Shown piece after piece: positions 1 to 60,627 of a stretch of DNA of 60,627 nucleotides. The position numbers were made by a program, and so were the translations under genes. This DNA is from Lachnospiraceae bacterium (lineage in GTDB: Bacteria; Bacillota; Clostridia; Lachnospirales; Lachnospiraceae): positions 1-60,627 of the forward strand of contig JAILJC010000070.1 in assembly GCA_024694965.1 (NCBI GenBank). The letters are read 5' to 3'. Below the pieces are notes generated by a model. It had not been told where the DNA came from, did no database searches, and saw nothing but the letters and a program-made list of their open reading frames with translations. Position 1 is the stretch's first letter. Every line of letters begins with the position of its first letter.

Positions 1-98
1 TTTTGTTCTCCTTTATATTCATGAATCTGCGTAAGAAGTGCTACTATATCAGAAGTTAATAGTTTTTCCCATTTTTTTCTGTAATCATAATTTCTCAT
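1..98 (-). CDS. Fic-like protein, N-terminal fragment (runs off the left edge)
   Basis: Thirty-two codons are visible, starting MRNYDYRKKW and continuing through a segment ending HEYKGEQ; the rest lies beyond position 1. The start ATG follows TGAGGATATTGAA, a weak ribosome site, and a plausible promoter lies just upstream (156-184). The pattern 'LLTQIHEYKG' resembles the N-terminus of Fic-family proteins (AMP-transferases, often in toxin-antitoxin or accessory loci), but this is recall from a short piece and the Fic motif itself is outside the window. The DNA is clearly more AT-rich than the rest of the window, which suggests an accessory or transferred gene. Coding status is fairly likely, family assignment weak. 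Confidence 0.5.
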   Translation of the reverse strand, partial: MRNYDYRKKWEKLLTSDIVALLTQIHEYKGEQ

Positions 99-155
99 TT
101 CAATATCCTCATTTATTCATCAACTTATTCAAAATCGTGAAAATGATGCAATTAA

Positions 156-184
156 ATTCTATCATTCATCATACTCATCGTCAA
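156..184 (-). promoter_or_regulatory. Promoter of the Fic-like gene
   Basis: Reading leftward there is TTGACG, 17 bases, then TAGAAT, placed about 60 bases before the start codon of the Fic-like gene. Confidence 0.5.
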
Positions 185-187
185 TAC

Positions 188-221
188 CAACTACATCATA
201 TGTTCAAACATGATGTAGTTG
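188..221. repeat. Inverted repeat upstream of the Fic-like promoter
   Basis: CAACTACATC and its exact complement GATGTAGTTG flank a 14-base centre that can pair further (ATGTT with AACAT). It sits only four bases upstream of the -35 box of the Fic-like gene, the position of an operator. It could also be a chance AT-rich palindrome. The surrounding bases 99-281 hold no convincing reading frame. Confidence 0.4.
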
Positions 222-281
222 AGCAATCGATGATGCAGTTAAAATCGACATTAACTATTTGTGTACATTTTTGTCCGAATA

Positions 282-315
282 TAAAAAAATACAGGTAACC
301 CCACGGATTACCTGC
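282..315 (-). terminator. Intrinsic terminator of guaA
   Basis: Read leftward: a GC-containing hairpin with seven-pair arms CAGGTAA/TTACCTG (292-314) followed by TATTTTTTTAT. It lies about 50 bases past the guaA stop codon. Confidence 0.85.
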
Positions 316-364
316 AATTATTTAACACTATATGTACCAACTGAACAAGCTAACACAAAATGTA

Positions 365-2086
365 TTATTCAAGCTCTATCGTTCCCGGGGGTTTGCTCGT
401 AAGGTCGTAGAATACCCTGTTTACGCCGCGAACTTCGTTTATGATGCGGCTCATTACGGTCTGGAGGACGTTAAACGGGATGTCGGCGGCTTCGGCGGTC
501 ATGAAGTCGACCGTCTTTACGGCGCGGAGGGCTATCGCGTAATCGTAGGTGCGCTCGTCGCCCATGACTCCTACGCTCCGCATGTTTGTAAGTGCCGCGA
601 AGTACTGGTCGGGCATCCACGGCGGTTCGCCGGTAAGGCCCACCTTGCGCACTTCCCTGATACCCTCGTAGTTGGCCCTGTCATTCTCCCTTTCGGCCTT
701 CTTCATCTGCCACTCCATGACGGCGGTGGCGATCTCCTCCCTGTAAATGGCGTCGGCATCCTGCACCATCCTTACCTTGTCGGCGGTTACCTCGCCCACT
801 ATCCTGACGCCGAGGCCCGGTCCCGGGAAGGGCTGCCTGTAAACGAGGCTGTTCGGGAGCCCAAGCTTAAGTCCCACCTTCCTTACCTCGTCCTTAAACA
901 GATCGCGGAGGGGCTCTATTATTCCCTTGAAATCAACGTGGTCCGGAAGTCCCCCTACGTTATGGTGCGATTTGATGACGGCTGATTCTCCCCCAAGTCC
1001 GCTTTCGACCACATCGGGATAGATGGTACCCTGAGCAAGGTAGTCTACCTTGCCTATCTTCTTAGCTTCTTCTTCGAATACCCTTATGAATTCCTCGCCT
1101 ATTATCTTGCGCTTCTGTTCGGGCTCGCTTACGCCATTAAGCTTTTCGTAGTATCTTTCCTGTGCATTGACGCGGACGAAATTTATATCAAAGTTTCCGG
1201 CGCTGCCGAATATCGCCTCGACATCGTCGCCCTCGTTTTTCCTTAACAAGCCGTGGTCTACGAACACGCAGGTAAGCTGCTGTCCTATCGCACGTGCAAG
1301 CAGTGCCGCAAGGACGGAAGAATCAACCCCGCCGGACAATGCCAACAGCACCTTGCCCCTACCGACGCGCTCCCTTATGTTTATGACCGCGTTCTCAACG
1401 AAGGTATCCATCCTCCATGAGCCGCTGCAGTCACATATCTTCCTTACGAAATTGTACAGTATCTTGGTACCTTCGACCGTATGCAGCACCTCGGGATGGA
1501 ACTGAATCGCATACAGCTTCTTTTCCTCATTTTCGGCTGCGGCCACGGGACAGTTCTCCGTATACGCAACGGTCGAAAATCCGGGTGCCAACCTTGAAAT
1601 ATAGTCAAAATGGCTCATCCAAACCTGGGTCACCATCGTATCTATCTCACTGAAGGCCTTGTTTGACTTTTCCCTGTTTGAGGGCAGGTCGGCAAAGCTT
1701 TCACGCGGATCCATGGCTTCGCCCACGTTTTCAAAAAGCCTTGACTTAGTATTTATTAAGGTACGCGTCCTGCCGTATTCCCTGTTATCGGCCTTTTTAA
1801 CCTCACCGCCGAGCACATGCTGCATAAGCTGTGCGCCGTAGCATAATCCAAGTACAGGGACCCCGGTTTCAAACAGTTCCCTTCCGGCACCCGGAGCACC
1901 GTCTTCATACACGCTGTTCGGTCCGCCGGTAAGAATGATCCCCTTTGGTTTTGATTCCATTATCTTATCAAGCGGCGTCCTGTAGGAATAAATCTCACAG
2001 TATACGTTGCATTCACGCACGCGCCTTGCAACAAGCTGGTTATACTGTCCGCCGAAATCGATCACTACGATCTTTTCTCTTTCCAT
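365..2086 (-). CDS. guaA: GMP synthase (glutamine-hydrolysing)
   Basis: Makes GMP from XMP, ATP and glutamine in the cytoplasm. The N-terminal class I glutaminase has the nucleophile Cys82 in GLCYGAQL and the His197/Glu199 pair in FHPEV. The ATP-pyrophosphatase domain has the P-loop SGGVDSS (251-257). The C-terminal dimerisation domain ends in the usual KPPGTIELE-type tail. The chosen ATG follows GGAGAGCACA; an upstream in-frame ATG at 2152 has no ribosome site. At 573 residues it is about 50 longer than most bacterial GuaA. The extra length sits in two places, roughly residues 122-152 of the glutaminase and 457-492 near the C-terminus. It is monocistronic, with its own promoter and terminator. 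Confidence 0.95.
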
Positions 2087-2143
2087 TGTGCTCTCCGTTC
2101 TTAAAATACCATATCTGTACGCCAAACCTGTTTTAACAGTTAA

Positions 2144-2172
2144 ATAATACACTCCGGCCCGCTTTCTTTCAA
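2144..2172 (-). promoter_or_regulatory. Promoter of guaA
   Basis: TTGAAA, 17 bases, TATTAT read leftward, giving a leader of about 50 bases. No terminator or ANTAR-type hairpin is visible in this leader, unlike the other glutamine amidotransferase genes of the window. Confidence 0.6.
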
Positions 2173-2244
2173 TAGTTTCAAATAGCTGATGATTTTTTCC
2201 CTGTTAAGTGGTATCATAAGGGTTAGTTGCAGGAGGCTGAACCG

Positions 2245-3633
2245 ATGTTTAAGCAAAAAAAAGCCGTTAAACAGGGACTCCACATCATCATCGTGGGATG
2301 TGGAAAGGTGGGTTCCACACTGGTCGAGATCTTAAGCAATGAGGGGAACGATATCACCATCATCGACAAGGATCCCGCCATCATCGAATCGCTTACCAAT
2401 ACCTTCGATGTCATGGGCATTGAAGGAAACGGAGCAAGCTTTACCACTCAGGAGGAAGCCGGGATCAAGAAGGCCGATCTTATGATCGCCGTGACCAATT
2501 CCGACGAGCTTAACCTTTTATGCTGTACAGTGGCCAAGCAGGTAGGTAACTGTGCAACGATAGCAAGGGTAAGGACTCCCGAGTACAACAAGGAAGTCCA
2601 GTACTTAACGGAGCAGCTTGGACTTGCAATGATCATCAACCCCGAGTACGAGGTTGCCAAGGAAATATCACGTATACTTTATCTTCCGTCCGCACTTGAG
2701 GTAAGCTCGTTTGCGCACGGACAGGCCGAACTTATCAAATACAAGATCAGCGAGGACAACCCGCTTAACGGGATCAAGATCGCCGATCTTTCAACTGTCA
2801 TTAAAACCAAGATCTTAATATGCGCGATCGAGCGTGACGACAAGGTTTACATCCCTTCCGGAAACAACCATATACAGGCCGGAGATATCATATCCTTCGT
2901 GACTCCGAGGAAGTCCGTCAAGGATTTCTTTACGCAGATCGGCGTTAAAACGAATAAGATCAAGGACACCATGATAATCGGCGGCGGCAAGGCGGCTTAC
3001 TACCTTGCGAACATGCTCCTTAACATGGGTATGGCGGTTAAGATAATCGAAAGCAACAAGAGCCGGTGTGAGGAACTTAGCATCCTCCTTCCCAAGGCTA
3101 TCATCATAAACGGTGACGGTACCAACGAGGAGCTTTTAAATGAGGAAGGCATCGACTGTGTCGGCTCATTCATCCCGCTTACCGGCATAGATGAGGAAAA
3201 CATAATCCTGACTCTTTATGCAAAGCAGGTATCAAAGGCGAAGGTCATCACCAAGATAAACCGCATCAATTTCCGCGGGGTAATAAGCAAGCTGGATCTT
3301 GGAAGTACCGTTTATCCGAGGTACATAACAAGCGAAGCGATAATCGCATACGTACGTGCCAAAAAGAATTCGATGAACTCAAACATCGAAACCCTCTATC
3401 ACATGTACGATCACAGGGTTGAAGCGATCGAGTTCAATATCGACAAGGAATCCAAGGTCACTGGTACGACTCTTGCTAAGCTTCCTCTTAAGGATAACCT
3501 CATCATCGCCTTTATAAACCGGAGCGGCAAGGTGTTCATCCCCAGCGGTTCCGACTGCATGATGGTCGGGGATTCGGTAATGATAGTAACCACCCATACG
3601 GGTTTTGATAATATACTCGATATACTTGAGTGA
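2245..3633 (+). CDS. trkA: Trk potassium uptake regulatory subunit TrkA
   Basis: Peripheral NAD(H)-binding gate protein for the TrkH channel. It has the usual duplicated layout: RCK-N with the Rossmann motif VGCGKVGSTL near residue 16, RCK-C, a second RCK-N with IIGGGKAAYY near residue 235, and a second RCK-C. Length (462 residues) is normal for a two-unit TrkA. The ATG at 2245 is preceded by AGGAGG at 2231; a TTG 18 bases earlier overlaps that ribosome site and is rejected. trkH follows 15 bases later, so the two form an operon. Confidence 0.93.
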   Translation: MFKQKKAVKQGLHIIIVGCGKVGSTLVEILSNEGNDITIIDKDPAIIESLTNTFDVMGIEGNGASFTTQEEAGIKKADLMIAVTNSDELNLLCCTVAKQVGNCATIARVRTPEYNKEVQYLTEQLGLAMIINPEYEVAKEISRILYLPSALEVSSFAHGQAELIKYKISEDNPLNGIKIADLSTVIKTKILICAIERDDKVYIPSGNNHIQAGDIISFVTPRKSVKDFFTQIGVKTNKIKDTMIIGGGKAAYYLANMLLNMGMAVKIIESNKSRCEELSILLPKAIIINGDGTNEELLNEEGIDCVGSFIPLTGIDEENIILTLYAKQVSKAKVITKINRINFRGVISKLDLGSTVYPRYITSEAIIAYVRAKKNSMNSNIETLYHMYDHRVEAIEFNIDKESKVTGTTLAKLPLKDNLIIAFINRSGKVFIPSGSDCMMVGDSVMIVTTHTGFDNILDILE

Positions 3634-3648
3634 TATTCGGAGTAAGAC

Positions 3649-5118
3649 ATGAACAGTTCTATAGTCCGCTATACACTGGGACAGGTTTTAAAAATAGAAG
3701 CGGTGCTTTTACTTCTTCCCTGCATTGTTGCGCTTATATATTCGGAAAGTAAGGGCATCTGTTTTCTTGTTGTCGCTGCCATCTGCGCATTCTTAGGCTT
3801 CGGGATGACCATCCTTAAGCCCGAGTCCAACTTATTCTACTTGAAAGAAGGCTGTATAATCACATCCTTATGCTGGATATTCCTAAGCTTTTTCGGTGCC
3901 CTGCCGTTTTATTTAAGCGGCGAGATACCTTCACTTACCGACGCTCTTTTTGAGACGGTGTCCGGTTTTACCACCACCGGAGCCAGCATCTTATCCGAAG
4001 TTGAATCCTTAAGCAAATGCATCACGTTCTGGCGCTGCTTCACACACTGGATCGGCGGTATGGGAGTGCTCGTTTTCCTCCTTGCCATCATCCCGATAGG
4101 CGGCGGATCCCAGATAAACATCATGAAGGCGGAAAGCCCCGGCCCTTCCGTTGGAAAGCTCGTTCCCAAGATAAGGTCAACAGCAAGGATCCTTTACATT
4201 ATCTACTTTGTCCTGACCGTTTTGGAGATCATCTTCTTAATGGCGGGCGGGATGTCACTGTTTATCTCGATCTGTACCGCAACGGCCACAGCGGGTACCG
4301 GCGGATTCGGCGTAATGAACGACAGCCTTGCCGGATTTTCACCTTACATCCAGTGGGTCGTTACGATATTCATGATCCTGTTCGGCGTAAACTTTAACGC
4401 TTATTACCTTATCGTTTTCAACCAGGTCCGCAAGGCCATTACAATGGAGGAGGTCGTACATTACTTTGCGATCATCCTTGTCGCGATAGCCATCATCTTT
4501 ACGAGGATAGCAGGAAGCTACGCACATGCCGCGGATGCACTCAGGGATACAGCCTTCCAGGTCGCTTCGATAATCACCACCACCGGTTTTTCGACGGTTG
4601 ACTTTGACAAATGGCCTGCGGTCTGCCAGACGGTGCTCGTATTCCTTATGTTCATCGGCGCCTGCGCGGGCAGCACCGGCGGCGGTATCAAGGTTTCCCG
4701 CTTGATCATCCTGCGCAAGACGATAATAAAAGAAATGATCTCCTATGTACATCCGAAGAGTATCAAGAAGATCAAGATGGATGATAAGCCCGTCGAGCAC
4801 GAAGTTGTGCGGGCCACCAACGTATTCTTTATTACTTTTGTGATCATTTTCTCGGTTTCGGTACTGCTCGTATCGATAGACGGAAATGACCTTGTCACCA
4901 ACTTTACGGCCGTTGCCGCCACCATAAATAACATAGGTCCCGGCCTTTCAAAGGTGGGACCCGCATTAAACTATGGTCATTTCTCGATCTTTTCAAAGTA
5001 TGTCCTTATGTTTGACATGATCGCGGGACGCCTTGAACTGTTCCCGCTTCTCATGCTGTTCCATCCCGAGCTGTGGAAGGAGCTGTTCGCTCACTACATA
5101 AGGAAGTTCAGCAAGTGA
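3649..5118 (+). CDS. trkH: Trk potassium uptake membrane subunit TrkH
   Basis: Integral membrane channel protein that imports K+ with TrkA. It shows four filter-like loops between hydrophobic helices: SGFTTTGASI, TGTGGFGVM, ITTTGFSTVDF and NNIGPGLSKVG. These are the degenerate K+ channel filters of the SKT family. Length 489 residues is typical. The start follows CGGAG and lies 15 bases after trkA. Its stop codon is one base from the stop of the convergent NlpC/P60 gene, with no terminator hairpin seen between them. Confidence 0.94.
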   Translation: MNSSIVRYTLGQVLKIEAVLLLLPCIVALIYSESKGICFLVVAAICAFLGFGMTILKPESNLFYLKEGCIITSLCWIFLSFFGALPFYLSGEIPSLTDALFETVSGFTTTGASILSEVESLSKCITFWRCFTHWIGGMGVLVFLLAIIPIGGGSQINIMKAESPGPSVGKLVPKIRSTARILYIIYFVLTVLEIIFLMAGGMSLFISICTATATAGTGGFGVMNDSLAGFSPYIQWVVTIFMILFGVNFNAYYLIVFNQVRKAITMEEVVHYFAIILVAIAIIFTRIAGSYAHAADALRDTAFQVASIITTTGFSTVDFDKWPAVCQTVLVFLMFIGACAGSTGGGIKVSRLIILRKTIIKEMISYVHPKSIKKIKMDDKPVEHEVVRATNVFFITFVIIFSVSVLLVSIDGNDLVTNFTAVAATINNIGPGLSKVGPALNYGHFSIFSKYVLMFDMIAGRLELFPLLMLFHPELWKELFAHYIRKFSK

Positions 5119-5119
5119 T

Positions 5120-6394
5120 CTAAACTATCCTTCTTACGGTTATTATCGAACGGTACAGCGCATTGCTTATCTTTATGCCCGTTGACGGGGTGCTTGCGTG
5201 TACTATCTGTCCGCCCCCTATATATATTCCCACATGACCGCCGTAATAGATTATATCTCCCGGCTGTGCCTCGGAGTAGCTTACTTCACGGCCGTAGGTC
5301 GACTGCGAGTAGGAGTTCCTCGGGATTGAGTAGCCGAAATGGCTGTACACTGCCGATGTAAATCCCGAACAGTCGCAGCCCTCGGTAAGTGAAGTTCCTC
5401 CGGCTACATAGGGATTACCCACATATTTGCATGCGAAATCGGCAATCTCCCTTCCCTTTGCAGAATCGCCCGGCGAGGCGTTTCCTCCGCCCGAAGAGCT
5501 TTCTTCCTTTTTGGGTGCCTCGTCACTTCCTCCATCGGATTCGGATGATTTTTCCTTATCATCACTGTCTTCGTTTTTATTCTTTTTCTTTTTTGAATCT
5601 TCCTCCGCCTTCTTCTTGGCTTCGGCCTCAGCCTTCTTGCGTGCTTCTTCCTCGGCCTTGCGCCTTGCGGCCTCCTCGGCTTCTATCTGCTTTAAGACGG
5701 CTGTCTGGTGTTTGATCTGCTCCTGATATTCGCCCGCCTTCTGCTTGGCTGCCGACAACTGGGATTCGAAATCTTCAAGGGTACGCTTCTTCTCATCGAT
5801 GAGCTCCTGTAAGTGCTTGCTCTCGGAAACGTATTCCTCCTGCATCTCGGTAAGCTCGTCCTTTTCCTCTTCAAGCCTTGCCTTAAGCTCGGCTTCCTCT
5901 TCCTTTGTCTGCTGGTAACTTAGGAGCATCTGGCGGTCATATTCATACAGCTGTTCAACATAGTCCGCCTTGTTTACGATATCTGCGATGCTTTCCGACT
6001 GGAGGAACATTTCGATGTATTTCTTCTCGCCGCGCTCGTACATGAACTTGATACGTCTCTTCATCGATTCGTATTGCTGTTCTTCCTTGCTCCTGGCCTC
6101 TTCGTACTCGGCCTGCGCTACATCGATCTCACCCTGTTTTGACTTGATATCATCGGTAATAAGATCGACCGTAAGCAGAAGATCAACGAGTTGAGCATCA
6201 ATCTCAACGATCTCCTCCTGTACGGCCTCCTTGTTTTCTTCTATATTCTCAATGTTGCTGTTTACGGCATCAAGGTTTTTCTGCGCTTCCTGCTTCTGCT
6301 TCTGCGCTTCGCTTTTGGTGTCCGCCGCTACGCTTAAAGTTGGCGTCACCGAAAGAATCAATGCCAATAAAAGCAAAAAACCCCTCTTCCTCAT
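5120..6394 (-). CDS. Secreted coiled-coil NlpC/P60 peptidoglycan hydrolase
   Basis: Domain order: signal peptide (residues 1-24, cleavage near SVAADT), a long coiled coil (about 25-240, rich in Glu, Lys, Gln), a low-complexity Lys/Glu/Ser/Gly linker (about 240-310), then an NlpC/P60 domain. The catalytic Cys is in CDCSGFTSAVY and the His in GGHVGIYIG. The layout is that of PcsB/CwlO-type DL-endopeptidases, which cut between peptide residues of peptidoglycan during growth or division and are often gated by FtsEX through the coiled coil. No ftsEX is nearby. The ribosome site GGAGGAG precedes the ATG. Confidence 0.88.
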   Translation of the reverse strand: MRKRGFLLLLALILSVTPTLSVAADTKSEAQKQKQEAQKNLDAVNSNIENIEENKEAVQEEIVEIDAQLVDLLLTVDLITDDIKSKQGEIDVAQAEYEEARSKEEQQYESMKRRIKFMYERGEKKYIEMFLQSESIADIVNKADYVEQLYEYDRQMLLSYQQTKEEEAELKARLEEEKDELTEMQEEYVSESKHLQELIDEKKRTLEDFESQLSAAKQKAGEYQEQIKHQTAVLKQIEAEEAARRKAEEEARKKAEAEAKKKAEEDSKKKKNKNEDSDDKEKSSESDGGSDEAPKKEESSSGGGNASPGDSAKGREIADFACKYVGNPYVAGGTSLTEGCDCSGFTSAVYSHFGYSIPRNSYSQSTYGREVSYSEAQPGDIIYYGGHVGIYIGGGQIVHASTPSTGIKISNALYRSIITVRRIV

Positions 6395-6482
6395 TTATAC
6401 TCCTCCGGCCACCTGTCAAAAATCACATGGCAGATGACAAAACACAACAGGTACGTCCCTCAAAGCACCTACTGTAATTGTA

Positions 6483-6516
6483 ACATAAATGCAACAAAGT
6501 TGCGAGCATTTTATGT
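6483..6516. repeat. Hairpin between asnS and the NlpC/P60 gene
   Basis: Nested arms ACATAAA/TTTATGT and GCAAC/GTTGC around AAA. It lacks a good T run, so it is a weak terminator candidate for asnS; it also lies where the promoter of the NlpC/P60 gene would be (TACAAT read leftward). Confidence 0.35.
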
Positions 6517-6530
6517 AAACAATTTGTGAA

Positions 6531-7922
<1,392 letters not shown>

Positions 7923-7964
7923 ATAAATACCGCCTTTTCTGTTAGTCTGAAAAACCTAAAATAT

Positions 7965-8018
7965 GTTATAACACACATGTATAGCCTGTTGCAACCGTTC
8001 CGTCTGTTATGGTACAAT
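7965..8018. promoter_or_regulatory. Divergent promoters sharing one -35 hexamer
   Basis: The palindrome TTGCAA at 7989-7994 can act as -35 in both directions. Leftward it is followed after 18 bases by TATAAC (asnS); rightward after 18 bases by TACAAT (gene at 8062). The two polymerases could not sit there together. Confidence 0.55.
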
Positions 8019-8061
8019 ACATTCTGCGTTAAAAATTCATAATGTTTACGGGAGGTGTATC

Positions 8062-8538
8062 ATGTCACCAGTAGCGATCACTTTGATCATAATCGCGGTT
8101 GTCATCGCAGGTGCGGCCGTGGCGCTGTATTTTCTCGGGAAACGAGCCCAGAAGAAGCAGGCCGAACAACAGGAACAGATAAACGCCACCAAGCAGACCT
8201 ATTCCATGCTTATCATAGATAAGAAACGGATGAAGCTAAAAGATGCGGGATTGCCCGCCATGGTCTTAGAACAGACCCCAAGGCTCCTTCGGGGACAAAA
8301 GCTTCCGATAGTCAAGGCCAAGGTCGGCCCCCAGGTAATGTCCCTTATCTGCGACGAAAAGATCTTCGATCTTGTTCCCGTCAAAAAGGAGGTCAAGGCC
8401 TCGGTAAGCGGAATATATATCGTGGATGTTAAGGGCCTGCGCGGCGGAAATGCAAAGGTTGAAAAGAAACCCAAGAGCAAGTTCAAACAGGCAATTGAGA
8501 AAATGCAGGAAAAGGCAGGCGCAAAGCCTATAAAGTAA
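8062..8538 (+). CDS. Membrane-anchored protein of unknown function
   Basis: I do not recognise a named family. The 158 residues begin with one hydrophobic helix (about 4-27), then a Lys/Gln-rich stretch and a compact hydrophilic domain with VKAKVGPQVMSLICDEKIFD in its middle, and end in a basic tail. This suggests a bitopic inner-membrane protein with a cytoplasmic domain. GGGAGG lies seven bases before the ATG. It has its own promoter and a bidirectional terminator, so it is a single gene between asnS and galU. The strong signals and clean codon use make it a real gene. Confidence 0.8.
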   Translation: MSPVAITLIIIAVVIAGAAVALYFLGKRAQKKQAEQQEQINATKQTYSMLIIDKKRMKLKDAGLPAMVLEQTPRLLRGQKLPIVKAKVGPQVMSLICDEKIFDLVPVKKEVKASVSGIYIVDVKGLRGGNAKVEKKPKSKFKQAIEKMQEKAGAKPIK

Positions 8539-8544
8539 AATCAA

Positions 8545-8572
8545 AAAGGACGGTCCAAAAGGGCCGTCCTTT
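8545..8572. terminator. Bidirectional intrinsic terminator
   Basis: Twelve-pair hairpin, AAAGGACGG arm with its complement and an AAAA loop, A/T flanked on both sides. It serves the convergent genes ending at 8538 and 8587. Confidence 0.85.
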
Positions 8573-8586
8573 AACGTTACTCATTA

Positions 8587-9477
8587 TCACTCATAATCAA
8601 GCATCGCATCCATGTTATCATGCAGTTCGTTTATGTATTCAAGCATCTCATCCCTGACCTCGGGATTCCTAAGCGCAAATTCAACATTTGCCTGGATAAA
8701 GCCGCATTTCGTTCCGACGTCATACCTGTGACCCTTGAAATCATAGGCATACATGGCTTCGTCCTTACACATCCTGCGAAGTGCATCGGTAAGCTGGATC
8801 TCACCGCCCGTGCCTGCATCCTGGTTTTCAAGGTAATCGAAGATCGAAGGCGTGATGATGTATCGTCCGAGTATCGCAATATCCGACGGAGCATCCTCGA
8901 TCGCAGGCTTCTCGACTAAGTCCTTAACCTTATATACCCTGTCGTCTATCATCTTGCAGTCGGCGATACCGTATTTGTTGACAACCTCATGCGGTACCTT
9001 CTGGACACCCAAAACTGAAGTTTTATATTCATTGTAAATATCTATCATCTGGCTTAAGCAGGGCTTTTTCGCAACCACCACGTCATCGCCGAGGAGTACC
9101 GCAAAGGGTTCATTTCCTATGAAATGACGTGCCGTAAATATCGCATGTCCAAGGCCCCTCGGTTCCTTCTGCCTTATGTAATGGATGTTGGCCATCTCGG
9201 AAATTTCCCTGACCATATCAAGCATATCCTGCTTGCCGCTCTTTTCAAGCTCAAGCTCAAGCTCTATCGAACGGTCGAAATGATCCTCTATTGAACGCTT
9301 GTTGCGGCCGGTCACTATGATGATATCCTGAATGCCCGATGCAACCGCTTCTTCGATAATGTACTGGATCGTAGGCTTATCGACGATCGCGAGCATTTCC
9401 TTGGGCTGCGCCTTGGTCGCCGGAAGAAACCTTGTTCCCAGGCCTGCTGCCGGGATGATGGCCTTTCTTACCTTCAT
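8587..9477 (-). CDS. galU: UTP-glucose-1-phosphate uridylyltransferase
   Basis: Makes UDP-glucose from UTP and glucose-1-phosphate for cell-wall polymers, glycolipids and exopolysaccharide. The nucleotide-binding motif AAGLGTRFLPATKAQPKEML begins at residue 10, the sugar-binding region includes KEPRGLGHA, and GGEIQLTDA is near residue 220. Length 296 residues is standard for the GalU/GtaB family. It is the last gene of a leftward run with ispE, gntR, murI and the DUF1934 gene, spaced 21 bases from the DUF1934 gene. Confidence 0.93.
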   Translation of the reverse strand: MKVRKAIIPAAGLGTRFLPATKAQPKEMLAIVDKPTIQYIIEEAVASGIQDIIIVTGRNKRSIEDHFDRSIELELELEKSGKQDMLDMVREISEMANIHYIRQKEPRGLGHAIFTARHFIGNEPFAVLLGDDVVVAKKPCLSQMIDIYNEYKTSVLGVQKVPHEVVNKYGIADCKMIDDRVYKVKDLVEKPAIEDAPSDIAILGRYIITPSIFDYLENQDAGTGGEIQLTDALRRMCKDEAMYAYDFKGHRYDVGTKCGFIQANVEFALRNPEVRDEMLEYINELHDNMDAMLDYE

Positions 9478-9498
9478 GAAACCCTCCTTAAATACCTG

Positions 9499-9948
9499 TC
9501 AACTTAACGTGAATGATTCTCCGCTGTCCTTGGGCTGTATATCCATGTGGAGCCTGCAGTCTGCTAAATGCTCATAATTTACATCCAGCGAATAGGCTAT
9601 ATCCACCTGTATGTTCTCTTCATTTTCGACTACATCTATCCTGCTCGCATCAACGCCCACAAGCATGCTTCCGTACGGCGTGATGTAATTTGTGATGTTT
9701 CTCTTATTCTGCTCAAAGGACATGTTCACATTGGTATAGCCGCTCTTTGAGATATGGAATTCATCCGTGTCAAAACGCGCCACGTTCTTGGTGACCTCGT
9801 CCTGTCCCTCGCCTATCTCGTCATAGAGCAGATAATGCTTGTTGTTCTTCTTATAGTAGCATCCGCTCGTTATTATCTCTATCTTATCGGCATCCCTGAA
9901 TTCATCTGACTGTATTCCCGAAATGGTGATAAGTACATCCTTCTTCAT
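9499..9948 (-). CDS. DUF1934 beta-barrel protein
   Basis: A 149-residue cytoplasmic protein starting MKKDVLITISGIQ. The pattern of alternating strands, the central NKHYLLYDEI and the end YELxxxxLADCRLHMDI fit DUF1934 proteins (calycin-like fold, YwiB type), whose function is unknown. The family often sits near argS, pyrG or cell-wall genes in Firmicutes; here it lies between murI and galU, 25 bases after murI in reading order. No catalytic residues are apparent. Confidence 0.75.
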   Translation of the reverse strand: MKKDVLITISGIQSDEFRDADKIEIITSGCYYKKNNKHYLLYDEIGEGQDEVTKNVARFDTDEFHISKSGYTNVNMSFEQNKRNITNYITPYGSMLVGVDASRIDVVENEENIQVDIAYSLDVNYEHLADCRLHMDIQPKDSGESFTLS

Positions 9949-9973
9949 ATATTCCTCCGTCTCTTATCGGGAC

Positions 9974-10795
9974 TTAATACGTTTCGATATCAACCTTCCT
10001 GGTGTTTATACCATTATTATCAAGGATTTCGGCCGCAAAACGCGTAAACTTGTCGGCAAGGTCGCTTACGTAAAACTCATGATCCTTACCCTGCTCGTTA
10101 AAAGGCTTATCATTAAGCATTCCGTTCTCCGTAAGCATCTCCTTAAGCTCCCTTGCGGTTTCGTAGGCAGGATTTACAAGCCTTACCTTATCACCGACAA
10201 GCCTCTTAAGTGCCGGAGCCAGCAGCGGATAATGCGTACAGCCCATGATGAGCGTGTCGATATCCTGATCCATAAGCTCCTTTAGGTACCTGCGTGCGAC
10301 CTCATCGGTTACCGGATCGTCAAGCATCCCTTCCTCCACCAGCGGACAGAATAAGGGACATGCCTTGCCGAGCACGTTGACCGTGGGATCGATGTTCGTT
10401 ATGAACCTTTCATACATCCCGCTGCCGATCGTTCCTTCGGTAGCGATGACGCCTATCCTCTTATTCTTTGTCTGGGATACCGCAACACGGGCCCCCGGTT
10501 TTACCACTCCGATGACGGGCAGGGACACTTCCTTTTCCACCTCATCTATGGCATAGGCACTCATTGTGTTACAGGCTATGACCAGGGCCTTTACGTCCTG
10601 CGTCATAAGGAACCTTACTATCTGTTTTGTGAACTTGGTGATGGTAGCCTTTGATTTGCTTCCGTACGGAACCCTTGCCGTATCTCCGAAATACACGATA
10701 CGCTCATTAGGGATCTGCGCCATTATCTCCTTGGCAACGGTAAGCCCCCCTACACCTGAATCAAAAACGCCTATCGGCGCTCCGTTATCCGGCAT
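9974..10795 (-). CDS. murI: Glutamate racemase
   Basis: Converts L- to D-glutamate for peptidoglycan stem peptides. It has the N-terminal IGVFDSGVGGLTV motif, with the first catalytic Cys in ACNTMSA (about residue 74) and the second in GCTHYPLL (about 186), plus PYGSKS. Length 273 residues is normal. The ATG follows AAAGGGG. It lies within the same run as ispE and galU, so several steps of envelope precursor supply are grouped. It also draws on the glutamate pool controlled by the nitrogen island. Confidence 0.94.
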   Translation of the reverse strand: MPDNGAPIGVFDSGVGGLTVAKEIMAQIPNERIVYFGDTARVPYGSKSKATITKFTKQIVRFLMTQDVKALVIACNTMSAYAIDEVEKEVSLPVIGVVKPGARVAVSQTKNKRIGVIATEGTIGSGMYERFITNIDPTVNVLGKACPLFCPLVEEGMLDDPVTDEVARRYLKELMDQDIDTLIMGCTHYPLLAPALKRLVGDKVRLVNPAYETARELKEMLTENGMLNDKPFNEQGKDHEFYVSDLADKFTRFAAEILDNNGINTRKVDIETY

Positions 10796-10862
10796 TCCCG
10801 ATACCCCTTTTCAAACTCATGGATTTCATTAATTCTATACTTTAAACAGTTTTATTGCAAGC

Positions 10863-11534
10863 CTATAATTCCAACTGGCTTATGATGTTTTTCTCCTGAT
10901 TATCGATGTGCGTTTCGATCGCCATACAGGCCTTTTCAACATCTCCGCCTTCTATATATTCCACTATCTTACGGTGCTCCTCGATGAGCCTTGAATGGTT
11001 GCTGCTGTCCTTTATGTATTCAAGCCTGTACCGGTAAACCCGCTCCGCAAGGTTGTTTACCATCTGCATGAGCCTTCCGTTCTTGCTTGCCTTTAAAATG
11101 ACATCATGGAACTTTACATCCGCCTCGGCGATGGTTGTCGCATCCCCGGTCTTTACCGCACGTTCAAAGTCATCCTCCGCCTGCTTAAGCGCTGCCTTTT
11201 CTTCATCGTCTATCCGCTTGCAGGCAAGATTTACGGCAAGGGAGTCAAGGGACCTTCGCACCTCGAGAACATCCCTTAGATCCTGCTTGCTTATCCTGGC
11301 AACCTCGGCCCCGCGCCTTGGGACCATCGTAACCAGTCCTTCAAGCTCAAGCATCCTTATCGCTTCCCTTATGGGTGTCCTTGATACCCCAAGCCTGCTC
11401 GCAAGGTGTATCTCCATCAGCCGCTCACCGGGCTTAAGGTCACCCTTAAGTATTCCCTGCCTTAATGTCTTAAATACGACATCTCTTAAAGGAAGGTATT
11501 CATCCGTTATCAACTGAAGCTTAGTTTCCGCCAT
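10863..11534 (-). CDS. GntR/FadR-family transcription regulator (FCD domain)
   Basis: The N-terminal winged helix (residues 10-75) includes LKPGERLMEIHLASRLGVSR and TPIREAIRMLELEGLV, the classic GntR signature. The C-terminal two-thirds is an all-helical FCD domain with the metal or ligand residues D...H (VKFHDVILKAS) and later H residues (NHSRLIEEH, ETHIDNQ). FCD-type GntR regulators sense small organic acids. The ligand cannot be told from sequence, and neighbours (ispE, murI) do not point to one. GGGGGAA precedes the ATG. Confidence 0.85.
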   Translation of the reverse strand: MAETKLQLITDEYLPLRDVVFKTLRQGILKGDLKPGERLMEIHLASRLGVSRTPIREAIRMLELEGLVTMVPRRGAEVARISKQDLRDVLEVRRSLDSLAVNLACKRIDDEEKAALKQAEDDFERAVKTGDATTIAEADVKFHDVILKASKNGRLMQMVNNLAERVYRYRLEYIKDSSNHSRLIEEHRKIVEYIEGGDVEKACMAIETHIDNQEKNIISQLEL

Positions 11535-11559
11535 CTGTATTCCCCCTGACCAAACGTTG

Positions 11560-12420
11560 TCAAACGGGCCCTGCCACGGCTATATCCTTAGCCAGCCCCG
11601 TATCCTTAATGATCCCTGCGGCATATTGTGCTTCTTCCCTGTCATTAAACAGTCCGAAGACCGTAGGCCCGCTGCCGCTCATAAGCGAACCGAGCGCACC
11701 CGCCTTAAGCATTTCTTCCTTTATACTGCCTATTACCGGATGCTCCTTAACCGTTACTCCCTCAAGTGAATTGCCAAGGTTATCTGCTATTAAATTAATG
11801 TCGCCGTTCTCAACCGCCTTTATCATCGCATCAACGTCGGGATGATATTTTTCTTCCAAAGAATCATACGCATTATATACATATCCGGTCGATACGCCTA
11901 TCCCGGGCTTTGCGATCAGTATCCCGCATTCGGGCATTTTCTTAAGCGGTGTGAGCACTTCTCCTATGCCCTCCGATAATGCGGTCCCTCCCATGATGCA
12001 GTAGGGAACATCGGCCCCTAACTTTACTCCAAGGTCACGCAGTTCTTTTTGGGAAAGCCCTAAGTCAAACAGCTCATTCATCCCCTTTAGGGTTGCCGCC
12101 GCATCGGTGCTGCCGCCCGCAAGTCCCGCAGCCACGGGGATGTTCTTTTTAAGGGTTATCTTAACCCCTTCTATTGTACCGCACTTGTTTTTTATAAGAG
12201 CCGCCGCCTTATATATAAGGTTATCTTCATTAAGAGGGATCCCTAAAGCGTCTGATTCTAAAACAATATCACTGCCTTTTATCCTTGACAGCGTAAGCTC
12301 ATCGTATAAACCGATGCTTACCATTACCATGCGCACTTCATGATAATTATCAGCACGCTTTCTTACCACATTGAGTGCAAGGTTTATCTTGGCCGGTGCC
12401 TTGTAACTTACAGTATCCAT
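11560..12420 (-). CDS. ispE: 4-diphosphocytidyl-2-C-methyl-D-erythritol kinase
   Basis: The ATP-dependent kinase step of the non-mevalonate (MEP) isoprenoid pathway. It is a GHMP kinase: N-terminal KAPAKINLALNV, the ATP loop PVAAGLAGGSTDAAA near residue 92, and the C-terminal LMSGSGPTVFGLF. Length 286 residues is typical. It is first in the leftward run ispE-gntR-murI-DUF1934-galU. A ribosome site GGGGGA lies before the ATG. Isoprenoids made here feed undecaprenyl phosphate, the carrier for wall polymers. Confidence 0.94.
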   Translation of the reverse strand: MDTVSYKAPAKINLALNVVRKRADNYHEVRMVMVSIGLYDELTLSRIKGSDIVLESDALGIPLNEDNLIYKAAALIKNKCGTIEGVKITLKKNIPVAAGLAGGSTDAAATLKGMNELFDLGLSQKELRDLGVKLGADVPYCIMGGTALSEGIGEVLTPLKKMPECGILIAKPGIGVSTGYVYNAYDSLEEKYHPDVDAMIKAVENGDINLIADNLGNSLEGVTVKEHPVIGSIKEEMLKAGALGSLMSGSGPTVFGLFNDREEAQYAAGIIKDTGLAKDIAVAGPV

Positions 12421-12500
12421 CCGCTTAAAATCCCCCGCGAAGCCATATTGTATTCTGTATACAATCCTGTAAAAATCATATCATTTTTTTTAAAAAAAAG

Positions 12501-12530
12501 CTAATCCTATTTGTTTAACGTACCGATATA
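12501..12530 (+). promoter_or_regulatory. Possible sigma-D (flagellar type) promoter
   Basis: CCGATATA at 12523-12530 matches the -10 of Bacillus SigD promoters, with TAAT 17 bases upstream where TAAA is expected. The spacing is one base long and the -35 imperfect. It lies 79 bases before the gene at 12609. Confidence 0.3.
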
Positions 12531-12608
12531 TTAGATGAAGCTATTACTATCTCCTTTTGTACGGAAATCCTTTTTCCGGTGCAAAAGAGAACACCAAGGA
12601 GGGTAAAT

Positions 12609-13250
12609 ATGAGTGTGAACGGAATTCAGGGATACTCGCAGATCGATGCGTACAGCGCATACACTTCTGTAAAGAAATCCACAAATGAACCAAAGACCGA
12701 AAATACTTCCTCCGCTTCTGCAAGTAAGGCCGCAGAAACAGGTGTCATATACGAAAAGAGCTCGGAAGCAGCCGCTCTCGAAAAATCGGGTGTCACTTAT
12801 AAACCCAACACGGCACTCGTTGATCAGTTAAAAGCGGATCAGGAAGCCAACAAACAGCGTCTCCTCGATATGGTACATGATACCTTATCGGGTCAGCTCT
12901 CGGCTTTTCAGGCAGCTAACGGCAATGACGAAGACAGTATATGGCGTTTCCTCGCAAGCGGTAAGTTTACCGTTTCGGCTGCAGCCAAGGAAGAGGCTCA
13001 GAAGGCTATATCGGAGGACGGCTTCTACGGTGTGAAGAACACATCAAACAGGATCCTCGAGATGGCCAAGGCCCTTACGGGCGGTGACCCCGACAAGATC
13101 GAAGAGATGCGCGATGCATTCAAGAAGGGATACTCGGCGGCTACCAAGTCCTGGGGACAGGCACTTCCCGAAATATCGCAGAAAACATACGATGCGGTAA
13201 TGGAAGGATTCGACAACTGGGCTAACGAATCTCAAACTAAGGTTAACTAG
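12609..13250 (+). CDS. Hypothetical protein, possibly motility-linked
   Basis: I do not recognise a named family. The 213 residues start MSVNGIQGYSQI, with a Ser/Thr/Ala-rich N-terminal third that is probably disordered, then a helical region, then a conserved-looking end with GFYGVKNTSNRI and a Trp-containing helix. There is no signal peptide. The start at 12609 is set by AAGGAGGG seven bases upstream; an earlier in-frame codon at 12579 has none. The upstream CCGATATA box and an N-terminus like those of flagellar axial proteins hint at a motility link, but no flagellar gene is in the window. A strong terminator follows. Confidence 0.75.
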   Translation: MSVNGIQGYSQIDAYSAYTSVKKSTNEPKTENTSSASASKAAETGVIYEKSSEAAALEKSGVTYKPNTALVDQLKADQEANKQRLLDMVHDTLSGQLSAFQAANGNDEDSIWRFLASGKFTVSAAAKEEAQKAISEDGFYGVKNTSNRILEMAKALTGGDPDKIEEMRDAFKKGYSAATKSWGQALPEISQKTYDAVMEGFDNWANESQTKVN

Positions 13251-13281
13251 GTTACTACCATAACAATTGAAGTTTGAGTAA

Positions 13282-13313
13282 AAAACACGCAGGCTTAAAA
13301 ACCTGCGTGTTTT
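13282..13313. terminator. Bidirectional intrinsic terminator
   Basis: A perfect 12-pair stem AAAACACGCAGG with its complement, loop of eight bases, followed on the + strand by ATTTTTG and on the - strand by TTTTT. It separates the convergent genes ending at 13250 and 13345. Confidence 0.9.
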
Positions 13314-13344
13314 ATTTTTGCCACGGGGACGGTTCTTTTGGCTA

Positions 13345-14166
13345 TTATTCTATCGTCCGCCTTAAAGTGTATATATCCTTATCACTGCATATGCGTGCAA
13401 AATCATCCTTATCCCAGCCGTCCCATACGGCACTTATAAGCTTTCCGGAAATGCCGTCGGACCTGTCGGATGCAAGGAAGGTTATAAGCTGTGCGGGTTT
13501 TACTAAGGATGTAAGATCGCCTTCCTTCTGACCTGCTGCTATATTGTATTCCCGCTCGCCGGACTGATCCTTGCCTGCTGCCGTTATAAGCTTTAGCATA
13601 TCCGTGTTCATGACGCCCGGAGCTATCGAGTTTATGTCGATCCCCGCGTCCCTGTTCTCATCGGCAACAACCTCCGTGAGCCTTACGAGCGCACATTTGG
13701 CTGCCGCATATCCGCTGAAATTGGGCCTGCTCGAGGTTGCCCCGCCGCCGGACAGGTTGATTATCTTGCCCCTGCTCTTTTGATCCTTAAATATCTCTAT
13801 CGCCTTTTTCATGCTGTAGGCGGTCCCGAACAGGTTCACGTTAAAAACATCCATCCAGTCGTTCCAGTCATTTTCCTCAAACGGTCCGATCGGACCCTGG
13901 ATGCCCGCATTGTTTACTACGATATCAAGTCCGCCGAGCTTATCAAGGGCAAAGTCATACAGCCTGTCTATATCTTCAGTCTTTCCCATGTCGGCCTTGA
14001 TGCAGTAAATGTTTTCACCGCCCGCTTCCTCTGCGGCTGCCTTAAGCTCTTCTTCGTTTCGCGAGCATATGACTACGGAAGCATGATTCTTTATAAAAAC
14101 CCCTGCCGTATACCTGCCGAGTCCGCGGCCGGCACCGGTTATCAGGGCCCTTTTACTTTTTAACAT
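13345..14166 (-). CDS. Short-chain dehydrogenase/reductase
   Basis: Classical SDR: the dinucleotide-binding motif TGAGRGLG near residue 10, NNAG near residue 87, Ser in LSGGG and the catalytic pair Tyr-x3-Lys in GYAAAKCA. It is predicted to act on a sugar, polyol or hydroxy acid with NAD(P)H; the substrate is not visible. It overlaps the upstream oxidoreductase gene by 14 bases, so translation is coupled. Together with the Gfo/Idh/MocA enzyme and the glycosyltransferase it suggests a small glycan or sugar-modification unit. Length 273 residues is normal, with a slightly longer C-terminus than most SDRs. Confidence 0.85.
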   Translation of the reverse strand: MLKSKRALITGAGRGLGRYTAGVFIKNHASVVICSRNEEELKAAAEEAGGENIYCIKADMGKTEDIDRLYDFALDKLGGLDIVVNNAGIQGPIGPFEENDWNDWMDVFNVNLFGTAYSMKKAIEIFKDQKSRGKIINLSGGGATSSRPNFSGYAAAKCALVRLTEVVADENRDAGIDINSIAPGVMNTDMLKLITAAGKDQSGEREYNIAAGQKEGDLTSLVKPAQLITFLASDRSDGISGKLISAVWDGWDKDDFARICSDKDIYTLRRTIE

Positions 14167-15145
14167 CCGATCCTCCGTATATCTGCTCGACTATCTTCAA
14201 TGATTCATAGGCATCATGGATGTCACCCATGAAAAGCTCGCCGCCGTGCTCAACCGCATCAACGACATCCTTAAGCTCCATCTTCCATGAATCGTCGCCC
14301 CTTGAATACTCATAGATCTGGGTGATCGGAGGTCCCATCTCCGGAAGCATCTTGTAGTAATACAGCCTTTCCACTCCGTAGCTTCCGCCGAGGCCTTCTA
14401 TCATAAGCTTCGCATGCTTTAAATATATCTCAAATGAGAACATGTTCTTCCATTCGGTACAGCTTACCTGCAGCCATGCGCACCTGTTGTCTTCCTTCCT
14501 TAGGCAGATGAAGCCGTTGTCATCGACTTCCATGTCCCAGTAGTAGGTTGCCGCAAAGCCTTCAACCTTGTCAAAGTCACCCATGAACCACCTTGAAAGG
14601 TCGATAAGGTGTACGCCCTGGTCTATGGTCTCGCCGCCGCCGGAGATCGACTTGTCGGCACGCCATTCACGGTCATAGCCGACCCTTCCGCCGTGTCCGT
14701 ACCTGCCGCGGATGAACATTATCTCGCCCAAGTCGTCGTTCTTTATTATATCCATTGCCTGGAGCATCGCCGGATGATAGCGGTGGTTGAAACCGACCTT
14801 AACCACTACCTTCCTCTTCTCAAGTTCGCTTATTATGGGCTCAAGTTCCTTGGAACTTATCGCTCCGGGCTTCTCAACTATTACATTCTTATCATTTTTA
14901 ACCGCTTCAAGGGTGATCTTTGCAAGCAGGTTATTGGATGTGGCCACAACTATCACGTCCACATCCTCCTTATGTATTACATCCTTATACGTATTGGTGA
15001 TGCAGTCGCACTTAAACTGATCCGCAAGCGCCCTTGCCTTATTTGAGTCGACATCACACATTATCGTGATCTTATGTCCGCTTTCAAATATCGACCTTGC
15101 CCTTTTTACGCCGATAAGGCCGCAGCCTATGATACCGAAATTCAT
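14153..15145 (-). CDS. Gfo/Idh/MocA-family oxidoreductase
   Basis: The N-terminal Rossmann fold has GIIGCGLIGVKRAR and the EKPGAIS motif near residue 95, which marks this family. The C-terminal alpha/beta domain contains the active-site like GGGETIDQGVHLIDL (Asp and His). Family members oxidise or epimerise sugar derivatives and inositols with NAD(P). The context (GT2 upstream, SDR downstream and overlapping) fits NDP-sugar or glycan modification. AGGAGGAATCA precedes the ATG. The same ribosome-site sequence also occurs at the 3' end of the GT2 gene (15227-15239). Confidence 0.88.
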   Translation of the reverse strand: MNFGIIGCGLIGVKRARSIFESGHKITIMCDVDSNKARALADQFKCDCITNTYKDVIHKEDVDVIVVATSNNLLAKITLEAVKNDKNVIVEKPGAISSKELEPIISELEKRKVVVKVGFNHRYHPAMLQAMDIIKNDDLGEIMFIRGRYGHGGRVGYDREWRADKSISGGGETIDQGVHLIDLSRWFMGDFDKVEGFAATYYWDMEVDDNGFICLRKEDNRCAWLQVSCTEWKNMFSFEIYLKHAKLMIEGLGGSYGVERLYYYKMLPEMGPPITQIYEYSRGDDSWKMELKDVVDAVEHGGELFMGDIHDAYESLKIVEQIYGGSDVKK

Positions 15146-15198
15146 TGATTCCTCCTATAATAATGTAATGCCCCTTCCTTCGTCAGCGGCCAATCATC

Positions 15199-15234
15199 GG
15201 AATCATCCTGAATTCTGCTTCGCAGAATGATTCC
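15199..15234. repeat. Hairpin between the GT2 and Gfo/Idh/MocA genes
   Basis: Inner arms ATTCTGC/GCAGAAT with a TTC loop and outer arms GGAATC/GATTCC. No T run follows, so it may be an mRNA stability or partial-termination element. Confidence 0.4.
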
Positions 15235-15236
15235 TC

Positions 15237-16238
15237 CTACTTATCTCCATAGTCATAAACATCCGCCACGACCCTGCTGTACCACAGGGCTCTTAAGCCT
15301 TCGAGCGGATTACCGATAAGATCCACCTTCTTACCCTCCGCATATGACCTTGCGTTATAGGTGATATACATCTCAACGGGTTTATATCCCTTCCTTAAGA
15401 ACCTGGTCACTATCTCCCAGTCAAGGCCGAACTTTCCGCCTCTGAAATTGATGCCGTACATGCAGTCCTTATGGAATATCTTATACATAGTGAAAGGATC
15501 TGTCATCTTGGATCCGCAGGCTAAGTTTATCACTCCGGTAAGCAGCTTCTGTCCTAAGTTAAGGTAGCCTGCGATGAGGTTGTTTTTACTGCCGCCTTCT
15601 GAAAACTTGCGCATCTTCCAGTCATCCTTGCGGTACCTGCTTCCAAGCACAAACAACGCTTCCTCATCCCTTATCGGCTTAAGCAGCCTGTCGTAATCAT
15701 CCACCTTGTATTCAAGGTCTCCGTCCTGTATAGCGTAGTAGTTGCCCGTAGCCTGCTTTATACCGTTAAGCACCGCATTGCCCTTGCCCATGGGCTTTTC
15801 CTCAAGTATGAGCTTGACAAGGCCGGGGTTTGACTCTGCATGCTTTTTGGCTATTTCCCTGGTACCGTCGCTTGAATTGCTTTCCACGATTATGATCTCA
15901 ACATCCATTATCCATTCGTGGTTTATAAGAAGCGTAAGGAGCTCATCTGCCGTGCGTCCCTCATTATACATCGGGACGATTATCGACAGCTTAGGCTCCC
16001 TTTTTTCGCACTTTACACACTTTATAAGGAAGCATCCCTTTTTGGGACACTCCCTCATCTTAACTACCTTTTCAAATCCGCATCTGATAAGAAGAAGACC
16101 TTCCTTTTCCCGGTCTATATCCTTACCTTTCCTGTAAATAAACAGCTCCTCTCCCGTTTCCATCCGGGAATAATACTCACTTAGCAGCTGCTCGGTAACT
16201 TCAGTTTTTTCGTCTATAACCTGCTTTTCCACAAACAA
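15237..16238 (-). CDS. Family 2 glycosyltransferase
   Basis: A GT-A fold enzyme: LSIIVPMYNEGRT begins near residue 83, ESNSSDGT near 118, the metal-binding region QDGDLEY near 170, and a polyprenyl-transferase-like middle. It resembles dolichol-phosphate mannose synthase-type GT2s without visible C-terminal membrane helices. The first 80 residues are extra and contain paired cysteines (CPKKGC, CVKC), so a small metal or methyltransferase-derived module is possible. The start is uncertain: TTG at 16238 or GTG at 16232, the latter better spaced from AAAGG. First gene of the GT2-oxidoreductase-SDR set. Confidence 0.82.
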   Translation of the reverse strand: MFVEKQVIDEKTEVTEQLLSEYYSRMETGEELFIYRKGKDIDREKEGLLLIRCGFEKVVKMRECPKKGCFLIKCVKCEKREPKLSIIVPMYNEGRTADELLTLLINHEWIMDVEIIIVESNSSDGTREIAKKHAESNPGLVKLILEEKPMGKGNAVLNGIKQATGNYYAIQDGDLEYKVDDYDRLLKPIRDEEALFVLGSRYRKDDWKMRKFSEGGSKNNLIAGYLNLGQKLLTGVINLACGSKMTDPFTMYKIFHKDCMYGINFRGGKFGLDWEIVTRFLRKGYKPVEMYITYNARSYAEGKKVDLIGNPLEGLRALWYSRVVADVYDYGDK

Positions 16239-16317
16239 CCTTTCATGTATATAAACTCATGTTGTTTTACGCTGACTGTCATGAATTATATCACAGTTTC
16301 ATAAATTATTAAACCTG

Positions 16318-17226
16318 TTAAACACAGCCGGTCAGTTCCTTAATATCTTTGACGCCGTACTTTATCATATAATCCTGTATCCCGTCGATAACCTCCCCTG
16401 TTGTGTAAGGGTTATGAAAATTCATCGCGCCAACCGCAACTGCCGTCGCTCCGGCCATTATAAACTCAAGTGCATCCTCCGCGTTTGCTATGCCGCCCAT
16501 GCCTATCACGGGTATCTTTACCGCCTGCGCTGCCTGATATACCATCCTTACGGCTACCGGCTTTATCGCGGGCCCTGAAAGCCCTCCCGTTTTGTTTGCA
16601 AGGGCAAAGGTCCGTTTGTGTATGTCTATCTTCATTGCGGTCAGGGTATTTATAAGCGATACCGCGTCCGCTCCAGCCGCCTCAGCTGCCCTTGCCATTT
16701 CGGCGATATCCGTAACATTGGGCGACAGCTTCATGATGACCGGCTGTTTTGCATGTTTCTTTATCTCTTCCGTAATGTTAAAAAGTGCATCTGCCTTCTG
16801 GCCGAATGCTATTGCTCCCTCTTTTACGTTTGGACAGGATACGTTTATCTCAAGCATATCGACGGCTTCATCCGAAAGCCTTTCCACGACTTCAACGTAA
16901 TCCTCGACCGTCCTTCCGCATACGTTTACTATTACCTTCGTATCATAGGCCTTTAGGAATTCAAGGTCCCTTTCGATAAATGTGTCGATACCGGGGTTCT
17001 GGAGGCCTATGGCATTCAACATCCCGCCGCAGGTCTCAACGACCCTGGGCGTGGGATTTCCTGGCCATGGCACGTTTGCGACGCCCTTGGTCACCACGGC
17101 TCCGAGTTTGTTAAGGTCGACAAATTCCGAATACTCCATGCCCGATCCGAAGGTTCCCGAGCCTACCATGACCGGGTTTTTAAGCTCCACCCCGGCGATG
17201 TTCACAGTCATTACAGCATTACTCAC
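16318..17226 (-). CDS. pyrD: Dihydroorotate dehydrogenase B, catalytic subunit
   Basis: Oxidises dihydroorotate to orotate in pyrimidine synthesis. The FMN-binding TIM barrel has the catalytic Cys in NVSCPNVKEG, which marks class 1B enzymes that use NAD+ through PyrK. GGMGGIAN and AVAVGAMNF bind the FMN phosphate. The start is GTG at 17226, in the overlap GTGA with the pyrK stop and preceded by GGAGG. Length 302 residues is typical. It is the last gene of the long leftward unit that starts at the hydroxyacid dehydrogenase. Confidence 0.94.
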   Translation of the reverse strand: MSNAVMTVNIAGVELKNPVMVGSGTFGSGMEYSEFVDLNKLGAVVTKGVANVPWPGNPTPRVVETCGGMLNAIGLQNPGIDTFIERDLEFLKAYDTKVIVNVCGRTVEDYVEVVERLSDEAVDMLEINVSCPNVKEGAIAFGQKADALFNITEEIKKHAKQPVIMKLSPNVTDIAEMARAAEAAGADAVSLINTLTAMKIDIHKRTFALANKTGGLSGPAIKPVAVRMVYQAAQAVKIPVIGMGGIANAEDALEFIMAGATAVAVGAMNFHNPYTTGEVIDGIQDYMIKYGVKDIKELTGCV

Positions 17227-17984
17227 AGCTCCACCTCCGTTGCATTAAACACGGGACCGTCCGCGCATATCCTTTTGTTCTTTACCTTCGAATGATCGTC
17301 CGTATCGGTTGATTTACATACGCATCCAAGACAAGCGCCTACCCCACATGCCATTCTTTCTTCAAGTGAGATATAGGCTTCAACCCCGTTTTCTTCGGCA
17401 AACTTCTTTACCCCACGAAGCATGGGCGTTGGTCCGCAGGCATAAATGACTCTTCCCGTGACCTTATTCTCCTTTATGGCATCGATGACATTGCCCTTAG
17501 TTCCCAGGGACCCGTCATCTGTCGCGATGACGATATTCCCGTACTCCTTTAATTCATCAACAAGGAAGGTATCGGCATCCCTGTATCCCAAAACTATGGT
17601 CTTATCACCCTTAAGCCTTTTTGCAAGTTCAAGCATCGGCGGTATGCCTATCCCGCCTCCTATCAGCACGGCGTTTTCATTCTTTATGGGAAATCCGTTT
17701 CCGAGAGGCCCTAAGATATCAATTTCATCTCCGGCCTTATACTGCGAGAACTCCTTCGTACCGGCACCTGCTATCCGGTATACTATCCTTAACCTGCCCC
17801 CTTTATCAGCCTCGCATATGCTGATAGGCCTTGGAAGCAGCTTTGTCTTATCCTTTGTGTAAACGGATATGAACTGCCCGGGAAATGCTTCCCCTGCGAT
17901 ATCCGTTTCTATCCACATGCTGTATATCTCATCCGCAAGCATTTCCTGCGACAAAACCCTTGCGGTTTCCTTCCTTTTACCCAT
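17223..17984 (-). CDS. pyrK: Dihydroorotate dehydrogenase B, electron-transfer subunit
   Basis: Carries electrons from PyrD to NAD+. It has an FAD-binding beta barrel (RPISICEAD), an NAD-binding domain with GGGIGIPPM, and a C-terminal [2Fe-2S] site with four cysteines in CGVGACLGC and the later KRICADGP. Length 253 residues is typical. It overlaps pyrD by four bases and starts just after the pyrC stop, as expected for a PyrD-PyrK complex. Confidence 0.94.
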   Translation of the reverse strand: MGKRKETARVLSQEMLADEIYSMWIETDIAGEAFPGQFISVYTKDKTKLLPRPISICEADKGGRLRIVYRIAGAGTKEFSQYKAGDEIDILGPLGNGFPIKNENAVLIGGGIGIPPMLELAKRLKGDKTIVLGYRDADTFLVDELKEYGNIVIATDDGSLGTKGNVIDAIKENKVTGRVIYACGPTPMLRGVKKFAEENGVEAYISLEERMACGVGACLGCVCKSTDTDDHSKVKNKRICADGPVFNATEVEL

Positions 17985-17986
17985 CC

Positions 17987-19276
17987 TCAGTCCTCGTTCC
18001 TGTATACTATCTCACCGTTACAGATCGTATATCTGACCTTGCCCTTGAGCCTCCAGTTAATGAAGGGCGAATTATCCGACTTTGATGCAAAGCCGCTTAC
18101 TATCCACTCATCCTCGGGATCGAAGATAACGATATCCGCAGGGCTGCCCATCTTAATGCTTCCGGCACTTAAGTTATATACCGCTGCAGGCGTGGTGCTC
18201 ATCCTCTCGATAAGCTGGGACATTGTTAAAAATCCCTTGTCAACTAAGGAGGTGATGCCAAGTGCCAGTGAGGTCTCAAGCCCTATGATGCCGCTCGGAG
18301 CCTCCGTTATAGGCATGCCCTTCTCCTCCTTTGTATGGGGCGCATGGTCGGTTGCTATCATATCTATCGTGCCATCCTTAAGGCCCTCTATGATAGCCAT
18401 CCTGTCTTCCTCGGTACGAAGGGGCGGGTTCATCTTGGCAAGCGAACCGTACTTTAATACGGCCTCCTCCGTAAGCGTGAAGTGATGCGGCGTTGCCTCC
18501 GCATGGACATCGGCCCCTAAGGCCTTATACTTCCTTACAAGCTCAACCGCTTCCTTAGTGCTTATATGCTGTATCACAACCCTTGCTCCCGTTTCGAGCG
18601 CAAGCTTTAAGTCTCTCTTTACCATGAATATCTCGGCACTGCGGTCCGAACCGCCAATGCCTATCTTCTTTGATGCATAGCCTTTGTTTATCCCGTTGTC
18701 CTCGATAAAGTCAGGGTCCTCTTCATGAAGGCTTACCGGGATACCCTCTTCCTTTGCCTTAACGAACGCTTCCTTTATAAGCGCTTCGTTAAGCACCGGC
18801 TTTCCGTCATCCGACAGGCCCACGGCTCCCGCTGCCTTAAGCGATGAAGCATCCGTAAGCTCTTCACCCTTAAGCCCCTTTGTTACCGTGCCTACCGAAT
18901 AAATGCGGATGTTCTCATTTCCCGCTCTCTTAAGTACATCGGTAAGAGCCTTGTCATTATCGGGCGCCGGATCGGTATTACCCATCATTACGACGGATGT
19001 GAAACCTCCCGCCGCAGCCGCTGTGGCACCCGTATGGATGTCCTCCTTATGCGTAAAGCCGGGATCCCTGAAATGCACATGGACATCCACAAGCCCCGGT
19101 GCGGCTATAAGGCCCCTTCCGTTTATTACCATGTCCGCCTGTATCTCGCGGATCGTGCTCTTGCTGTGCAGATCGACAGCGGTTATCTCTCCCTTGCTTA
19201 TCAGTATGTCTACATATTCGTCCGTGTGACTCTCCGGGTTGATAAGCCGGATGTTCCTTATCATTATCCCTGCCAT
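17987..19276 (-). CDS. pyrC: Dihydroorotase
   Basis: Closes carbamoyl-aspartate to dihydroorotate. It is a type I amidohydrolase: the zinc motif DVHVHFRDPG near residue 60, later His residues in SLHEEDP and QHISTKEAVE, and the DHAPHT motif near residue 305. Length 429 residues fits PyrC of the Bacillus type. Two starts are possible, ATG at 19276 or the ATG four codons later, each behind a GGGATA-like site. It lies in the order flavoprotein-pyrC-pyrK-pyrD, and pyrB is not in the window. Confidence 0.92.
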   Translation of the reverse strand: MAGIMIRNIRLINPESHTDEYVDILISKGEITAVDLHSKSTIREIQADMVINGRGLIAAPGLVDVHVHFRDPGFTHKEDIHTGATAAAAGGFTSVVMMGNTDPAPDNDKALTDVLKRAGNENIRIYSVGTVTKGLKGEELTDASSLKAAGAVGLSDDGKPVLNEALIKEAFVKAKEEGIPVSLHEEDPDFIEDNGINKGYASKKIGIGGSDRSAEIFMVKRDLKLALETGARVVIQHISTKEAVELVRKYKALGADVHAEATPHHFTLTEEAVLKYGSLAKMNPPLRTEEDRMAIIEGLKDGTIDMIATDHAPHTKEEKGMPITEAPSGIIGLETSLALGITSLVDKGFLTMSQLIERMSTTPAAVYNLSAGSIKMGSPADIVIFDPEDEWIVSGFASKSDNSPFINWRLKGKVRYTICNGEIVYRNED

Positions 19277-19297
19277 ATCCCTTGTCCTTATCCTTTT

Positions 19298-20647
19298 CTA
19301 TCTGTTTAATACGCTTTTTCCCGCATCCCTGCCCGCGATCGCGCCCGAAGAGAACGCCCACTGGAGGTTATATCCTCCGCAGGTACCGTCAACATCGGCC
19401 AGTTCGCCGGCTATATATAATCCCGGTATGATCTTTGATCCAAGATCATCCGTAAGTTCGCTTAAATCCACTCCGCCCGCCGTAACCTGGGCCCTCTCAA
19501 AGCCTGCATCGCCTGTAACCCTTACATCAAGGCCCTTTAAAAGCTTCGCCAAAGCTTTAAGCTTTTTTTCCTGCACATTACCCGCGATAGAGCGCGGGAT
19601 TATGCCTGCCGCGTTTAAGCAGTATTCGGCAAGCTTCTCATTCGTGCAAAGCCCCAGGGCTTCAAGCGCGCTCCTGTCACGCCTCGGATCCTTGTTCTTA
19701 AGGCTTAAAACATCGTAATAGCCGTCAAATGCTCTCCTTAAAAGGCCGGACAGCTCCTCCTCCGTTTCATCCGGAAACAGGTCGAGCCTTACATAAACCT
19801 CCCTGCCCTCTTCAAATGCCTTAGCTGCATATCTGCTTACCTGCATGACGGGTATACCGCTTATGTTGTCCTTATTAAATATGATCTCGCCCCTCTCCGA
19901 AGAAACCGTATTCCCGGATACGATGAGCGATACCGCGCATTTAACACGTACTCCCGCAAGCTTTGCAAGCTTTTTATCCGTATGCATAAGGGGCACCAGC
20001 GCAGGATACTGCTTAACTATCGTGTGTCCTAAATCCTTTATTACGCCGTTTAAGTTACCGTCGCTGCCGTGTGCCGGACTTGCCTTGCCGCCTACGGCCA
20101 GTATGAGTTTCCTGCACCCGTATATACGGCCGACAGTCTTCACTTCAAACCGTACTTCATCGGCAGGCTCACTGTAAACATCCGAAGATACCTCATCTTC
20201 GTTCTCCGGTTTATATGTTATGTCAACCACGCGCTCTTCGCAGCATATCTTAACCCCAAGCCTCCTGCATTCAAGCAGCAGCGCATCCGCAACGCTCCTT
20301 GCCTGCTCGTTGTAGGGATAGATATAGTCTCCGATATGCTTGGTCATCATACCCAGCTCATGGAAGAAAAGCAGCAGGTCGTCCCTGTCGTAATGATCCA
20401 CTATCTTAAGCGCAAACTCAGGATCCCCGCCCCTGTATACCTTATCATCCATATAGATGTTTGAGAAGTTGCACCTTCCGTTTCCGGTGGCATACAGCTT
20501 CTTAAGGGGCTTGTCCTTTTGTTCCAATACGGTAACAAAAGCGCCCTCCCGTGCAGCACTTATTGCTGCCATAAGTCCTGCCGGTCCTGCGCCTATGATG
20601 ATCACTTCACTTATATTGTTTTTCTTATTCTTATCGTTACCCAACAT
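19298..20647 (-). CDS. HI0933/BaiN-like FAD-dependent oxidoreductase
   Basis: The N-terminal FAD motif IIGAGPAGLMAAISA starts near residue 17 and is followed by KKLYATGNGRCNFSN, the hallmark of the HI0933/YhiN/BaiN group. The C-terminus has the second FAD contact CGGYNLQWAFSSGAIAG. Members reduce flavins or act on unknown substrates; BaiN was linked to bile acid reduction in one Clostridium, which should not be assumed here. It begins two bases after the dapF stop with no strong ribosome site, so translation is probably coupled. It is inside the pyrimidine unit, with no clear reason. Confidence 0.85.
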   Translation of the reverse strand: MLGNDKNKKNNISEVIIIGAGPAGLMAAISAAREGAFVTVLEQKDKPLKKLYATGNGRCNFSNIYMDDKVYRGGDPEFALKIVDHYDRDDLLLFFHELGMMTKHIGDYIYPYNEQARSVADALLLECRRLGVKICCEERVVDITYKPENEDEVSSDVYSEPADEVRFEVKTVGRIYGCRKLILAVGGKASPAHGSDGNLNGVIKDLGHTIVKQYPALVPLMHTDKKLAKLAGVRVKCAVSLIVSGNTVSSERGEIIFNKDNISGIPVMQVSRYAAKAFEEGREVYVRLDLFPDETEEELSGLLRRAFDGYYDVLSLKNKDPRRDRSALEALGLCTNEKLAEYCLNAAGIIPRSIAGNVQEKKLKALAKLLKGLDVRVTGDAGFERAQVTAGGVDLSELTDDLGSKIIPGLYIAGELADVDGTCGGYNLQWAFSSGAIAGRDAGKSVLNR

Positions 20648-20649
20648 TT

Positions 20650-21507
20650 TTAAACTTTAACTTCACCCGTGAACACGGTCCGTGCGGGTCCTGTCATGTA
20701 TATGTGTCCGTCCGTCTCATTCCATTCTATCACAAGATCGCCGCCTCTTAAATGGAGAACTGCTTTTCTTTCACTCCTTCCCGTAAGAACCGCCGCAACA
20801 AGTGATGCACAGGCCCCGGTTCCGCAGGCTAAGGTCTCGCCGCTTCCCCTTTCCCAAACGCGCATCTTTAAATGACTCTTATCCAATACTTTAATAAACT
20901 CGGTATTTACGCCTTCCTTAAATACGGTATGATGCTCATATGCGGGTCCGATCTTGTCAAGCTCAAGGCCGTCCGTATCATCAACGAAGATGACCGCATG
21001 CGGATTGCCCATCGAAACCGCCGTCATCTTCTCATCCTTACCGTTCACATTATAGGTAACGTTGATGAGCCTCCCCTCATCATCCGCTCCTTCGACCGTA
21101 TGCGACGGATCCGCAGGTATATCCTCAGCCTTAAGTATGGGCTCGCCCATATCCACCCTTACGGTATCAACCTCTCCGTCTTTAACATTAAGGTAGAGTG
21201 TCTTAACGCTCCCGCAGCTTACTATCTTAACCGGATTTAAATCCGTAAGTCCGTTGTCGTACACGAACTTGGCCACACACCTTATGCCGTTCCCGCACAT
21301 CTTGCCGCGCGAACCGTCGGCGTTATACATCTCCATTTCAAAATCGGCCTCGTCGGAAGGATTGATGAATATGACTCCGTCCCCGCCGATGCCGAAATGC
21401 CGGTCGCTCAGCTTTATCGCGATCCCGGACCTGTCGGCAACCTCCTGGTCTCCCGTATATACGTATATGTAATCGTTTCCGCAGCCATGCATCTTGGTAA
21501 ACTTCAT
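20650..21507 (-). CDS. dapF: Diaminopimelate epimerase
   Basis: Converts LL- to meso-diaminopimelate for lysine and peptidoglycan. The two catalytic cysteines are in MCGNGIRCVAK (about residue 79) and ACGTGACAS (about 218). The protein starts with KMHGCGNDYIY, the usual DapF beginning. Length 285 residues is typical. It complements the DapL encoded at 51 kb, which makes the LL-DAP substrate in one step, so the organism probably uses the aminotransferase branch. It follows carB after a 200-base stretch that holds three hairpins. Confidence 0.94.
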   Translation of the reverse strand: MKFTKMHGCGNDYIYVYTGDQEVADRSGIAIKLSDRHFGIGGDGVIFINPSDEADFEMEMYNADGSRGKMCGNGIRCVAKFVYDNGLTDLNPVKIVSCGSVKTLYLNVKDGEVDTVRVDMGEPILKAEDIPADPSHTVEGADDEGRLINVTYNVNGKDEKMTAVSMGNPHAVIFVDDTDGLELDKIGPAYEHHTVFKEGVNTEFIKVLDKSHLKMRVWERGSGETLACGTGACASLVAAVLTGRSERKAVLHLRGGDLVIEWNETDGHIYMTGPARTVFTGEVKV

Positions 21508-21548
21508 GTCAGTCCCTCTTTCTTTATCTATCTATATATATTTATCAC

Positions 21549-21635
21549 GGGATCGTTCCGTGCTCTGCACTCCCACGATCCCTACCCAACATTCGCAATC
21601 CCGTGGAACATATTCCACTTCTTGCTCATGTTGGG
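21549..21635. repeat. Two consecutive imperfect hairpins after carB
   Basis: The hairpin at 21549-21582 has arms GGGATCGT/ACGATCCC with inner GTGC/GCAC. The hairpin at 21585-21635 has arms CCCAACAT/ATGTTGGG, then GCAA/TTGC, then GTGGAA/TTCCAC. No T run follows either strand. Confidence 0.65.
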
Positions 21636-21637
21636 GC

Positions 21638-21699
21638 GGGTCATAAATCCTTGTAACAACCCTCAGGCAAGCCTGGGTTGTTAACAATGATTATGACCC
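21638..21699. repeat. Near-perfect 62-base hairpin, copy A of a palindromic element
   Basis: Arms GGGTCATAA/TTATGACCC, AACAACCC/GGGTTGTT and CAGGC/GCCTG with one mismatch region between. Its left edge GGTCATAAATCCTTGT (21639-21654) recurs exactly at 33722-33737 at the edge of a second hairpin with a different inner stem. It lies eight bases after the carB stop and could limit read-through into dapF or stabilise the carAB message. Confidence 0.7.
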
Positions 21700-21706
21700 T
21701 GATAAA

Positions 21707-24700
21707 TCATATCTCTGATATCCTCGGTGTTATTTCCTCAAGTACATCAAGCAGTATCCTCACCGTATCGAGCGACGTGAACATCGTGACCCCGTTTAGT
21801 ATCGCGCACTTCCTTATAGCCTCGCCGTCAACATAGTGGATTCCCGACAGTATCGCCCTTGTGTTAACTATATAGCTTACATATCCGGCTCGTATCGACT
21901 TAAGGATCTCGTCGCTTCCCTCCGAAAGCTTTCCGCGGATCCTGGTCCTTACGCCGTGCTCCTTAAGGTACATTCCGGTACCGATCGTTGCCTCGATGTT
22001 AAAGCCCAGTTCGTAAAACCGTTTTACGAGGGGCAGGGCCTCTTCCTTATCTTCATCGGCAAGCGTGAATATCACGGTGCCATACTCCTTCATCTTGATG
22101 CCGGATGCCTGCAGGGCCTTATACAATGCCCTCTTTAAGCTCCTGTCATACCCTATCGCCTCGCCGGTTGATTTCATCTCGGGTGACAGGTACGCATCCA
22201 TTCCGCTTAACTTTTCAAACGAAAATGCCGGTGCTTTTACGTACCAGAAATCCTTCTTATCAAGCACCTTATCCGCATATCCCTGTTCCTTAAGGCTCTC
22301 CCCGAGCATTACCCTTGTAGCGATATTGACAAGCGGTACGCCGGTTGACTTTGACAGGAAGGGAACGCTCCTTGAAGCGCGCGGGTTTACTTCTATAATA
22401 TATACGTTTTCGTCGTTATCCACGATGAACTGGATGTTATACAGTCCGACTATGCCTATGCCCACTCCAAGCTTCTTCGTATAGTCGGCTATTGTTTCCT
22501 TAACCTTATCCGATATGGAAAACGGCGGATACACGCTGGTAGAATCACCCGAATGCACGCCCGTCCTCTCAACAAGCTCCATTATTCCCGGAAGGAACAC
22601 ATCCTTTCCGTCGCAGATCGCATCTATCTCAACTTCCTTGCCGACCACGTATTTATCAACGAGGACCGGCCTGTCGGTATCGACTTCCACCGCATTCTTT
22701 AAGTATTTAACCAACATATCCTCGTTTGCAACTATCTCCATCGCACGGCCGCCGAGTACGAAGCTTGGGCGAACGAGCACGGGATATCCTATCTTACCCG
22801 CCGCATTTTTGCCTTCCTCAAGGTTCGTTACCGCAACTCCTGTCGGATGCGGGATGTTAAGCTTTATTATCACGTTCTCAAACGCATCCCTGTCTTCCGC
22901 CGCAAAAATAGCATCGGGGTCCGTTCCTATTATCTTTACTCCGCGGGCGGCAAGCGGTCCCGCAAGGTTAACCGCCGTCTGGCCTCCGAGGGATGCTATC
23001 ACTCCGTCGGGCTTTTCAAGCTCGATTATGTTCATGATATCTTCGGTCGTCAGGGGCTCGAAATAAAGTTTGTCGGCTGTTGTGTAATCCGTTGAAACCG
23101 TCTCCGGATTATTGTTTATCACTATGGCCTCGTATCCCATTTCGTGTATGGTCTTTACCGCATGCACCGTGGAATAGTCAAACTCCACGCCCTGTCCTAT
23201 CCTGATGGGACCGGAGCCTAAAACTATGACCTTCTTATTATCCGATATCCTTGACTCATTTTCATCCTCATATGTTGAGTAAAAGTACGGCACATAGCTT
23301 TCAAACTCGCTCGCACAGGTATCTATCATCTTGTAAACGGGCCTTATATCATATTCCCTGCGCTTCTTCCATATATCTTCTTCGCTTAAACCCTTAAGCC
23401 ATGCTATCGTCTTATCGCAGAAGCCCGTACGCTTTGCTTCATACAGCAGCTCCTTTGTAAGCTCCTCTTCCCTTATCCTCTTTTCAAGGCTTACGATATC
23501 CTTAAGCTTGTCAAGGAAGAACATGTCTATCTTTGTCCTTAAGTAGATGACCTGGGTATCCACTCCCATCCTAAGGAGCTGCGCTATCGCGTATATCCTG
23601 TCATCAGTTCCTTCCCCGATATAGTCAAGGAGCCTTGTTACCTTATCCTCATCCCCATAAAAGTCGCCCTTTTCCTGCTTTACATCAGGATCGAACTTTG
23701 CGGAATACAGGTAATCATAGCCCTCCTCAAGCGAACGGATCGCCTTAAGCAGGCTTTCCTCCATCGTCCTTCCGACACTCATCGTCTCGCCCGTTGCCTT
23801 CATCTGGGTTGACAATGCGTTCGAAGCGGTGGTGAATTTATCAAACGGAAACCTCGGCATCTTGGTGACTATGTAATCAAGCGCGGGCTCAAAGCAGGCC
23901 GGCGTATTTGCAAGCATTATCTCATCAAGGTTCATGCCGACTGCTATCTTTGCGGAAACCCTGGCTATCGGATATCCGCTTGCCTTTGATGCAAGCGCCG
24001 AAGACCTTGAAACCCTGGGATTTACTTCTATCACGTAATAATCAAAGGATTCGGGATCAAGGGCAAACTGCACGTTACATCCGCCCTTTACCTTAAGTGC
24101 GCGGATAATGCGGATCGCCGCATCCCTTAACATATGGTATTCCTTGTTCGTAAGAGTCTGGCTGGGTGCAACGACTATCGAATCTCCCGTATGTATGCCG
24201 ACGGGATCCAAGTTCTCCATGTTACATACGGTGATAACGGTATCGTTTCCGTCCCTTATCACCTCATACTCTATCTCCTTATAACCCTTTATGCTCTTCT
24301 CTACCAGTACCTGATGGACGGGGGATAATTCAAGCGCATGCTTCATCATCCTCTCCATCTCCTCGGGATCGCCCGCAAAACCGCCGCCTGTACCGCCTAA
24401 GGTAAACGCGGGGCGAAGGATCACGGGATAGCCTATCTCCTGAGCGGCTTTAAGTCCTTCCTCCACTGTCACGGTTATCATCGAAGGCACAACGGGTTCA
24501 TTCAGCTCTTCGCACAGTTCCTTGAACTGCTCCCTGTCCTCAGCCTTCCTTATACTGTCGGCATCGGTCCCAAGGAGCTCTATCTCACATTCATCGAGCA
24601 CTCCCTTGTCATAAAGCTGCAATGATAAGTTAAGTCCGGTCTGGCCGCCGATACCGGGTACTATAGCATCCGGCCTTTCATAGCGGCATATCCTTGCCAT

Positions 24701-24919
24701 ATATTCAAGAGTAAGAGGTTCCATGTATACCTTGTCAGCGATGGAATGGTCGGTCATTATCGTGGCGGGATTTGAGTTTGCAAGTATTACCTCGTAGCCC
24801 TCCTCCTTAAGTGCGAGGCAGGCCTGCGTTCCCGCGTAGTCAAACTCGGCAGCCTGGCCGATGACTATGGGGCCTGAGCCTATCACCAGTACCTTTTTTA
24901 TATCAGTCCTCTTAGGCAT
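21707..24919 (-). CDS. carB: Carbamoyl-phosphate synthase large subunit
   Basis: Makes carbamoyl phosphate from bicarbonate, ammonia delivered by CarA, and two ATP, for pyrimidines and arginine. It has two homologous ATP-grasp halves: first VLVIGSGPIVIGQAAEFDYA near residue 10, second VIVLGSGPIRIGQGVEFDYS near residue 565, and a C-terminal MGS-type allosteric domain with TIGTGMYLKEHGV. Length 1070 residues is standard. The ATG at 24919 sits behind GGGAGGTGAGAGGG and overlaps the carA stop by 8 bases; a GTG nine bases earlier is too close to the ribosome site. Confidence 0.96.
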   Translation of the reverse strand: MPKRTDIKKVLVIGSGPIVIGQAAEFDYAGTQACLALKEEGYEVILANSNPATIMTDHSIADKVYMEPLTLEYMARICRYERPDAIVPGIGGQTGLNLSLQLYDKGVLDECEIELLGTDADSIRKAEDREQFKELCEELNEPVVPSMITVTVEEGLKAAQEIGYPVILRPAFTLGGTGGGFAGDPEEMERMMKHALELSPVHQVLVEKSIKGYKEIEYEVIRDGNDTVITVCNMENLDPVGIHTGDSIVVAPSQTLTNKEYHMLRDAAIRIIRALKVKGGCNVQFALDPESFDYYVIEVNPRVSRSSALASKASGYPIARVSAKIAVGMNLDEIMLANTPACFEPALDYIVTKMPRFPFDKFTTASNALSTQMKATGETMSVGRTMEESLLKAIRSLEEGYDYLYSAKFDPDVKQEKGDFYGDEDKVTRLLDYIGEGTDDRIYAIAQLLRMGVDTQVIYLRTKIDMFFLDKLKDIVSLEKRIREEELTKELLYEAKRTGFCDKTIAWLKGLSEEDIWKKRREYDIRPVYKMIDTCASEFESYVPYFYSTYEDENESRISDNKKVIVLGSGPIRIGQGVEFDYSTVHAVKTIHEMGYEAIVINNNPETVSTDYTTADKLYFEPLTTEDIMNIIELEKPDGVIASLGGQTAVNLAGPLAARGVKIIGTDPDAIFAAEDRDAFENVIIKLNIPHPTGVAVTNLEEGKNAAGKIGYPVLVRPSFVLGGRAMEIVANEDMLVKYLKNAVEVDTDRPVLVDKYVVGKEVEIDAICDGKDVFLPGIMELVERTGVHSGDSTSVYPPFSISDKVKETIADYTKKLGVGIGIVGLYNIQFIVDNDENVYIIEVNPRASRSVPFLSKSTGVPLVNIATRVMLGESLKEQGYADKVLDKKDFWYVKAPAFSFEKLSGMDAYLSPEMKSTGEAIGYDRSLKRALYKALQASGIKMKEYGTVIFTLADEDKEEALPLVKRFYELGFNIEATIGTGMYLKEHGVRTRIRGKLSEGSDEILKSIRAGYVSYIVNTRAILSGIHYVDGEAIRKCAILNGVTMFTSLDTVRILLDVLEEITPRISEI

Positions 24920-26000
24920 CCCTCTCACCTCCCATCAGCCTTATGAAGTTGTCAAACAGATATGTGCTGTCCTGCGGTCCGGGCGCACTTTCGGGATGGT
25001 ACTGCACCGAGAACACCTTATCCTCCTCGCTGTAAACACCCTCGACCGTATTATCAAGCACATTTATATGCGATACCTTAAGGCCTGTTCCCTCAAGGGA
25101 TCTCTCATCGACCGCATACGAGTGATTCTGACTGGTTATCTCGATCTTTCCCGTCCTTATATCCTTGACGGGATGATTGCCGCCCCTGTGCCCGAACTTA
25201 AGCTTGTAGGTCTGTGCTCCGTACGAAAGCGACAAAAGCTGGTGTCCCAAGCAGATGCCGAACATCGGGAGCTTACCCCTTAACTCCTTAAGCGTATTTA
25301 TAACCTCAGGAACATCGGTCGGATCCCCGGGGCCGTTTGATATGAACAGGCCGTCCGGAGACAGCGCAAGTATCTCCTCGCTCCTTGTATTATAAGGAAC
25401 GATGATGACATTGCATTTATGCTTATTTAACATTCTTACGATATTGGATTTCATGCCGCAGTCTATTGCGACGACGTGATATCTGGGTTTGGAAGTGCGG
25501 CTGTACCACCGCTTTGTGCAGCTGCAGCGGCTTACCGCATCATGTCTTATCGGTGTATCTTTTATTATCTTAAGGCCGGCTTCAAGGGAAGTGTCGATCC
25601 CGGTAAGGAGCACCCTCCTCGATCCTAAGTCCCTTATGCTCCTTACAAGCTTACGCGTGTCAACTCCGTATATCCCGGGGACCCCGTTTTCCTCAAGCAG
25701 CTCCGAAAGCGTCCGCGTTGCCCGAAAGTTCGACGGATTGTCGTTTATATCCCTTACTATGAAAGCCGACGGGGCTATGTATCTGCTTTCGTAATCCTCA
25801 TCCGTTATGCCGTAATTGCCGATGAGCGGATAGGACATTACCACCGCCTGGTCAGTATAAGACGGGTCGGAAACTATCTCCTGATATCCGACCATTGATG
25901 TGTTGAACACTATCTCACACACCGCATCGTTTTTGGCCCCGAACCCGGATCCTAAGTACTCGCTGCCATCCTCCAAGATAAGCTTCCTGTCGTAAGTCAT
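24912..26000 (-). CDS. carA: Carbamoyl-phosphate synthase small subunit
   Basis: The glutaminase subunit that supplies ammonia to CarB. N-terminal CPSase domain (about 1-150) with the GYQEIVSDPSY motif, then a class I glutaminase with the nucleophile in FGICLGHQLL and the His/Glu pair in YHPESAPGP. Length 362 residues is normal. It starts 12 bases after the hydroxyacid dehydrogenase and is translationally coupled to carB. The promoter and attenuator upstream of the dehydrogenase therefore control carAB, which places this glutamine-using enzyme in the same regulon as the nitrogen island. Confidence 0.95.
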   Translation of the reverse strand: MTYDRKLILEDGSEYLGSGFGAKNDAVCEIVFNTSMVGYQEIVSDPSYTDQAVVMSYPLIGNYGITDEDYESRYIAPSAFIVRDINDNPSNFRATRTLSELLEENGVPGIYGVDTRKLVRSIRDLGSRRVLLTGIDTSLEAGLKIIKDTPIRHDAVSRCSCTKRWYSRTSKPRYHVVAIDCGMKSNIVRMLNKHKCNVIIVPYNTRSEEILALSPDGLFISNGPGDPTDVPEVINTLKELRGKLPMFGICLGHQLLSLSYGAQTYKLKFGHRGGNHPVKDIRTGKIEITSQNHSYAVDERSLEGTGLKVSHINVLDNTVEGVYSEEDKVFSVQYHPESAPGPQDSTYLFDNFIRLMGGERDA

Positions 26001-26012
26001 CTTTTTTCTCCC

Positions 26013-26969
26013 TTAGTCAACCCTGTTGCGGCTTTCGCCGTTTAGAAACGCCTTTATATTAAGATAGATCTCATCTACGCAGCGCTGCCTTGCTTCAACG
26101 CTTGCCCATGCCATATGCGGCGTGATGATGAGTTTCCTGCTGTCCTTTATCCTTAAGAGCGGATTGTCCTTAGTCATCGGTTCCTTCGTGAGCACATCGA
26201 GTCCCGCTCCGGCTATGATGCCCTGTTCAAGCGCCTGCGTCAGGTCCTCATCCACTATCACAGGACCCCTTGATACATTTACAAGCACTGCGGTCTTCTT
26301 CATCTTCTTAAGTGCTGCCATATCTATAAGGCCGCGGGTATTATCGTTAAGCGGGCAGTGAAGCGATAACACGTCCGACTGCTTAAGCAGCTCGTCAAAG
26401 CTTACCTGCTCATAACCCTCAACCTTGTTTTTTCCGGTCGTTGAATAATATATGACCCTGCACCCGAAGGCTGCTGCGATCCTTGCGACAGAGCGGCCGA
26501 TATTGCCCATACCCACGATGCCCCAGGTCTTGCCTTCAAGCTCGTTGAACTTCTCGTCAAAGTTGCAGAATCCGGTCTGCGAACTGTACTTTCCCGACTT
26601 AACGTAATCGTCATAGTAGCTTATCTTTTCAAGGACATAGAGTGCAAGCGCAAAGGTATGCTGTGCCACCGCCGGTGTTGAGTAAGCCTTTACGTTTGCC
26701 GCCGCGATCCCCCGGCTCCTTGCATAGTCAAGATCGATGTTGTCGTATCCCGTGGCCGTTACGCAAAGGAGCTTTACCTTATCCGCGTCCTTAAGCATTT
26801 CTTCGTTCATTACAGCCTTGTTAAAGATTACTATATCCGCATCCTTTATATATCCGCGGTTGTTTTCCACTGTGTCGGAATCATGCTGCTCATATTCACC
26901 GAAATCGGCAAATACGTTTGTGTCTATATCATAACCGAGTGTATTCCGGTCAAGTTCTACGATCTTCAT
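26013..26969 (-). CDS. D-2-hydroxyacid dehydrogenase
   Basis: The NAD-binding domain has GIVGMGNIGRSVARIAA near residue 146; catalytic Arg (NVSRGPVIVDE), Glu (LDVLTKEP) and His (ITPHMAWAS) are all present. The sequence with NIDLDYARSRGI and ARQRC near the end resembles hydroxypyruvate/glycerate dehydrogenases (HprA type), though lactate- or 2-ketoacid-specific forms cannot be excluded. It is the first gene after the attenuated promoter at 26997-27068 and leads directly into carA. Why a hydroxyacid dehydrogenase heads a carbamoyl-phosphate operon is unclear. Confidence 0.85.
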   Translation of the reverse strand: MKIVELDRNTLGYDIDTNVFADFGEYEQHDSDTVENNRGYIKDADIVIFNKAVMNEEMLKDADKVKLLCVTATGYDNIDLDYARSRGIAAANVKAYSTPAVAQHTFALALYVLEKISYYDDYVKSGKYSSQTGFCNFDEKFNELEGKTWGIVGMGNIGRSVARIAAAFGCRVIYYSTTGKNKVEGYEQVSFDELLKQSDVLSLHCPLNDNTRGLIDMAALKKMKKTAVLVNVSRGPVIVDEDLTQALEQGIIAGAGLDVLTKEPMTKDNPLLRIKDSRKLIITPHMAWASVEARQRCVDEIYLNIKAFLNGESRNRVD

Positions 26970-26996
26970 GTTTTACCTTTCCCTTTGCAAAAAACA

Positions 26997-27033
26997 AAGC
27001 CACCCCGGAATAACTCCGAAGCAGCCCTGCTCC
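26997..27033 (-). promoter_or_regulatory. Transcription attenuator with ANTAR-type hexaloop (hydroxyacid dehydrogenase-carAB leader)
   Basis: The terminator stem (26997-27027, several G-U pairs, loop GTTAT) is followed leftward by TTTGTTTTTT and then the start codon region. The alternative hairpin GGAGC-AGGGCT-GCTTC (27033 to 27018) has a six-base loop with A1 and G4, and uses the 5' arm of the terminator, so the two structures exclude each other. Such a layout matches targets of ANTAR antiterminators. Confidence 0.7.
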
Positions 27034-27040
27034 AAAAATC

Positions 27041-27068
27041 ATTATAATCCATAATTCTGCGCTGTCAA
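27041..27068 (-). promoter_or_regulatory. Consensus promoter of the carAB operon
   Basis: TTGACA, 16 bases, TATAAT read leftward. The expected start (about 27034) falls right at the base of the hexaloop hairpin. Confidence 0.85.
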
Positions 27069-27075
27069 TAATGAT

Positions 27076-27390
27076 TTACTGTTCCTGATTCTTAAGTGCT
27101 CTCCTTACCGAGCCCTTGGGATCGGTTATAAGGAGCCTTACAACCCAGACGATAAGTCCGAGCGCAACCACGGCAAGGCCTAAGAAAGAATCATTAAGCA
27201 TATCCTGGGCCGACGGAGTAAAGTATTCCGCTCCAAGCTCAAAATACTCAAAGAGTGCATCAACAAGCCACATAAGTGCAGCTCCCCAGTACATGAAGCA
27301 GAGGATACCAAGCTTCATGGAATCATCCTTACGCCTGTACCAGATGACGGTAGCTATGACCGCCGCATATGTCGTGATAAGTAGAGTCAT
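27076..27390 (-). CDS. Small membrane protein
   Basis: I do not recognise a family. The 104 residues contain three hydrophobic stretches (about 2-16, 27-48 and 68-88) with Trp and charged residues between, and a basic C-terminus. The start codon overlaps the last codons of the preceding gene (27387) by four bases, so the two small membrane proteins are coupled and may form a complex. Both follow a lipoprotein gene. The stop lies only 8 bases from the carAB -35 box. Confidence 0.7.
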   Translation of the reverse strand: MTLLITTYAAVIATVIWYRRKDDSMKLGILCFMYWGAALMWLVDALFEYFELGAEYFTPSAQDMLNDSFLGLAVVALGLIVWVVRLLITDPKGSVRRALKNQEQ

Positions 27391-27785
27391 GCGTTTGCCC
27401 CCTCCGTTTCCTCGTCAGTCTTCCTGTTGATTATGCTGTCAGCCACCCTGCATATCCCGGCCCATACCGCCGTGATGAGAGCTGCCATGCATACGCCGTT
27501 CGTCCCTATCTCCTTAAGCATCTCTGCCGTATCCTCGGCATTTGACATTGCCGTAAGGAACGGGAACCACGCCGTTACCTCTCCGTGCCATACATGCTCG
27601 AAAGCAAGCAAAAAAGCGCCGCCCCAAAGCATGCGGTTAAGCCACTTAAGCTTACGGCTTAAGGGAATCTTAACGATCCCTCCTTCTGACTCGGAAACTG
27701 CATTTACGTCAGCCTTTCCTTCCATCTTCTTCTCAACTGCGGTAACAATGACCGCCTCCGTCACCGGTGCCAAAAAACAAGCCAT
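27387..27785 (-). CDS. Small membrane protein, coupled partner
   Basis: A 132-residue protein of unrecognised family. It begins with MACFLAPVTEAVIVTAV, where a Cys-Phe-Leu-Ala-Pro followed by TEAV suggests an N-terminal helix, then a soluble stretch, then hydrophobic helices near residues 52-65 and 97-113. The ATG follows GGAGGGAGACAGG. It lies 20 bases after the lipoprotein gene and overlaps the next membrane gene. This indicates a three-gene envelope unit with unknown function. Confidence 0.7.
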   Translation of the reverse strand: MACFLAPVTEAVIVTAVEKKMEGKADVNAVSESEGGIVKIPLSRKLKWLNRMLWGGAFLLAFEHVWHGEVTAWFPFLTAMSNAEDTAEMLKEIGTNGVCMAALITAVWAGICRVADSIINRKTDEETEGANA

Positions 27786-27804
27786 CCTGTCTCCCTCCTT
27801 TGCT

Positions 27805-28704
27805 TTATTCCTTTCTCATGAACGTGAATACCATATCCTCGTCCACAAGCACCAGATACTCATTGGATATTGAATATCTGTATTCTTCCCTTTTGCCTTC
27901 ACCGTTATCGGGAACCACTATCTGACCGTTTGACCACTCCATATCCATGAGCCTGCCCACAAGGTCGATCTGTCCCGTACCGTCTTCTCTCATACTGATG
28001 GTTGAATGAATCCCCTTCTTTTCAAGGTCTTCCTTCATATATGAATGGCCGTTCTGTACAACAACAAACAGCTCCCATTCACCTGCGTCATCGGAAGCAC
28101 CCATCATTTCGGTAAATGATCCCGCTCCCTCATCGGAACCCTTATCATCTGAGCTTGAGCCCGAACCTGTCTTGGCTGCCTTGAAGGCTTCCTCCTTCGA
28201 ACCCGAAAAGCTTTCCGAATCATCGCTTTCCCTGTCATTGTTTTCACTTCCGGACTTTCCTAACTTACTTTCGCCCGAGCCGTAATCGCCTGTATCCTTA
28301 TTATCTTCTGAGGATGCCGTATAATCGCCGTTTACAAGGGTCACGCTCATTCCCGTACCCAGTATGTCTTCAAGGACCATCACGCCTTCGCTTACGGTTC
28401 CGTCATATTCGTTCCCGCCGCCTTCCGCATGGAACTTATCGCCGTCAAGCGTCCACTTTAAGCTGTCCGTAGCTCCGTCACAGCGGATCTTGCCCTTGCC
28501 CTTCTTCTTAAGCTCCACGGAAATGCCTTCCTCAAATAACTGATCGACCCCGACCGTAAATCCGCTCATCTCGGCCGACTGTCCCTCATATGTTCCAAGG
28601 TTAGGATCTGAAGCGGATCCGTCATCGCCCTTGCATGCGGTAAGAGTCACCGCCATGAGCAGCACAAGCAGACAGTTAAGGATCGTAAAACCTTTCTTTT
28701 TCAT
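27805..28704 (-). CDS. Two-module lipoprotein
   Basis: The signal peptide ends in the lipobox LTAC (Cys at about residue 24), so the protein is predicted to be lipid-anchored outside the membrane. A first beta-rich module (about 37-130, starting GTYEGQSAEM) is joined by a long Ser/Gly/Asp/Glu linker (about 133-200) to a second beta-rich module with ISMREDGTGQIDL. The same plan, module-acidic linker-module with a 'DGTGxxxL' strand, is seen in the lipoprotein at 59230. The function is unknown; lipocalin-like ligand binding is a guess. It heads a unit with two small membrane proteins. Confidence 0.82.
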   Translation of the reverse strand: MKKKGFTILNCLLVLLMAVTLTACKGDDGSASDPNLGTYEGQSAEMSGFTVGVDQLFEEGISVELKKKGKGKIRCDGATDSLKWTLDGDKFHAEGGGNEYDGTVSEGVMVLEDILGTGMSVTLVNGDYTASSEDNKDTGDYGSGESKLGKSGSENNDRESDDSESFSGSKEEAFKAAKTGSGSSSDDKGSDEGAGSFTEMMGASDDAGEWELFVVVQNGHSYMKEDLEKKGIHSTISMREDGTGQIDLVGRLMDMEWSNGQIVVPDNGEGKREEYRYSISNEYLVLVDEDMVFTFMRKE

Positions 28705-28808
28705 AATTCCTCCAAGTATTCATCCTCTGCGGCCAAAACCTGAATCATCCATCCCGGATGACCGCATCGCCTGAGTATAGAATACTAGTCATACGGCTTA
28801 TTTGTCAA

Positions 28809-30236
28809 TCAAATCCCGTGTTTGTCCCGAAGCCTTTTAACAACCCATTTGGAATAATTAAACTTTCGAAGAGTCATCGGCTCAAGTTCTCCGTAATCCG
28901 TGACCTTCTCTAAAAGTTCAGTTTTTGTTTCTTCATCATCTATACATTCCTCTATCGCAGGGGCCGCATCCGTTGAAAGGTTGTGGGTGATGTAATAAAA
29001 GTCGCAGTCCTCCTGTGTTAAAATGTTATATTTTGCAATGGTGTAATCGGGCCTTATACTTATGAAAACAGCCCACATGCAGGTTAGGACCACGATACAG
29101 TATTTACAAAACGGCATGCCGGGAACAAAGATATAGACCATGGTCCCCGTCATTGCAAGCCCGATGACCGCAAGCGCCCAGAATACATAAAGCCGAAGGA
29201 ACGAAAGCCCGTATGCATCCACATAGAGAGCCATCCTGTAAGCACTTGAAAAGATCATGATAAAGGTACATAAGGATATAAGACTTAACATTACCCGAAG
29301 CACTGTGTTATCCCTTGAATACTTCCTGCAAAGAAGCACAAGTACAAGGTTTATTATGCATACAAACACGAGCTGGTAAAAGCCTTCATGGACATACTCG
29401 GCATAGGTGTATCCCTCGGGAAGAGTGCCGTATCCCATGAACAGATACACTATCTGGATAACGCAGTACATGCCGTAAAATACGAGCATGACCGCGCTAA
29501 CGGTGATCGCAACGACCGGGTTTGCCGTGCGCTTATCCTTAACGGGAGCGTCAAGTCCCGGCATCCTCTCATCAAGCCTTATTATCATGGCATATGATAT
29601 GAAGAAGACAGCTATGATCATGAATGAGATCCCGACTATGTTTTCATCGATATCAAAATCGATCATCCTCCCCAAAAGGTCCATGAACACCGCATCGGAT
29701 GTAGCAAGAAGGGGCAGGACCACCAAAAGTATCGGGACGGAAATGGCAAGTCCCAAAAAAATGTATAACGCCGTTCCGTTCTTTTTTTCTTCTCCTTCTT
29801 CCCGATGCCTGTGATTCTTTATAAATTCAAATATATCCTTAACGGGCCTTGGCCAAAACCGCACGGATGATACTATGGTCCTTAGGATCGCGCCCGTATA
29901 TTTTGATACGTCCCAGTCCCTATCATCGTATAAATTGTGCAGAAAAAGGGTAAAAAAGAGCACAAAAATAAAAACCCTGTCAAAATCAGCCAAAGTTGCG
30001 CTACCGGTAAGGCAGACATGAACGCTAAATATCAATATCCCGGCCACAGGAAAGACGGAAAACTTTTTCATAGTAAGACCTTGTTTTTTCATATAATATA
30101 CAAAAACGAACAAGGTCCCCGCGGCGAAAAAAGGGAAAGTCACCCCGCTGTAATTCCTATAAAGGCAAAAGGTATAGAACAGGGAATACGCCCCGCACAA
30201 AAGGGCAAGCCCCAGACCGTTAAGCTTATTGATCAT
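28809..30236 (-). CDS. DUF4173-like polytopic membrane protein
   Basis: The 475 residues contain about ten to twelve hydrophobic segments and the motif EYVHEGFYQL near residue 290, which fits the DUF4173/DUF4153 family; function unknown. The C-terminal 80 residues are soluble and acidic. The start overlaps the XRE regulator gene by 11 bases, and DUF2975 lies just upstream, a grouping I recall as recurrent in Firmicutes. Probably controlled by the small XRE protein. Confidence 0.75.
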   Translation of the reverse strand: MINKLNGLGLALLCGAYSLFYTFCLYRNYSGVTFPFFAAGTLFVFVYYMKKQGLTMKKFSVFPVAGILIFSVHVCLTGSATLADFDRVFIFVLFFTLFLHNLYDDRDWDVSKYTGAILRTIVSSVRFWPRPVKDIFEFIKNHRHREEGEEKKNGTALYIFLGLAISVPILLVVLPLLATSDAVFMDLLGRMIDFDIDENIVGISFMIIAVFFISYAMIIRLDERMPGLDAPVKDKRTANPVVAITVSAVMLVFYGMYCVIQIVYLFMGYGTLPEGYTYAEYVHEGFYQLVFVCIINLVLVLLCRKYSRDNTVLRVMLSLISLCTFIMIFSSAYRMALYVDAYGLSFLRLYVFWALAVIGLAMTGTMVYIFVPGMPFCKYCIVVLTCMWAVFISIRPDYTIAKYNILTQEDCDFYYITHNLSTDAAPAIEECIDDEETKTELLEKVTDYGELEPMTLRKFNYSKWVVKRLRDKHGI

Positions 30237-30459
30237 TTATTTCTTCCTCCTCATCTTCTACATATTCAAACAGATCCCCGGGCTGGCATTTTAAGATATC
30301 GCAAAGCGCCTCGATCGTTGACACCTTGACGGCCTTTGCTTTGCCCGTTTTAAGTATCGACATGTTCGCGAGCGTGATCCCCACGCGGTCCGCAAGCTCG
30401 GTCACGCTCATTTTCCGTTTTGCCAGCATAACATCTATGTTAAAAACCAAATGGCCCAT
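30226..30459 (-). CDS. Small XRE/YozG-type transcription regulator
   Basis: A 77-residue helix-turn-helix protein: RKMSVTELADRVGITLANMS forms the first helices and the recognition helix, followed by TIEALCDILKCQPGDLFEY, the usual end of YozG/Cro-CI proteins. An acidic tail follows. It is preceded by a good ribosome site (GGGAGGAAAAC) and lies 23 bases after the DUF2975 gene. It probably represses its own operon through the palindrome at 31079-31099 upstream. Confidence 0.88.
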   Translation of the reverse strand: MGHLVFNIDVMLAKRKMSVTELADRVGITLANMSILKTGKAKAVKVSTIEALCDILKCQPGDLFEYVEDEEEEINDQ

Positions 30460-30482
30460 TGTTTTCCTCCCTGCTCCCTGAA

Positions 30483-30962
30483 TTATACGGTTAATTCATT
30501 CTCTTCCTGTATGTCGGCCGCCTTGATTATAAGGTGGGACAGGGCCGCCGCACACACCGATATCGAAACCCCGAAAAATACGACTATGATGATAACGAGC
30601 ATTACCGCCGTCGCGGACATATCAAGCATAAGGAACACCGCATGCGCCAAAAATACGAAAATCGAATCCCCCATTGCAAGATATGATACCCACTTAAGGT
30701 ATTTGGCGTTATCGTAGCAAAATGATCTATCAGCCTTTATGTTTCCCGCAACCTTCCAGCCAAGGAACAATACTCCGTAGCAGGGTATGGCGCTTATCCA
30801 TATGAGTATGAGCCAGGGCAGTACATTACTTTCAAGCATTGAGTTCTGATGTACGAGGTAGGTACCAAGCCTCGGCATTATCACCGAATATACGATGAGC
30901 CCGCAAACCCCGACTCCGATTATCACAAACCTTATCCAATTGGCAAGTGCATCCTGTTTCAT
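30483..30962 (-). CDS. DUF2975 membrane protein
   Basis: A 159-residue protein with four hydrophobic helices (about 11-30, 46-65, 90-110, 115-140), with MGDSIFVFLAHAVFLML and the end matching DUF2975 proteins, which almost always sit next to a YozG-type XRE gene. Function unknown. It is first in the DUF2975-XRE-DUF4173 operon and has the promoter at 31045-31073. Confidence 0.8.
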   Translation of the reverse strand: MKQDALANWIRFVIIGVGVCGLIVYSVIMPRLGTYLVHQNSMLESNVLPWLILIWISAIPCYGVLFLGWKVAGNIKADRSFCYDNAKYLKWVSYLAMGDSIFVFLAHAVFLMLDMSATAVMLVIIIVVFFGVSISVCAAALSHLIIKAADIQEENELTV

Positions 30963-31044
30963 GATCTTTATCCTTTCATATAAAACATATTTAAATGCAT
31001 TCCCGATCCTTTATGACCGGCTTCTTCATTTACCCTTCATTTAC

Positions 31045-31073
31045 AAAATAGCACCGAAAAATCGAAAAGTCAA
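31045..31073 (-). promoter_or_regulatory. Promoter of the DUF2975-XRE-DUF4173 operon
   Basis: TTGACT, 17 bases, TATTTT read leftward, about 80 bases before the DUF2975 start codon. Confidence 0.6.
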
Positions 31074-31078
31074 CAAAT

Positions 31079-31099
31079 ATTTATCGTATTTCGATAAAT
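31079..31099. promoter_or_regulatory. Operator-like palindrome
   Basis: Perfect inverted repeat ATTTATCG-TATTT-CGATAAAT, with a further ATTATCGAT half-site next to it (31101 onward). It ends five bases from the -35 box of the operon that encodes an XRE repressor, so it is the likely autoregulatory site. Confidence 0.6.
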
Positions 31100-31240
31100 T
31101 ATTATCGATTTACCTAATCCGGCCCTGATCAGCCGGGTAAATATGGTATATATCCGTCCCCGGTCCTTAAATTTTCCGATTGACGGACTTAAACGAAAGT
31201 GATTAACTTATTTGGAATGATAATTTAAAGGAGCGGACAA

Positions 31241-31810
31241 ATGTCGGAAAACACAGTGTCATTGGGATCAAAAAAACGTATAAACACTCTTGATATGGTA
31301 TACATAGCGATCGGCGCCGCACTCATTGCCGTGTGCTCATGGATAAGCATTCCTTTCACGATACCTTTCACGCTCCAGACCTTTGCCGTTTTTACGGTCC
31401 TTCTTACCTTAGGAGGAAGAAGGGGAACCCTTACCACTCTTGTATATGTACTGATGGGTGCCGTCGGGCTTCCGGTATTTTCGGGATTTAAAGGCGGGAT
31501 CGGCGTACTTCTCGGAAACACGGGAGGATATATCATAGGCTTCATGTTCATGGGACTTTTATTTTCACTGATAACGGATAAAGCGGGTAATGATCTTATA
31601 AAGATGATAACTGCACTGATCCTTGGACTTGTTATCTGCTATGCTTTCGGAACTGCATGGTTTATGTTTGTTTATATGAAGAACACCGGGTCTGTAGGAG
31701 TCATCACCGTACTGTCATGGTGTGTATTTCCCTTTATAATCCCGGATCTTGCAAAAATGGCACTTGCCGTTTTCATTTCAAAAAGAATAAAGCCGGTCAT
31801 TAAACCCTGA
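31241..31810 (+). CDS. bioY: Biotin transporter substrate-binding subunit BioY
   Basis: The S component of an ECF transporter for biotin. The 189 residues hold about six membrane helices and the BioY signature around TFAVFTVLLTLGGRRGTL and GGIGVLLGNTGGYIIGF, which form the biotin pocket. No ecfA/ecfT genes are near, so it would use a shared energising module. AAAGGAG precedes the ATG. A TTGACG box at 31180-31185 may be part of its promoter, but I see no clear BirA box or riboswitch. The 278-base divergent region upstream otherwise holds only the XRE operator. Confidence 0.9.
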   Translation: MSENTVSLGSKKRINTLDMVYIAIGAALIAVCSWISIPFTIPFTLQTFAVFTVLLTLGGRRGTLTTLVYVLMGAVGLPVFSGFKGGIGVLLGNTGGYIIGFMFMGLLFSLITDKAGNDLIKMITALILGLVICYAFGTAWFMFVYMKNTGSVGVITVLSWCVFPFIIPDLAKMALAVFISKRIKPVIKP

Positions 31811-31820
31811 CCGGACTTTG

Positions 31821-31875
31821 ATCCCTTTGAAAAAGGCGGCACGGTAAGGAGTTCCGTACCGCCCGGACAAAGGAT
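31821..31875. terminator. Long palindrome between convergent bioY and amt
   Basis: Outer arms ATCC(C)TTTG/CAAAGGAT and inner arms GGCGGCACGG/CCGTACCGCC with one mismatch. The inner stem is GC-rich but the T runs are weak, so it is a probable, not certain, two-way terminator. Confidence 0.5.
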
Positions 31876-31883
31876 TTATAGGA

Positions 31884-33638
31884 TCACTCGACGTCCTTAA
31901 GGGCTTCGAGATCTTCCTCGCCTGTTCTGATCTTGATGACTTTCTCAACAGGATAAACGAATATCTTACCGTCACCGATATGACCGGTGTAAAGAGCCTT
32001 CCTGGCTGCCTCGATGACATCCTTGATAGGAACATTTCCTATAACGACTTCCACCTTAACCTTCGGAAGCAATGTCATATCAACCTCGACTCCACGATAT
32101 CTCTCTCCGGCACCCTTCTGGACACCGCAGCCCATTACCTGTGTTACAGTCATTCCTGTTATGCCGACTTCATTAAGTGTTTTCCTGAGCACATCGTATC
32201 TTGAGAGCTTCGCGATTATTACCACCTTGTTCATGCCGGTATCGACAAACGGAGCGGTGACAACCGGTACAGCGGCATTTTTCTTCGCCTGTGAAGCTTC
32301 TTCGTACTCACCTACACCAAGATCAGTGTTCTCGTTAACTTCCATCGTCATGGTGTTTGCCACATCCATGATCGCAAAGCCCGAGTATGCCGATGCAAGA
32401 CCATGTTCGGTAGAATCAAGTCCTGAGATCTCCTCTTCTTCGGAAACACGCAGGCCCACAATCTTCTTGATGATCGCATATGCGATGATTATCGTAACTA
32501 CCGTCCATACTATCGTAACGAACATTCCGACGAACTGCTTTCCAAGCTGTGTGAAGCCGCCGCCGTAGAAAAGGCCTTCAAGGATCTCAGCCTTTGCAAA
32601 TCCGGGAGCCGTTTCGGTCGCAAACAGACCAACCGCCAATGTACCCCAGATACCGTTCATCATATGTACCGCAACGGCACCGACGGGATCGTCAACGTGT
32701 AACACGTTATCCGTAAACCATACGCCGAATACTACGAGCAGGCCGGCTACTATACCTATAACCGCAGCACCGAAGCAGTCGGTTACATCGCAGGGAGCCG
32801 TAATGGCTACAAGACCTGCAAGAGAAGCGTTAAGACACATCGAAACATCGGGCTTTCCGTATTTTATCCATGTAAAGATCATACAGGTCACGGTTGCAAC
32901 AGCGGGAGCTACGGTGGTGGTTAGGAACACCGAGCCGAGAGTAGGGATATCTGTTGCAGCCGCACCGTTGAATCCGTACCATCCAAGCCACAGGATGAAT
33001 ACGCCCAGAGCCGCGATCACTAAGTTGTGACCCGGGAAGGCATTGACTTTGGTGACTTTGCCTTCTTTATCCCTCACAAACTTTCCGATACGGGGACCTA
33101 ACATCCATGCACCGATCAGGGCACAGATACCGCCCACCATATGGATACAGTTGCTTCCGGCATAATCGTGGAATCCCCACTGGGCAAGGAAACCGCCGCC
33201 CCAGGTCCAGTGCGCCTCCACCGGATAGATTATCGCCGAGATTATTGCCGAATAAATACAGTATGCCGAGAATTTGGTACGCTCAGCCATCGAACCTGAT
33301 ACTATAGTCGCCGTGGTCGCACAGAAAACCAGGTTGAACACGAACGCCGAGTAATCAAAGTTGCCGTAATTTGTGAACACATCGAAGGTGAACTTGCCGG
33401 AAAATCCTCCGAGCATGTTTTCACCGAGCATTATCGAAGCGCCGCAGATGAACCACATAACGGTACCTATACAGAAGTCCATAAGGTTTTTCATTATGAT
33501 GTTGCCTGCGTTCTTGGCCCTCGTAAAACCCGACTCGCACATTGCGAATCCCGCCTGCATCCAGAACACCAGCGCTGCACCTATAAGGAACCACACGCCG
33601 TACACTTCACCGTTGATCAATTCCATGATTTCTTCCAT
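31884..33638 (-). CDS. amt: Ammonium transporter fused to a PII signalling domain
   Basis: Residues 1 to about 420 form an Amt/MEP/Rh channel with eleven helices; the twin histidines are in CIHMVGGICAL and AVHMMNGIWG. After a linker with KKNAAVP, residues 472-584 are a full PII protein: EVGITGMTVTQV, the T-loop [22 protein letters not shown] and IGDGKIFVYPVE. In free PII proteins a separate GlnK/GlnB plugs the channel; here the gate is covalent. The T-loop Tyr that is uridylylated in enterobacteria (Tyr51) is Val, so GlnD-type control is excluded, while the neighbouring Tyr of YRG is kept. The gene has an ANTAR-type attenuator directly before its ribosome site. Confidence 0.95.
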   Translation of the reverse strand: MEEIMELINGEVYGVWFLIGAALVFWMQAGFAMCESGFTRAKNAGNIIMKNLMDFCIGTVMWFICGASIMLGENMLGGFSGKFTFDVFTNYGNFDYSAFVFNLVFCATTATIVSGSMAERTKFSAYCIYSAIISAIIYPVEAHWTWGGGFLAQWGFHDYAGSNCIHMVGGICALIGAWMLGPRIGKFVRDKEGKVTKVNAFPGHNLVIAALGVFILWLGWYGFNGAAATDIPTLGSVFLTTTVAPAVATVTCMIFTWIKYGKPDVSMCLNASLAGLVAITAPCDVTDCFGAAVIGIVAGLLVVFGVWFTDNVLHVDDPVGAVAVHMMNGIWGTLAVGLFATETAPGFAKAEILEGLFYGGGFTQLGKQFVGMFVTIVWTVVTIIIAYAIIKKIVGLRVSEEEEISGLDSTEHGLASAYSGFAIMDVANTMTMEVNENTDLGVGEYEEASQAKKNAAVPVVTAPFVDTGMNKVVIIAKLSRYDVLRKTLNEVGITGMTVTQVMGCGVQKGAGERYRGVEVDMTLLPKVKVEVVIGNVPIKDVIEAARKALYTGHIGDGKIFVYPVEKVIKIRTGEEDLEALKDVE

Positions 33639-33668
33639 AATATTTTCTCCTCTCCTTATTTAATAAAA

Positions 33669-33700
33669 ACGGCGCCAACAAATCGTTGACGCCGTTGTCA
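33669..33700 (-). promoter_or_regulatory. Transcription attenuator with ANTAR-type hexaloop (amt leader)
   Basis: Terminator: eleven-pair stem (33669-33695, loop GATTT) followed by TTTTTATT and then the AAGGAGAGGAG ribosome site of amt. Alternative hairpin: TGAC-AACGGC-GTCA (33700 to 33687), loop with A1 and G4. It shares bases with the terminator 5' arm. No clear promoter is seen between it and glnN, so it may act on read-through from glnN. Confidence 0.7.
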
Positions 33701-33721
33701 TTTAATATTTTATTAATTCAC

Positions 33722-33780
33722 GGTCATAAATCCTTGTCTGCATCATTAAGCAAGCTTATGATGCAGTCCGGATTTTGACC
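33722..33780. repeat. Near-perfect 59-base hairpin, copy B of the palindromic element
   Basis: Begins GGTCATAAATCCTTGT, identical to 21639-21654, and pairs with GGATTTTGACC at its other end; the inner arms CTGCATCAT/ATGATGCAG differ completely from copy A yet still pair. It lies seven bases after the glnN stop codon. Confidence 0.7.
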
Positions 33781-33786
33781 TTTGAA

Positions 33787-35886
33787 TTACACGTAGAAAA
33801 GTATCTCCTCATACTTAGGATACGGCAGGTACTCCGCGGGGATGTACCCTTCGATCGAATCCGCCACGCTGCGGATCTTTTCCATATCCGTGATGACCGT
33901 ATCATGATAGAACTTAGCCTGCTTGAGTGAATCTGCGATCCCCTCCGCCTTATCGGTATCCTTTGAAAGCTTCTCGGTAAGGTCGAATATCTTATCGTAG
34001 CTGTCACTTAAGAGCTTGATAACCTTCATATCGGCTTTGCTCGTAAGGGAAGCACTGAGTGCCTTCTTTGCGCTTACCGAAGCGATAAGTCCGTCTACAT
34101 ACTCGCCGACTGCCGGAAGGAACTGTGATAATATCATGTCCTTAAGAGTCAGGCTCTCGATATGCAGTGTCTTGCTGTAGTTCTCAAGCAGGATCTCATA
34201 CCTTGAATCGATCTCCGACTCGGTAAAGATATTATGCTTCTCAAACAGCTTCTTGTTCTTGTCGGCGATGAATGCCGGAAGCGCATCGGGAGTGGAACGT
34301 AAGTTGTAAAGTCCCCTCTTCTCTGCTTCCTTAACCCACTCGTCCGTATAGCCGTTACCGTTGAAGATAACGCGCTCATGAGCAGTGATCGACTCCTTGA
34401 CAAGTGCATGTACCGCAGACTCCATATCCTTCTTGGATACGCCCTTAAGCTTCTCGTAGAACCTGCTGAGTACCTCGGCAACCGCCGTGTTAAGTATGAT
34501 GTTAGGTCCCGAAACCGATACCGATGAACCCAGTGACCTGAACTCGAACTTGTTACCCGTAAATGCAAACGGTGAAGTCCTGTTACGGTCCGTGTTATCC
34601 TTCGTGAAGTGAGGGATTACCGTTGTGCCGATGTTCATCTTTGTTGTCTTTATCTTTTCAAAGAACGTGTCATTCTTGATAGAATCAATTACTGCCTGAA
34701 GCTCTTCTCCAAGGAAGATCGAAATGATCGCGGGCGGTGCCTCGTTTGCTCCGAGCCTGTGATCGTTTCCGGGGCTTGCAACCGATACCCTTAAGAGGTC
34801 CGCATAATCATCAACCGCTTCTATTATCGCTGCAAGGAATACCAGGAACTGAATGTTGTCAGCCGGTGTCTTGCCGGGATCTAAGAGGTTTACTCCCGTA
34901 TTTGTTGTCATCGACCAGTTGTTGTGCTTACCTGATCCGTTTATTCCGTCAAACGGCTTCTCATGGAGCAGGCACACAAGGTCATGCTTTTCGGCAACCT
35001 TCTTCATTATCTCCATCGTCAGCTGGTTGTGATCGGATGCAACGTTCGTTGTGTCAAACACCGGTGCAAGCTCATGCTGGCAGGGAGCAACTTCGTTATG
35101 CTTTGTCTTTGCGGGGATACCCAGCTTCCAAAGCTCAAGGTCAAGGTCATGCATGTATGCGGCTACCCTGGGCTTGATGGCTCCGAAGTAATGATCCTCC
35201 ATCTCCTGGCCCTTGGGAGGCAGCGCGCCGAGCAATGTCCTTCCCGTAAATATTAAGTCTTTCCTCTTCTTGTATGTTTCCTTGTCGATAAGGAAATATT
35301 CCTGCTCGGGACCTACCGTTGTGGAAACGCCGGTAACATCCGTCTGGCCTATTAAGTTAAGCACCCTTGTGGCTTCCTTTGAAAGCGCATCCATCGATCG
35401 AAGCAGCGGTGTCTTCTTATCAAGGGCCTCACCCGTGTATGAACAGAACGCTGTCGGGATGTATAAGGTACCATCCTTTATGAATGCCGGTGAAGTAGGA
35501 TCCCATGCCGTATATCCTCTTGCTTCGAATGTGGCACGAAGTCCGCCTGAAGGGAAGCTTGATGCATCGGGCTCACCCTTTACGAGTTCCTTACCCGAGA
35601 AATCCATGATGATGTCGCCGTTCCCTACCGGTGTTATGAAGCTGTCGTGCTTCTCTGCGGTGAATCCCGTCATCGGCTGGAACCAATGAGTGTAATGTGT
35701 TGCACCGTTTTCAACCGCCCACTCCTTCATTGCGACCGCAACCGAATTGGCTACGTCAAGTTCCAGATGCGTATTATTCTCGATCGTCTTCCTAAGTGCT
35801 TTGTAAATGTCCTTGGGAAGCTTGTCGCGCATGACTTTATCATTGAAAACAAGACTCCCGTATAACTCCGGTATCTTCTGTGCCAT
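33787..35886 (-). CDS. glnN: Glutamine synthetase type III
   Basis: Makes glutamine from glutamate, ammonia and ATP; GSIII is the large double-ring form found in many anaerobes. The 699 residues start with an N-terminal GSIII-specific region ([13 protein letters not shown]), then metal-binding segments such as GPEQEYFLI and [13 protein letters not shown], the loop [13 protein letters not shown], and a C-terminal helical extension of about 180 residues. All catalytic motifs look intact, unlike the short GS-like gene at 49527. It is therefore the main ammonium-assimilating GS of the window. It stands alone behind its own consensus promoter and ANTAR-type attenuator. Confidence 0.96.
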
Positions 35887-35921
35887 ATTCTTGTCCTCCT
35901 TTGTCTTTTGTAAATAAAGAA

Positions 35922-35954
35922 GGCCGCTCCGGTCAAACCGGAGCGGCCCTGCTC
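35922..35954 (-). promoter_or_regulatory. Transcription attenuator with ANTAR-type hexaloop (glnN leader)
   Basis: Terminator: perfect 12-pair stem GGCCGCTCCGGT/ACCGGAGCGGCC with a TTG loop (35948 to 35922) followed leftward by TTCTTTATTTA, then AAAGGAGG. Alternative hairpin: GAGC-AGGGCC-GCTC (35954 to 35941), six-base loop with A1 and G4, overlapping the terminator 5' arm. Confidence 0.75.
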
Positions 35955-35963
35955 ACATGCCTC

Positions 35964-35991
35964 ATTATAAACACAAAAATCATTCTGTCAA
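35964..35991 (-). promoter_or_regulatory. Consensus promoter of glnN
   Basis: TTGACA, 16 bases, TATAAT read leftward, a perfect match in both hexamers. The expected start (about 35957) is three bases before the hexaloop hairpin. Confidence 0.88.
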
Positions 35992-36023
35992 TAGGGAAAT
36001 TGTATTTTTATAAAAACAAAATT

Positions 36024-37532
36024 TTATATCCCCGAATAACCCATCAGGGCTTCATCGACCGCCTTGGCCGCATTCCTGCCCTCACTTATCGCCCATACTA
36101 CAAGCGACTGGCCCCTGTGCATATCACCCGCCGTGAACACGCTGTCACGGCTCGTTTCGTATCCTTCTTCTGCCGTTTCCACATTTGTACGGGCGTTTAC
36201 ATTGACCCTAAAACCTTCGGTAACATAGGCCTCGCTTCCAAGGAATCCGGCTGCGATAAGTACAAGGTCCGCCTTAAGCTCTTCTTGACTTCCTTCAACG
36301 TTTACCATCTGCAGCCTGCCGGTTTTTTCATCCTTCTTAGGCGTCAGCTTAACCGTCCTTACTCCCGTAAGGTTACCCTTTTTATCCTTTATGAACTCGT
36401 CCACGGTTGTCTGGTAAATCCTGGGATCACTACCGAAGCAGGCGATCGCTTCCTCCTGGCCGTAATCAGTTTTAAGCACCTTCGGCCATTCGGGCCAGGG
36501 ATTGGAATCCGCCCTCTCTGAACACGGACAGGGCATCATCTCAAGCTGGATGACTGATCCTGCGCCAAGCCTTATAGATGTTCCCACGCAGTCGTTACCG
36601 GTATCACCGCCGCCTATGACGATAACATTCTTACCCTTAAGGCTGCCGAAAGAATAATCCGAAGCTGCAATGCACTTCTTATAATCATAGCCTGAGTCCA
36701 TTATCTTTTTGGACACTTCCGTTAAAAAATCAACCGCGAAATAAATGCCCTTTGCATCCCTTCCGGGAGCTTTTATATCCCTCGGATTTGACGCACCGCA
36801 TGCAAGCACTACCTTATCGTACTGCTTCATCAGCTCTTCGGGGGCTATGTCCTTTCCGACGTTAGCATTGTAGATAAACTTAATTCCGCTCTCTTCCATG
36901 AGTCTGATACGGCGGTCTATCACCCTCTTATCAAGTTTCATGTTGGGTATACCGTACCTAAGGAGCCCTCCTGCCCTGTCGCGGCGCTCGTATACCGTTA
37001 CCTCATGTCCGCGCTTATTAAGCCAGTATGCCGCGGAAAGTCCCGCCGGACCGCTGCCTATAACGGCGATCTTCTTGCCGGTGCGTACCTTTGGTATGTC
37101 GGGCTTTACAAGTCCGTTTTCAAATGCATATTCAATGACCGTTCTCTCGTTTTCCTTGGTGGATACGGGTTCGCCGTCACAGCCCACCGTACATGCCGCC
37201 TCGCACAGTGCGGGACATACACGTGAGGTAAACTCCGGGAAACAGTGTGTTTTGCTAAGCCGTACATACGCCTCACTTAAATTCCCGTGGTACACGTAAT
37301 CGTTTATCTCGGGCACTAAGTTGTGAAGCGGGCAGCCCGAAGCCATTCCCGAGATCATCACTCCTGCCTGGCAGAAGGGTATGCCGCATGCCATACACCT
37401 TGCTCCCTGGCGCATCTGATCCTTTACCTTTAACAGGCCGTGGAATTCGTCAAAGTCGTTTATCCTTTCCTTAACGCTCCTAACCGGGCCCTCATTCCTG
37501 TCATATTCCAAAAAACCGGTCGGCTTACCCAT
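36024..37532 (-). CDS. gltD: Glutamate synthase small subunit (NADPH)
   Basis: Transfers electrons from NADPH to the large subunit. The N-terminal iron-sulphur region has two cysteine clusters, CMACGIPFCQAG and CPALCEAACTVGC. The FAD motif is VIGSGPAGLSAAYWLNKRG near residue 152 and the NADPH motif VIGGGDTGNDCVG near 295. Length 502 residues is typical. It overlaps the gltB stop by eight bases, so the two subunits are made in step. It is the last gene of the asnB-pyrG-purF-gltB-gltD unit. Confidence 0.95.
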   Translation of the reverse strand: MGKPTGFLEYDRNEGPVRSVKERINDFDEFHGLLKVKDQMRQGARCMACGIPFCQAGVMISGMASGCPLHNLVPEINDYVYHGNLSEAYVRLSKTHCFPEFTSRVCPALCEAACTVGCDGEPVSTKENERTVIEYAFENGLVKPDIPKVRTGKKIAVIGSGPAGLSAAYWLNKRGHEVTVYERRDRAGGLLRYGIPNMKLDKRVIDRRIRLMEESGIKFIYNANVGKDIAPEELMKQYDKVVLACGASNPRDIKAPGRDAKGIYFAVDFLTEVSKKIMDSGYDYKKCIAASDYSFGSLKGKNVIVIGGGDTGNDCVGTSIRLGAGSVIQLEMMPCPCSERADSNPWPEWPKVLKTDYGQEEAIACFGSDPRIYQTTVDEFIKDKKGNLTGVRTVKLTPKKDEKTGRLQMVNVEGSQEELKADLVLIAAGFLGSEAYVTEGFRVNVNARTNVETAEEGYETSRDSVFTAGDMHRGQSLVVWAISEGRNAAKAVDEALMGYSGI

Positions 37533-40500
37533 CCTGTCTACCTCCTATACTTGCGTAGAATGCCTCGATCTGAGCTTCCTCATAGGACATTCCCTTCTCC
37601 TCAAACTGCCCTGTTAAGATCATGAGTTTCTTGTAATCCCCGGGGATTATCTTCTTAAACTTCGGCAGGTAATCCTCGAAGTTATCAAGTATTTTGGCAG
37701 CCTTTTTGGAGCCCGTACAGTTAAGATGCTTTGTAAGCATGTTCTTAAGTTCAACCTGGTCGATCTTATTCTTAACGGGTTCCATTAACACCATTTCCTT
37801 GTTAAGGTTCCGATACAGCGTGTTGTGATCGTCAAGCACATAGGCAACTCCGCCGCTCATTCCCGCGGCAAAGTTCTTGCCGGTAGGTCCAATGACGACA
37901 ACCCGTCCGCCCGTCATGTATTCGCAGCCGTGCTCGCCGACACCCTCGACAACGGCATAGGCTCCCGAATTCCTGACGGCAAACCTCTCGCCTGCAACAC
38001 CTTCAAAATACGCTTCGCCCGATGTCGCACCATACAGAGCCACATTACCGATTATCGTATTAAGCTCGGCGTCGTATCCGGCATTGTCGGGTGATGATAC
38101 TATTATCTTTCCGCCCGATAAGCCCTTGCCGATGTAGTCGTTGCTGTCACCCTTTAATATAAGCGTAAGTCCGCGCGGTATGAAAGCACCGAAGCTCTGT
38201 CCGCCGTGCCCCTTACATCTTATGGTTATCGTATCCTCCTTAAGGCCCTCGGGATTATGCCTTGTGATCTCGCTTCCGAGGAGCGTTCCGAAGGTCCTGT
38301 CGGTATTTATGAGTTCGATCTTCTTTTCGGAAACCGTACCCTCTTTTATCGACTTTTTGATATCCTTTGACTTAAGCAGCTTGGACTCGTCAAGTGTCTT
38401 TTCAAGTTCAAAATCAAATATCCTCTCGGGAGTAAATACCCTCTTATCCGACTCTGAATATTTAAGTATCTCCGAGATATCAACCTTAGCTGCATTACCG
38501 CAAAGGTCATCCCTCTTTTTAAGCAGGTCTGTCCGCCCTACCATATCGTTTATCGTACGGAAACCAAGACGTGCCATGTATTCACGAAGCTCCTGAGCGA
38601 TGAACTTCATGAAGTTCTCAACATATTCGGGCTTGCCCTTAAATCGCTTCCTAAGCTCGGGATTCTGTGTAGCCACACCGAACGGACAGGTATCCAAGTT
38701 ACATACCCTCATCATGGCGCAACCCAGAGTCACAAGCGGTGCGGTCGCAAATCCGAATTCCTCCGCTCCAAGGAGCGCGGCGATCGCAACATCCCTTCCG
38801 CTCATGAGCTTTCCGTCGGTTTCTATCATTACACGGTCCCTTAACCCGTTTTCTATAAGTGTCTTATGGGTCTCGGCAAGTCCAAGCTCCCACGGAAGTC
38901 CCGCATTGTGTATCGAGCTTACCGGTGCCGCACCCGTACCTCCGTCATATCCCGAAATAAGGATGACCTGCGCTCCTGCCTTGGCAACGCCGGCGGCTAT
39001 CGTACCCACGCCCGCCTCGGATACGAGCTTGACGCTGATACGCGCATATTTGTTTGAATTCTTAAGGTCGTAAATAAGCTGTGCCAGGTCCTCGATCGAA
39101 TAGATATCATGATGAGGCGGCGGAGATATAAGGCTTACGCCCGGCGTCGAATGCCTGGTCTTTGCGATCCACGGATATACCTTTCCGGCCGGCAGATGGC
39201 CGCCCTCTCCGGGTTTTGCACCCTGTGCCATCTTTATCTGAAGCTCACGTGCGCTTACCAGGTACTTATCTGTAACGCCGAACCTTCCGCTTGCCACCTG
39301 CTTGATCGCGGAGCTTCGGTCATGATCGGTTCCCGAAGAAGCGATACGTTCATCGCTCTCACCGCCCTCACCGCTGTTTGACTTTCCGTGAAGACGGTTC
39401 ATCGCAACGGCCAGTGCCTCATGGGCTTCCTCGGATATCGAACCGTAGGACATCGCACCCGTCTTAAACCTGGTGACTATGCTCTCAACGCTCTCAACCT
39501 CCGAGATATCGATACCCTCAGCCGGGTAATCGAAATCCATTATGCTCCTTAAGTATCCCGTACGCTCCCTGTCGACCATGGATGTGTACTGTTTGAATTT
39601 GTTATAATCGCCTTCCCTTGTCGCGCTCTGCAGCATGTGTATGGTCTGCGGATTGTAACGATGATCCTCGGCGCCCGAGCGCATCTTGTGCCTGCCGACC
39701 GAGTTAAGCGTAAGGTCGGTGTTAAGTCCCAGCGGATCGAAGGCCTTTGAATGCTGTTCATCAGTTTTCTGCGCTATATCATCAAGTGTGATACCGCCTA
39801 TGCGGCTCACCGTTCCGGTAAAGTACTTATCAGTTACCGCCCGCGATATGCCGAGTGCTTCAAATATCTTGCTGCCCTGGTAGGACTGCACCGTGGATAT
39901 GCCCATCTTCGAAGCTATCTTAACGATGCCCGACAATACCGCGCTGTCGTAGTCATTGACCGCCGCGTAGTAATCCTTGTCAAGGCTTCCCTTATCGATA
40001 AGCTCGGCAATTGTGGCATGAGCAAGGTACGGGTTTACCGCACTCGCACCGTATCCTAAAAGCAGTGCGAAATGATGCACTTCCCTCGGTTCGCCGGATT
40101 CAAGGATCAGCGACATCGCCGTACATTTCCTGGTATCGACAAGGTGCTTATGCACGGCCGCAACCGCAAGCAGTGAAGGCAGGGCCACGTGATTCTCATC
40201 AACTCCCCTGTCGGAAAGTATGAGTATGTTCGCGCCTTCCCTGTAGGCCTTGTCAACCTCGACAAACAGATGGTCCATGACTCTCTTTATCGGCGTGCTC
40301 TTATAGTAAAGGATGGAAACCTTGGCCACATTGAAGCCTTCCTTATCCATCTTCTCTATCTTTAAAAGATCAAGGTCCGTAAGTATCGGATTTTCCACCT
40401 TGAGCACATGACAGTTCTGCGCCTGCTCCTTAAGCAGGTTACCGTTCTTTCCAAGGTATACTGTCGTGGATGTTACTATCTTCTCCCTTGCCGCATCGAT

Positions 40501-42084
40501 CGGCGGATTTGTTACCTGCGCAAACATCTGCTTAAAGTAATTAAACAGCGGCTGGTACTGCTTTGAAAGCACCGCTATAGGAGTATCTATTCCCATGGCT
40601 CCCAAGTTCTCGGAACCGTTTAAGGCCATTGTCTTAATGCTCTCCATGCATTCCTCATATGCATAGCCGAATGCCTTCTGGAGCTTCATCCTCTCCTCAT
40701 CGTCGTAGGAGATCACCTTGCTGTTTGGTATCTTAAGCTCCTTAAGAGTCAGCAGATTGGAGCTTAACCACTCACCGTAAGGCTCTTTGAACGCGTAATA
40801 TTCCTTAAGCTCTTCGTCGGAGATTATCCTGTCCTTCTTCGTATCTATAAGGAGCATCTTTCCGGGATGCAGCCTTTCCTTTTTGACCACATGCTCCTCG
40901 GGAAGCGGCAGCACGCCGACCTCTGAGGAAAGTATTAAGCGGCCGTCATCCATTATGTAGTATCTCGAAGGACGCAGGCCGTTACGATCAAGGATCGCAC
41001 CCATCACATCACCGTCCGAAAACAGGATGGATGCGGGGCCGTCCCAGGGTTCGAGCATCGTTGCGTAATACTGGTAGAAATCCCTTATCTCATCGGATAT
41101 CGTATCGTTGTGCGCCCACGGCTCAGGAACCATGACCATCGCCGCCAGCGGAAGGTCAAGTCCGCTCATTGTAAGGAATTCAAGCGTATTGTCAAACATC
41201 GCAGAATCCGAACCGTAGCTTGGGATGACCGGAAGGACCTTGGTCATGTCCTCGGGCGTAAAGCAGGATGTGAACATGGTCTCTTCGCGGGCCAGCATCT
41301 TATCCACGTTGCCCTTTATAGTATTTATCTCGCCGTTATGCACCATGAAACGGTTGGGATGCGCCTTCTCCCAGCTGGGATTTGTGTTTGTCGAAAACCT
41401 TGAGTGCACCATGGCTATCGCCGATTTGTATGACTTATCCTCAAGGTCTGTAAAGAAAGTACGGAGCTGTCCCACAAGGAACATTCCCTTATAGACTATT
41501 GTTCGACATGACAATGAGCACACGTAGGTATTGTCCGTGCTCTGCTCAAACACACGCCTTATGACATAAAGCTTGCGGTCAAAATCAATATCCGTCGTGA
41601 TATCCTCGGGCCTTTTTACAAAGCCCTGATAAATGCAGGGCATGCAGTCACGGGCCCTGCTGCCAAGGACATCGGGACTTGTGGGAACGGCGCGCCAGCC
41701 AAGGAACTGAGCACCCTCCTTGTTTACTATTACCTCAAACATCTTCATTGCCCTTGAACGCTTAAGCTCCTGTGTCGGGAAGAAGAACATTCCCACACCG
41801 TAGCTCCTATCGTTACCGAGCTCTATGCCTGCCTTTTTGCATTCCTTTTTTAAGTACTCATGCGGTATCTGGGTAAGGATGCCGACACCGTCACCTGTCT
41901 CCCCTAAAGCATCCTTACCCGCACGGTGCTCTAAGTTCTCAACTATCTTAAGTGCATCGTCGACTACCGCGTGATCCTTCGAGCCGTTGATGTTTACTAT
42001 CGCTCCTATCCCGCAGTTATCATGTTCGTAAATCATTGATTCTTCCGATCCCCTGATCCGTCTGATCCTTGCGTTTTCTCTCAT
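37525..42084 (-). CDS. gltB: Glutamate synthase large subunit
   Basis: Makes two glutamates from glutamine and 2-oxoglutarate, completing the GS-GOGAT cycle with GlnN. The N-terminal class II glutaminase begins at Cys24 (HDNCGIGAIVN) after a short propeptide. Then come the central domain, the FMN barrel with GEGGESDERIASSGTDHDRS and GGTGAAP, the Cys-rich MRVCNLDTCPFGVATQ 3Fe-4S loop, and the C-terminal beta helix with GGRVVVIGPTGKNF. The start at 42084 is chosen because AGGAG lies nine bases upstream and the propeptide length then matches the family; another in-frame start exists at 42129. It lies 41 bases after purF. Confidence 0.95.
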   Translation of the reverse strand: MRENARIRRIRGSEESMIYEHDNCGIGAIVNINGSKDHAVVDDALKIVENLEHRAGKDALGETGDGVGILTQIPHEYLKKECKKAGIELGNDRSYGVGMFFFPTQELKRSRAMKMFEVIVNKEGAQFLGWRAVPTSPDVLGSRARDCMPCIYQGFVKRPEDITTDIDFDRKLYVIRRVFEQSTDNTYVCSLSCRTIVYKGMFLVGQLRTFFTDLEDKSYKSAIAMVHSRFSTNTNPSWEKAHPNRFMVHNGEINTIKGNVDKMLAREETMFTSCFTPEDMTKVLPVIPSYGSDSAMFDNTLEFLTMSGLDLPLAAMVMVPEPWAHNDTISDEIRDFYQYYATMLEPWDGPASILFSDGDVMGAILDRNGLRPSRYYIMDDGRLILSSEVGVLPLPEEHVVKKERLHPGKMLLIDTKKDRIISDEELKEYYAFKEPYGEWLSSNLLTLKELKIPNSKVISYDDEERMKLQKAFGYAYEECMESIKTMALNGSENLGAMGIDTPIAVLSKQYQPLFNYFKQMFAQVTNPPIDAAREKIVTSTTVYLGKNGNLLKEQAQNCHVLKVENPILTDLDLLKIEKMDKEGFNVAKVSILYYKSTPIKRVMDHLFVEVDKAYREGANILILSDRGVDENHVALPSLLAVAAVHKHLVDTRKCTAMSLILESGEPREVHHFALLLGYGASAVNPYLAHATIAELIDKGSLDKDYYAAVNDYDSAVLSGIVKIASKMGISTVQSYQGSKIFEALGISRAVTDKYFTGTVSRIGGITLDDIAQKTDEQHSKAFDPLGLNTDLTLNSVGRHKMRSGAEDHRYNPQTIHMLQSATREGDYNKFKQYTSMVDRERTGYLRSIMDFDYPAEGIDISEVESVESIVTRFKTGAMSYGSISEEAHEALAVAMNRLHGKSNSGEGGESDERIASSGTDHDRSSAIKQVASGRFGVTDKYLVSARELQIKMAQGAKPGEGGHLPAGKVYPWIAKTRHSTPGVSLISPPPHHDIYSIEDLAQLIYDLKNSNKYARISVKLVSEAGVGTIAAGVAKAGAQVILISGYDGGTGAAPVSSIHNAGLPWELGLAETHKTLIENGLRDRVMIETDGKLMSGRDVAIAALLGAEEFGFATAPLVTLGCAMMRVCNLDTCPFGVATQNPELRKRFKGKPEYVENFMKFIAQELREYMARLGFRTINDMVGRTDLLKKRDDLCGNAAKVDISEILKYSESDKRVFTPERIFDFELEKTLDESKLLKSKDIKKSIKEGTVSEKKIELINTDRTFGTLLGSEITRHNPEGLKEDTITIRCKGHGGQSFGAFIPRGLTLILKGDSNDYIGKGLSGGKIIVSSPDNAGYDAELNTIIGNVALYGATSGEAYFEGVAGERFAVRNSGAYAVVEGVGEHGCEYMTGGRVVVIGPTGKNFAAGMSGGVAYVLDDHNTLYRNLNKEMVLMEPVKNKIDQVELKNMLTKHLNCTGSKKAAKILDNFEDYLPKFKKIIPGDYKKLMILTGQFEEKGMSYEEAQIEAFYASIGGRQDG

Positions 42085-42125
42085 ATCCTCTGTCTCCTCA
42101 TGTGTATCACTTATGATACTGTATT

Positions 42126-43502
42126 TCAAACCGGGTAATTATTGTCAAAACATGCCTTGCATACCGGCAGTCCGTCAAGCATTTCCATAAAGTCATCCGT
42201 ATCAAGATAGCTTAACGAATCAGCTCCGACGGCCTTTTTTATCTCCTCGCCCGAATGGCCCGATGCAATGAGCTGCTTGCTGCTTGGAACATCGGTCCCG
42301 TAATAGCAGGGATATAAAAACGGCGGTGAGCTTATCCTTACATGGACCTCCTTTGCCCCGCAGGATTTAAGCATCTCGATTATCTGCCGCATCGTTGTGC
42401 CCCTTACGATGGAATCGTCTATGAGCACCAGGCTCTTATCCTTTACAACATCCTTAAGGACGCTCAACTTCATGTGTACGGCCGTGTTCCTTTCTTCATC
42501 GGTCGGCTTTATGAAGCTCCTGCCTATGTAACTGTTCTTCTGGAAGGCAAGTACGAACGGTATGCCCGACTCCTTTGAATAACCTTCCGCCGCGGCCAGT
42601 CCCGAATCGGGAACTCCCGCCACGATATCCGCCTTTACCGGATTCCTTCGTGCCAGTGCCATTCCGGCCTTAAGCCTTGCCTCATGCACGTTTATCTTAT
42701 CTATAACGGAATCGGTCCTTGCAAAATATATATATTCAAACACGCAGTGTGCGGGCTTCTTTCCGCACAGCTCCTCATTGCTCTTTATCCCTTCATCGGA
42801 TATCGTGATCACTTCACCGGGCTTTATATCCCTTATGAGCTCACCGCCAACCGAGACTATCGCACAGCTCTCGGAAGCCAGCATGTAGGTATCGCCCCTT
42901 TTTCCGAGTACCAGGGGCTTTATCCCGTAAGGATCCCTGATGCCGATAAGCTTTTTGGGGCTCATGACTATCACCGCATAGCCGCCGCGCAGCCTTCCCG
43001 CCGCCCTCTGTACGGCCACCTCCACCGAGGAGGAATAAACCCTTTCGCTCACTATCTCATACGCCAGCACCTCGGTATCCGATGTCGTGTAATGTGCCTG
43101 TCCGCGGTACATCTGCTCCTGCTTTATCTCTTCGGTATTGACGATGTTCCCGTTATGCACTACAGCAAGCGAACCCTTGATGTAATTCATCGCTATCGGC
43201 TGGGCATTTGCAAGTATGCTTCCTCCCGTTGTCGAATAACGCACATGCCCCACGCCTATGTTGCCCTTGGTCTGTTCAAGGAACTTCCTGTCAAAGACCT
43301 CGCTCACAAGTCCCATTCCCTTGTGGGTGATGATGTTTCCCATGGGTCCGTCCGTATCGCATACCGACATTCCCGCGGATTCCTGTCCCCTGTGCTGCAG
43401 GGCGATAAGTCCGTAGTATATATCCGAAGCCACATTGCTGCCGCTTCCCGCAAAAATACCGAATACACCGCATTCCTCATGAAGCTTATCTGACATATCC
43501 AT
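42126..43502 (-). CDS. purF: Amidophosphoribosyltransferase
   Basis: First step of purine synthesis: glutamine plus PRPP gives phosphoribosylamine. It has a class II glutaminase with Cys11 (EECGVFGIF) after a ten-residue propeptide, and a phosphoribosyltransferase loop VLIDDSIVRGTTMRQ. Cysteines in PAHCVFEY, FLYPCYY and CKAC near the C-terminus match the 4Fe-4S ligands of Bacillus-type PurF, which makes the enzyme oxygen-sensitive. It is not with other pur genes; instead it lies ten bases after pyrG in a set of glutamine-using enzymes. Confidence 0.95.
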   Translation of the reverse strand: MDMSDKLHEECGVFGIFAGSGSNVASDIYYGLIALQHRGQESAGMSVCDTDGPMGNIITHKGMGLVSEVFDRKFLEQTKGNIGVGHVRYSTTGGSILANAQPIAMNYIKGSLAVVHNGNIVNTEEIKQEQMYRGQAHYTTSDTEVLAYEIVSERVYSSSVEVAVQRAAGRLRGGYAVIVMSPKKLIGIRDPYGIKPLVLGKRGDTYMLASESCAIVSVGGELIRDIKPGEVITISDEGIKSNEELCGKKPAHCVFEYIYFARTDSVIDKINVHEARLKAGMALARRNPVKADIVAGVPDSGLAAAEGYSKESGIPFVLAFQKNSYIGRSFIKPTDEERNTAVHMKLSVLKDVVKDKSLVLIDDSIVRGTTMRQIIEMLKSCGAKEVHVRISSPPFLYPCYYGTDVPSSKQLIASGHSGEEIKKAVGADSLSYLDTDDFMEMLDGLPVCKACFDNNYPV

Positions 43503-43511
43503 ACCTCTAAG

Positions 43512-45167
43512 TTATTCGATACCGGCTTTCTTAAGTGCCTCACTTACCAGTCCCTTGAACAGCGGATGAGGGGCATCGGGTCGTGACTTGAATTCGGGAT
43601 GCGCCTGTGTTGCCACGAAATACGGATGGTCCTTAAGCTCTATCATCTCGACTATGCGTCCGTCAGGCGACAGGCCCGATAATGTCATGCCCGCCTTTGT
43701 GAGCACCTCCCTGTAATCATTGTTAACCTCATACCTGTGACGGTGCCTCTCGGAGATAAGCTTGTACTTACAGCCCTCTGCCGCCTTTATATCCTCACCG
43801 TTTGATAAGTCGTAATCATACAGTTCATATGCCCTGCTGCCTTCCTTAAGTACACAGGGATAGGCACCCAGCCGCAGCGTTCCTCCAAGGTTTTCAACAC
43901 CCTCCTGATCGGGCATAAGATGTATGACGGGATTCTTCGTATCCGGTGAAAACTCAACGCTTCCCGCATCTTTTAACCCGCATACGTTCCTTGCAAATTC
44001 AACGATCGATAACTGCATCCCAAGGCAGAGCCCGAGGAACGGGATCTTTTTCTCCCTTGCATATCCTATCGCAAGTATCTTTCCTTCTATGCCCCTAGAC
44101 CCGAAGCCTCCCGGTACCAGTATCCCCTGCAGATCATGCAGGTATTCATCCAGGTTGTCGGGAGTAAGCTCCTCAGAATCGATCCATCTTATCTTTACCT
44201 GGGTCTTATATGCGATGCCTCCGTGATTTAATGCTTCGACTACGCTAAGGTATGCATCATGCAGTGCAACATATTTACCGACTATGCCGATCTCAACCGA
44301 ATGCCTCGGATTGTGGAAATCCTCAACCAGCTGTTTCCATGCCGTAAGATCGGGCTCCACGCAGGGAAGCTTTAAGCACTCGCAAACGGCATCCGCGAAA
44401 TTTTCCTCCTCAAGCATCAGCGGTACTTCGTATAACGACTGTGCATCAAGGTTCTGGAGCACATGCTCCTTCTTTACGTTACAGAAAAGCGCGATCTTCT
44501 CACGCATCGAATCGTCTATCGGATAATCTGAACGGCACACCAGGATGTCCGGCCATATTCCCATGCTCTGCAGGCTCTTTACGCTCATCTGCGTGGGCTT
44601 TGTCTTCATCTCACCCGAAGCCTTGATATACGGGATAAGAGTCACCTGAATGATGATCGCATTCTCGCGTCCCACTTCAGACTGGAACTGCCTTATCGCC
44701 TCAAGGAAGGGCTGGCTTTCGATGTCACCCACCGTTCCGCCGATCTCGATTATCGATATGGTCTCTTCATCGGGGCTCTGCGCCTTGTGGAACCTGTCCT
44801 TTATCTCGTTTGTGATATGCGGTATGACCTGTACGGTGCCTCCGCCGTAATCTCCGTGCCTTTCCTTGTTAAGTACCGACCAGTATATCTTTCCCGTCGT
44901 AACGTTTGAATTCTTGTTAAGGCTTTCGTTTATGAAGCGCTCGTAGTGCCCAAGGTCAAGGTCTGTCTCCGTTCCGTCATCTGTTACGAACACCTCGCCG
45001 TGCTGGATGGGGTTCATCGTTCCCGGATCCATGTTTATGTACGGATCGAACTTCTGCATGGTCACATGATATCCCCTTGCCTTTAAAAGACGTCCGAGAG
45101 ATGATGCCGTTATTCCCTTACCAAGGCCTGATACAACGCCGCCGGTTACGAATACGTATTTAACCAT
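43512..45167 (-). CDS. pyrG: CTP synthase
   Basis: Converts UTP to CTP with glutamine as nitrogen donor. The N-terminal amidoligase domain starts [20 protein letters not shown]; the C-terminal class I glutaminase has the nucleophile in GLCLGMQL and the His/Glu in AHPEFKSRP. Length 551 residues is slightly longer than the 535 usual in Firmicutes but intact. A ribosome site GGGAGGGGG precedes the ATG. It is between asnB and purF in the same unit, ten bases from purF, and 146 bases after asnB across a region with repeats. Confidence 0.95.
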
Positions 45168-45190
45168 AGTTTCCTACCCCCTCCCTCATA

Positions 45191-45212
45191 GATGGTACCC
45201 CTTATGATCAAT
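45191..45212. repeat. 22-base direct repeat, copy 1
   Basis: GATGGTACCCCTTATGATCAAT, the same as 45297-45318. This copy lies between the ribosome site of pyrG and the next hairpin, the other overlaps the asnB stop. Confidence 0.85.
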
Positions 45213-45217
45213 TCTGT

Positions 45218-45250
45218 AAGAAGTACTCCGTCTTCTACTCCGTACTTCTT
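45218..45250. repeat. Hairpin between asnB and pyrG
   Basis: Nine-pair perfect arms AAGAAGTAC/GTACTTCTT with a 15-base loop that also repeats TACTCCGT from the arms. No T run is present on the transcribed strand. Confidence 0.6.
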
Positions 45251-45273
45251 TTGAATACGCTCGCCGCTTAGGC

Positions 45274-45318
45274 ATCATAAGGAATCCACCATCTTCGATG
45301 GTACCCCTTATGATCAAT
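45274..45318. repeat. Hairpin at the asnB stop, including direct repeat copy 2
   Basis: Arms ATCATAAGG/CCTTATGAT (45274-45314) with inner ACCATC/GATGGT. Bases 45297-45318 repeat copy 1 exactly. The last codons of asnB are within the repeat. Confidence 0.7.
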
Positions 45319-46894
45319 CCCCTGAAGCTCCATAGTTTGCCAGTACCCTGGCCGAAGGATCGTTAACATCACAGCCCTCCCATGACTTGTTGGGCATCCA
45401 GAAATCAACAACCATCTTAGACTGTCCCGGATAATACTCCTCAAATATCTCACGATACAGCAGTGATTCTTTGGTAAACGGCCTTGCATGGTCGTACTTC
45501 TTTACAAGCTTCTCAAATTCCTCATCCGAATACTTTTCTTCCGCATAAGCCTTAAGATGATCTACCATCGAATGGCCAACCGCATCCGAAAAGGCTGCCT
45601 TCTCACGCATCAGGATGTCGTAAGGAAGGTAGTCGCCCTCAAATGCATGACGCAGCAGGTACTTACCCTTGTTGTAAACGTTCATCTTCTTGGCGGGATT
45701 TATGCTCATTACGTAATCAACGAAATCAAGGTCACCGAACGGAACCCTCGCTTCCAGTGAGTTAACGGAAATACACCTGTCCGCACGCAGCACGTCATAC
45801 ATATGTATCTCGTCTATCCTCTTTACCGCTTCCTTCTGGAACTCCTCGGGTGACGGAGCAAAATCGGTATATTTATATCCGAACAGCTCATCCGAGATCT
45901 CACCGGTAAGCAGCACGCGGATATCGGTCTGTTCATGTATCGCCTTGCACACAAGGTACATTCCCATGCTCGCACGGATCGTCGTTATATCGTAGGTACC
46001 CAGTATCGAAATGACCGTCGGAAGCTCGCGGATAACGTCTTCCTTTGTTATTATCACTTCGGTGTGGTCGCTCCCCAAATAATCCGCAACTTCCTTTGCA
46101 TACTTAAGGTCGATCGCATCCGTGTTCATTCCTATCGCAAATGTCCTTATAGGCTTATCCATAATCTTTGCGGAAACGGCACACACAAGTGAACTGTCAA
46201 GGCCGCCGCTTAAAAGGAAGCCGAGAGGTGCATCGGAATCAAGCCTCTTTTCGATACCCTTTACCAGCTTGTCGTGTATGTTCTTACATATCGTATCTAT
46301 ATCGTCATCCACGAACTTATCGACCTTTGTCATGCTCCTGTAGCATACAAATTCTCCGTCCTTATAGTAATGTCCGGGAGGGAACGGGAATACTTCTTTT
46401 ACCAGTCCGACAAGGTTCTTTGCTTCCGAAGCAAACACTATCTCATCGTCCTTAACGTACCCGTAGAAGAGTGGCCTTATGCCGATCGGATCACGTGCGG
46501 CTACGAATGACTCTGCCTTTGCATCATAAATAATGCATGCAAACTCGGCATCGAGTTTTTCAAACATATCAACGCCGTACAGTTCGTACATCGGAAGTAA
46601 AAGCTCACAGTCAGAGTCACTTTTGAAGGTGTATCCCTTAGCCTTAAGCTCTTCCTTTATCGGCCTGAACCCGTATATCTCACCGTTGCATACGACAACG
46701 TTATCATTAAGTGTAAACGGCTGCATTCCTTCTTCATGAAGGCCCATGATAGACAGACGCTCAAAGCCCATGATACCGCCGGGGATATTTATTATCCTCT
46801 GCATATCCGGCCCCCTCGACGTTGTCTTGTCGAAATGCTCCTTAAATTTCTCCATTGTAAGGCTGCTTCCAAGATATCCCATTATGGAACACAT
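45314..46894 (-). CDS. asnB: Asparagine synthase (glutamine-hydrolysing)
   Basis: Makes asparagine from aspartate, glutamine and ATP. Cys2 of MCSIMGYLG is the class II glutaminase nucleophile, so the start is certain. The synthetase domain has the ATP loop LLSGGLDSSLVCAVSA near residue 232 and GEISDELFGYKY near 330. Length 526 residues resembles the E. coli AsnB form. It is first in the asnB-pyrG-purF-gltB-gltD unit and carries its own promoter and an ANTAR-type attenuator. Its product feeds the AsnS encoded at 6.5 kb. Confidence 0.95.
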   Translation of the reverse strand: MCSIMGYLGSSLTMEKFKEHFDKTTSRGPDMQRIINIPGGIMGFERLSIMGLHEEGMQPFTLNDNVVVCNGEIYGFRPIKEELKAKGYTFKSDSDCELLLPMYELYGVDMFEKLDAEFACIIYDAKAESFVAARDPIGIRPLFYGYVKDDEIVFASEAKNLVGLVKEVFPFPPGHYYKDGEFVCYRSMTKVDKFVDDDIDTICKNIHDKLVKGIEKRLDSDAPLGFLLSGGLDSSLVCAVSAKIMDKPIRTFAIGMNTDAIDLKYAKEVADYLGSDHTEVIITKEDVIRELPTVISILGTYDITTIRASMGMYLVCKAIHEQTDIRVLLTGEISDELFGYKYTDFAPSPEEFQKEAVKRIDEIHMYDVLRADRCISVNSLEARVPFGDLDFVDYVMSINPAKKMNVYNKGKYLLRHAFEGDYLPYDILMREKAAFSDAVGHSMVDHLKAYAEEKYSDEEFEKLVKKYDHARPFTKESLLYREIFEEYYPGQSKMVVDFWMPNKSWEGCDVNDPSARVLANYGASGD

Positions 46895-46931
46895 ATGATC
46901 TTCCTCCTTTGTCCTTACCTGCCAAACAAAA

Positions 46932-46968
46932 AAGGCGCTTCGAACCGTAGTTCAAAGCGCCTTCGCTT
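46932..46968 (-). promoter_or_regulatory. Transcription attenuator with hexaloop hairpin (asnB leader)
   Basis: Terminator: 14-pair stem starting AAGGCGCTT (46963 to 46932, loop TACG) followed by TTTTTTG, then GGAGG before asnB. Alternative hairpin: AAGC-GAAGGC-GCTT (46968 to 46955). The loop has G4 but G instead of A at position 1, and an extra G-C pair could shrink it to a tetraloop. This is the weakest member of the five-leader set. Confidence 0.65.
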
Positions 46969-46977
46969 AACGCAAAT

Positions 46978-47006
46978 ACTATATTCCTTTTTTTTATCTA
47001 AGTCAA
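46978..47006 (-). promoter_or_regulatory. Promoter of the asnB-gltD operon
   Basis: TTGACT, 17 bases, TATAGT read leftward, starting 24 bases after the glmS stop. The expected start (about 46971) is three bases before the hexaloop hairpin. Confidence 0.8.
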
Positions 47007-47029
47007 GGGTTTGTTTTTATCAGTTTTTC

Positions 47030-48868
47030 TTACTCGACCGTTACGCTCTTTGCAAGGTTTCTCGGCTTGTCGACATCAAGGCCGCGGGCAACGCTCATGT
47101 AATAACCCATTAACTGCAGAGGTATCACGGCAACCGAAGCCGCAAACAGCTCGTCGGTCTTTGGGATGTAAACGGTAAAGTCGGCCGTATCCTCAATCTC
47201 ATAATTTCCGCTGTTGGTAAGGCCGCAAAGGTATGCCCCCCTGCTCTTTACCTCGACCATATTGGATACTGTCTTTTCATACAAATCATTCTGGGTGATG
47301 ACGCCTATTACCAGCGTGCCGTCCTCGACAAGGCTTATCGTTCCGTGCTTAAGTTCACCGGCTGCATAAGCTCCCGAATGAACGTAGCTTATCTCCTTCA
47401 TTTTAAGGCTGCCCTCGAGGCTTATTGCGTAATCAATACCCCTTCCGATGAAGAACACATCATGAACGTTTGAGAACTTCGCGGTAAACCACTGGAGCCT
47501 CTCCTTATCCTCAAGCGAGCGCTCTATCTTGCCGGGAAGCTTCTTTAATTCCTCAATGAGCTCAGCCTCCCTGTCATTATCTATCATGCCCTTGGCCTTC
47601 GCTATCCTTATCGCAAGGATGTATACCGCGATAAGCTGTGCACTGTAGGCCTTGGTCGTTGCGACCGCGATCTCGGGACCCGCCATCGTATACATTACAT
47701 GATCGGCCTCCCTGGCTATCGTGGAACCGACTACGTTTACGATACCGAGTGTCTTTATCTTCCTGCCGTGGGCTTCCCTTATTGCCGCAAGGGTATCCGC
47801 CGTCTCACCGGACTGTGATATCGCTATCACCATAGAATCATCCGAAAGTATGGGGTTGCGGTACCTGAATTCGGAAGCAAGCTCGACCCTTACGGGGATC
47901 CTTGCAAGCTTCTCTATAACATACTGGCCGACCATACCCACATGGTAAGCCGAACCGCACGCCGTGATGTGGACCTGTGATAAGCCCTTAAGCTCCTCAT
48001 CGGTAATACCTACATTTGAAAGGTCGATACCTGTTTCCTTGACATAAGCGTTTATCGTATCCTGAACTGCCTTGGGCTGCTCATGGATCTCCTTCATCAT
48101 GAAATGCTCGAACCCGCCCTTTTCGGCAGCTTCCGCATCCCATTCAACCTTGGTGAGTTCCTTTTCTATCTCCTCGCCGTCGAGGTTATAGAAATGTACT
48201 TCCCCGCCCTTTAAGCAGGCCATTTCCAGGTTGCCTATATAATAAACGTTCCTTGTATGCTTAAGTATCGCGGGAACATCGGATGCAACAAAGCTTGCCT
48301 TGCTGTCGACGCCGATTATCATGGGAGAATCCTTACGGGCTACCCATATTTCTCCCGGATGATCTTTAAACATGACCGCAAGCGCATATGAACCGCGGAC
48401 ACGCACCATCGTTTTTGCGATAGCATCGATGGGACCGATGTTGTACTTTTTATAGTAGTAATCTATGAGCTTTACTATGGCTTCGGTATCGGTTTCCGAA
48501 TAGAAAGTGTAATTCTTCTTAAGCAGCTTATCCTTTATTTCGGTGAAGTTCTCGATGATACCGTTGTGTACCGCAACAACCTCGAAATCGTCACTGTGAT
48601 GGGGATGCGCATTGTTCTCTGAAGGCTCGCCGTGTGTTGCCCAGCGGGTATGCCCTATACCGCAGCATCCCTTCATCGCCTTACCGTCGTCAGTTTTGTT
48701 GGCAAGCTCCTGCAAACGTCCCTTGGCCTTAACGATCTTTACCTTATCCTCGCCGTCACGTACCGCAAGTCCCGCAGAATCATAGCCCCTGTATTCAAGC
48801 TTCGTAAGCCCCTCCAAAAGGATGGGCGCCGCCTGTTTATTACCGCAGTAACCGACTATTCCGCACAT
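47030..48868 (-). CDS. glmS: Glutamine-fructose-6-phosphate aminotransferase
   Basis: Makes glucosamine-6-phosphate for peptidoglycan precursors. Cys2 of MCGIVGYCGN starts a class II glutaminase; two SIS sugar-isomerase domains follow (SQSGETADTLAA near residue 350, and GRGIDYAISLEG near 470), ending KSVTVE. Length 612 residues is standard. I see no glmS ribozyme in the 45-base gap upstream, so control probably comes through the dapL-led operon and its attenuator instead. It follows the ANTAR gene. Confidence 0.95.
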   Translation of the reverse strand: MCGIVGYCGNKQAAPILLEGLTKLEYRGYDSAGLAVRDGEDKVKIVKAKGRLQELANKTDDGKAMKGCCGIGHTRWATHGEPSENNAHPHHSDDFEVVAVHNGIIENFTEIKDKLLKKNYTFYSETDTEAIVKLIDYYYKKYNIGPIDAIAKTMVRVRGSYALAVMFKDHPGEIWVARKDSPMIIGVDSKASFVASDVPAILKHTRNVYYIGNLEMACLKGGEVHFYNLDGEEIEKELTKVEWDAEAAEKGGFEHFMMKEIHEQPKAVQDTINAYVKETGIDLSNVGITDEELKGLSQVHITACGSAYHVGMVGQYVIEKLARIPVRVELASEFRYRNPILSDDSMVIAISQSGETADTLAAIREAHGRKIKTLGIVNVVGSTIAREADHVMYTMAGPEIAVATTKAYSAQLIAVYILAIRIAKAKGMIDNDREAELIEELKKLPGKIERSLEDKERLQWFTAKFSNVHDVFFIGRGIDYAISLEGSLKMKEISYVHSGAYAAGELKHGTISLVEDGTLVIGVITQNDLYEKTVSNMVEVKSRGAYLCGLTNSGNYEIEDTADFTVYIPKTDELFAASVAVIPLQLMGYYMSVARGLDVDKPRNLAKSVTVE

Positions 48869-48913
48869 ATACTCCTCCTGCTTGATATAATGCCCCCGAC
48901 AAGATGATCCCTC

Positions 48914-49501
48914 CTACTCAAGGTCATCTATTATCCTCTCGGCCATCCTCTTCTTGGACGAACCGCTGTCCATCGCCTGTTTGATTATGTACTTATGGGC
49001 CTCGGCCTCACTCATGTTCCTCTCTTCCATTAACATGAACTTGGCCTTATCGACTATCCTTAATTCCTCGTTCTTCTCCCTTGCAGCCTCCACCTCATGC
49101 TTTAAAACGTGGATCCTGTTCTGCAGGGCGATGACAAGCCTTATCGTCTTTCGTAAGTTGCCCTCCCGAAACGGCTTGGCGATCGCGATTATGCCTCCGT
49201 TTGCGATCCGTTCAGTAACGTCATCGTAAGCCTGGGCAGGGACAACCATCATAACGGTTGCACTGCACATATCCGTTACATCCATCGCAAACTCGTATCC
49301 GATCTCATCGGGAAGCGGTGAATTTATAATAACTATATCATAAAACCGTTCCTGAATACACTGCCTTGCAGTTGCCGCACTCTTCCTGTGATCGAGCAGG
49401 AAATAAGCTCCGTCAGGCAGCGCCGATTTGATGAGAGCATTAAACTTCTCGGAATTCGATACTATCAATATGGAATGTTGTATGTCTTCATTCCTTGGCA
49501 T
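48914..49501 (-). CDS. ANTAR antiterminator with a non-phosphorylatable receiver
   Basis: RNA-binding regulator. Residues 10-125 form a receiver-like fold, but the phospho-Asp position is Asn60 (YDIVIINSPLPDE) and the acidic pocket is Ser15-Asn16; only Lys109 of IAKPF is kept. A coiled coil (about 126-148) leads to the ANTAR domain (about 148-192): LRIVDKAKFMLMEERNMSEAEAHKYI and KQAMD, with the spacing known from AmiR, EutV and NasR. ANTAR domains bind hexaloop RNA hairpins and prevent terminator formation. No kinase is near, and the receiver could not use one, so the signal is probably protein or ligand binding. The neighbouring GS-like protein is the obvious partner. I recall similar Asn-bearing ANTAR proteins beside GS genes in other Clostridia. 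Confidence 0.9.
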   Translation of the reverse strand: MPRNEDIQHSILIVSNSEKFNALIKSALPDGAYFLLDHRKSAATARQCIQERFYDIVIINSPLPDEIGYEFAMDVTDMCSATVMMVVPAQAYDDVTERIANGGIIAIAKPFREGNLRKTIRLVIALQNRIHVLKHEVEAAREKNEELRIVDKAKFMLMEERNMSEAEAHKYIIKQAMDSGSSKKRMAERIIDDLE

Positions 49502-49526
49502 AGAAACCCCTTTGTCCTAAACGTCC

Positions 49527-50699
49527 CTACTTTGTATAGTTCCTTATTATCGCCTCGGGAACTATCTCCTTAACAAAGTCACTCTCGGTTGCAAGCTTTA
49601 CGGCCTCCCTGCGCGAACCGGGAAGCAGCACGCTCTTTTCATCCATTTCCTTGGGAAGTACGAGCTTATCCTTAATACCCCTAAGTCCCGCATGTATGAG
49701 CAGTGAATAAACAAGATACGGATTCGACGAAGCATCGGGTGACCTAAGCTCCGCACAGGTCCTTCCGTTATATTCTTTTAATGACATGAGCTCAGAATCA
49801 CCGTCATTTGACCAGTTGACCTTATCGGGTGCGGTATTGTTGCCAAGCCTTGCGTATGACGCATCGGCAGGATTTAAGAACAGGGTGATGTCCCTTATCT
49901 TATCCATGATGCCGGCTGCAACATACCTTGCCACGTCATTTCCGTCCTTATCGGTCGCATAAATGTTTATATGATATCCGTTGCCGGGTTTGCCGGGAAG
50001 CGGAAGCGGCGAAAAGTCGGCCACCAGTCCGTAGCGGTCTGCCACCGTGCATACCACCATCTTAAAAGTGGTCATCTGATCGGCTGCCTTTAAGGGCTTG
50101 CCGTAGTGGAAATCTATCTCATTCTGCCCGGGTCCCTGCTCATGGTGTGACCTCTCGGGAACAAGTCCCATCTTTTCTATCGTAAGGCATATCTCCCTCC
50201 TTACGTTCTCGCACCTGTCAAGGGGAGCTATGTCCATGTAAGCCGCCTCGTCATAGGGGATCTTTGTCGGATTGCCGTCTTCATCCTTAAGGAACAGATA
50301 AAACTCGGCTTCGGAACCGAAGCGGATCTCAATGCCCGCATCCTTTGCAGCCTTTGCGGCCGCTTTGAGTATGCTCCTTGTATCCTGCGCAAAAACCTCA
50401 CCGTCCGGTGTATACACATCGCAGAACATCCTTAATACCTTACCGCTCTCGGATCTCCACGGAAGTATGGAAAGCGTTGACGGATCGGGCTTTAAATACA
50501 GCATGGGATACTGACTCTCCTCAAATCCGGTTATCATCCGGGCATTTATGGGCGCGCCGAAATCGAAGGCTTTCTTAACCTCCCCCGGCATCACCGAAAT
50601 GTTCTTCTGTATCCCGAATGCATCGCGGAAGGCAAGCCTTATAAACTGCGCCTCCTCTTCCTCGATATATTTCAAAACCTCTTCAGCCGTGTATTCCAT
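49527..50699 (-). CDS. Glutamine synthetase-like protein, probable pseudoenzyme
   Basis: A GSI-fold protein of 390 residues, about 50 shorter than GlnA. Kept: metal ligands Glu130/Glu132 (GSEAEFYLF), Glu187/Glu194 (HHEQGPGQNEIDF), His243 (GNGYHIN), and Glu317/Arg319 (AELRSPD). Lost by my hand alignment with Bacillus GlnA: the FDGSS loop Asp (here INARM), the flap Glu of PGYEAP (here GNNTAP, Thr289), and the arginines of NRSPLIRIP. The C-terminal tail is missing. The ATP/glutamate pocket may remain while catalysis should not. It lies 25 bases upstream of the ANTAR gene in reading order, which suggests a sensor role; a gamma-glutamyl ligase with altered substrate is the alternative. Confidence 0.85.
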   Translation of the reverse strand: MEYTAEEVLKYIEEEEAQFIRLAFRDAFGIQKNISVMPGEVKKAFDFGAPINARMITGFEESQYPMLYLKPDPSTLSILPWRSESGKVLRMFCDVYTPDGEVFAQDTRSILKAAAKAAKDAGIEIRFGSEAEFYLFLKDEDGNPTKIPYDEAAYMDIAPLDRCENVRREICLTIEKMGLVPERSHHEQGPGQNEIDFHYGKPLKAADQMTTFKMVVCTVADRYGLVADFSPLPLPGKPGNGYHINIYATDKDGNDVARYVAAGIMDKIRDITLFLNPADASYARLGNNTAPDKVNWSNDGDSELMSLKEYNGRTCAELRSPDASSNPYLVYSLLIHAGLRGIKDKLVLPKEMDEKSVLLPGSRREAVKLATESDFVKEIVPEAIIRNYTK

Positions 50700-50710
50700 T
50701 TCTTCCTCCT

Positions 50711-51931
50711 TTAAATGTGAAGCTTCTTTATCCTGTTAACAGCCTCTGCCGTGTTCTCATGACTTGAGAAACCCGTAAGCCTGAAGTAGTGCTCACCGCC
50801 CGGTCCGAAGCCGGAACCCGGTGTACCGACCACGTTCGCATCCTTAAGAAGGTGGTCGAAAAAGTCCCAGCTGCTCATGTTATCCGGAGTCCTAAGCCAG
50901 ATATACGGTGCGTTGACCCCGCCGTAAACCTCATAGCCGCATTCCTTAAGCCCGTCATATATACACTTTGCATTTTCCATATAATAGGCAACCTGGTCAA
51001 GTACCTGCTTACGGCCTTCCTCCGAGTATACCGCCTCACCGGCCCTTTGCACGATGTAAGGTGCTCCGTTATACTTTGTGCCGTGTCTCCTTGCCCACAG
51101 TGAGTGAAGGCTTACGCCGTCAAGCTTAAGCTCCTTGGGGATCACTGTAAATCCGAGACGTAGTCCCGTAAATCCCGCAGTCTTTGAAAATGAGCGGAAC
51201 TCTATAGCGCATGCCTTCGCACCGTCACACTCATATATGCTGTGCGGCACGTCATCCTGAGAGATGTATGCTTCGTAAGCCGCATCATACAGTATAACCG
51301 AGCCGTGTTCATTTGCATAATCCACCCATTTCTGCAGCTTGTCCTTAGTTATCACAGCTCCCGTCGGGTTATTTGGGAAGCATAAGTAGATAAGGTCAGG
51401 AACTTCACCCGGCAGATCGGGGGTAAAGTCATTTTCCGCAGTGCAGGGCATGTATATTATACCCTTGTAACATCCCGCTTCGGGATCGTATTCACCGCTC
51501 CTTCCGGCCATCACGTTTGAATCAACATATACCGGATACACGGGATCGCAAACCGCTATCGTATTGTCCTTTGAAAATATCTCCTGTATGTTCCCGCAGT
51601 CGCACTTGGCACCGTCGGAAACGAATATCTCATCCGCCGCTATGTCGCAGCCCCTTGACTTATAATCCTTTTCGGCTATGGTACTGCGTAAAAACTCATA
51701 GCCAAGGTCGGGCGCATATCCCCTGAAGGTTTCCTTTTCGCCCATCTCACTGACCGCACTGTGCAGCGCTTCTATCACCTTTGGTGCAAGCGGCTGCGTT
51801 ACATCGCCGATACCGAGCCTTATTATCGTAGCATCGGGATTTTCAAGCGCATATTCCTTAACCTTCTTTGCTATAGTTGAAAACAGGTAGCTGCCCGGAA
51901 GTTTTAAATAATCAGTATTTGCCTTAGCCAT
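50711..51931 (-). CDS. dapL: LL-diaminopimelate aminotransferase
   Basis: Converts tetrahydrodipicolinate to LL-diaminopimelate in one step with glutamate as amino donor. PLP enzyme of fold type [28 protein letters not shown], and the PLP Lys in [15 protein letters not shown] near residue 240. Length 406 residues matches DapL. The ATG at 51931 follows GGAGGATAAAGATC; an in-frame start 16 codons earlier lies inside the attenuator and is rejected. First gene of the dapL-GS-like-ANTAR-glmS operon; with DapF at 21 kb it gives meso-DAP for the wall. Confidence 0.94.
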
Positions 51932-51974
51932 GATCTTTATCCTCCAAATGTATTTCCATAAACGCAAAAAAGAA

Positions 51975-52009
51975 GACACTTTGAGCCTTACTCAAAGCGC
52001 CTTTGCTTT
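51975..52009 (-). promoter_or_regulatory. Transcription attenuator with ANTAR-type hexaloop (dapL leader)
   Basis: Terminator: 11-pair stem GGCGCTTTGAG/CTCAAAGTGTC with two G-U pairs and loop TAAGG (52001 to 51975), followed by TTCTTTTTTG. Alternative hairpin: AAAGC-AAAGGC-GCTTT (52009 to 51994), five perfect pairs, six-base loop with A1 and G4. This places the operon that encodes the ANTAR protein under its own type of control. Confidence 0.75.
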
Positions 52010-52019
52010 ACAATATGAA

Positions 52020-52049
52020 ATGATACATCGCTCCTGCCTTAGATGTCAA
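52020..52049 (-). promoter_or_regulatory. Promoter of the dapL-glmS operon
   Basis: TTGACA, 18 bases, TATCAT read leftward, with an expected start near 52013, four bases before the hexaloop hairpin. Confidence 0.7.
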
Positions 52050-52072
52050 TGCTTTTTGCTCTCCGGATTTAA

Positions 52073-52444
52073 TCAGTAAATGTACGGATAATAAGGATAC
52101 AGCGACTCCCACGGGATCACATTGCAGGTGCCCGCCGGATATACATAGGGCGTGCTCATCGTCGCGGGTGTCGGATTGTACATTGAATATAATGAAGGAA
52201 CGCGTCCTTCCTTAACACCGTATGTAATGTAGTGCCATAAAAGCCGCTCGGGATATTTACCGTTCGCATAGCCCGCCTGCATCTCGGGATATATCGATGC
52301 ATAAAAGTCAGAATCAAACACCGTTCCGTCAGGCAGGACATAAACCTTCGCCTGTGCCTGCTTAGGTGATACAAATAATACCGTAGCAAATACCGCTGCG
52401 GCGGCCAGTAATGTAAGTGCTCTCTTAAGTATTGTTTTTCTCAT
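52073..52444 (-). CDS. Small secreted protein with a YY/HY-type wall motif
   Basis: The 123 residues begin with a signal peptide (MRKTILKRAL, hydrophobic core, cleavage near AQAKVY). The mature part contains FDSDFYASIYPEMQAGYANG and LLWHYITYGVKEGR, a motif I recall as repeated in many secreted Lachnospiraceae proteins next to wall-binding or hydrolase domains. Here it occurs once, followed by a Pro/Tyr-rich tail. The ATG at 52444 follows GGGAGGGG; an in-frame start 12 codons earlier has no support. Function unknown, probably extracellular. Confidence 0.78.
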   Translation of the reverse strand: MRKTILKRALTLLAAAAVFATVLFVSPKQAQAKVYVLPDGTVFDSDFYASIYPEMQAGYANGKYPERLLWHYITYGVKEGRVPSLYSMYNPTPATMSTPYVYPAGTCNVIPWESLYPYYPYIY

Positions 52445-52559
52445 GATACCCCTCCCGTCATTCATTCTTTGATTATACATCCCTTTGAAGCCTTTGTCTT
52501 GTTTTTTGGCCTATCTTTTCATATAATCGGTGTAAGTGTTAAAACCGGGAGGGATCATA

Positions 52560-53300
52560 ATGATACGTTTTATCGCTTCGGCACTGTATCTTCTGCTTTA
52601 TCTCATAATCACGCTGCCGCTTGAACTCATCCTTTTTATAATAGGAAAGTTCAACCTGCCGCTTAGGGATAAGATAAGCATGTTCTTCGTAAAAAATATC
52701 GGTTTTAAGGTGGTAACCTTCTTTTCCGGAGCCAATATAATCGTGAACGGACTTGATAACATACCCTCCGACACGGCCTGCCTGTTTGTCGGCAACCACA
52801 ACAGCTTTTTCGATGTTATCATAAGCTACACGTTTATGACCCGCCCCACGGGTTATGTGGCCAAAAAGGAGTTTTTGAAATATCCTTCGCTCAATGTATG
52901 GATGCTCTTCATCCGCTGCCTGTTCATAGACAGGAAGGATGTAAAGCAGGGAATGAAGACGATCCTTAAGGCGGTCGAATACTTAAAGAGCGGTGTCAAT
53001 ATCTTCGTGTTCCCGGAAGGGACGCGCAGCAAAACGGGCGAGATGCTTCCCTTCAAGGAAGGCTCAATGAAGATGGCCGATAAATCCGGCTGCCCGATAA
53101 TCCCCGTTGCAATATCCAATACCGCCGTAATGTTTGAGAATCATTTTCCGCGCATCACGAAGGAAACCGTGGTGTTCACCTTCTGCAAGCCGGTATATAC
53201 AAAGGAGCTTGAGGGCGAAGATAAGAAACATGTCGGACAATACGTGCAGAATATAATCCGGGATACCCTGGAAAATGTTAATAAACCGTTGATATCTTAA
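52560..53300 (+). CDS. plsC: 1-acyl-sn-glycerol-3-phosphate acyltransferase
   Basis: Adds the second acyl chain in phosphatidic acid synthesis. The N-terminal hydrophobic helix anchors it to the membrane. The catalytic HX4D motif is in GNHNSFFDVI near residue 80 and the phosphate-binding motif in FPEGTRSKTG near residue 153. Length 246 residues is typical. The ATG at 52560 follows GGGAGGG; an in-frame GTG 24 bases earlier overlaps that site and is rejected. It is divergent from the secreted protein and followed by proA. Confidence 0.92.
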   Translation: MIRFIASALYLLLYLIITLPLELILFIIGKFNLPLRDKISMFFVKNIGFKVVTFFSGANIIVNGLDNIPSDTACLFVGNHNSFFDVIISYTFMTRPTGYVAKKEFLKYPSLNVWMLFIRCLFIDRKDVKQGMKTILKAVEYLKSGVNIFVFPEGTRSKTGEMLPFKEGSMKMADKSGCPIIPVAISNTAVMFENHFPRITKETVVFTFCKPVYTKELEGEDKKHVGQYVQNIIRDTLENVNKPLIS

Positions 53301-53372
53301 ATTACCGGCCTATTTACATACTATATGCAAATGAAATAACAAGATAATAGATCAATAATGTGAGGATATTAT

Positions 53373-54650
53373 ATGAGTATAAGAGATGATGTAATAAGAA
53401 TGAAATCTGCAGCTCCCTTTCTGGCAGCTTCTTCAATAAACGACCGTAATAAGGCCCTTGCTGCGATCGCGGCTTCCCTTAAGGAAAATGCGGATAAGAT
53501 ATTTGCCGCGAACAAGGCGGATACCGACAAGGCCGAGGAAAACGGGATCTCTCAGGCCGTCATGAAACGCCTTAAGTTTACGGAGGGTAAGTTAAACGAC
53601 TGCCTTAAGGGTATTGAGCAGCTTATCTCACTTAACGATCCCTTAGGTAACATCACGCTTGCTAGGGAACTTGACGAAGGACTGACTCTTAAAAGAGTGA
53701 CCTGCCCGATAGGTGTCATCGGCGTCATCTTCGAAGCGCGTCCGGACGCACTTATACAGATTTCAACCCTCTGCTTAAAGAGCGGTAACTGCGCGATATT
53801 AAAGGGCGGTAAGGAAACCGCCAACACAAATATGACTCTGTTTGAGATCATCCATGAGGCAGTGGTAAAGGCAGGTCTTCCCGAGGACAGCATGCTGCTT
53901 GCACAGTCGCACGCCGAGATAGACGAGCTCCTTGACTGCCACGGATATGTGGATCTTCTTATCCCCCGCGGCAGCAATGCTTTCGTACGCTATATCATGG
54001 ATAACACGAACATCCCCGTCATGGGACATGCCGACGGCATCTGCCATATCTATGTCGATAAGGATGCCGATAAAGACAAGGCTATAAAGGTGATCGTTGA
54101 TGCCAAGACCCAGTACACCGCGGTATGCAACGCCGTGGAAACACTGCTCATTAACAGGAGTATCGCAAAGGAATTCCTGCCCCTGCTTAACGATGCCCTT
54201 CATGAAAAGGGCGTTAAGCTTCGCGGAACAAAGGAAGTCAGTGACATCATCAATGATGTCGAGACAATAGATGAGGACGGCTTTATCGAATACCTTGACC
54301 TTATCGCATCAGTCAAGCTCGTTGATAACGTGGATGAGGCGATAGCGCATATCAACCGCTTCGGCTCGCACCACACCGATTCGATAATAACCGAGAATGA
54401 AAAAACCGCCGAAACCTTCATGCAGATGGTGGATTCGGCGGGTGTTTATCAAAATTGTTCAACAAGGTTTGCCGACGGCTTCCGTTACGGCTTCGGCGCC
54501 GAGGTCGGTGTCAGCACGGGCAAGATCCATGCCCGCGGCCCCGTCGGACTTGAAGGCCTTGTTACATATAAATACAAGCTTTACGGAAACGGCCACATCG
54601 TGGATGATTACGCTGCCGGAAAGAAACAGTTTCACTTTAAAGATATTTAA
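53373..54650 (+). CDS. proA: Glutamate-5-semialdehyde dehydrogenase (gamma-glutamyl phosphate reductase)
   Basis: Second step of proline synthesis from glutamate. It is an ALDH-fold enzyme with the catalytic Cys in QYTAVCNAVETLL near residue 252, GVIFEARPDAL near 115 and the end RGPVGLEGLVTYKY. Length 425 residues is typical. GTGAGGA precedes the ATG. proB is not adjacent, which is unusual but not rare. It uses glutamate produced by the nitrogen island, but no ANTAR-type leader is present here. Its stop is one base from the stop of the convergent TPM gene. Confidence 0.95.
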   Translation: MSIRDDVIRMKSAAPFLAASSINDRNKALAAIAASLKENADKIFAANKADTDKAEENGISQAVMKRLKFTEGKLNDCLKGIEQLISLNDPLGNITLARELDEGLTLKRVTCPIGVIGVIFEARPDALIQISTLCLKSGNCAILKGGKETANTNMTLFEIIHEAVVKAGLPEDSMLLAQSHAEIDELLDCHGYVDLLIPRGSNAFVRYIMDNTNIPVMGHADGICHIYVDKDADKDKAIKVIVDAKTQYTAVCNAVETLLINRSIAKEFLPLLNDALHEKGVKLRGTKEVSDIINDVETIDEDGFIEYLDLIASVKLVDNVDEAIAHINRFGSHHTDSIITENEKTAETFMQMVDSAGVYQNCSTRFADGFRYGFGAEVGVSTGKIHARGPVGLEGLVTYKYKLYGNGHIVDDYAAGKKQFHFKDI

Positions 54651-54651
54651 A

Positions 54652-56106
54652 TCAGAACTTCCGTCCAGAGCCCGAGTGCGTCCTTCCCGATGAGCCCGAA
54701 TAGCTGCTCGAATAGGACGAACGTCCCGATGACCGGCCCGAACTCGAAGAGGAATCGTCCGTAGTCTTTACAGGGTTATACCTTCTTTCGGTATGGCTGT
54801 TTAAGAACCTGTCCTTACCCGATATCTTTAAGCTGTTCGCCACAAGATACGCATCCGCACTTTCCTTGAGTGCAGGTACCGCCATCCTCTTCTTGGCACC
54901 CTTTAACTTAACCGCTCCGAAAATGGCACCGCAGCCTGAGCTGAATATCACGATCCATATCCAGTAACCTGTTGACCTTGATACCCTTCCGGTCCTTTCC
55001 ATATGATCGATCTGGGAAAGCCAGTAGCTCATGCCCGCAGCTTCGCTGCCCGTAGAAGCCAGCCTTACCTTGTTCTCAGCAATGCCGTTTAGCCTCTCCT
55101 GGTTAACATCAGTCAGTTTATCGGGACCCGGTCCCGAAATATACATATAATCAGATATATTCGCCGAGGAGTTCCTGTCGCCCCTTCTGTATATCATGGT
55201 AAGCAGGATACCGTTGTAATCATCTCCCAAACCGTATCCGTTATATTTAAAATACTTCTCAGAATATTCCGCTATATCCATACCGTACAGTGACGTGTTT
55301 ATATGGATCACCGCATCAGTACCGTATTTTTCAGCAATATTTGAAGCCTGAGCACTTAAGCTCTTTAACTCGGAATCGGTAAGCAGGCCCATTCTGTCAT
55401 CTATCCTGGGTGCTGACGGATCATGGAACCTCTCCGGTTCTTCACCGGGATTCGGAAGCCAGTCAGGAGCAAACGGCCTTCCCTTGACATACAGCGTACG
55501 GAAATTTTCTATCCAGTCCTTGACACCGCCCGCATAGTCGCCTGCTGCCATGTATTCATACAAAGCATCATCCAGATCATTGGCGTAATCTTCCGTATAA
55601 AGCTTCATAGTTTCGGGCCCGCTGCATGCCGCCCACCATCCGCGGTCATTGGGATCCATGCATATGGACAGGCACACGCCCTCGTAGTCATCGCCGCATC
55701 CGTAACCGTTAAAATCATAGAAATCCGCGGCCAGAATGCTCTGATCCATTCCGTATAACGAAACATCCGTATAAATGACTATATCCTTATCAATCTCGGA
55801 ACGTATCTCGCAAAGCCTCTGCTCCATCTGCGCTTCATCTTCATCCGAAAAGATATCGGCATCATCGACAACACGCGGTGCAGAATCATCATGGAAGGCT
55901 ACAAACGCGGAAACATCTTCGGGATACCACGCAGGAAGCTCTGCCTGACCCGATACGGTTTCGGATCCCGCATCCTCTTCTTCCGATTCGTACTCGGTAT
56001 AGTCCTCTTCTTCCACAGGATCCGTTTCATCCGCGAAAGTATACGAAGGATATACAAAGCCCAACATAAATACAGCTGCAATTATGATTAATGATTTTCT
56101 CTTCAT
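54652..56106 (-). CDS. Secreted/membrane protein with two TPM domains
   Basis: Layout: signal peptide (1-25), acidic linker, first TPM-type domain (about 73-205, APRVVDDADIFSDEDEAQ, VSLYGMDQ), second TPM-type domain (about 230-365, APRIDDRMGLLTDSELK, TSLYGMDI), one membrane helix (about 380-400), then a cytoplasmic Ser/Gly/Arg-rich tail ending SGSGRKF. TPM domains are periplasmic or extracellular modules linked to phosphatase or membrane-protein quality roles. In Bacillus YdjH, a TPM protein, works with the zinc-ribbon protein YdjG and PspA. The zinc-ribbon gene is directly upstream here, three bases away. The domain duplication is notable. Confidence 0.85.
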   Translation of the reverse strand: MKRKSLIIIAAVFMLGFVYPSYTFADETDPVEEEDYTEYESEEEDAGSETVSGQAELPAWYPEDVSAFVAFHDDSAPRVVDDADIFSDEDEAQMEQRLCEIRSEIDKDIVIYTDVSLYGMDQSILAADFYDFNGYGCGDDYEGVCLSICMDPNDRGWWAACSGPETMKLYTEDYANDLDDALYEYMAAGDYAGGVKDWIENFRTLYVKGRPFAPDWLPNPGEEPERFHDPSAPRIDDRMGLLTDSELKSLSAQASNIAEKYGTDAVIHINTSLYGMDIAEYSEKYFKYNGYGLGDDYNGILLTMIYRRGDRNSSANISDYMYISGPGPDKLTDVNQERLNGIAENKVRLASTGSEAAGMSYWLSQIDHMERTGRVSRSTGYWIWIVIFSSGCGAIFGAVKLKGAKKRMAVPALKESADAYLVANSLKISGKDRFLNSHTERRYNPVKTTDDSSSSSGRSSGRSSYSSSYSGSSGRTHSGSGRKF

Positions 56107-56109
56107 GAC

Positions 56110-57243
56110 CTACAACCCCAACAGATATTTTCCAACGAAAAACAACACAATTCCTGCAAGCAACGGAAGCGCACGTTTAAAGAAATACTCAAGACAGACA
56201 CTGTTGTCTATGGGAAGGGTTCCCACTACCTCGCCCGTCTGTCCGTTTACCGAAAACTCATACTGCTTTCCGCCAAACTTGATCGAAAACATATAAACCG
56301 GAAGAAGCAGGTACTTGGCATTGATCGTGGCCTTTAACTTACCGCCTGCCCGTCTTACATTTGAATAGCCTGCTCCCGCTATAGGACTTGTCGCGTTGTA
56401 TGCCGTTGTAAACATCCTCTTCTGCGCCCTTTCGGAAATGGTATCCTTGGCCTCATCAAAACGCTCGGAGGTATATCCCGCAAGGTAACGCATATCGAAA
56501 TCCTTGACTTCCTTCATGTCAAACGGTTCAAGCGAATCCATCAGCGCATCGCTTATCTTTCCGCTCGCATCCACCGGCACATTTTCAAACGACATTGATA
56601 CCTGACGGTCAAGCGCATAGGTACTGGTCGTTATGATATCATAATCACCCTGCCTTGTTGTCTCGGTCTTGTCACCGTTAAACACTATGTTACCGGATAC
56701 CGAACCGTTAAATACCCAAAACGGTACATACACGCCGGTGACTTTGCCCATAGTGCTCTCCGAGAAAAACCTCTTGGGAAGGAGTACCTTATCCTTGTAA
56801 TATCTGTTCATCGCACCCGGGAGAGCCTTTTTATCGATCCTAAACGGTATGATCCCGTTCGGACGAAGCTTTCCCGATACCTTCTGGGTAAGTACGATAT
56901 TGCTGTTACAGTAGGGGCAGGTCATGGATATCTGCTCCGGTGGTGCTATAAGCTCCGCAGCGCATGACTTGCACAGATATATCGGCAGATCCTCGGCATT
57001 TGCATTTGTAGCCTGTTCATTAAGGCTTGCAAAATCAAACCCGGATATCTCCTCCTTTTTTTCTTCCTTTGGTGCTTCCTCTCCTGCCTGCCCGGCGGGC
57101 TTTGATTCTATATCAACCGCCGTACCGCAGTAATCGCACACCATTTTCCCCGTTTTCGGATCAAAATGCATCGATCCCCCACAGGCCGGACATTCCATTT
57201 CCGCAACGCCTTCATGCGTTCCTGCAACAAAAGGCTTATCCAT
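56110..57243 (-). CDS. YdjG-like zinc-ribbon membrane protein
   Basis: Two zinc ribbons: CPACGG with CDYCG (about residues 19-40) and CKSCAAEL with CPYCNS (about 91-115). A central beta-rich domain (RFFSESTMGKVTGVYVPFWVF, WVFNGSV) follows, and one C-terminal membrane helix (about 355-375). The order fits Bacillus YdjG, which anchors the PspA homologue YdjF at stressed membranes. No PspA gene is in the window, so the partner here may be different. It is translationally close to the TPM gene (three bases) and the AIM24 gene (35 bases). Confidence 0.83.
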   Translation of the reverse strand: MDKPFVAGTHEGVAEMECPACGGSMHFDPKTGKMVCDYCGTAVDIESKPAGQAGEEAPKEEKKEEISGFDFASLNEQATNANAEDLPIYLCKSCAAELIAPPEQISMTCPYCNSNIVLTQKVSGKLRPNGIIPFRIDKKALPGAMNRYYKDKVLLPKRFFSESTMGKVTGVYVPFWVFNGSVSGNIVFNGDKTETTRQGDYDIITTSTYALDRQVSMSFENVPVDASGKISDALMDSLEPFDMKEVKDFDMRYLAGYTSERFDEAKDTISERAQKRMFTTAYNATSPIAGAGYSNVRRAGGKLKATINAKYLLLPVYMFSIKFGGKQYEFSVNGQTGEVVGTLPIDNSVCLEYFFKRALPLLAGIVLFFVGKYLLGL

Positions 57244-57278
57244 TTTTCCTGCTCCCTTCTGTAAATAGCAATTAATGA

Positions 57279-57953
57279 TTATTTCTTAGGTAAATAAGGT
57301 ATAATAAGTCCCGCGATCTTGGCGATCGTCATTGTCTGGAGATATACCTTGCCCGGTCCTACAAGGACGGTATCAACAATGCCTTCACCGCCGAGCAGCT
57401 GATTCTTAAGACCCTTTACCATCTGGACATCCATATTTACCGTGTCTTCCATGAGCGCAAGCACTCCCGTATCACATACAACCTTCTCACCCGGAGCAAG
57501 ATCGTATTCCTTGCAGTAACCGTCTATCTCAAAGAATGCGATACCGGGGCCGGTTATCCTCTGCATAATGAAACCTTCGCCTGCGAAAAGGCCCTTCTTT
57601 AAATCCTTGTTTACATACATTGCAATCTCAACACCGTCGCTGGCGCAGAGGAATGCCTTCTTCTGAGCTATAACACTCTGGCCGGGGCCGAGTTCCATTG
57701 CAACGATCCTGCCCGGGAAGCTGCTCGTAAATGCTATCTCCGCAGGTCCGTTTGCAGTGTAGTTGCTCATGAACAGGCTCTCACCCGTAAGTAACCTGCC
57801 AAGTGCCTTGCCTGCACCGCCGTTTGACGATGTTTCTGTGGTAATGTCGCCCTTTGACCAGGTACGTCCTCCGACCTCGCTTATGAGCTTCTCACCCGGA
57901 TCAAGTGAGATAATGAGAGCCGGTAAACTTCCGCCTTCGATTGAATACTGCAT
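57279..57953 (-). CDS. AIM24/TIGR00266-family protein
   Basis: A 224-residue soluble beta-sandwich protein: LPALIISLDPGEKLISEVGG at the start, SNGGAGKALGRLLTGESLFM, and GPGIAFFEIDGY later are typical of the AIM24 group. Function is unknown in bacteria; members co-occur with zinc-ribbon and stress proteins. A strong AAAGGAGGG ribosome site precedes the ATG. In Bacillus the analogous place in ydjFGHI is taken by the SPFH-like YdjI, so this operon looks like a variant with AIM24 instead. Confidence 0.88.
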   Translation of the reverse strand: MQYSIEGGSLPALIISLDPGEKLISEVGGRTWSKGDITTETSSNGGAGKALGRLLTGESLFMSNYTANGPAEIAFTSSFPGRIVAMELGPGQSVIAQKKAFLCASDGVEIAMYVNKDLKKGLFAGEGFIMQRITGPGIAFFEIDGYCKEYDLAPGEKVVCDTGVLALMEDTVNMDVQMVKGLKNQLLGGEGIVDTVLVGPGKVYLQTMTIAKIAGLIIPYLPKK

Positions 57954-58020
57954 AAAAAACCCTCCTTTACATTATAAGATATATAATATTTTAACCGTTT
58001 ACTTACTCTGCGTAAACAGG

Positions 58021-58270
58021 TCAATCCTCGTTTGCCCATTTTGCCTGTTTCCAGGCATTGTAGTTCTCATACGGATCCCCGTCCGCAAGACGGATGGATT
58101 TAATGAATGCCTGAACATCTTCATGGTTTCCATCCACCATTTGACATCCGCTTCCGCTGCTCCACGCGCCGAGGGTTTGTCATTTGATACCTTACATAAA
58201 AACAGCCCTGATACAGCTGCTCACCGCCCGATGAAACTTCACCAGGGGCTTCATCTTCCGGTCCATCATC
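58021..58270 (-). pseudogene. Possible gene remnant behind the zinc-ribbon/proline-rich gene
   Basis: Directly after the TAG stop of the upstream gene and in the same frame, coding-like sequence continues as DDGPEDEAPGEVSSGGEQLY and onward to a TGA at 58121. A second frame then runs to the TGA at 58021 and includes QAFIKSIRLADGDPYENYNA. Both look like protein but are split by the stop and a frame change. It could be a decayed C-terminal extension or a lost small gene. A 39-codon frame starting at ATG 58140 could still be made but has only a weak ribosome site. Confidence 0.4.
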
Positions 58271-59191
58271 CTATTCCTCTACATCATATCCGTAATCCTC
58301 ATCAATGTTGAATACATCTTCGTCCGATGAATAGGAACTGTCTGCTTTCATTTCGATAAGCTCTTTAAGAGCATTTCCTTTGCCCTTTACATTGGTACCG
58401 CCCGTGCCTCCCGCGACTTTTACTATCACAAAGACAATGACCGCGATCACAGCTACCGCTCCTGCCGCGATACCTATGATCATGGGCAGCCTGCCGCTCA
58501 TCCCGGATGACTGTTTTGCCTTCTTATTTGCAGCTATCTTCTGTCCGGAGGCTTTCTTTGTTTTAGCTCCGTCCTGTGATACAGGCTGCGCCGGTATGGT
58601 ATAGTTACCCACTATCGGAGGCGCATCCATATCAAGATCTGCTTGTGCATCATTCTCATACTTTGCATATATGGCCTTCGGCCTTGAAGGAGCCGTGTAT
58701 TCTTCCTCATACTCCGCCTCCGGCTCAGGATCCGGTTCGGGTTCATCATACTCAGGTTCCGGTTCGGGTGCCGTATATTTTGGTGCTTCGGGCTGTATAT
58801 ATATTGATTCTTCCGGCTGAACAGGCGGTTCATACTTCGGTGCTTCGGGCTGCACGGGTGCCGTATACTGCGGCGGTACATATGCCTGCTGCACCGGCTC
58901 GGGTTCGATATACTGAGGCTGCATCGGTGCCGTGTACTGCGGGATTTCCGGCTGTGCATATTCCTGCATGGGAGGCATCGGCCCTGTATATTGAGGCACT
59001 TCCGGCTGCACATACTCCTGCATGGGAGGCATCGATGCCGTATACTGCGGTACTTCCGGCTGCACATATTCCTGCATGGGAGGTATCGGTGCCGTATACT
59101 GCGGCGGTACCATCACTGCGGGTGTACCGCATGAAGGACAGAACTTCATATTATCCTGTATCTGATTTCCACAATTAACGCAAAATGCCAT
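58271..59191 (-). CDS. Zinc-ribbon protein with proline-rich repeats and one membrane helix
   Basis: Starts MAFCVNCGNQIQDNMKFCPSCGT, a zinc ribbon with two Cys pairs. Residues about 25-85 hold three copies of an 18-residue unit, PPMQEYVQPEVPQYTA-like, then more Pro/Glu/Tyr-rich sequence. A basic stretch and one membrane helix (about 235-255) are followed by a short acidic tail with DEDYGYDVEE. The ATG at 59191 follows GAGAGGAAG; an in-frame start at 59233 would overlap the lipoprotein gene and is rejected. It resembles bacterial double-zinc-ribbon envelope proteins; function unknown. Confidence 0.82.
   Translation of the reverse strand: MAFCVNCGNQIQDNMKFCPSCGTPAVMVPPQYTAPIPPMQEYVQPEVPQYTASMPPMQEYVQPEVPQYTGPMPPMQEYAQPEIPQYTAPMQPQYIEPEPVQQAYVPPQYTAPVQPEAPKYEPPVQPEESIYIQPEAPKYTAPEPEPEYDEPEPDPEPEAEYEEEYTAPSRPKAIYAKYENDAQADLDMDAPPIVGNYTIPAQPVSQDGAKTKKASGQKIAANKKAKQSSGMSGRLPMIIGIAAGAVAVIAVIVFVIVKVAGGTGGTNVKGKGNALKELIEMKADSSYSSDEDVFNIDEDYGYDVEE
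58921..59100. repeat. 54-base tandem repeats inside the proline-rich gene
   Basis: GGGAGGCATC or GGGAGGTATC recurs at 58971, 59025 and 59079, exactly 54 bases apart, giving an 18-residue repeat. Copies differ at several third positions, so expansion is not recent. Confidence 0.85.
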
Positions 59192-59229
59192 GGTCTTCCT
59201 CTCTTTCACTGATAAGAACCGTGATCTTA

Positions 59230-60171
59230 TCAATCATATAACTTATCGGGCATCCCCTTGCCCGCATCGATAAGCTCCTTATACCTGTCATACCCGGGCG
59301 GATATTCTCCGACATCATCCCAGTCAGATCCCCATTTCTTAAGCTTGATGGTGTAATCCATCGCAAGGTTTCCGCCTGCATCGTAATAATGTGCGTCTAT
59401 CATCATATAGTCGGATATACCTGATTTGCCCGGATCTATTATCCAGTCCGCATGCTCTATCTCATCATCAAGGAAGTATCCGCCTTCCGTCGTGATCGCA
59501 CCTATCTCTTCGTCAAGTCCTGCCCTTGTGGATATCTGTACCTTGCTTATCGGGTTATTGTAAGGCATATCATCATCCCAAAGCGTCATCTCTCCTGTTC
59601 CGTCGGCATTCATCTTAACCTCGGCCATGATATCGTAACGCTCGTCATCAAGCTTTTCCCATGAATCATCCCAGGCATCTATCTGAAGGACACCGTACCA
59701 GTCTCCGCCGAAATAACCTTCATCTCCGTTACTTTCGGGCCTGCCGCTTTTTCCTGTTGCCGCGGAACCTGTTTCCGATCCTGCTTCCGGTTCATCCACT
59801 GAAAGATCCTTGCTCTTCTCAAAAGTCAATTTCACCGTTTTATCTGCAAGCACGAGCTTTTTATCGGAAGCGCCGTAATTAACTGCCCCCGTATCCTCAA
59901 AATCAAAACAGCCCTTGTCCGGATCACACTCAAAATCCGCCCTGACTCCGAACAGCATCGCATACCCGCTGTTATCATCCTCAACAACGACATATGCATC
60001 ATCAAGTCCGTAATCACCAAGGTCTTTTTCCTTTACGGCATCACCGTTTTCGGCAAATTCCGTAAGCTTCCAGTGTCCGACCGGTGTCTTTCCCTTACCG
60101 CAGCCCGTAAGCCCTACCAAAATCACGGTAAAACAAAGCATGATCCCGGTCCTAAAACCTGTTTTTTTCAT
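59230..60171 (-). CDS. Two-module lipoprotein
   Basis: Signal peptide with lipobox LTGC (Cys about residue 24). A first module (about 30-120, GHWKLTEFAENGDAV) ends before an acidic Ser/Gly linker (about 125-150), then a second module with MNADGTGEMTLWDDD and a Trp-rich strand. The plan resembles the lipoprotein at 27805, though the sequences are diverged. It is first in the envelope operon that continues with the zinc-ribbon protein, AIM24, YdjG-like and TPM genes, so it may be its surface component. Confidence 0.82.
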   Translation of the reverse strand: MKKTGFRTGIMLCFTVILVGLTGCGKGKTPVGHWKLTEFAENGDAVKEKDLGDYGLDDAYVVVEDDNSGYAMLFGVRADFECDPDKGCFDFEDTGAVNYGASDKKLVLADKTVKLTFEKSKDLSVDEPEAGSETGSAATGKSGRPESNGDEGYFGGDWYGVLQIDAWDDSWEKLDDERYDIMAEVKMNADGTGEMTLWDDDMPYNNPISKVQISTRAGLDEEIGAITTEGGYFLDDEIEHADWIIDPGKSGISDYMMIDAHYYDAGGNLAMDYTIKLKKWGSDWDDVGEYPPGYDRYKELIDAGKGMPDKLYD

Positions 60172-60263
60172 CGTGCCCTCCCTGTATAATTTATATGAAT
60201 TGACGAATGATCCAATACTGCTTATATAATATCATGCCTATTCCTTCAATGCTATCATTAGTC

Positions 60264-60307
60264 CTTAAGTAAATATATCATCAATCTTTAAGTTAATATA
60301 TCATCAT
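60264..60307. repeat. Tandem 22-base AT-rich repeat
   Basis: Two adjacent units, CTTAAGTAAATATATCATCAAT and CTTTAAGTTAATATATCATCAT. They lie upstream of the secreted protein promoter and could be regulator half-sites. Confidence 0.55.
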
Positions 60308-60316
60308 TTTAGTGGA

Positions 60317-60345
60317 TATACATATTATGTTCTATCTGCTATAAT
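60317..60345 (+). promoter_or_regulatory. Promoter of the secreted protein at the right edge
   Basis: TATACA, 17 bases, TATAAT. The -35 is imperfect, the -10 perfect. A leader of about 80 bases follows. Confidence 0.45.
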
Positions 60346-60430
60346 CATTGTTGTTGCTGTCAAAACAGCGCTTTCATACATATTGATTATGTATTTTATA
60401 TATATCATCAAATCTAAGGAGGAATTATTT

Positions 60431-60627
60431 ATGTTGAAATTTAGCATGAGAAGATCTCTGGCTGTTGTACTGACCGCCGCAATGGCATTAACTGCCTTTC
60501 CCGGTACCGTACTTGCCGGTGAACTTACCGACGATCTGAAGGATAATGTTGCGGATGTGCAGCTTGAGGATGCTCCTGTCTTCTCCGGTTCAGAAGATAT
60601 CATTTTGGAACCGGTTTCCGAAGAGGA
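60431..60627 (+). CDS. Secreted protein, N-terminal part (runs off the right edge)
   Basis: Starts MLKFSMRRSLAVVLTAAMAL behind a strong AAGGAGGAATT ribosome site. A signal peptide with cleavage near VLAGEL is followed by an acidic stretch with DDLKDNVADVQLEDAP. Sixty-five codons are visible. It is presumably a large cell-surface or extracellular protein, as such signal peptides with acidic beginnings are common in Lachnospiraceae; its function cannot be told. Confidence 0.85.
   Translation, partial: MLKFSMRRSLAVVLTAAMALTAFPGTVLAGELTDDLKDNVADVQLEDAPVFSGSEDIILEPVSEE

Follow-up and report, generated by a model that had tools for sequence, protein, structure and literature searches.

The window analysed here, a 60,627-nucleotide stretch of DNA from a Lachnospiraceae bacterium, carries five leaders, all on the minus strand, in which a small hairpin with a six-base loop overlaps an intrinsic terminator placed by folding. 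The leader of the putative carAB operon consists of a TTGACA-16-TATAAT promoter (27041..27068, 12/12 consensus match), the hairpin GAGC(AGGGCT)GCTT (27019..27032, covariance-model match E 0.094) and a terminator with a T-rich tail (26996..27028). The initial annotation had named five operons; the "CarAB" operon actually opens with a D-2-hydroxyacid dehydrogenase gene (26013..26969; PF02826, NF006263), ahead of carA for the glutamine-hydrolysing small subunit of carbamoyl-phosphate synthase (24912..26000; TIGR01368) and carB (21707..24928; NF003671). The gene for the type III glutamine synthetase glnN (33787..35886; PF12437, PF18318, PF00120) has the promoter TTGACA-16-TATAAT (35964..35991, 12/12), the hairpin GAGC(AGGGCC)GCTC (35941..35954, E 0.041) and a terminator at 35920..35950. 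The operon asnB (45314..46894; PF00733, PF13537), pyrG for CTP synthase (43512..45167; TIGR00337), purF (42126..43502; TIGR01134), gltB (37525..42129; NF008730) and gltD (36024..37532; TIGR01317) follows the promoter TTGACT-17-TATAGT (46978..47006, 10/12), the hairpin AAGC(GAAGGC)GCTT (46955..46968, E 0.0011) and a terminator at 46931..46964. A further operon has the promoter TTGACA-18-TATCAT (52020..52049, 11/12), the hairpin AAGC(AAAGGC)GCTT (51995..52008, E 9.4e-4) and a terminator at 51973..52003, and contains dapL for LL-diaminopimelate aminotransferase (50711..51940; TIGR03542), a glnA-type glutamine synthetase gene (49527..50699; PF00120, PF03951) that had been left out of the earlier gene list, the adjoining gene for an ANTAR protein with a degenerate receiver domain, our proposed antiterminator (48914..49501; PF03861, E 9.7e-14), and glmS (47030..48868; SIS and GATase domains).

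The remaining leader lies between glnN and an amt gene fused to a PII domain (31884..33638; PF00909 and PF00543). Its hairpin TGAC(AACGGC)GTCA (33687..33700), found by folding, overlaps a terminator at 33668..33696 and has no promoter at the usual distance, and no hexaloop-like hairpin was found in the 100 nt upstream of it. The orthologous hairpin in a relative genome (G017) is TGGC(AAAGGC)GTCG.

The anatomy was as the initial annotation had described it: loop position 4 is G in all five hairpins, and position 1 is A in four and G in the fifth. The closing pair of the hexaloop is C-G in 5/5 leaders. The 5' arm of each terminator is made of the loop and the 3' arm of the small hairpin, and the terminators reach -17.8 to -27.5 kcal/mol compared with -2.0 to -4.0 kcal/mol for the small hairpins. 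Because each terminator begins within the hexaloop, hairpin and terminator are mutually exclusive folds in all five leaders. Near-consensus sigma-70 promoters precede four of the five, with the hairpin 8-11 nt past the -10 box; if transcription starts where the -10 boxes predict, the hairpin would begin about +2 to +6 in the RNA. A scan of the whole window with 4227 Rfam models at E up to 1 gave no match to the four promoter-linked leaders, and the amt leader overlapped only a sub-threshold Clostridiales-1 match.

Conservation and specificity of the leader element

We built a covariance model spanning the promoter and the hairpin; its E-values are rough. Its four best matches in the own genome were the window leaders that have a promoter. 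Ten weaker own-genome matches (E 0.46-9.4) were rejected as regulon members, since in none of them (0/10) do hairpin and terminator occur together and overlap; one, C19, is a hexaloop without a terminator, and one, C124, a terminator without a hairpin. In the genus, the model gave 87 matches in 34/37 genomes at E 0.1, while a decoy model with the hairpin reversed gave 3 matches in 3/37 genomes, and 70 of the 87 matches fall in 29 genomes that contributed no training row. Of these matches, 79/87 stand upstream of glutamine, nitrogen or diaminopimelate genes, namely glnN, asnB, purF, carA, glnA, gltB/D, glmS, pyrG, dapF/dapL and amt (72 before homologues of the window cluster proteins and 7 more before dapF), and the other 8 precede unrelated genes or no identified gene. 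The covariance-model search proposed earlier thus matched nitrogen-gene leaders in relatives, mostly in ANTAR-carrying genomes and with covarying stems.

Under a strict terminator test, 77/87 genus matches passed compared with 62/1740 base-shuffled 3' stretches, and in the order subset 38/45 passed compared with 25/900 shuffles. A lax criterion was discarded, because shuffles passed it too often (83/87 vs 680/1740 and 41/45 vs 323/900). Loop frequencies were taken from 81 of the 87 matches, after six unlikely members (L163, L167, L177, L181, L186 and L194) had been dropped on the basis of the downstream gene or a missing motif. G4 and the C-G closing pair were each present in 81/81, and position 1 was A in 70/81 and G in 11/81, which relaxes it to a purine. 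The stem begins 7-13 nt past the -10 box in 86/87 matches, a spacing that the model itself favours.

The hexaloop was also kept in orthologous leaders when neither promoter nor loop sequence was used in the search: 22/23 glnN loci of at least 73% identity showed overlap between an R1,G4 hexaloop and a terminator. Thirty loci were read here, these 23 and 7 near 60% identity, with one partial 84% match (G033) and second glnN copies left out.

These results bear on two explanations that need no RNA-binding regulator. The hairpins could be unregulated 5' stem-loops, serving to protect the mRNA or to end a fixed share of transcripts early, and their place at the extreme 5' end and the strong terminators would suit this; however, neither the invariant G4 and C-G closing pair (81/81) nor the targeting of glutamine and related genes (79/87) would be explained, and we regard it as very improbable. 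Even less credible is a DNA operator that spans the start site and is recognised by a transcription factor. A palindrome near the promoter is what such an operator would look like, but the stem changes in the training alignment A2 are compensatory (GAGC/GCTC, AAGC/GCTT, GAAC/GTTC and CAGC/GCTG; the 100% stem pairing there is a result of selection, as rows were chosen for having the hairpin), the inner terminator sequence varies among leaders, and the window amt copy and the second copies sit away from promoters.

Association of the element with the ANTAR gene

The ANTAR domain of the window was the only one found in the assembly. Among the ANTAR-bearing genomes of the genus, 32/33 have a single such domain, and glnA lies within about 1.5 kb of 34/34 domains. 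Two genus genomes (G023 and G028) have the element without a detected ANTAR gene, and one (G024) has ANTAR and no element match at E 0.1. In the order set (n=294), 118 genomes had both, 6 the element only, 112 ANTAR only and 58 neither (Fisher 1.7e-10), and in the class set (n=293) the numbers were 70, 9, 86 and 128 (Fisher 1.3e-14). Among the listed matches in genomes with a listed ANTAR place, the element was within 10 kb of ANTAR in 39/91 (order) and 49/100 (class). Downstream genes in the order were read for 45 of about 150 listed matches, mostly the best loci and the six element-only genomes, four of which look genuine and two do not. Draft assemblies may explain some of the element-only genomes. 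At the cut-offs used, 112/230 order and 86/156 class ANTAR-bearing genomes gave no element match; some ANTAR proteins surely do other jobs, and stricter filters lose element matches.

We also scanned 1.395 Mb of ANTAR-linked loci blind to loop sequence and counted hexaloop/terminator overlaps. With a promoter of at least 10/12 lying 3-16 nt upstream there were 78 overlaps, of which 76 had A1 and G4 and 2 had G1 and G4, with a C-G closing pair in 78/78. By promoter score, A1 and G4 occurred in 85/97 overlaps at 9/12 or more compared with 161/1859 below 9/12. The agreement exceeds what chance would give. These overlaps are not independent events, because the loci were fetched by their ANTAR gene and many are related.

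The RNA-contacting residues K149, E160 and M172 of EutV (PMC8934654) are conserved at the corresponding positions in 48/48 ANTAR rows (43 distinct), with the numbering mapped on our alignment. The Y164 position is H, Y or F, and the R142 position is often not R; the window protein has H and L there, respectively. Its receiver has Asn at the phospho-Asp position and Ser-Asn for the acidic pair, and only 2/43 distinct ANTAR proteins have Asp at the phospho-Asp position.

A real attenuator read by something else, such as another RNA-binding protein, a mini-riboswitch that senses a small molecule or NusA/NusG-dependent pausing, would fit the differences at R142 and Y164, a single hexaloop unlike the described ANTAR targets, and the genomes with the element and no detected ANTAR gene (2/37, 6/294 and 9/293). 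We consider such a reader unlikely: the loop-position-1 purine and invariant G4 fit the ANTAR recognition signature, co-occurrence with and nearness to ANTAR genes are strong, the usual single ANTAR domain always adjoins glnA in the genus, and a conserved part of just about 14 nt is small for a riboswitch.

One hexaloop, known ANTAR systems and the proposed mechanism

EutV targets in Enterococcus faecalis have two hexaloop hairpins, P1 and P2, joined by a 5-12 nt linker; deletion of P1 abolished induction (PMC3369931, PMC8934654). The present element resembles them in the conservation of hexaloop positions 1 and 4, in the terminator overlap (as in P2) and in the ANTAR effector; EutV, however, requires P1 and is activated by phosphorylation, whereas here there is one hexaloop near the 5' end and a degenerate receiver. 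The element that was earlier labelled ANTAR-type thus differs from the described dual-hexaloop motif. Within 45 nt upstream, a stretch made up of promoter DNA, a P1 hexaloop (R1,R2,G4, C-G closed) was found in 0/87 genus matches. A looser test (R1,G4, C-G closed) gave 4/87 compared with 26/1740 shuffles, all four in promoter DNA, and the loosest (R1,G4, any closing pair) 22/87 compared with 309/1740. Going by the predicted start sites, the hairpin of the promoter-linked leaders begins too soon after the start for a P1 to fit in between.

Classical dual-hexaloop control could still operate if the second hexaloop lay in a downstream tandem attenuator or on a second nascent RNA. In 7/23 glnN loci a further hexaloop, paired with a terminator of its own, does lie 48-116 nt downstream, and a Ruminococcus amt leader (L014) likewise has one downstream; with no terminator criterion applied, second hexaloops occur at 8/19 glnN, 2/13 asnB, 1/4 gltB and 1/3 pyrG matches. 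But they were absent downstream in 11/11 purF, 6/6 carA and 5/5 glnA genus matches, the upstream searches gave none outside promoter DNA under the C-G closed tests, and a downstream copy is transcribed only once the first terminator is passed, which makes this arrangement quite improbable.

Leader anatomy, conservation, gene targets and ANTAR association, all direct results of the computation, are best explained by a glutamine/nitrogen attenuation regulon with an ANTAR antiterminator, in which a single hexaloop replaces P1 and P2 (probability roughly 0.8). Conservation, targets and co-occurrence agree with the earlier proposal that a single attenuator regulon covers glutamine metabolism and that ANTAR is its likely antiterminator; the case for an ANTAR antitermination regulon is good, with binding predicted from sequence. 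RNA polymerase would start a few bases ahead of the 4-bp hexaloop hairpin, and by default the loop and 3' arm would re-pair downstream into the strong terminator, ending the transcript after about 40 nt. Under nitrogen or glutamine shortage (a sign that we infer), the ANTAR protein encoded beside glnA would bind the hexaloop by contacts to G4 and to the closing C-G pair, keeping the hairpin in place until the polymerase clears the U-tract. Read-through would then express glutamine-making and glutamine-spending operons, including the ANTAR operon itself. Because the ANTAR receiver is without phosphorylation residues, the signal probably reaches the protein by protein contact, and the adjacent glutamine synthetase would be the first candidate.

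More tentatively, and at odds short of even, one start-site hexaloop might be the complete antiterminator clade-wide, with glutamine synthetase as the sensor. GlnA under feedback inhibition would bind the adjacent, phosphorylation-dead ANTAR protein and free it as glutamine drops, and this release would switch on glutamine synthesis and the glutamine amidotransferases. The model for this step is the Bacillus nitrogen-gene regulator TnrA, which is bound by glutamine synthetase (PMC6316151), but TnrA is a DNA-binding factor whereas the predicted partner here would be an RNA antiterminator. If true, a trigger enzyme would govern an RNA antiterminator, and the recruitment hairpin P1 would be dispensable where the antiterminator heads the emerging transcript. 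The regulon as such would account for the way in which many gut and rumen Clostridia, including Lachnospiraceae and Ruminococcus, control much of their glutamine-economy expression.

A literature search, which covered few subscription journals and so leaves absence from print unproven, found no account of the present regulon or of a single-hexaloop antiterminator. NitR of Clostridium saccharobutylicum was reportedly the subject of a study by Stutz in 2007. NitR is described as an ANTAR protein under which genes of the GS/GOGAT cycle are induced upon nitrogen limitation (PMC6316151); both systems would put ANTAR over GS/GOGAT genes, and the regulon here is wider. Ramesh 2012 (PMC3369931) predicted dual-hairpin ANTAR nitrogen regulons in Desulfotomaculum and Pelobacter, which likewise comprise several operons per genome with PII, ammonium transporter and glutamate/glutamine synthase genes, but were found by a dual-hairpin model. 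ANTAR control of nitrogen genes had thus already been published, as a prediction by Ramesh 2012 and as a description of NitR. The open-ended gene list given there ("included but not limited to", PMC3369931) does not name asnB, purF, carAB, glmS, pyrG or dap genes. Two features look new: a lone hairpin at the start site, and the amidotransferase scope of the regulon.

The EutV RNA-bound structure has contacts to one hexaloop only (PMC8934654), and natural single-hexaloop antiterminators would bear on the question raised there of why two are needed if the dimer grips one. Two receiver types, Asn-type and Thr/Gly-type, accompany the same RNA element, which would let the sensor step be examined separately from RNA recognition.

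Leader anatomy in the window

Five putative transcription units were recognized on the minus strand of the window from ORFs and domain or family matches, namely hydroxyacid dehydrogenase-carA-carB, the amt-PII fusion, glnN, asnB-pyrG-purF-gltB-gltD, and dapL-glnA-ANTAR-glmS. The source is a draft genome (2.76 Mb in 228 contigs, 88% complete, the window being contig C153), and the ANTAR gene of the window was the only one found in this assembly; as in all genome surveys here, draft-genome completeness restricts what absences can mean. The nearest named relative found was Lachnospiraceae bacterium RGIG7959, whose ANTAR protein is 86% identical.

The initial annotation claimed a small hairpin with a six-base loop (hexaloop) overlapping a terminator in each of five leaders, and all five were confirmed as stated. 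Folding energies were −2.0 to −4.0 kcal/mol for the weak small hairpins and −17.8 to −27.5 kcal/mol for the strong terminators, so termination should be the default and the small hairpin would need something holding it. A promoter was located directly upstream in four of the five leaders: two had TTGACA-16-TATAAT, the sole 12/12 matches within the 20 kb scanned, and the other two had TTGACT-17-TATAGT and TTGACA-18-TATCAT. Because the −10 box ends 8–11 nt ahead of the 4-bp stem in these four leaders, the hairpin would begin at about +2 to +6 of the RNA, counted from inferred start sites. The amt copy of the element, located between glnN and amt, had no promoter at the usual distance.

Other RNA matches were also seen on the minus strand. 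A strong Rfam match to Clostridiales-1 RNA (21540–21707, 123.7 bits) lies immediately after carB, and a sub-threshold match to the same family (33618–33789, 34.8 bits against a gathering threshold of 48) spans the interval between glnN and amt, taking in the amt hexaloop. The 5′ hairpin of the latter was well formed and the remainder poor, and its long hairpin was not seen in the 190 nt ahead of amt in the related genome G017. A GA-cis RNA match (15160–15241, 64.2 bits, gathering threshold 34.7) was found just upstream of the ORF at 14153–15145.

Distribution of the element and its association with ANTAR genes

A covariance model (R1 model) was built from 25 leaders, from the −35 box through the hairpin with four pairs, and contained neither the terminator nor any gene; its E-values are rough. 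Since the rows of the underlying alignment (A2) were picked by hairpin, its pair statistics show compensatory change and not independent proof of pairing. The top four matches in the window's own genome were the four promoter-linked leaders, and 10 weaker matches were each inspected and rejected as members. A weak match at G000:C19:2116–2158 (+) (L108, E 1.3) had the hexaloop GAAC(AAGGTC)GTTT behind a promoter-like site, with no overlapping terminator.

The covariance-model search of relatives that had been proposed returned 87 matches in 34 of 37 genus genomes (E 0.1), while a decoy model with the hairpin reversed returned 3 in the same genomes. The downstream genes were glnN (19), asnB (13), purF (11), carA (6), glnA (5), gltB (4), pyrG, glmS and dapL (3 each), gltD and hydroxyacid dehydrogenase (2 each), amt (1), and 15 others, 7 of which were dapF; with dapF included, 79/87 matches preceded regulon-type genes, that is, glutamine, nitrogen or diaminopimelate genes. 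The terminator, which lies outside the model, was found by a strict criterion at 77/87 matches versus 62/1740 base shuffles of the 3′ stretch. The element was also seen ahead of an ABC transporter ATPase gene at L152 (G013:C258:7864–7919), recognized by PF00005, and at L272 (G207:C85:29813–29862), where the protein has a similar start; these transporters possibly serve amino-acid uptake.

The expectation that the element would occur in ANTAR-bearing relatives was mostly borne out: 32 genus genomes had both, 2 the element only, 1 ANTAR only, and 2 neither. Of 294 genomes searched in the order (E 0.03), 124 gave a match to the element and 230 to ANTAR (both 118, element only 6, ANTAR only 112, neither 58; Fisher 1.7e-10), and of 293 in the class (E 0.01), 79 and 156 did, respectively (both 70, element only 9, ANTAR only 86, neither 128; Fisher 1.3e-14), both Fisher values being inflated by shared ancestry. 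Matches seemed genuine in four of the six element-only order genomes and not in two; the four were ahead of amt (by comparison), a hisH-like and a purC-like gene (by our recognition of the protein), and at a contig end. Where a genome had both listed matches and a listed ANTAR position, 39/91 of these matches in the order and 49/100 in the class were within 10 kb of ANTAR.

We also fetched loci by glnN, ignoring promoters and loop sequence. Of the 23 loci returned with a glnN at ≥73% identity, 22 had a hexaloop with a purine at position 1 and G at position 4 (R1,G4) that overlapped a terminator, and 29 of the 31 hexaloop/terminator overlaps in these loci were R1,G4; a second such unit lay 48–116 nt downstream in 7/23. 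More distant glnN loci (about 60% identity) had the element in 2 of 7 returned. Two glnN genes are present in many genomes of the genus (L297–L326), one near the window's and the other about 60% identical. Tandem attenuators, with a second hexaloop and its own terminator downstream, were seen in some glnN leaders (L310, L311, L313, L316) and in the amt leader of a Ruminococcus locus (L014, 2140–2262, −). Divergent promoters in this locus point toward amt-PII, the side with the two copies, and toward gltB-gltD-glnA-ANTAR; among related Ruminococcus loci, many had a listed copy on the gltB side.

An unsupervised scan covered 1.395 Mb of sequence surrounding ANTAR genes and accepted hairpins of at least 4 bp that overlapped a terminator, whatever the sequence of their six-base loop. 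It gave 1956 overlaps, the three commonest loops being AAAGGG, AAGGGA and AAGGAC. Requiring a promoter of ≥10/12 located 3–16 nt upstream left 78, of which 76 were A1+G4, 2 were G1+G4, and all 78 were C-G closed. A1+G4 made up 85/97 overlaps at promoter ≥9/12 versus 161/1859 below it, counts that are not independent events because many loci are related Ruminococcus loci.

A single hexaloop and published ANTAR targets

In Ramesh 2012 (PMC3369931) the target of ANTAR proteins is a pair of hexaloop hairpins, P1 and P2, and P1 was shown to be required. Within 45 nt 5′ of the stem, no upstream hexaloop (R1,R2,G4, C-G closed) was found at any of the 87 genus matches; with position 2 freed there were 4/87 versus 26/1740 shuffles, and with the closing pair freed too, 22/87 versus 309/1740. 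Those stretches are promoter DNA, 5′ of the inferred start. The promoter-less amt copy had none in the 100 nt upstream by any of the three tests.

In Walshe 2022 (PMC8934654), one hexaloop is gripped by the dimer and the minimal binding motif is redefined as a single hexaloop; single-hexaloop sites are allowed where the transcribing polymerase sets no time limit, and the need for two hexaloops in antitermination is discussed. The initial annotation knew of no published description of this regulon. That holds in part: nitrogen ANTAR regulons were predicted by a dual-hairpin model in Ramesh 2012, while in the literature available to our searches we found no description of an antiterminator with one hexaloop located at the transcription start, nor of a regulon spanning most glutamine amidotransferases. 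According to a review (PMC6316151), NitR of C. saccharobutylicum induces GS/GOGAT genes under nitrogen limitation.

ANTAR protein and candidate sensor

The window's ANTAR protein could be aligned with Rv1626 and with EutV of Enterococcus faecalis. In an alignment of 48 rows (43 distinct proteins), the positions of EutV K149, E160 and M172 were invariant, and the Y164 position was H, Y or F. The phospho-Asp position is Asn in the window protein; Asp was kept in 2/43 proteins, neither with the acidic pair. Two receiver types, Asn-type and Thr/Gly-type, occur within the genus, and the same RNA element was found with both. A glnA lay within about 1.5 kb of 34/34 genus ANTAR domains (PF03861 search). 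We infer that the signal probably reaches the ANTAR protein via protein contact, with GlnA as the first candidate partner and the PII domain of Amt as the second. Examples of the two degenerate receiver types were seen at loci L203, L206 and L221, each beside a glnA.
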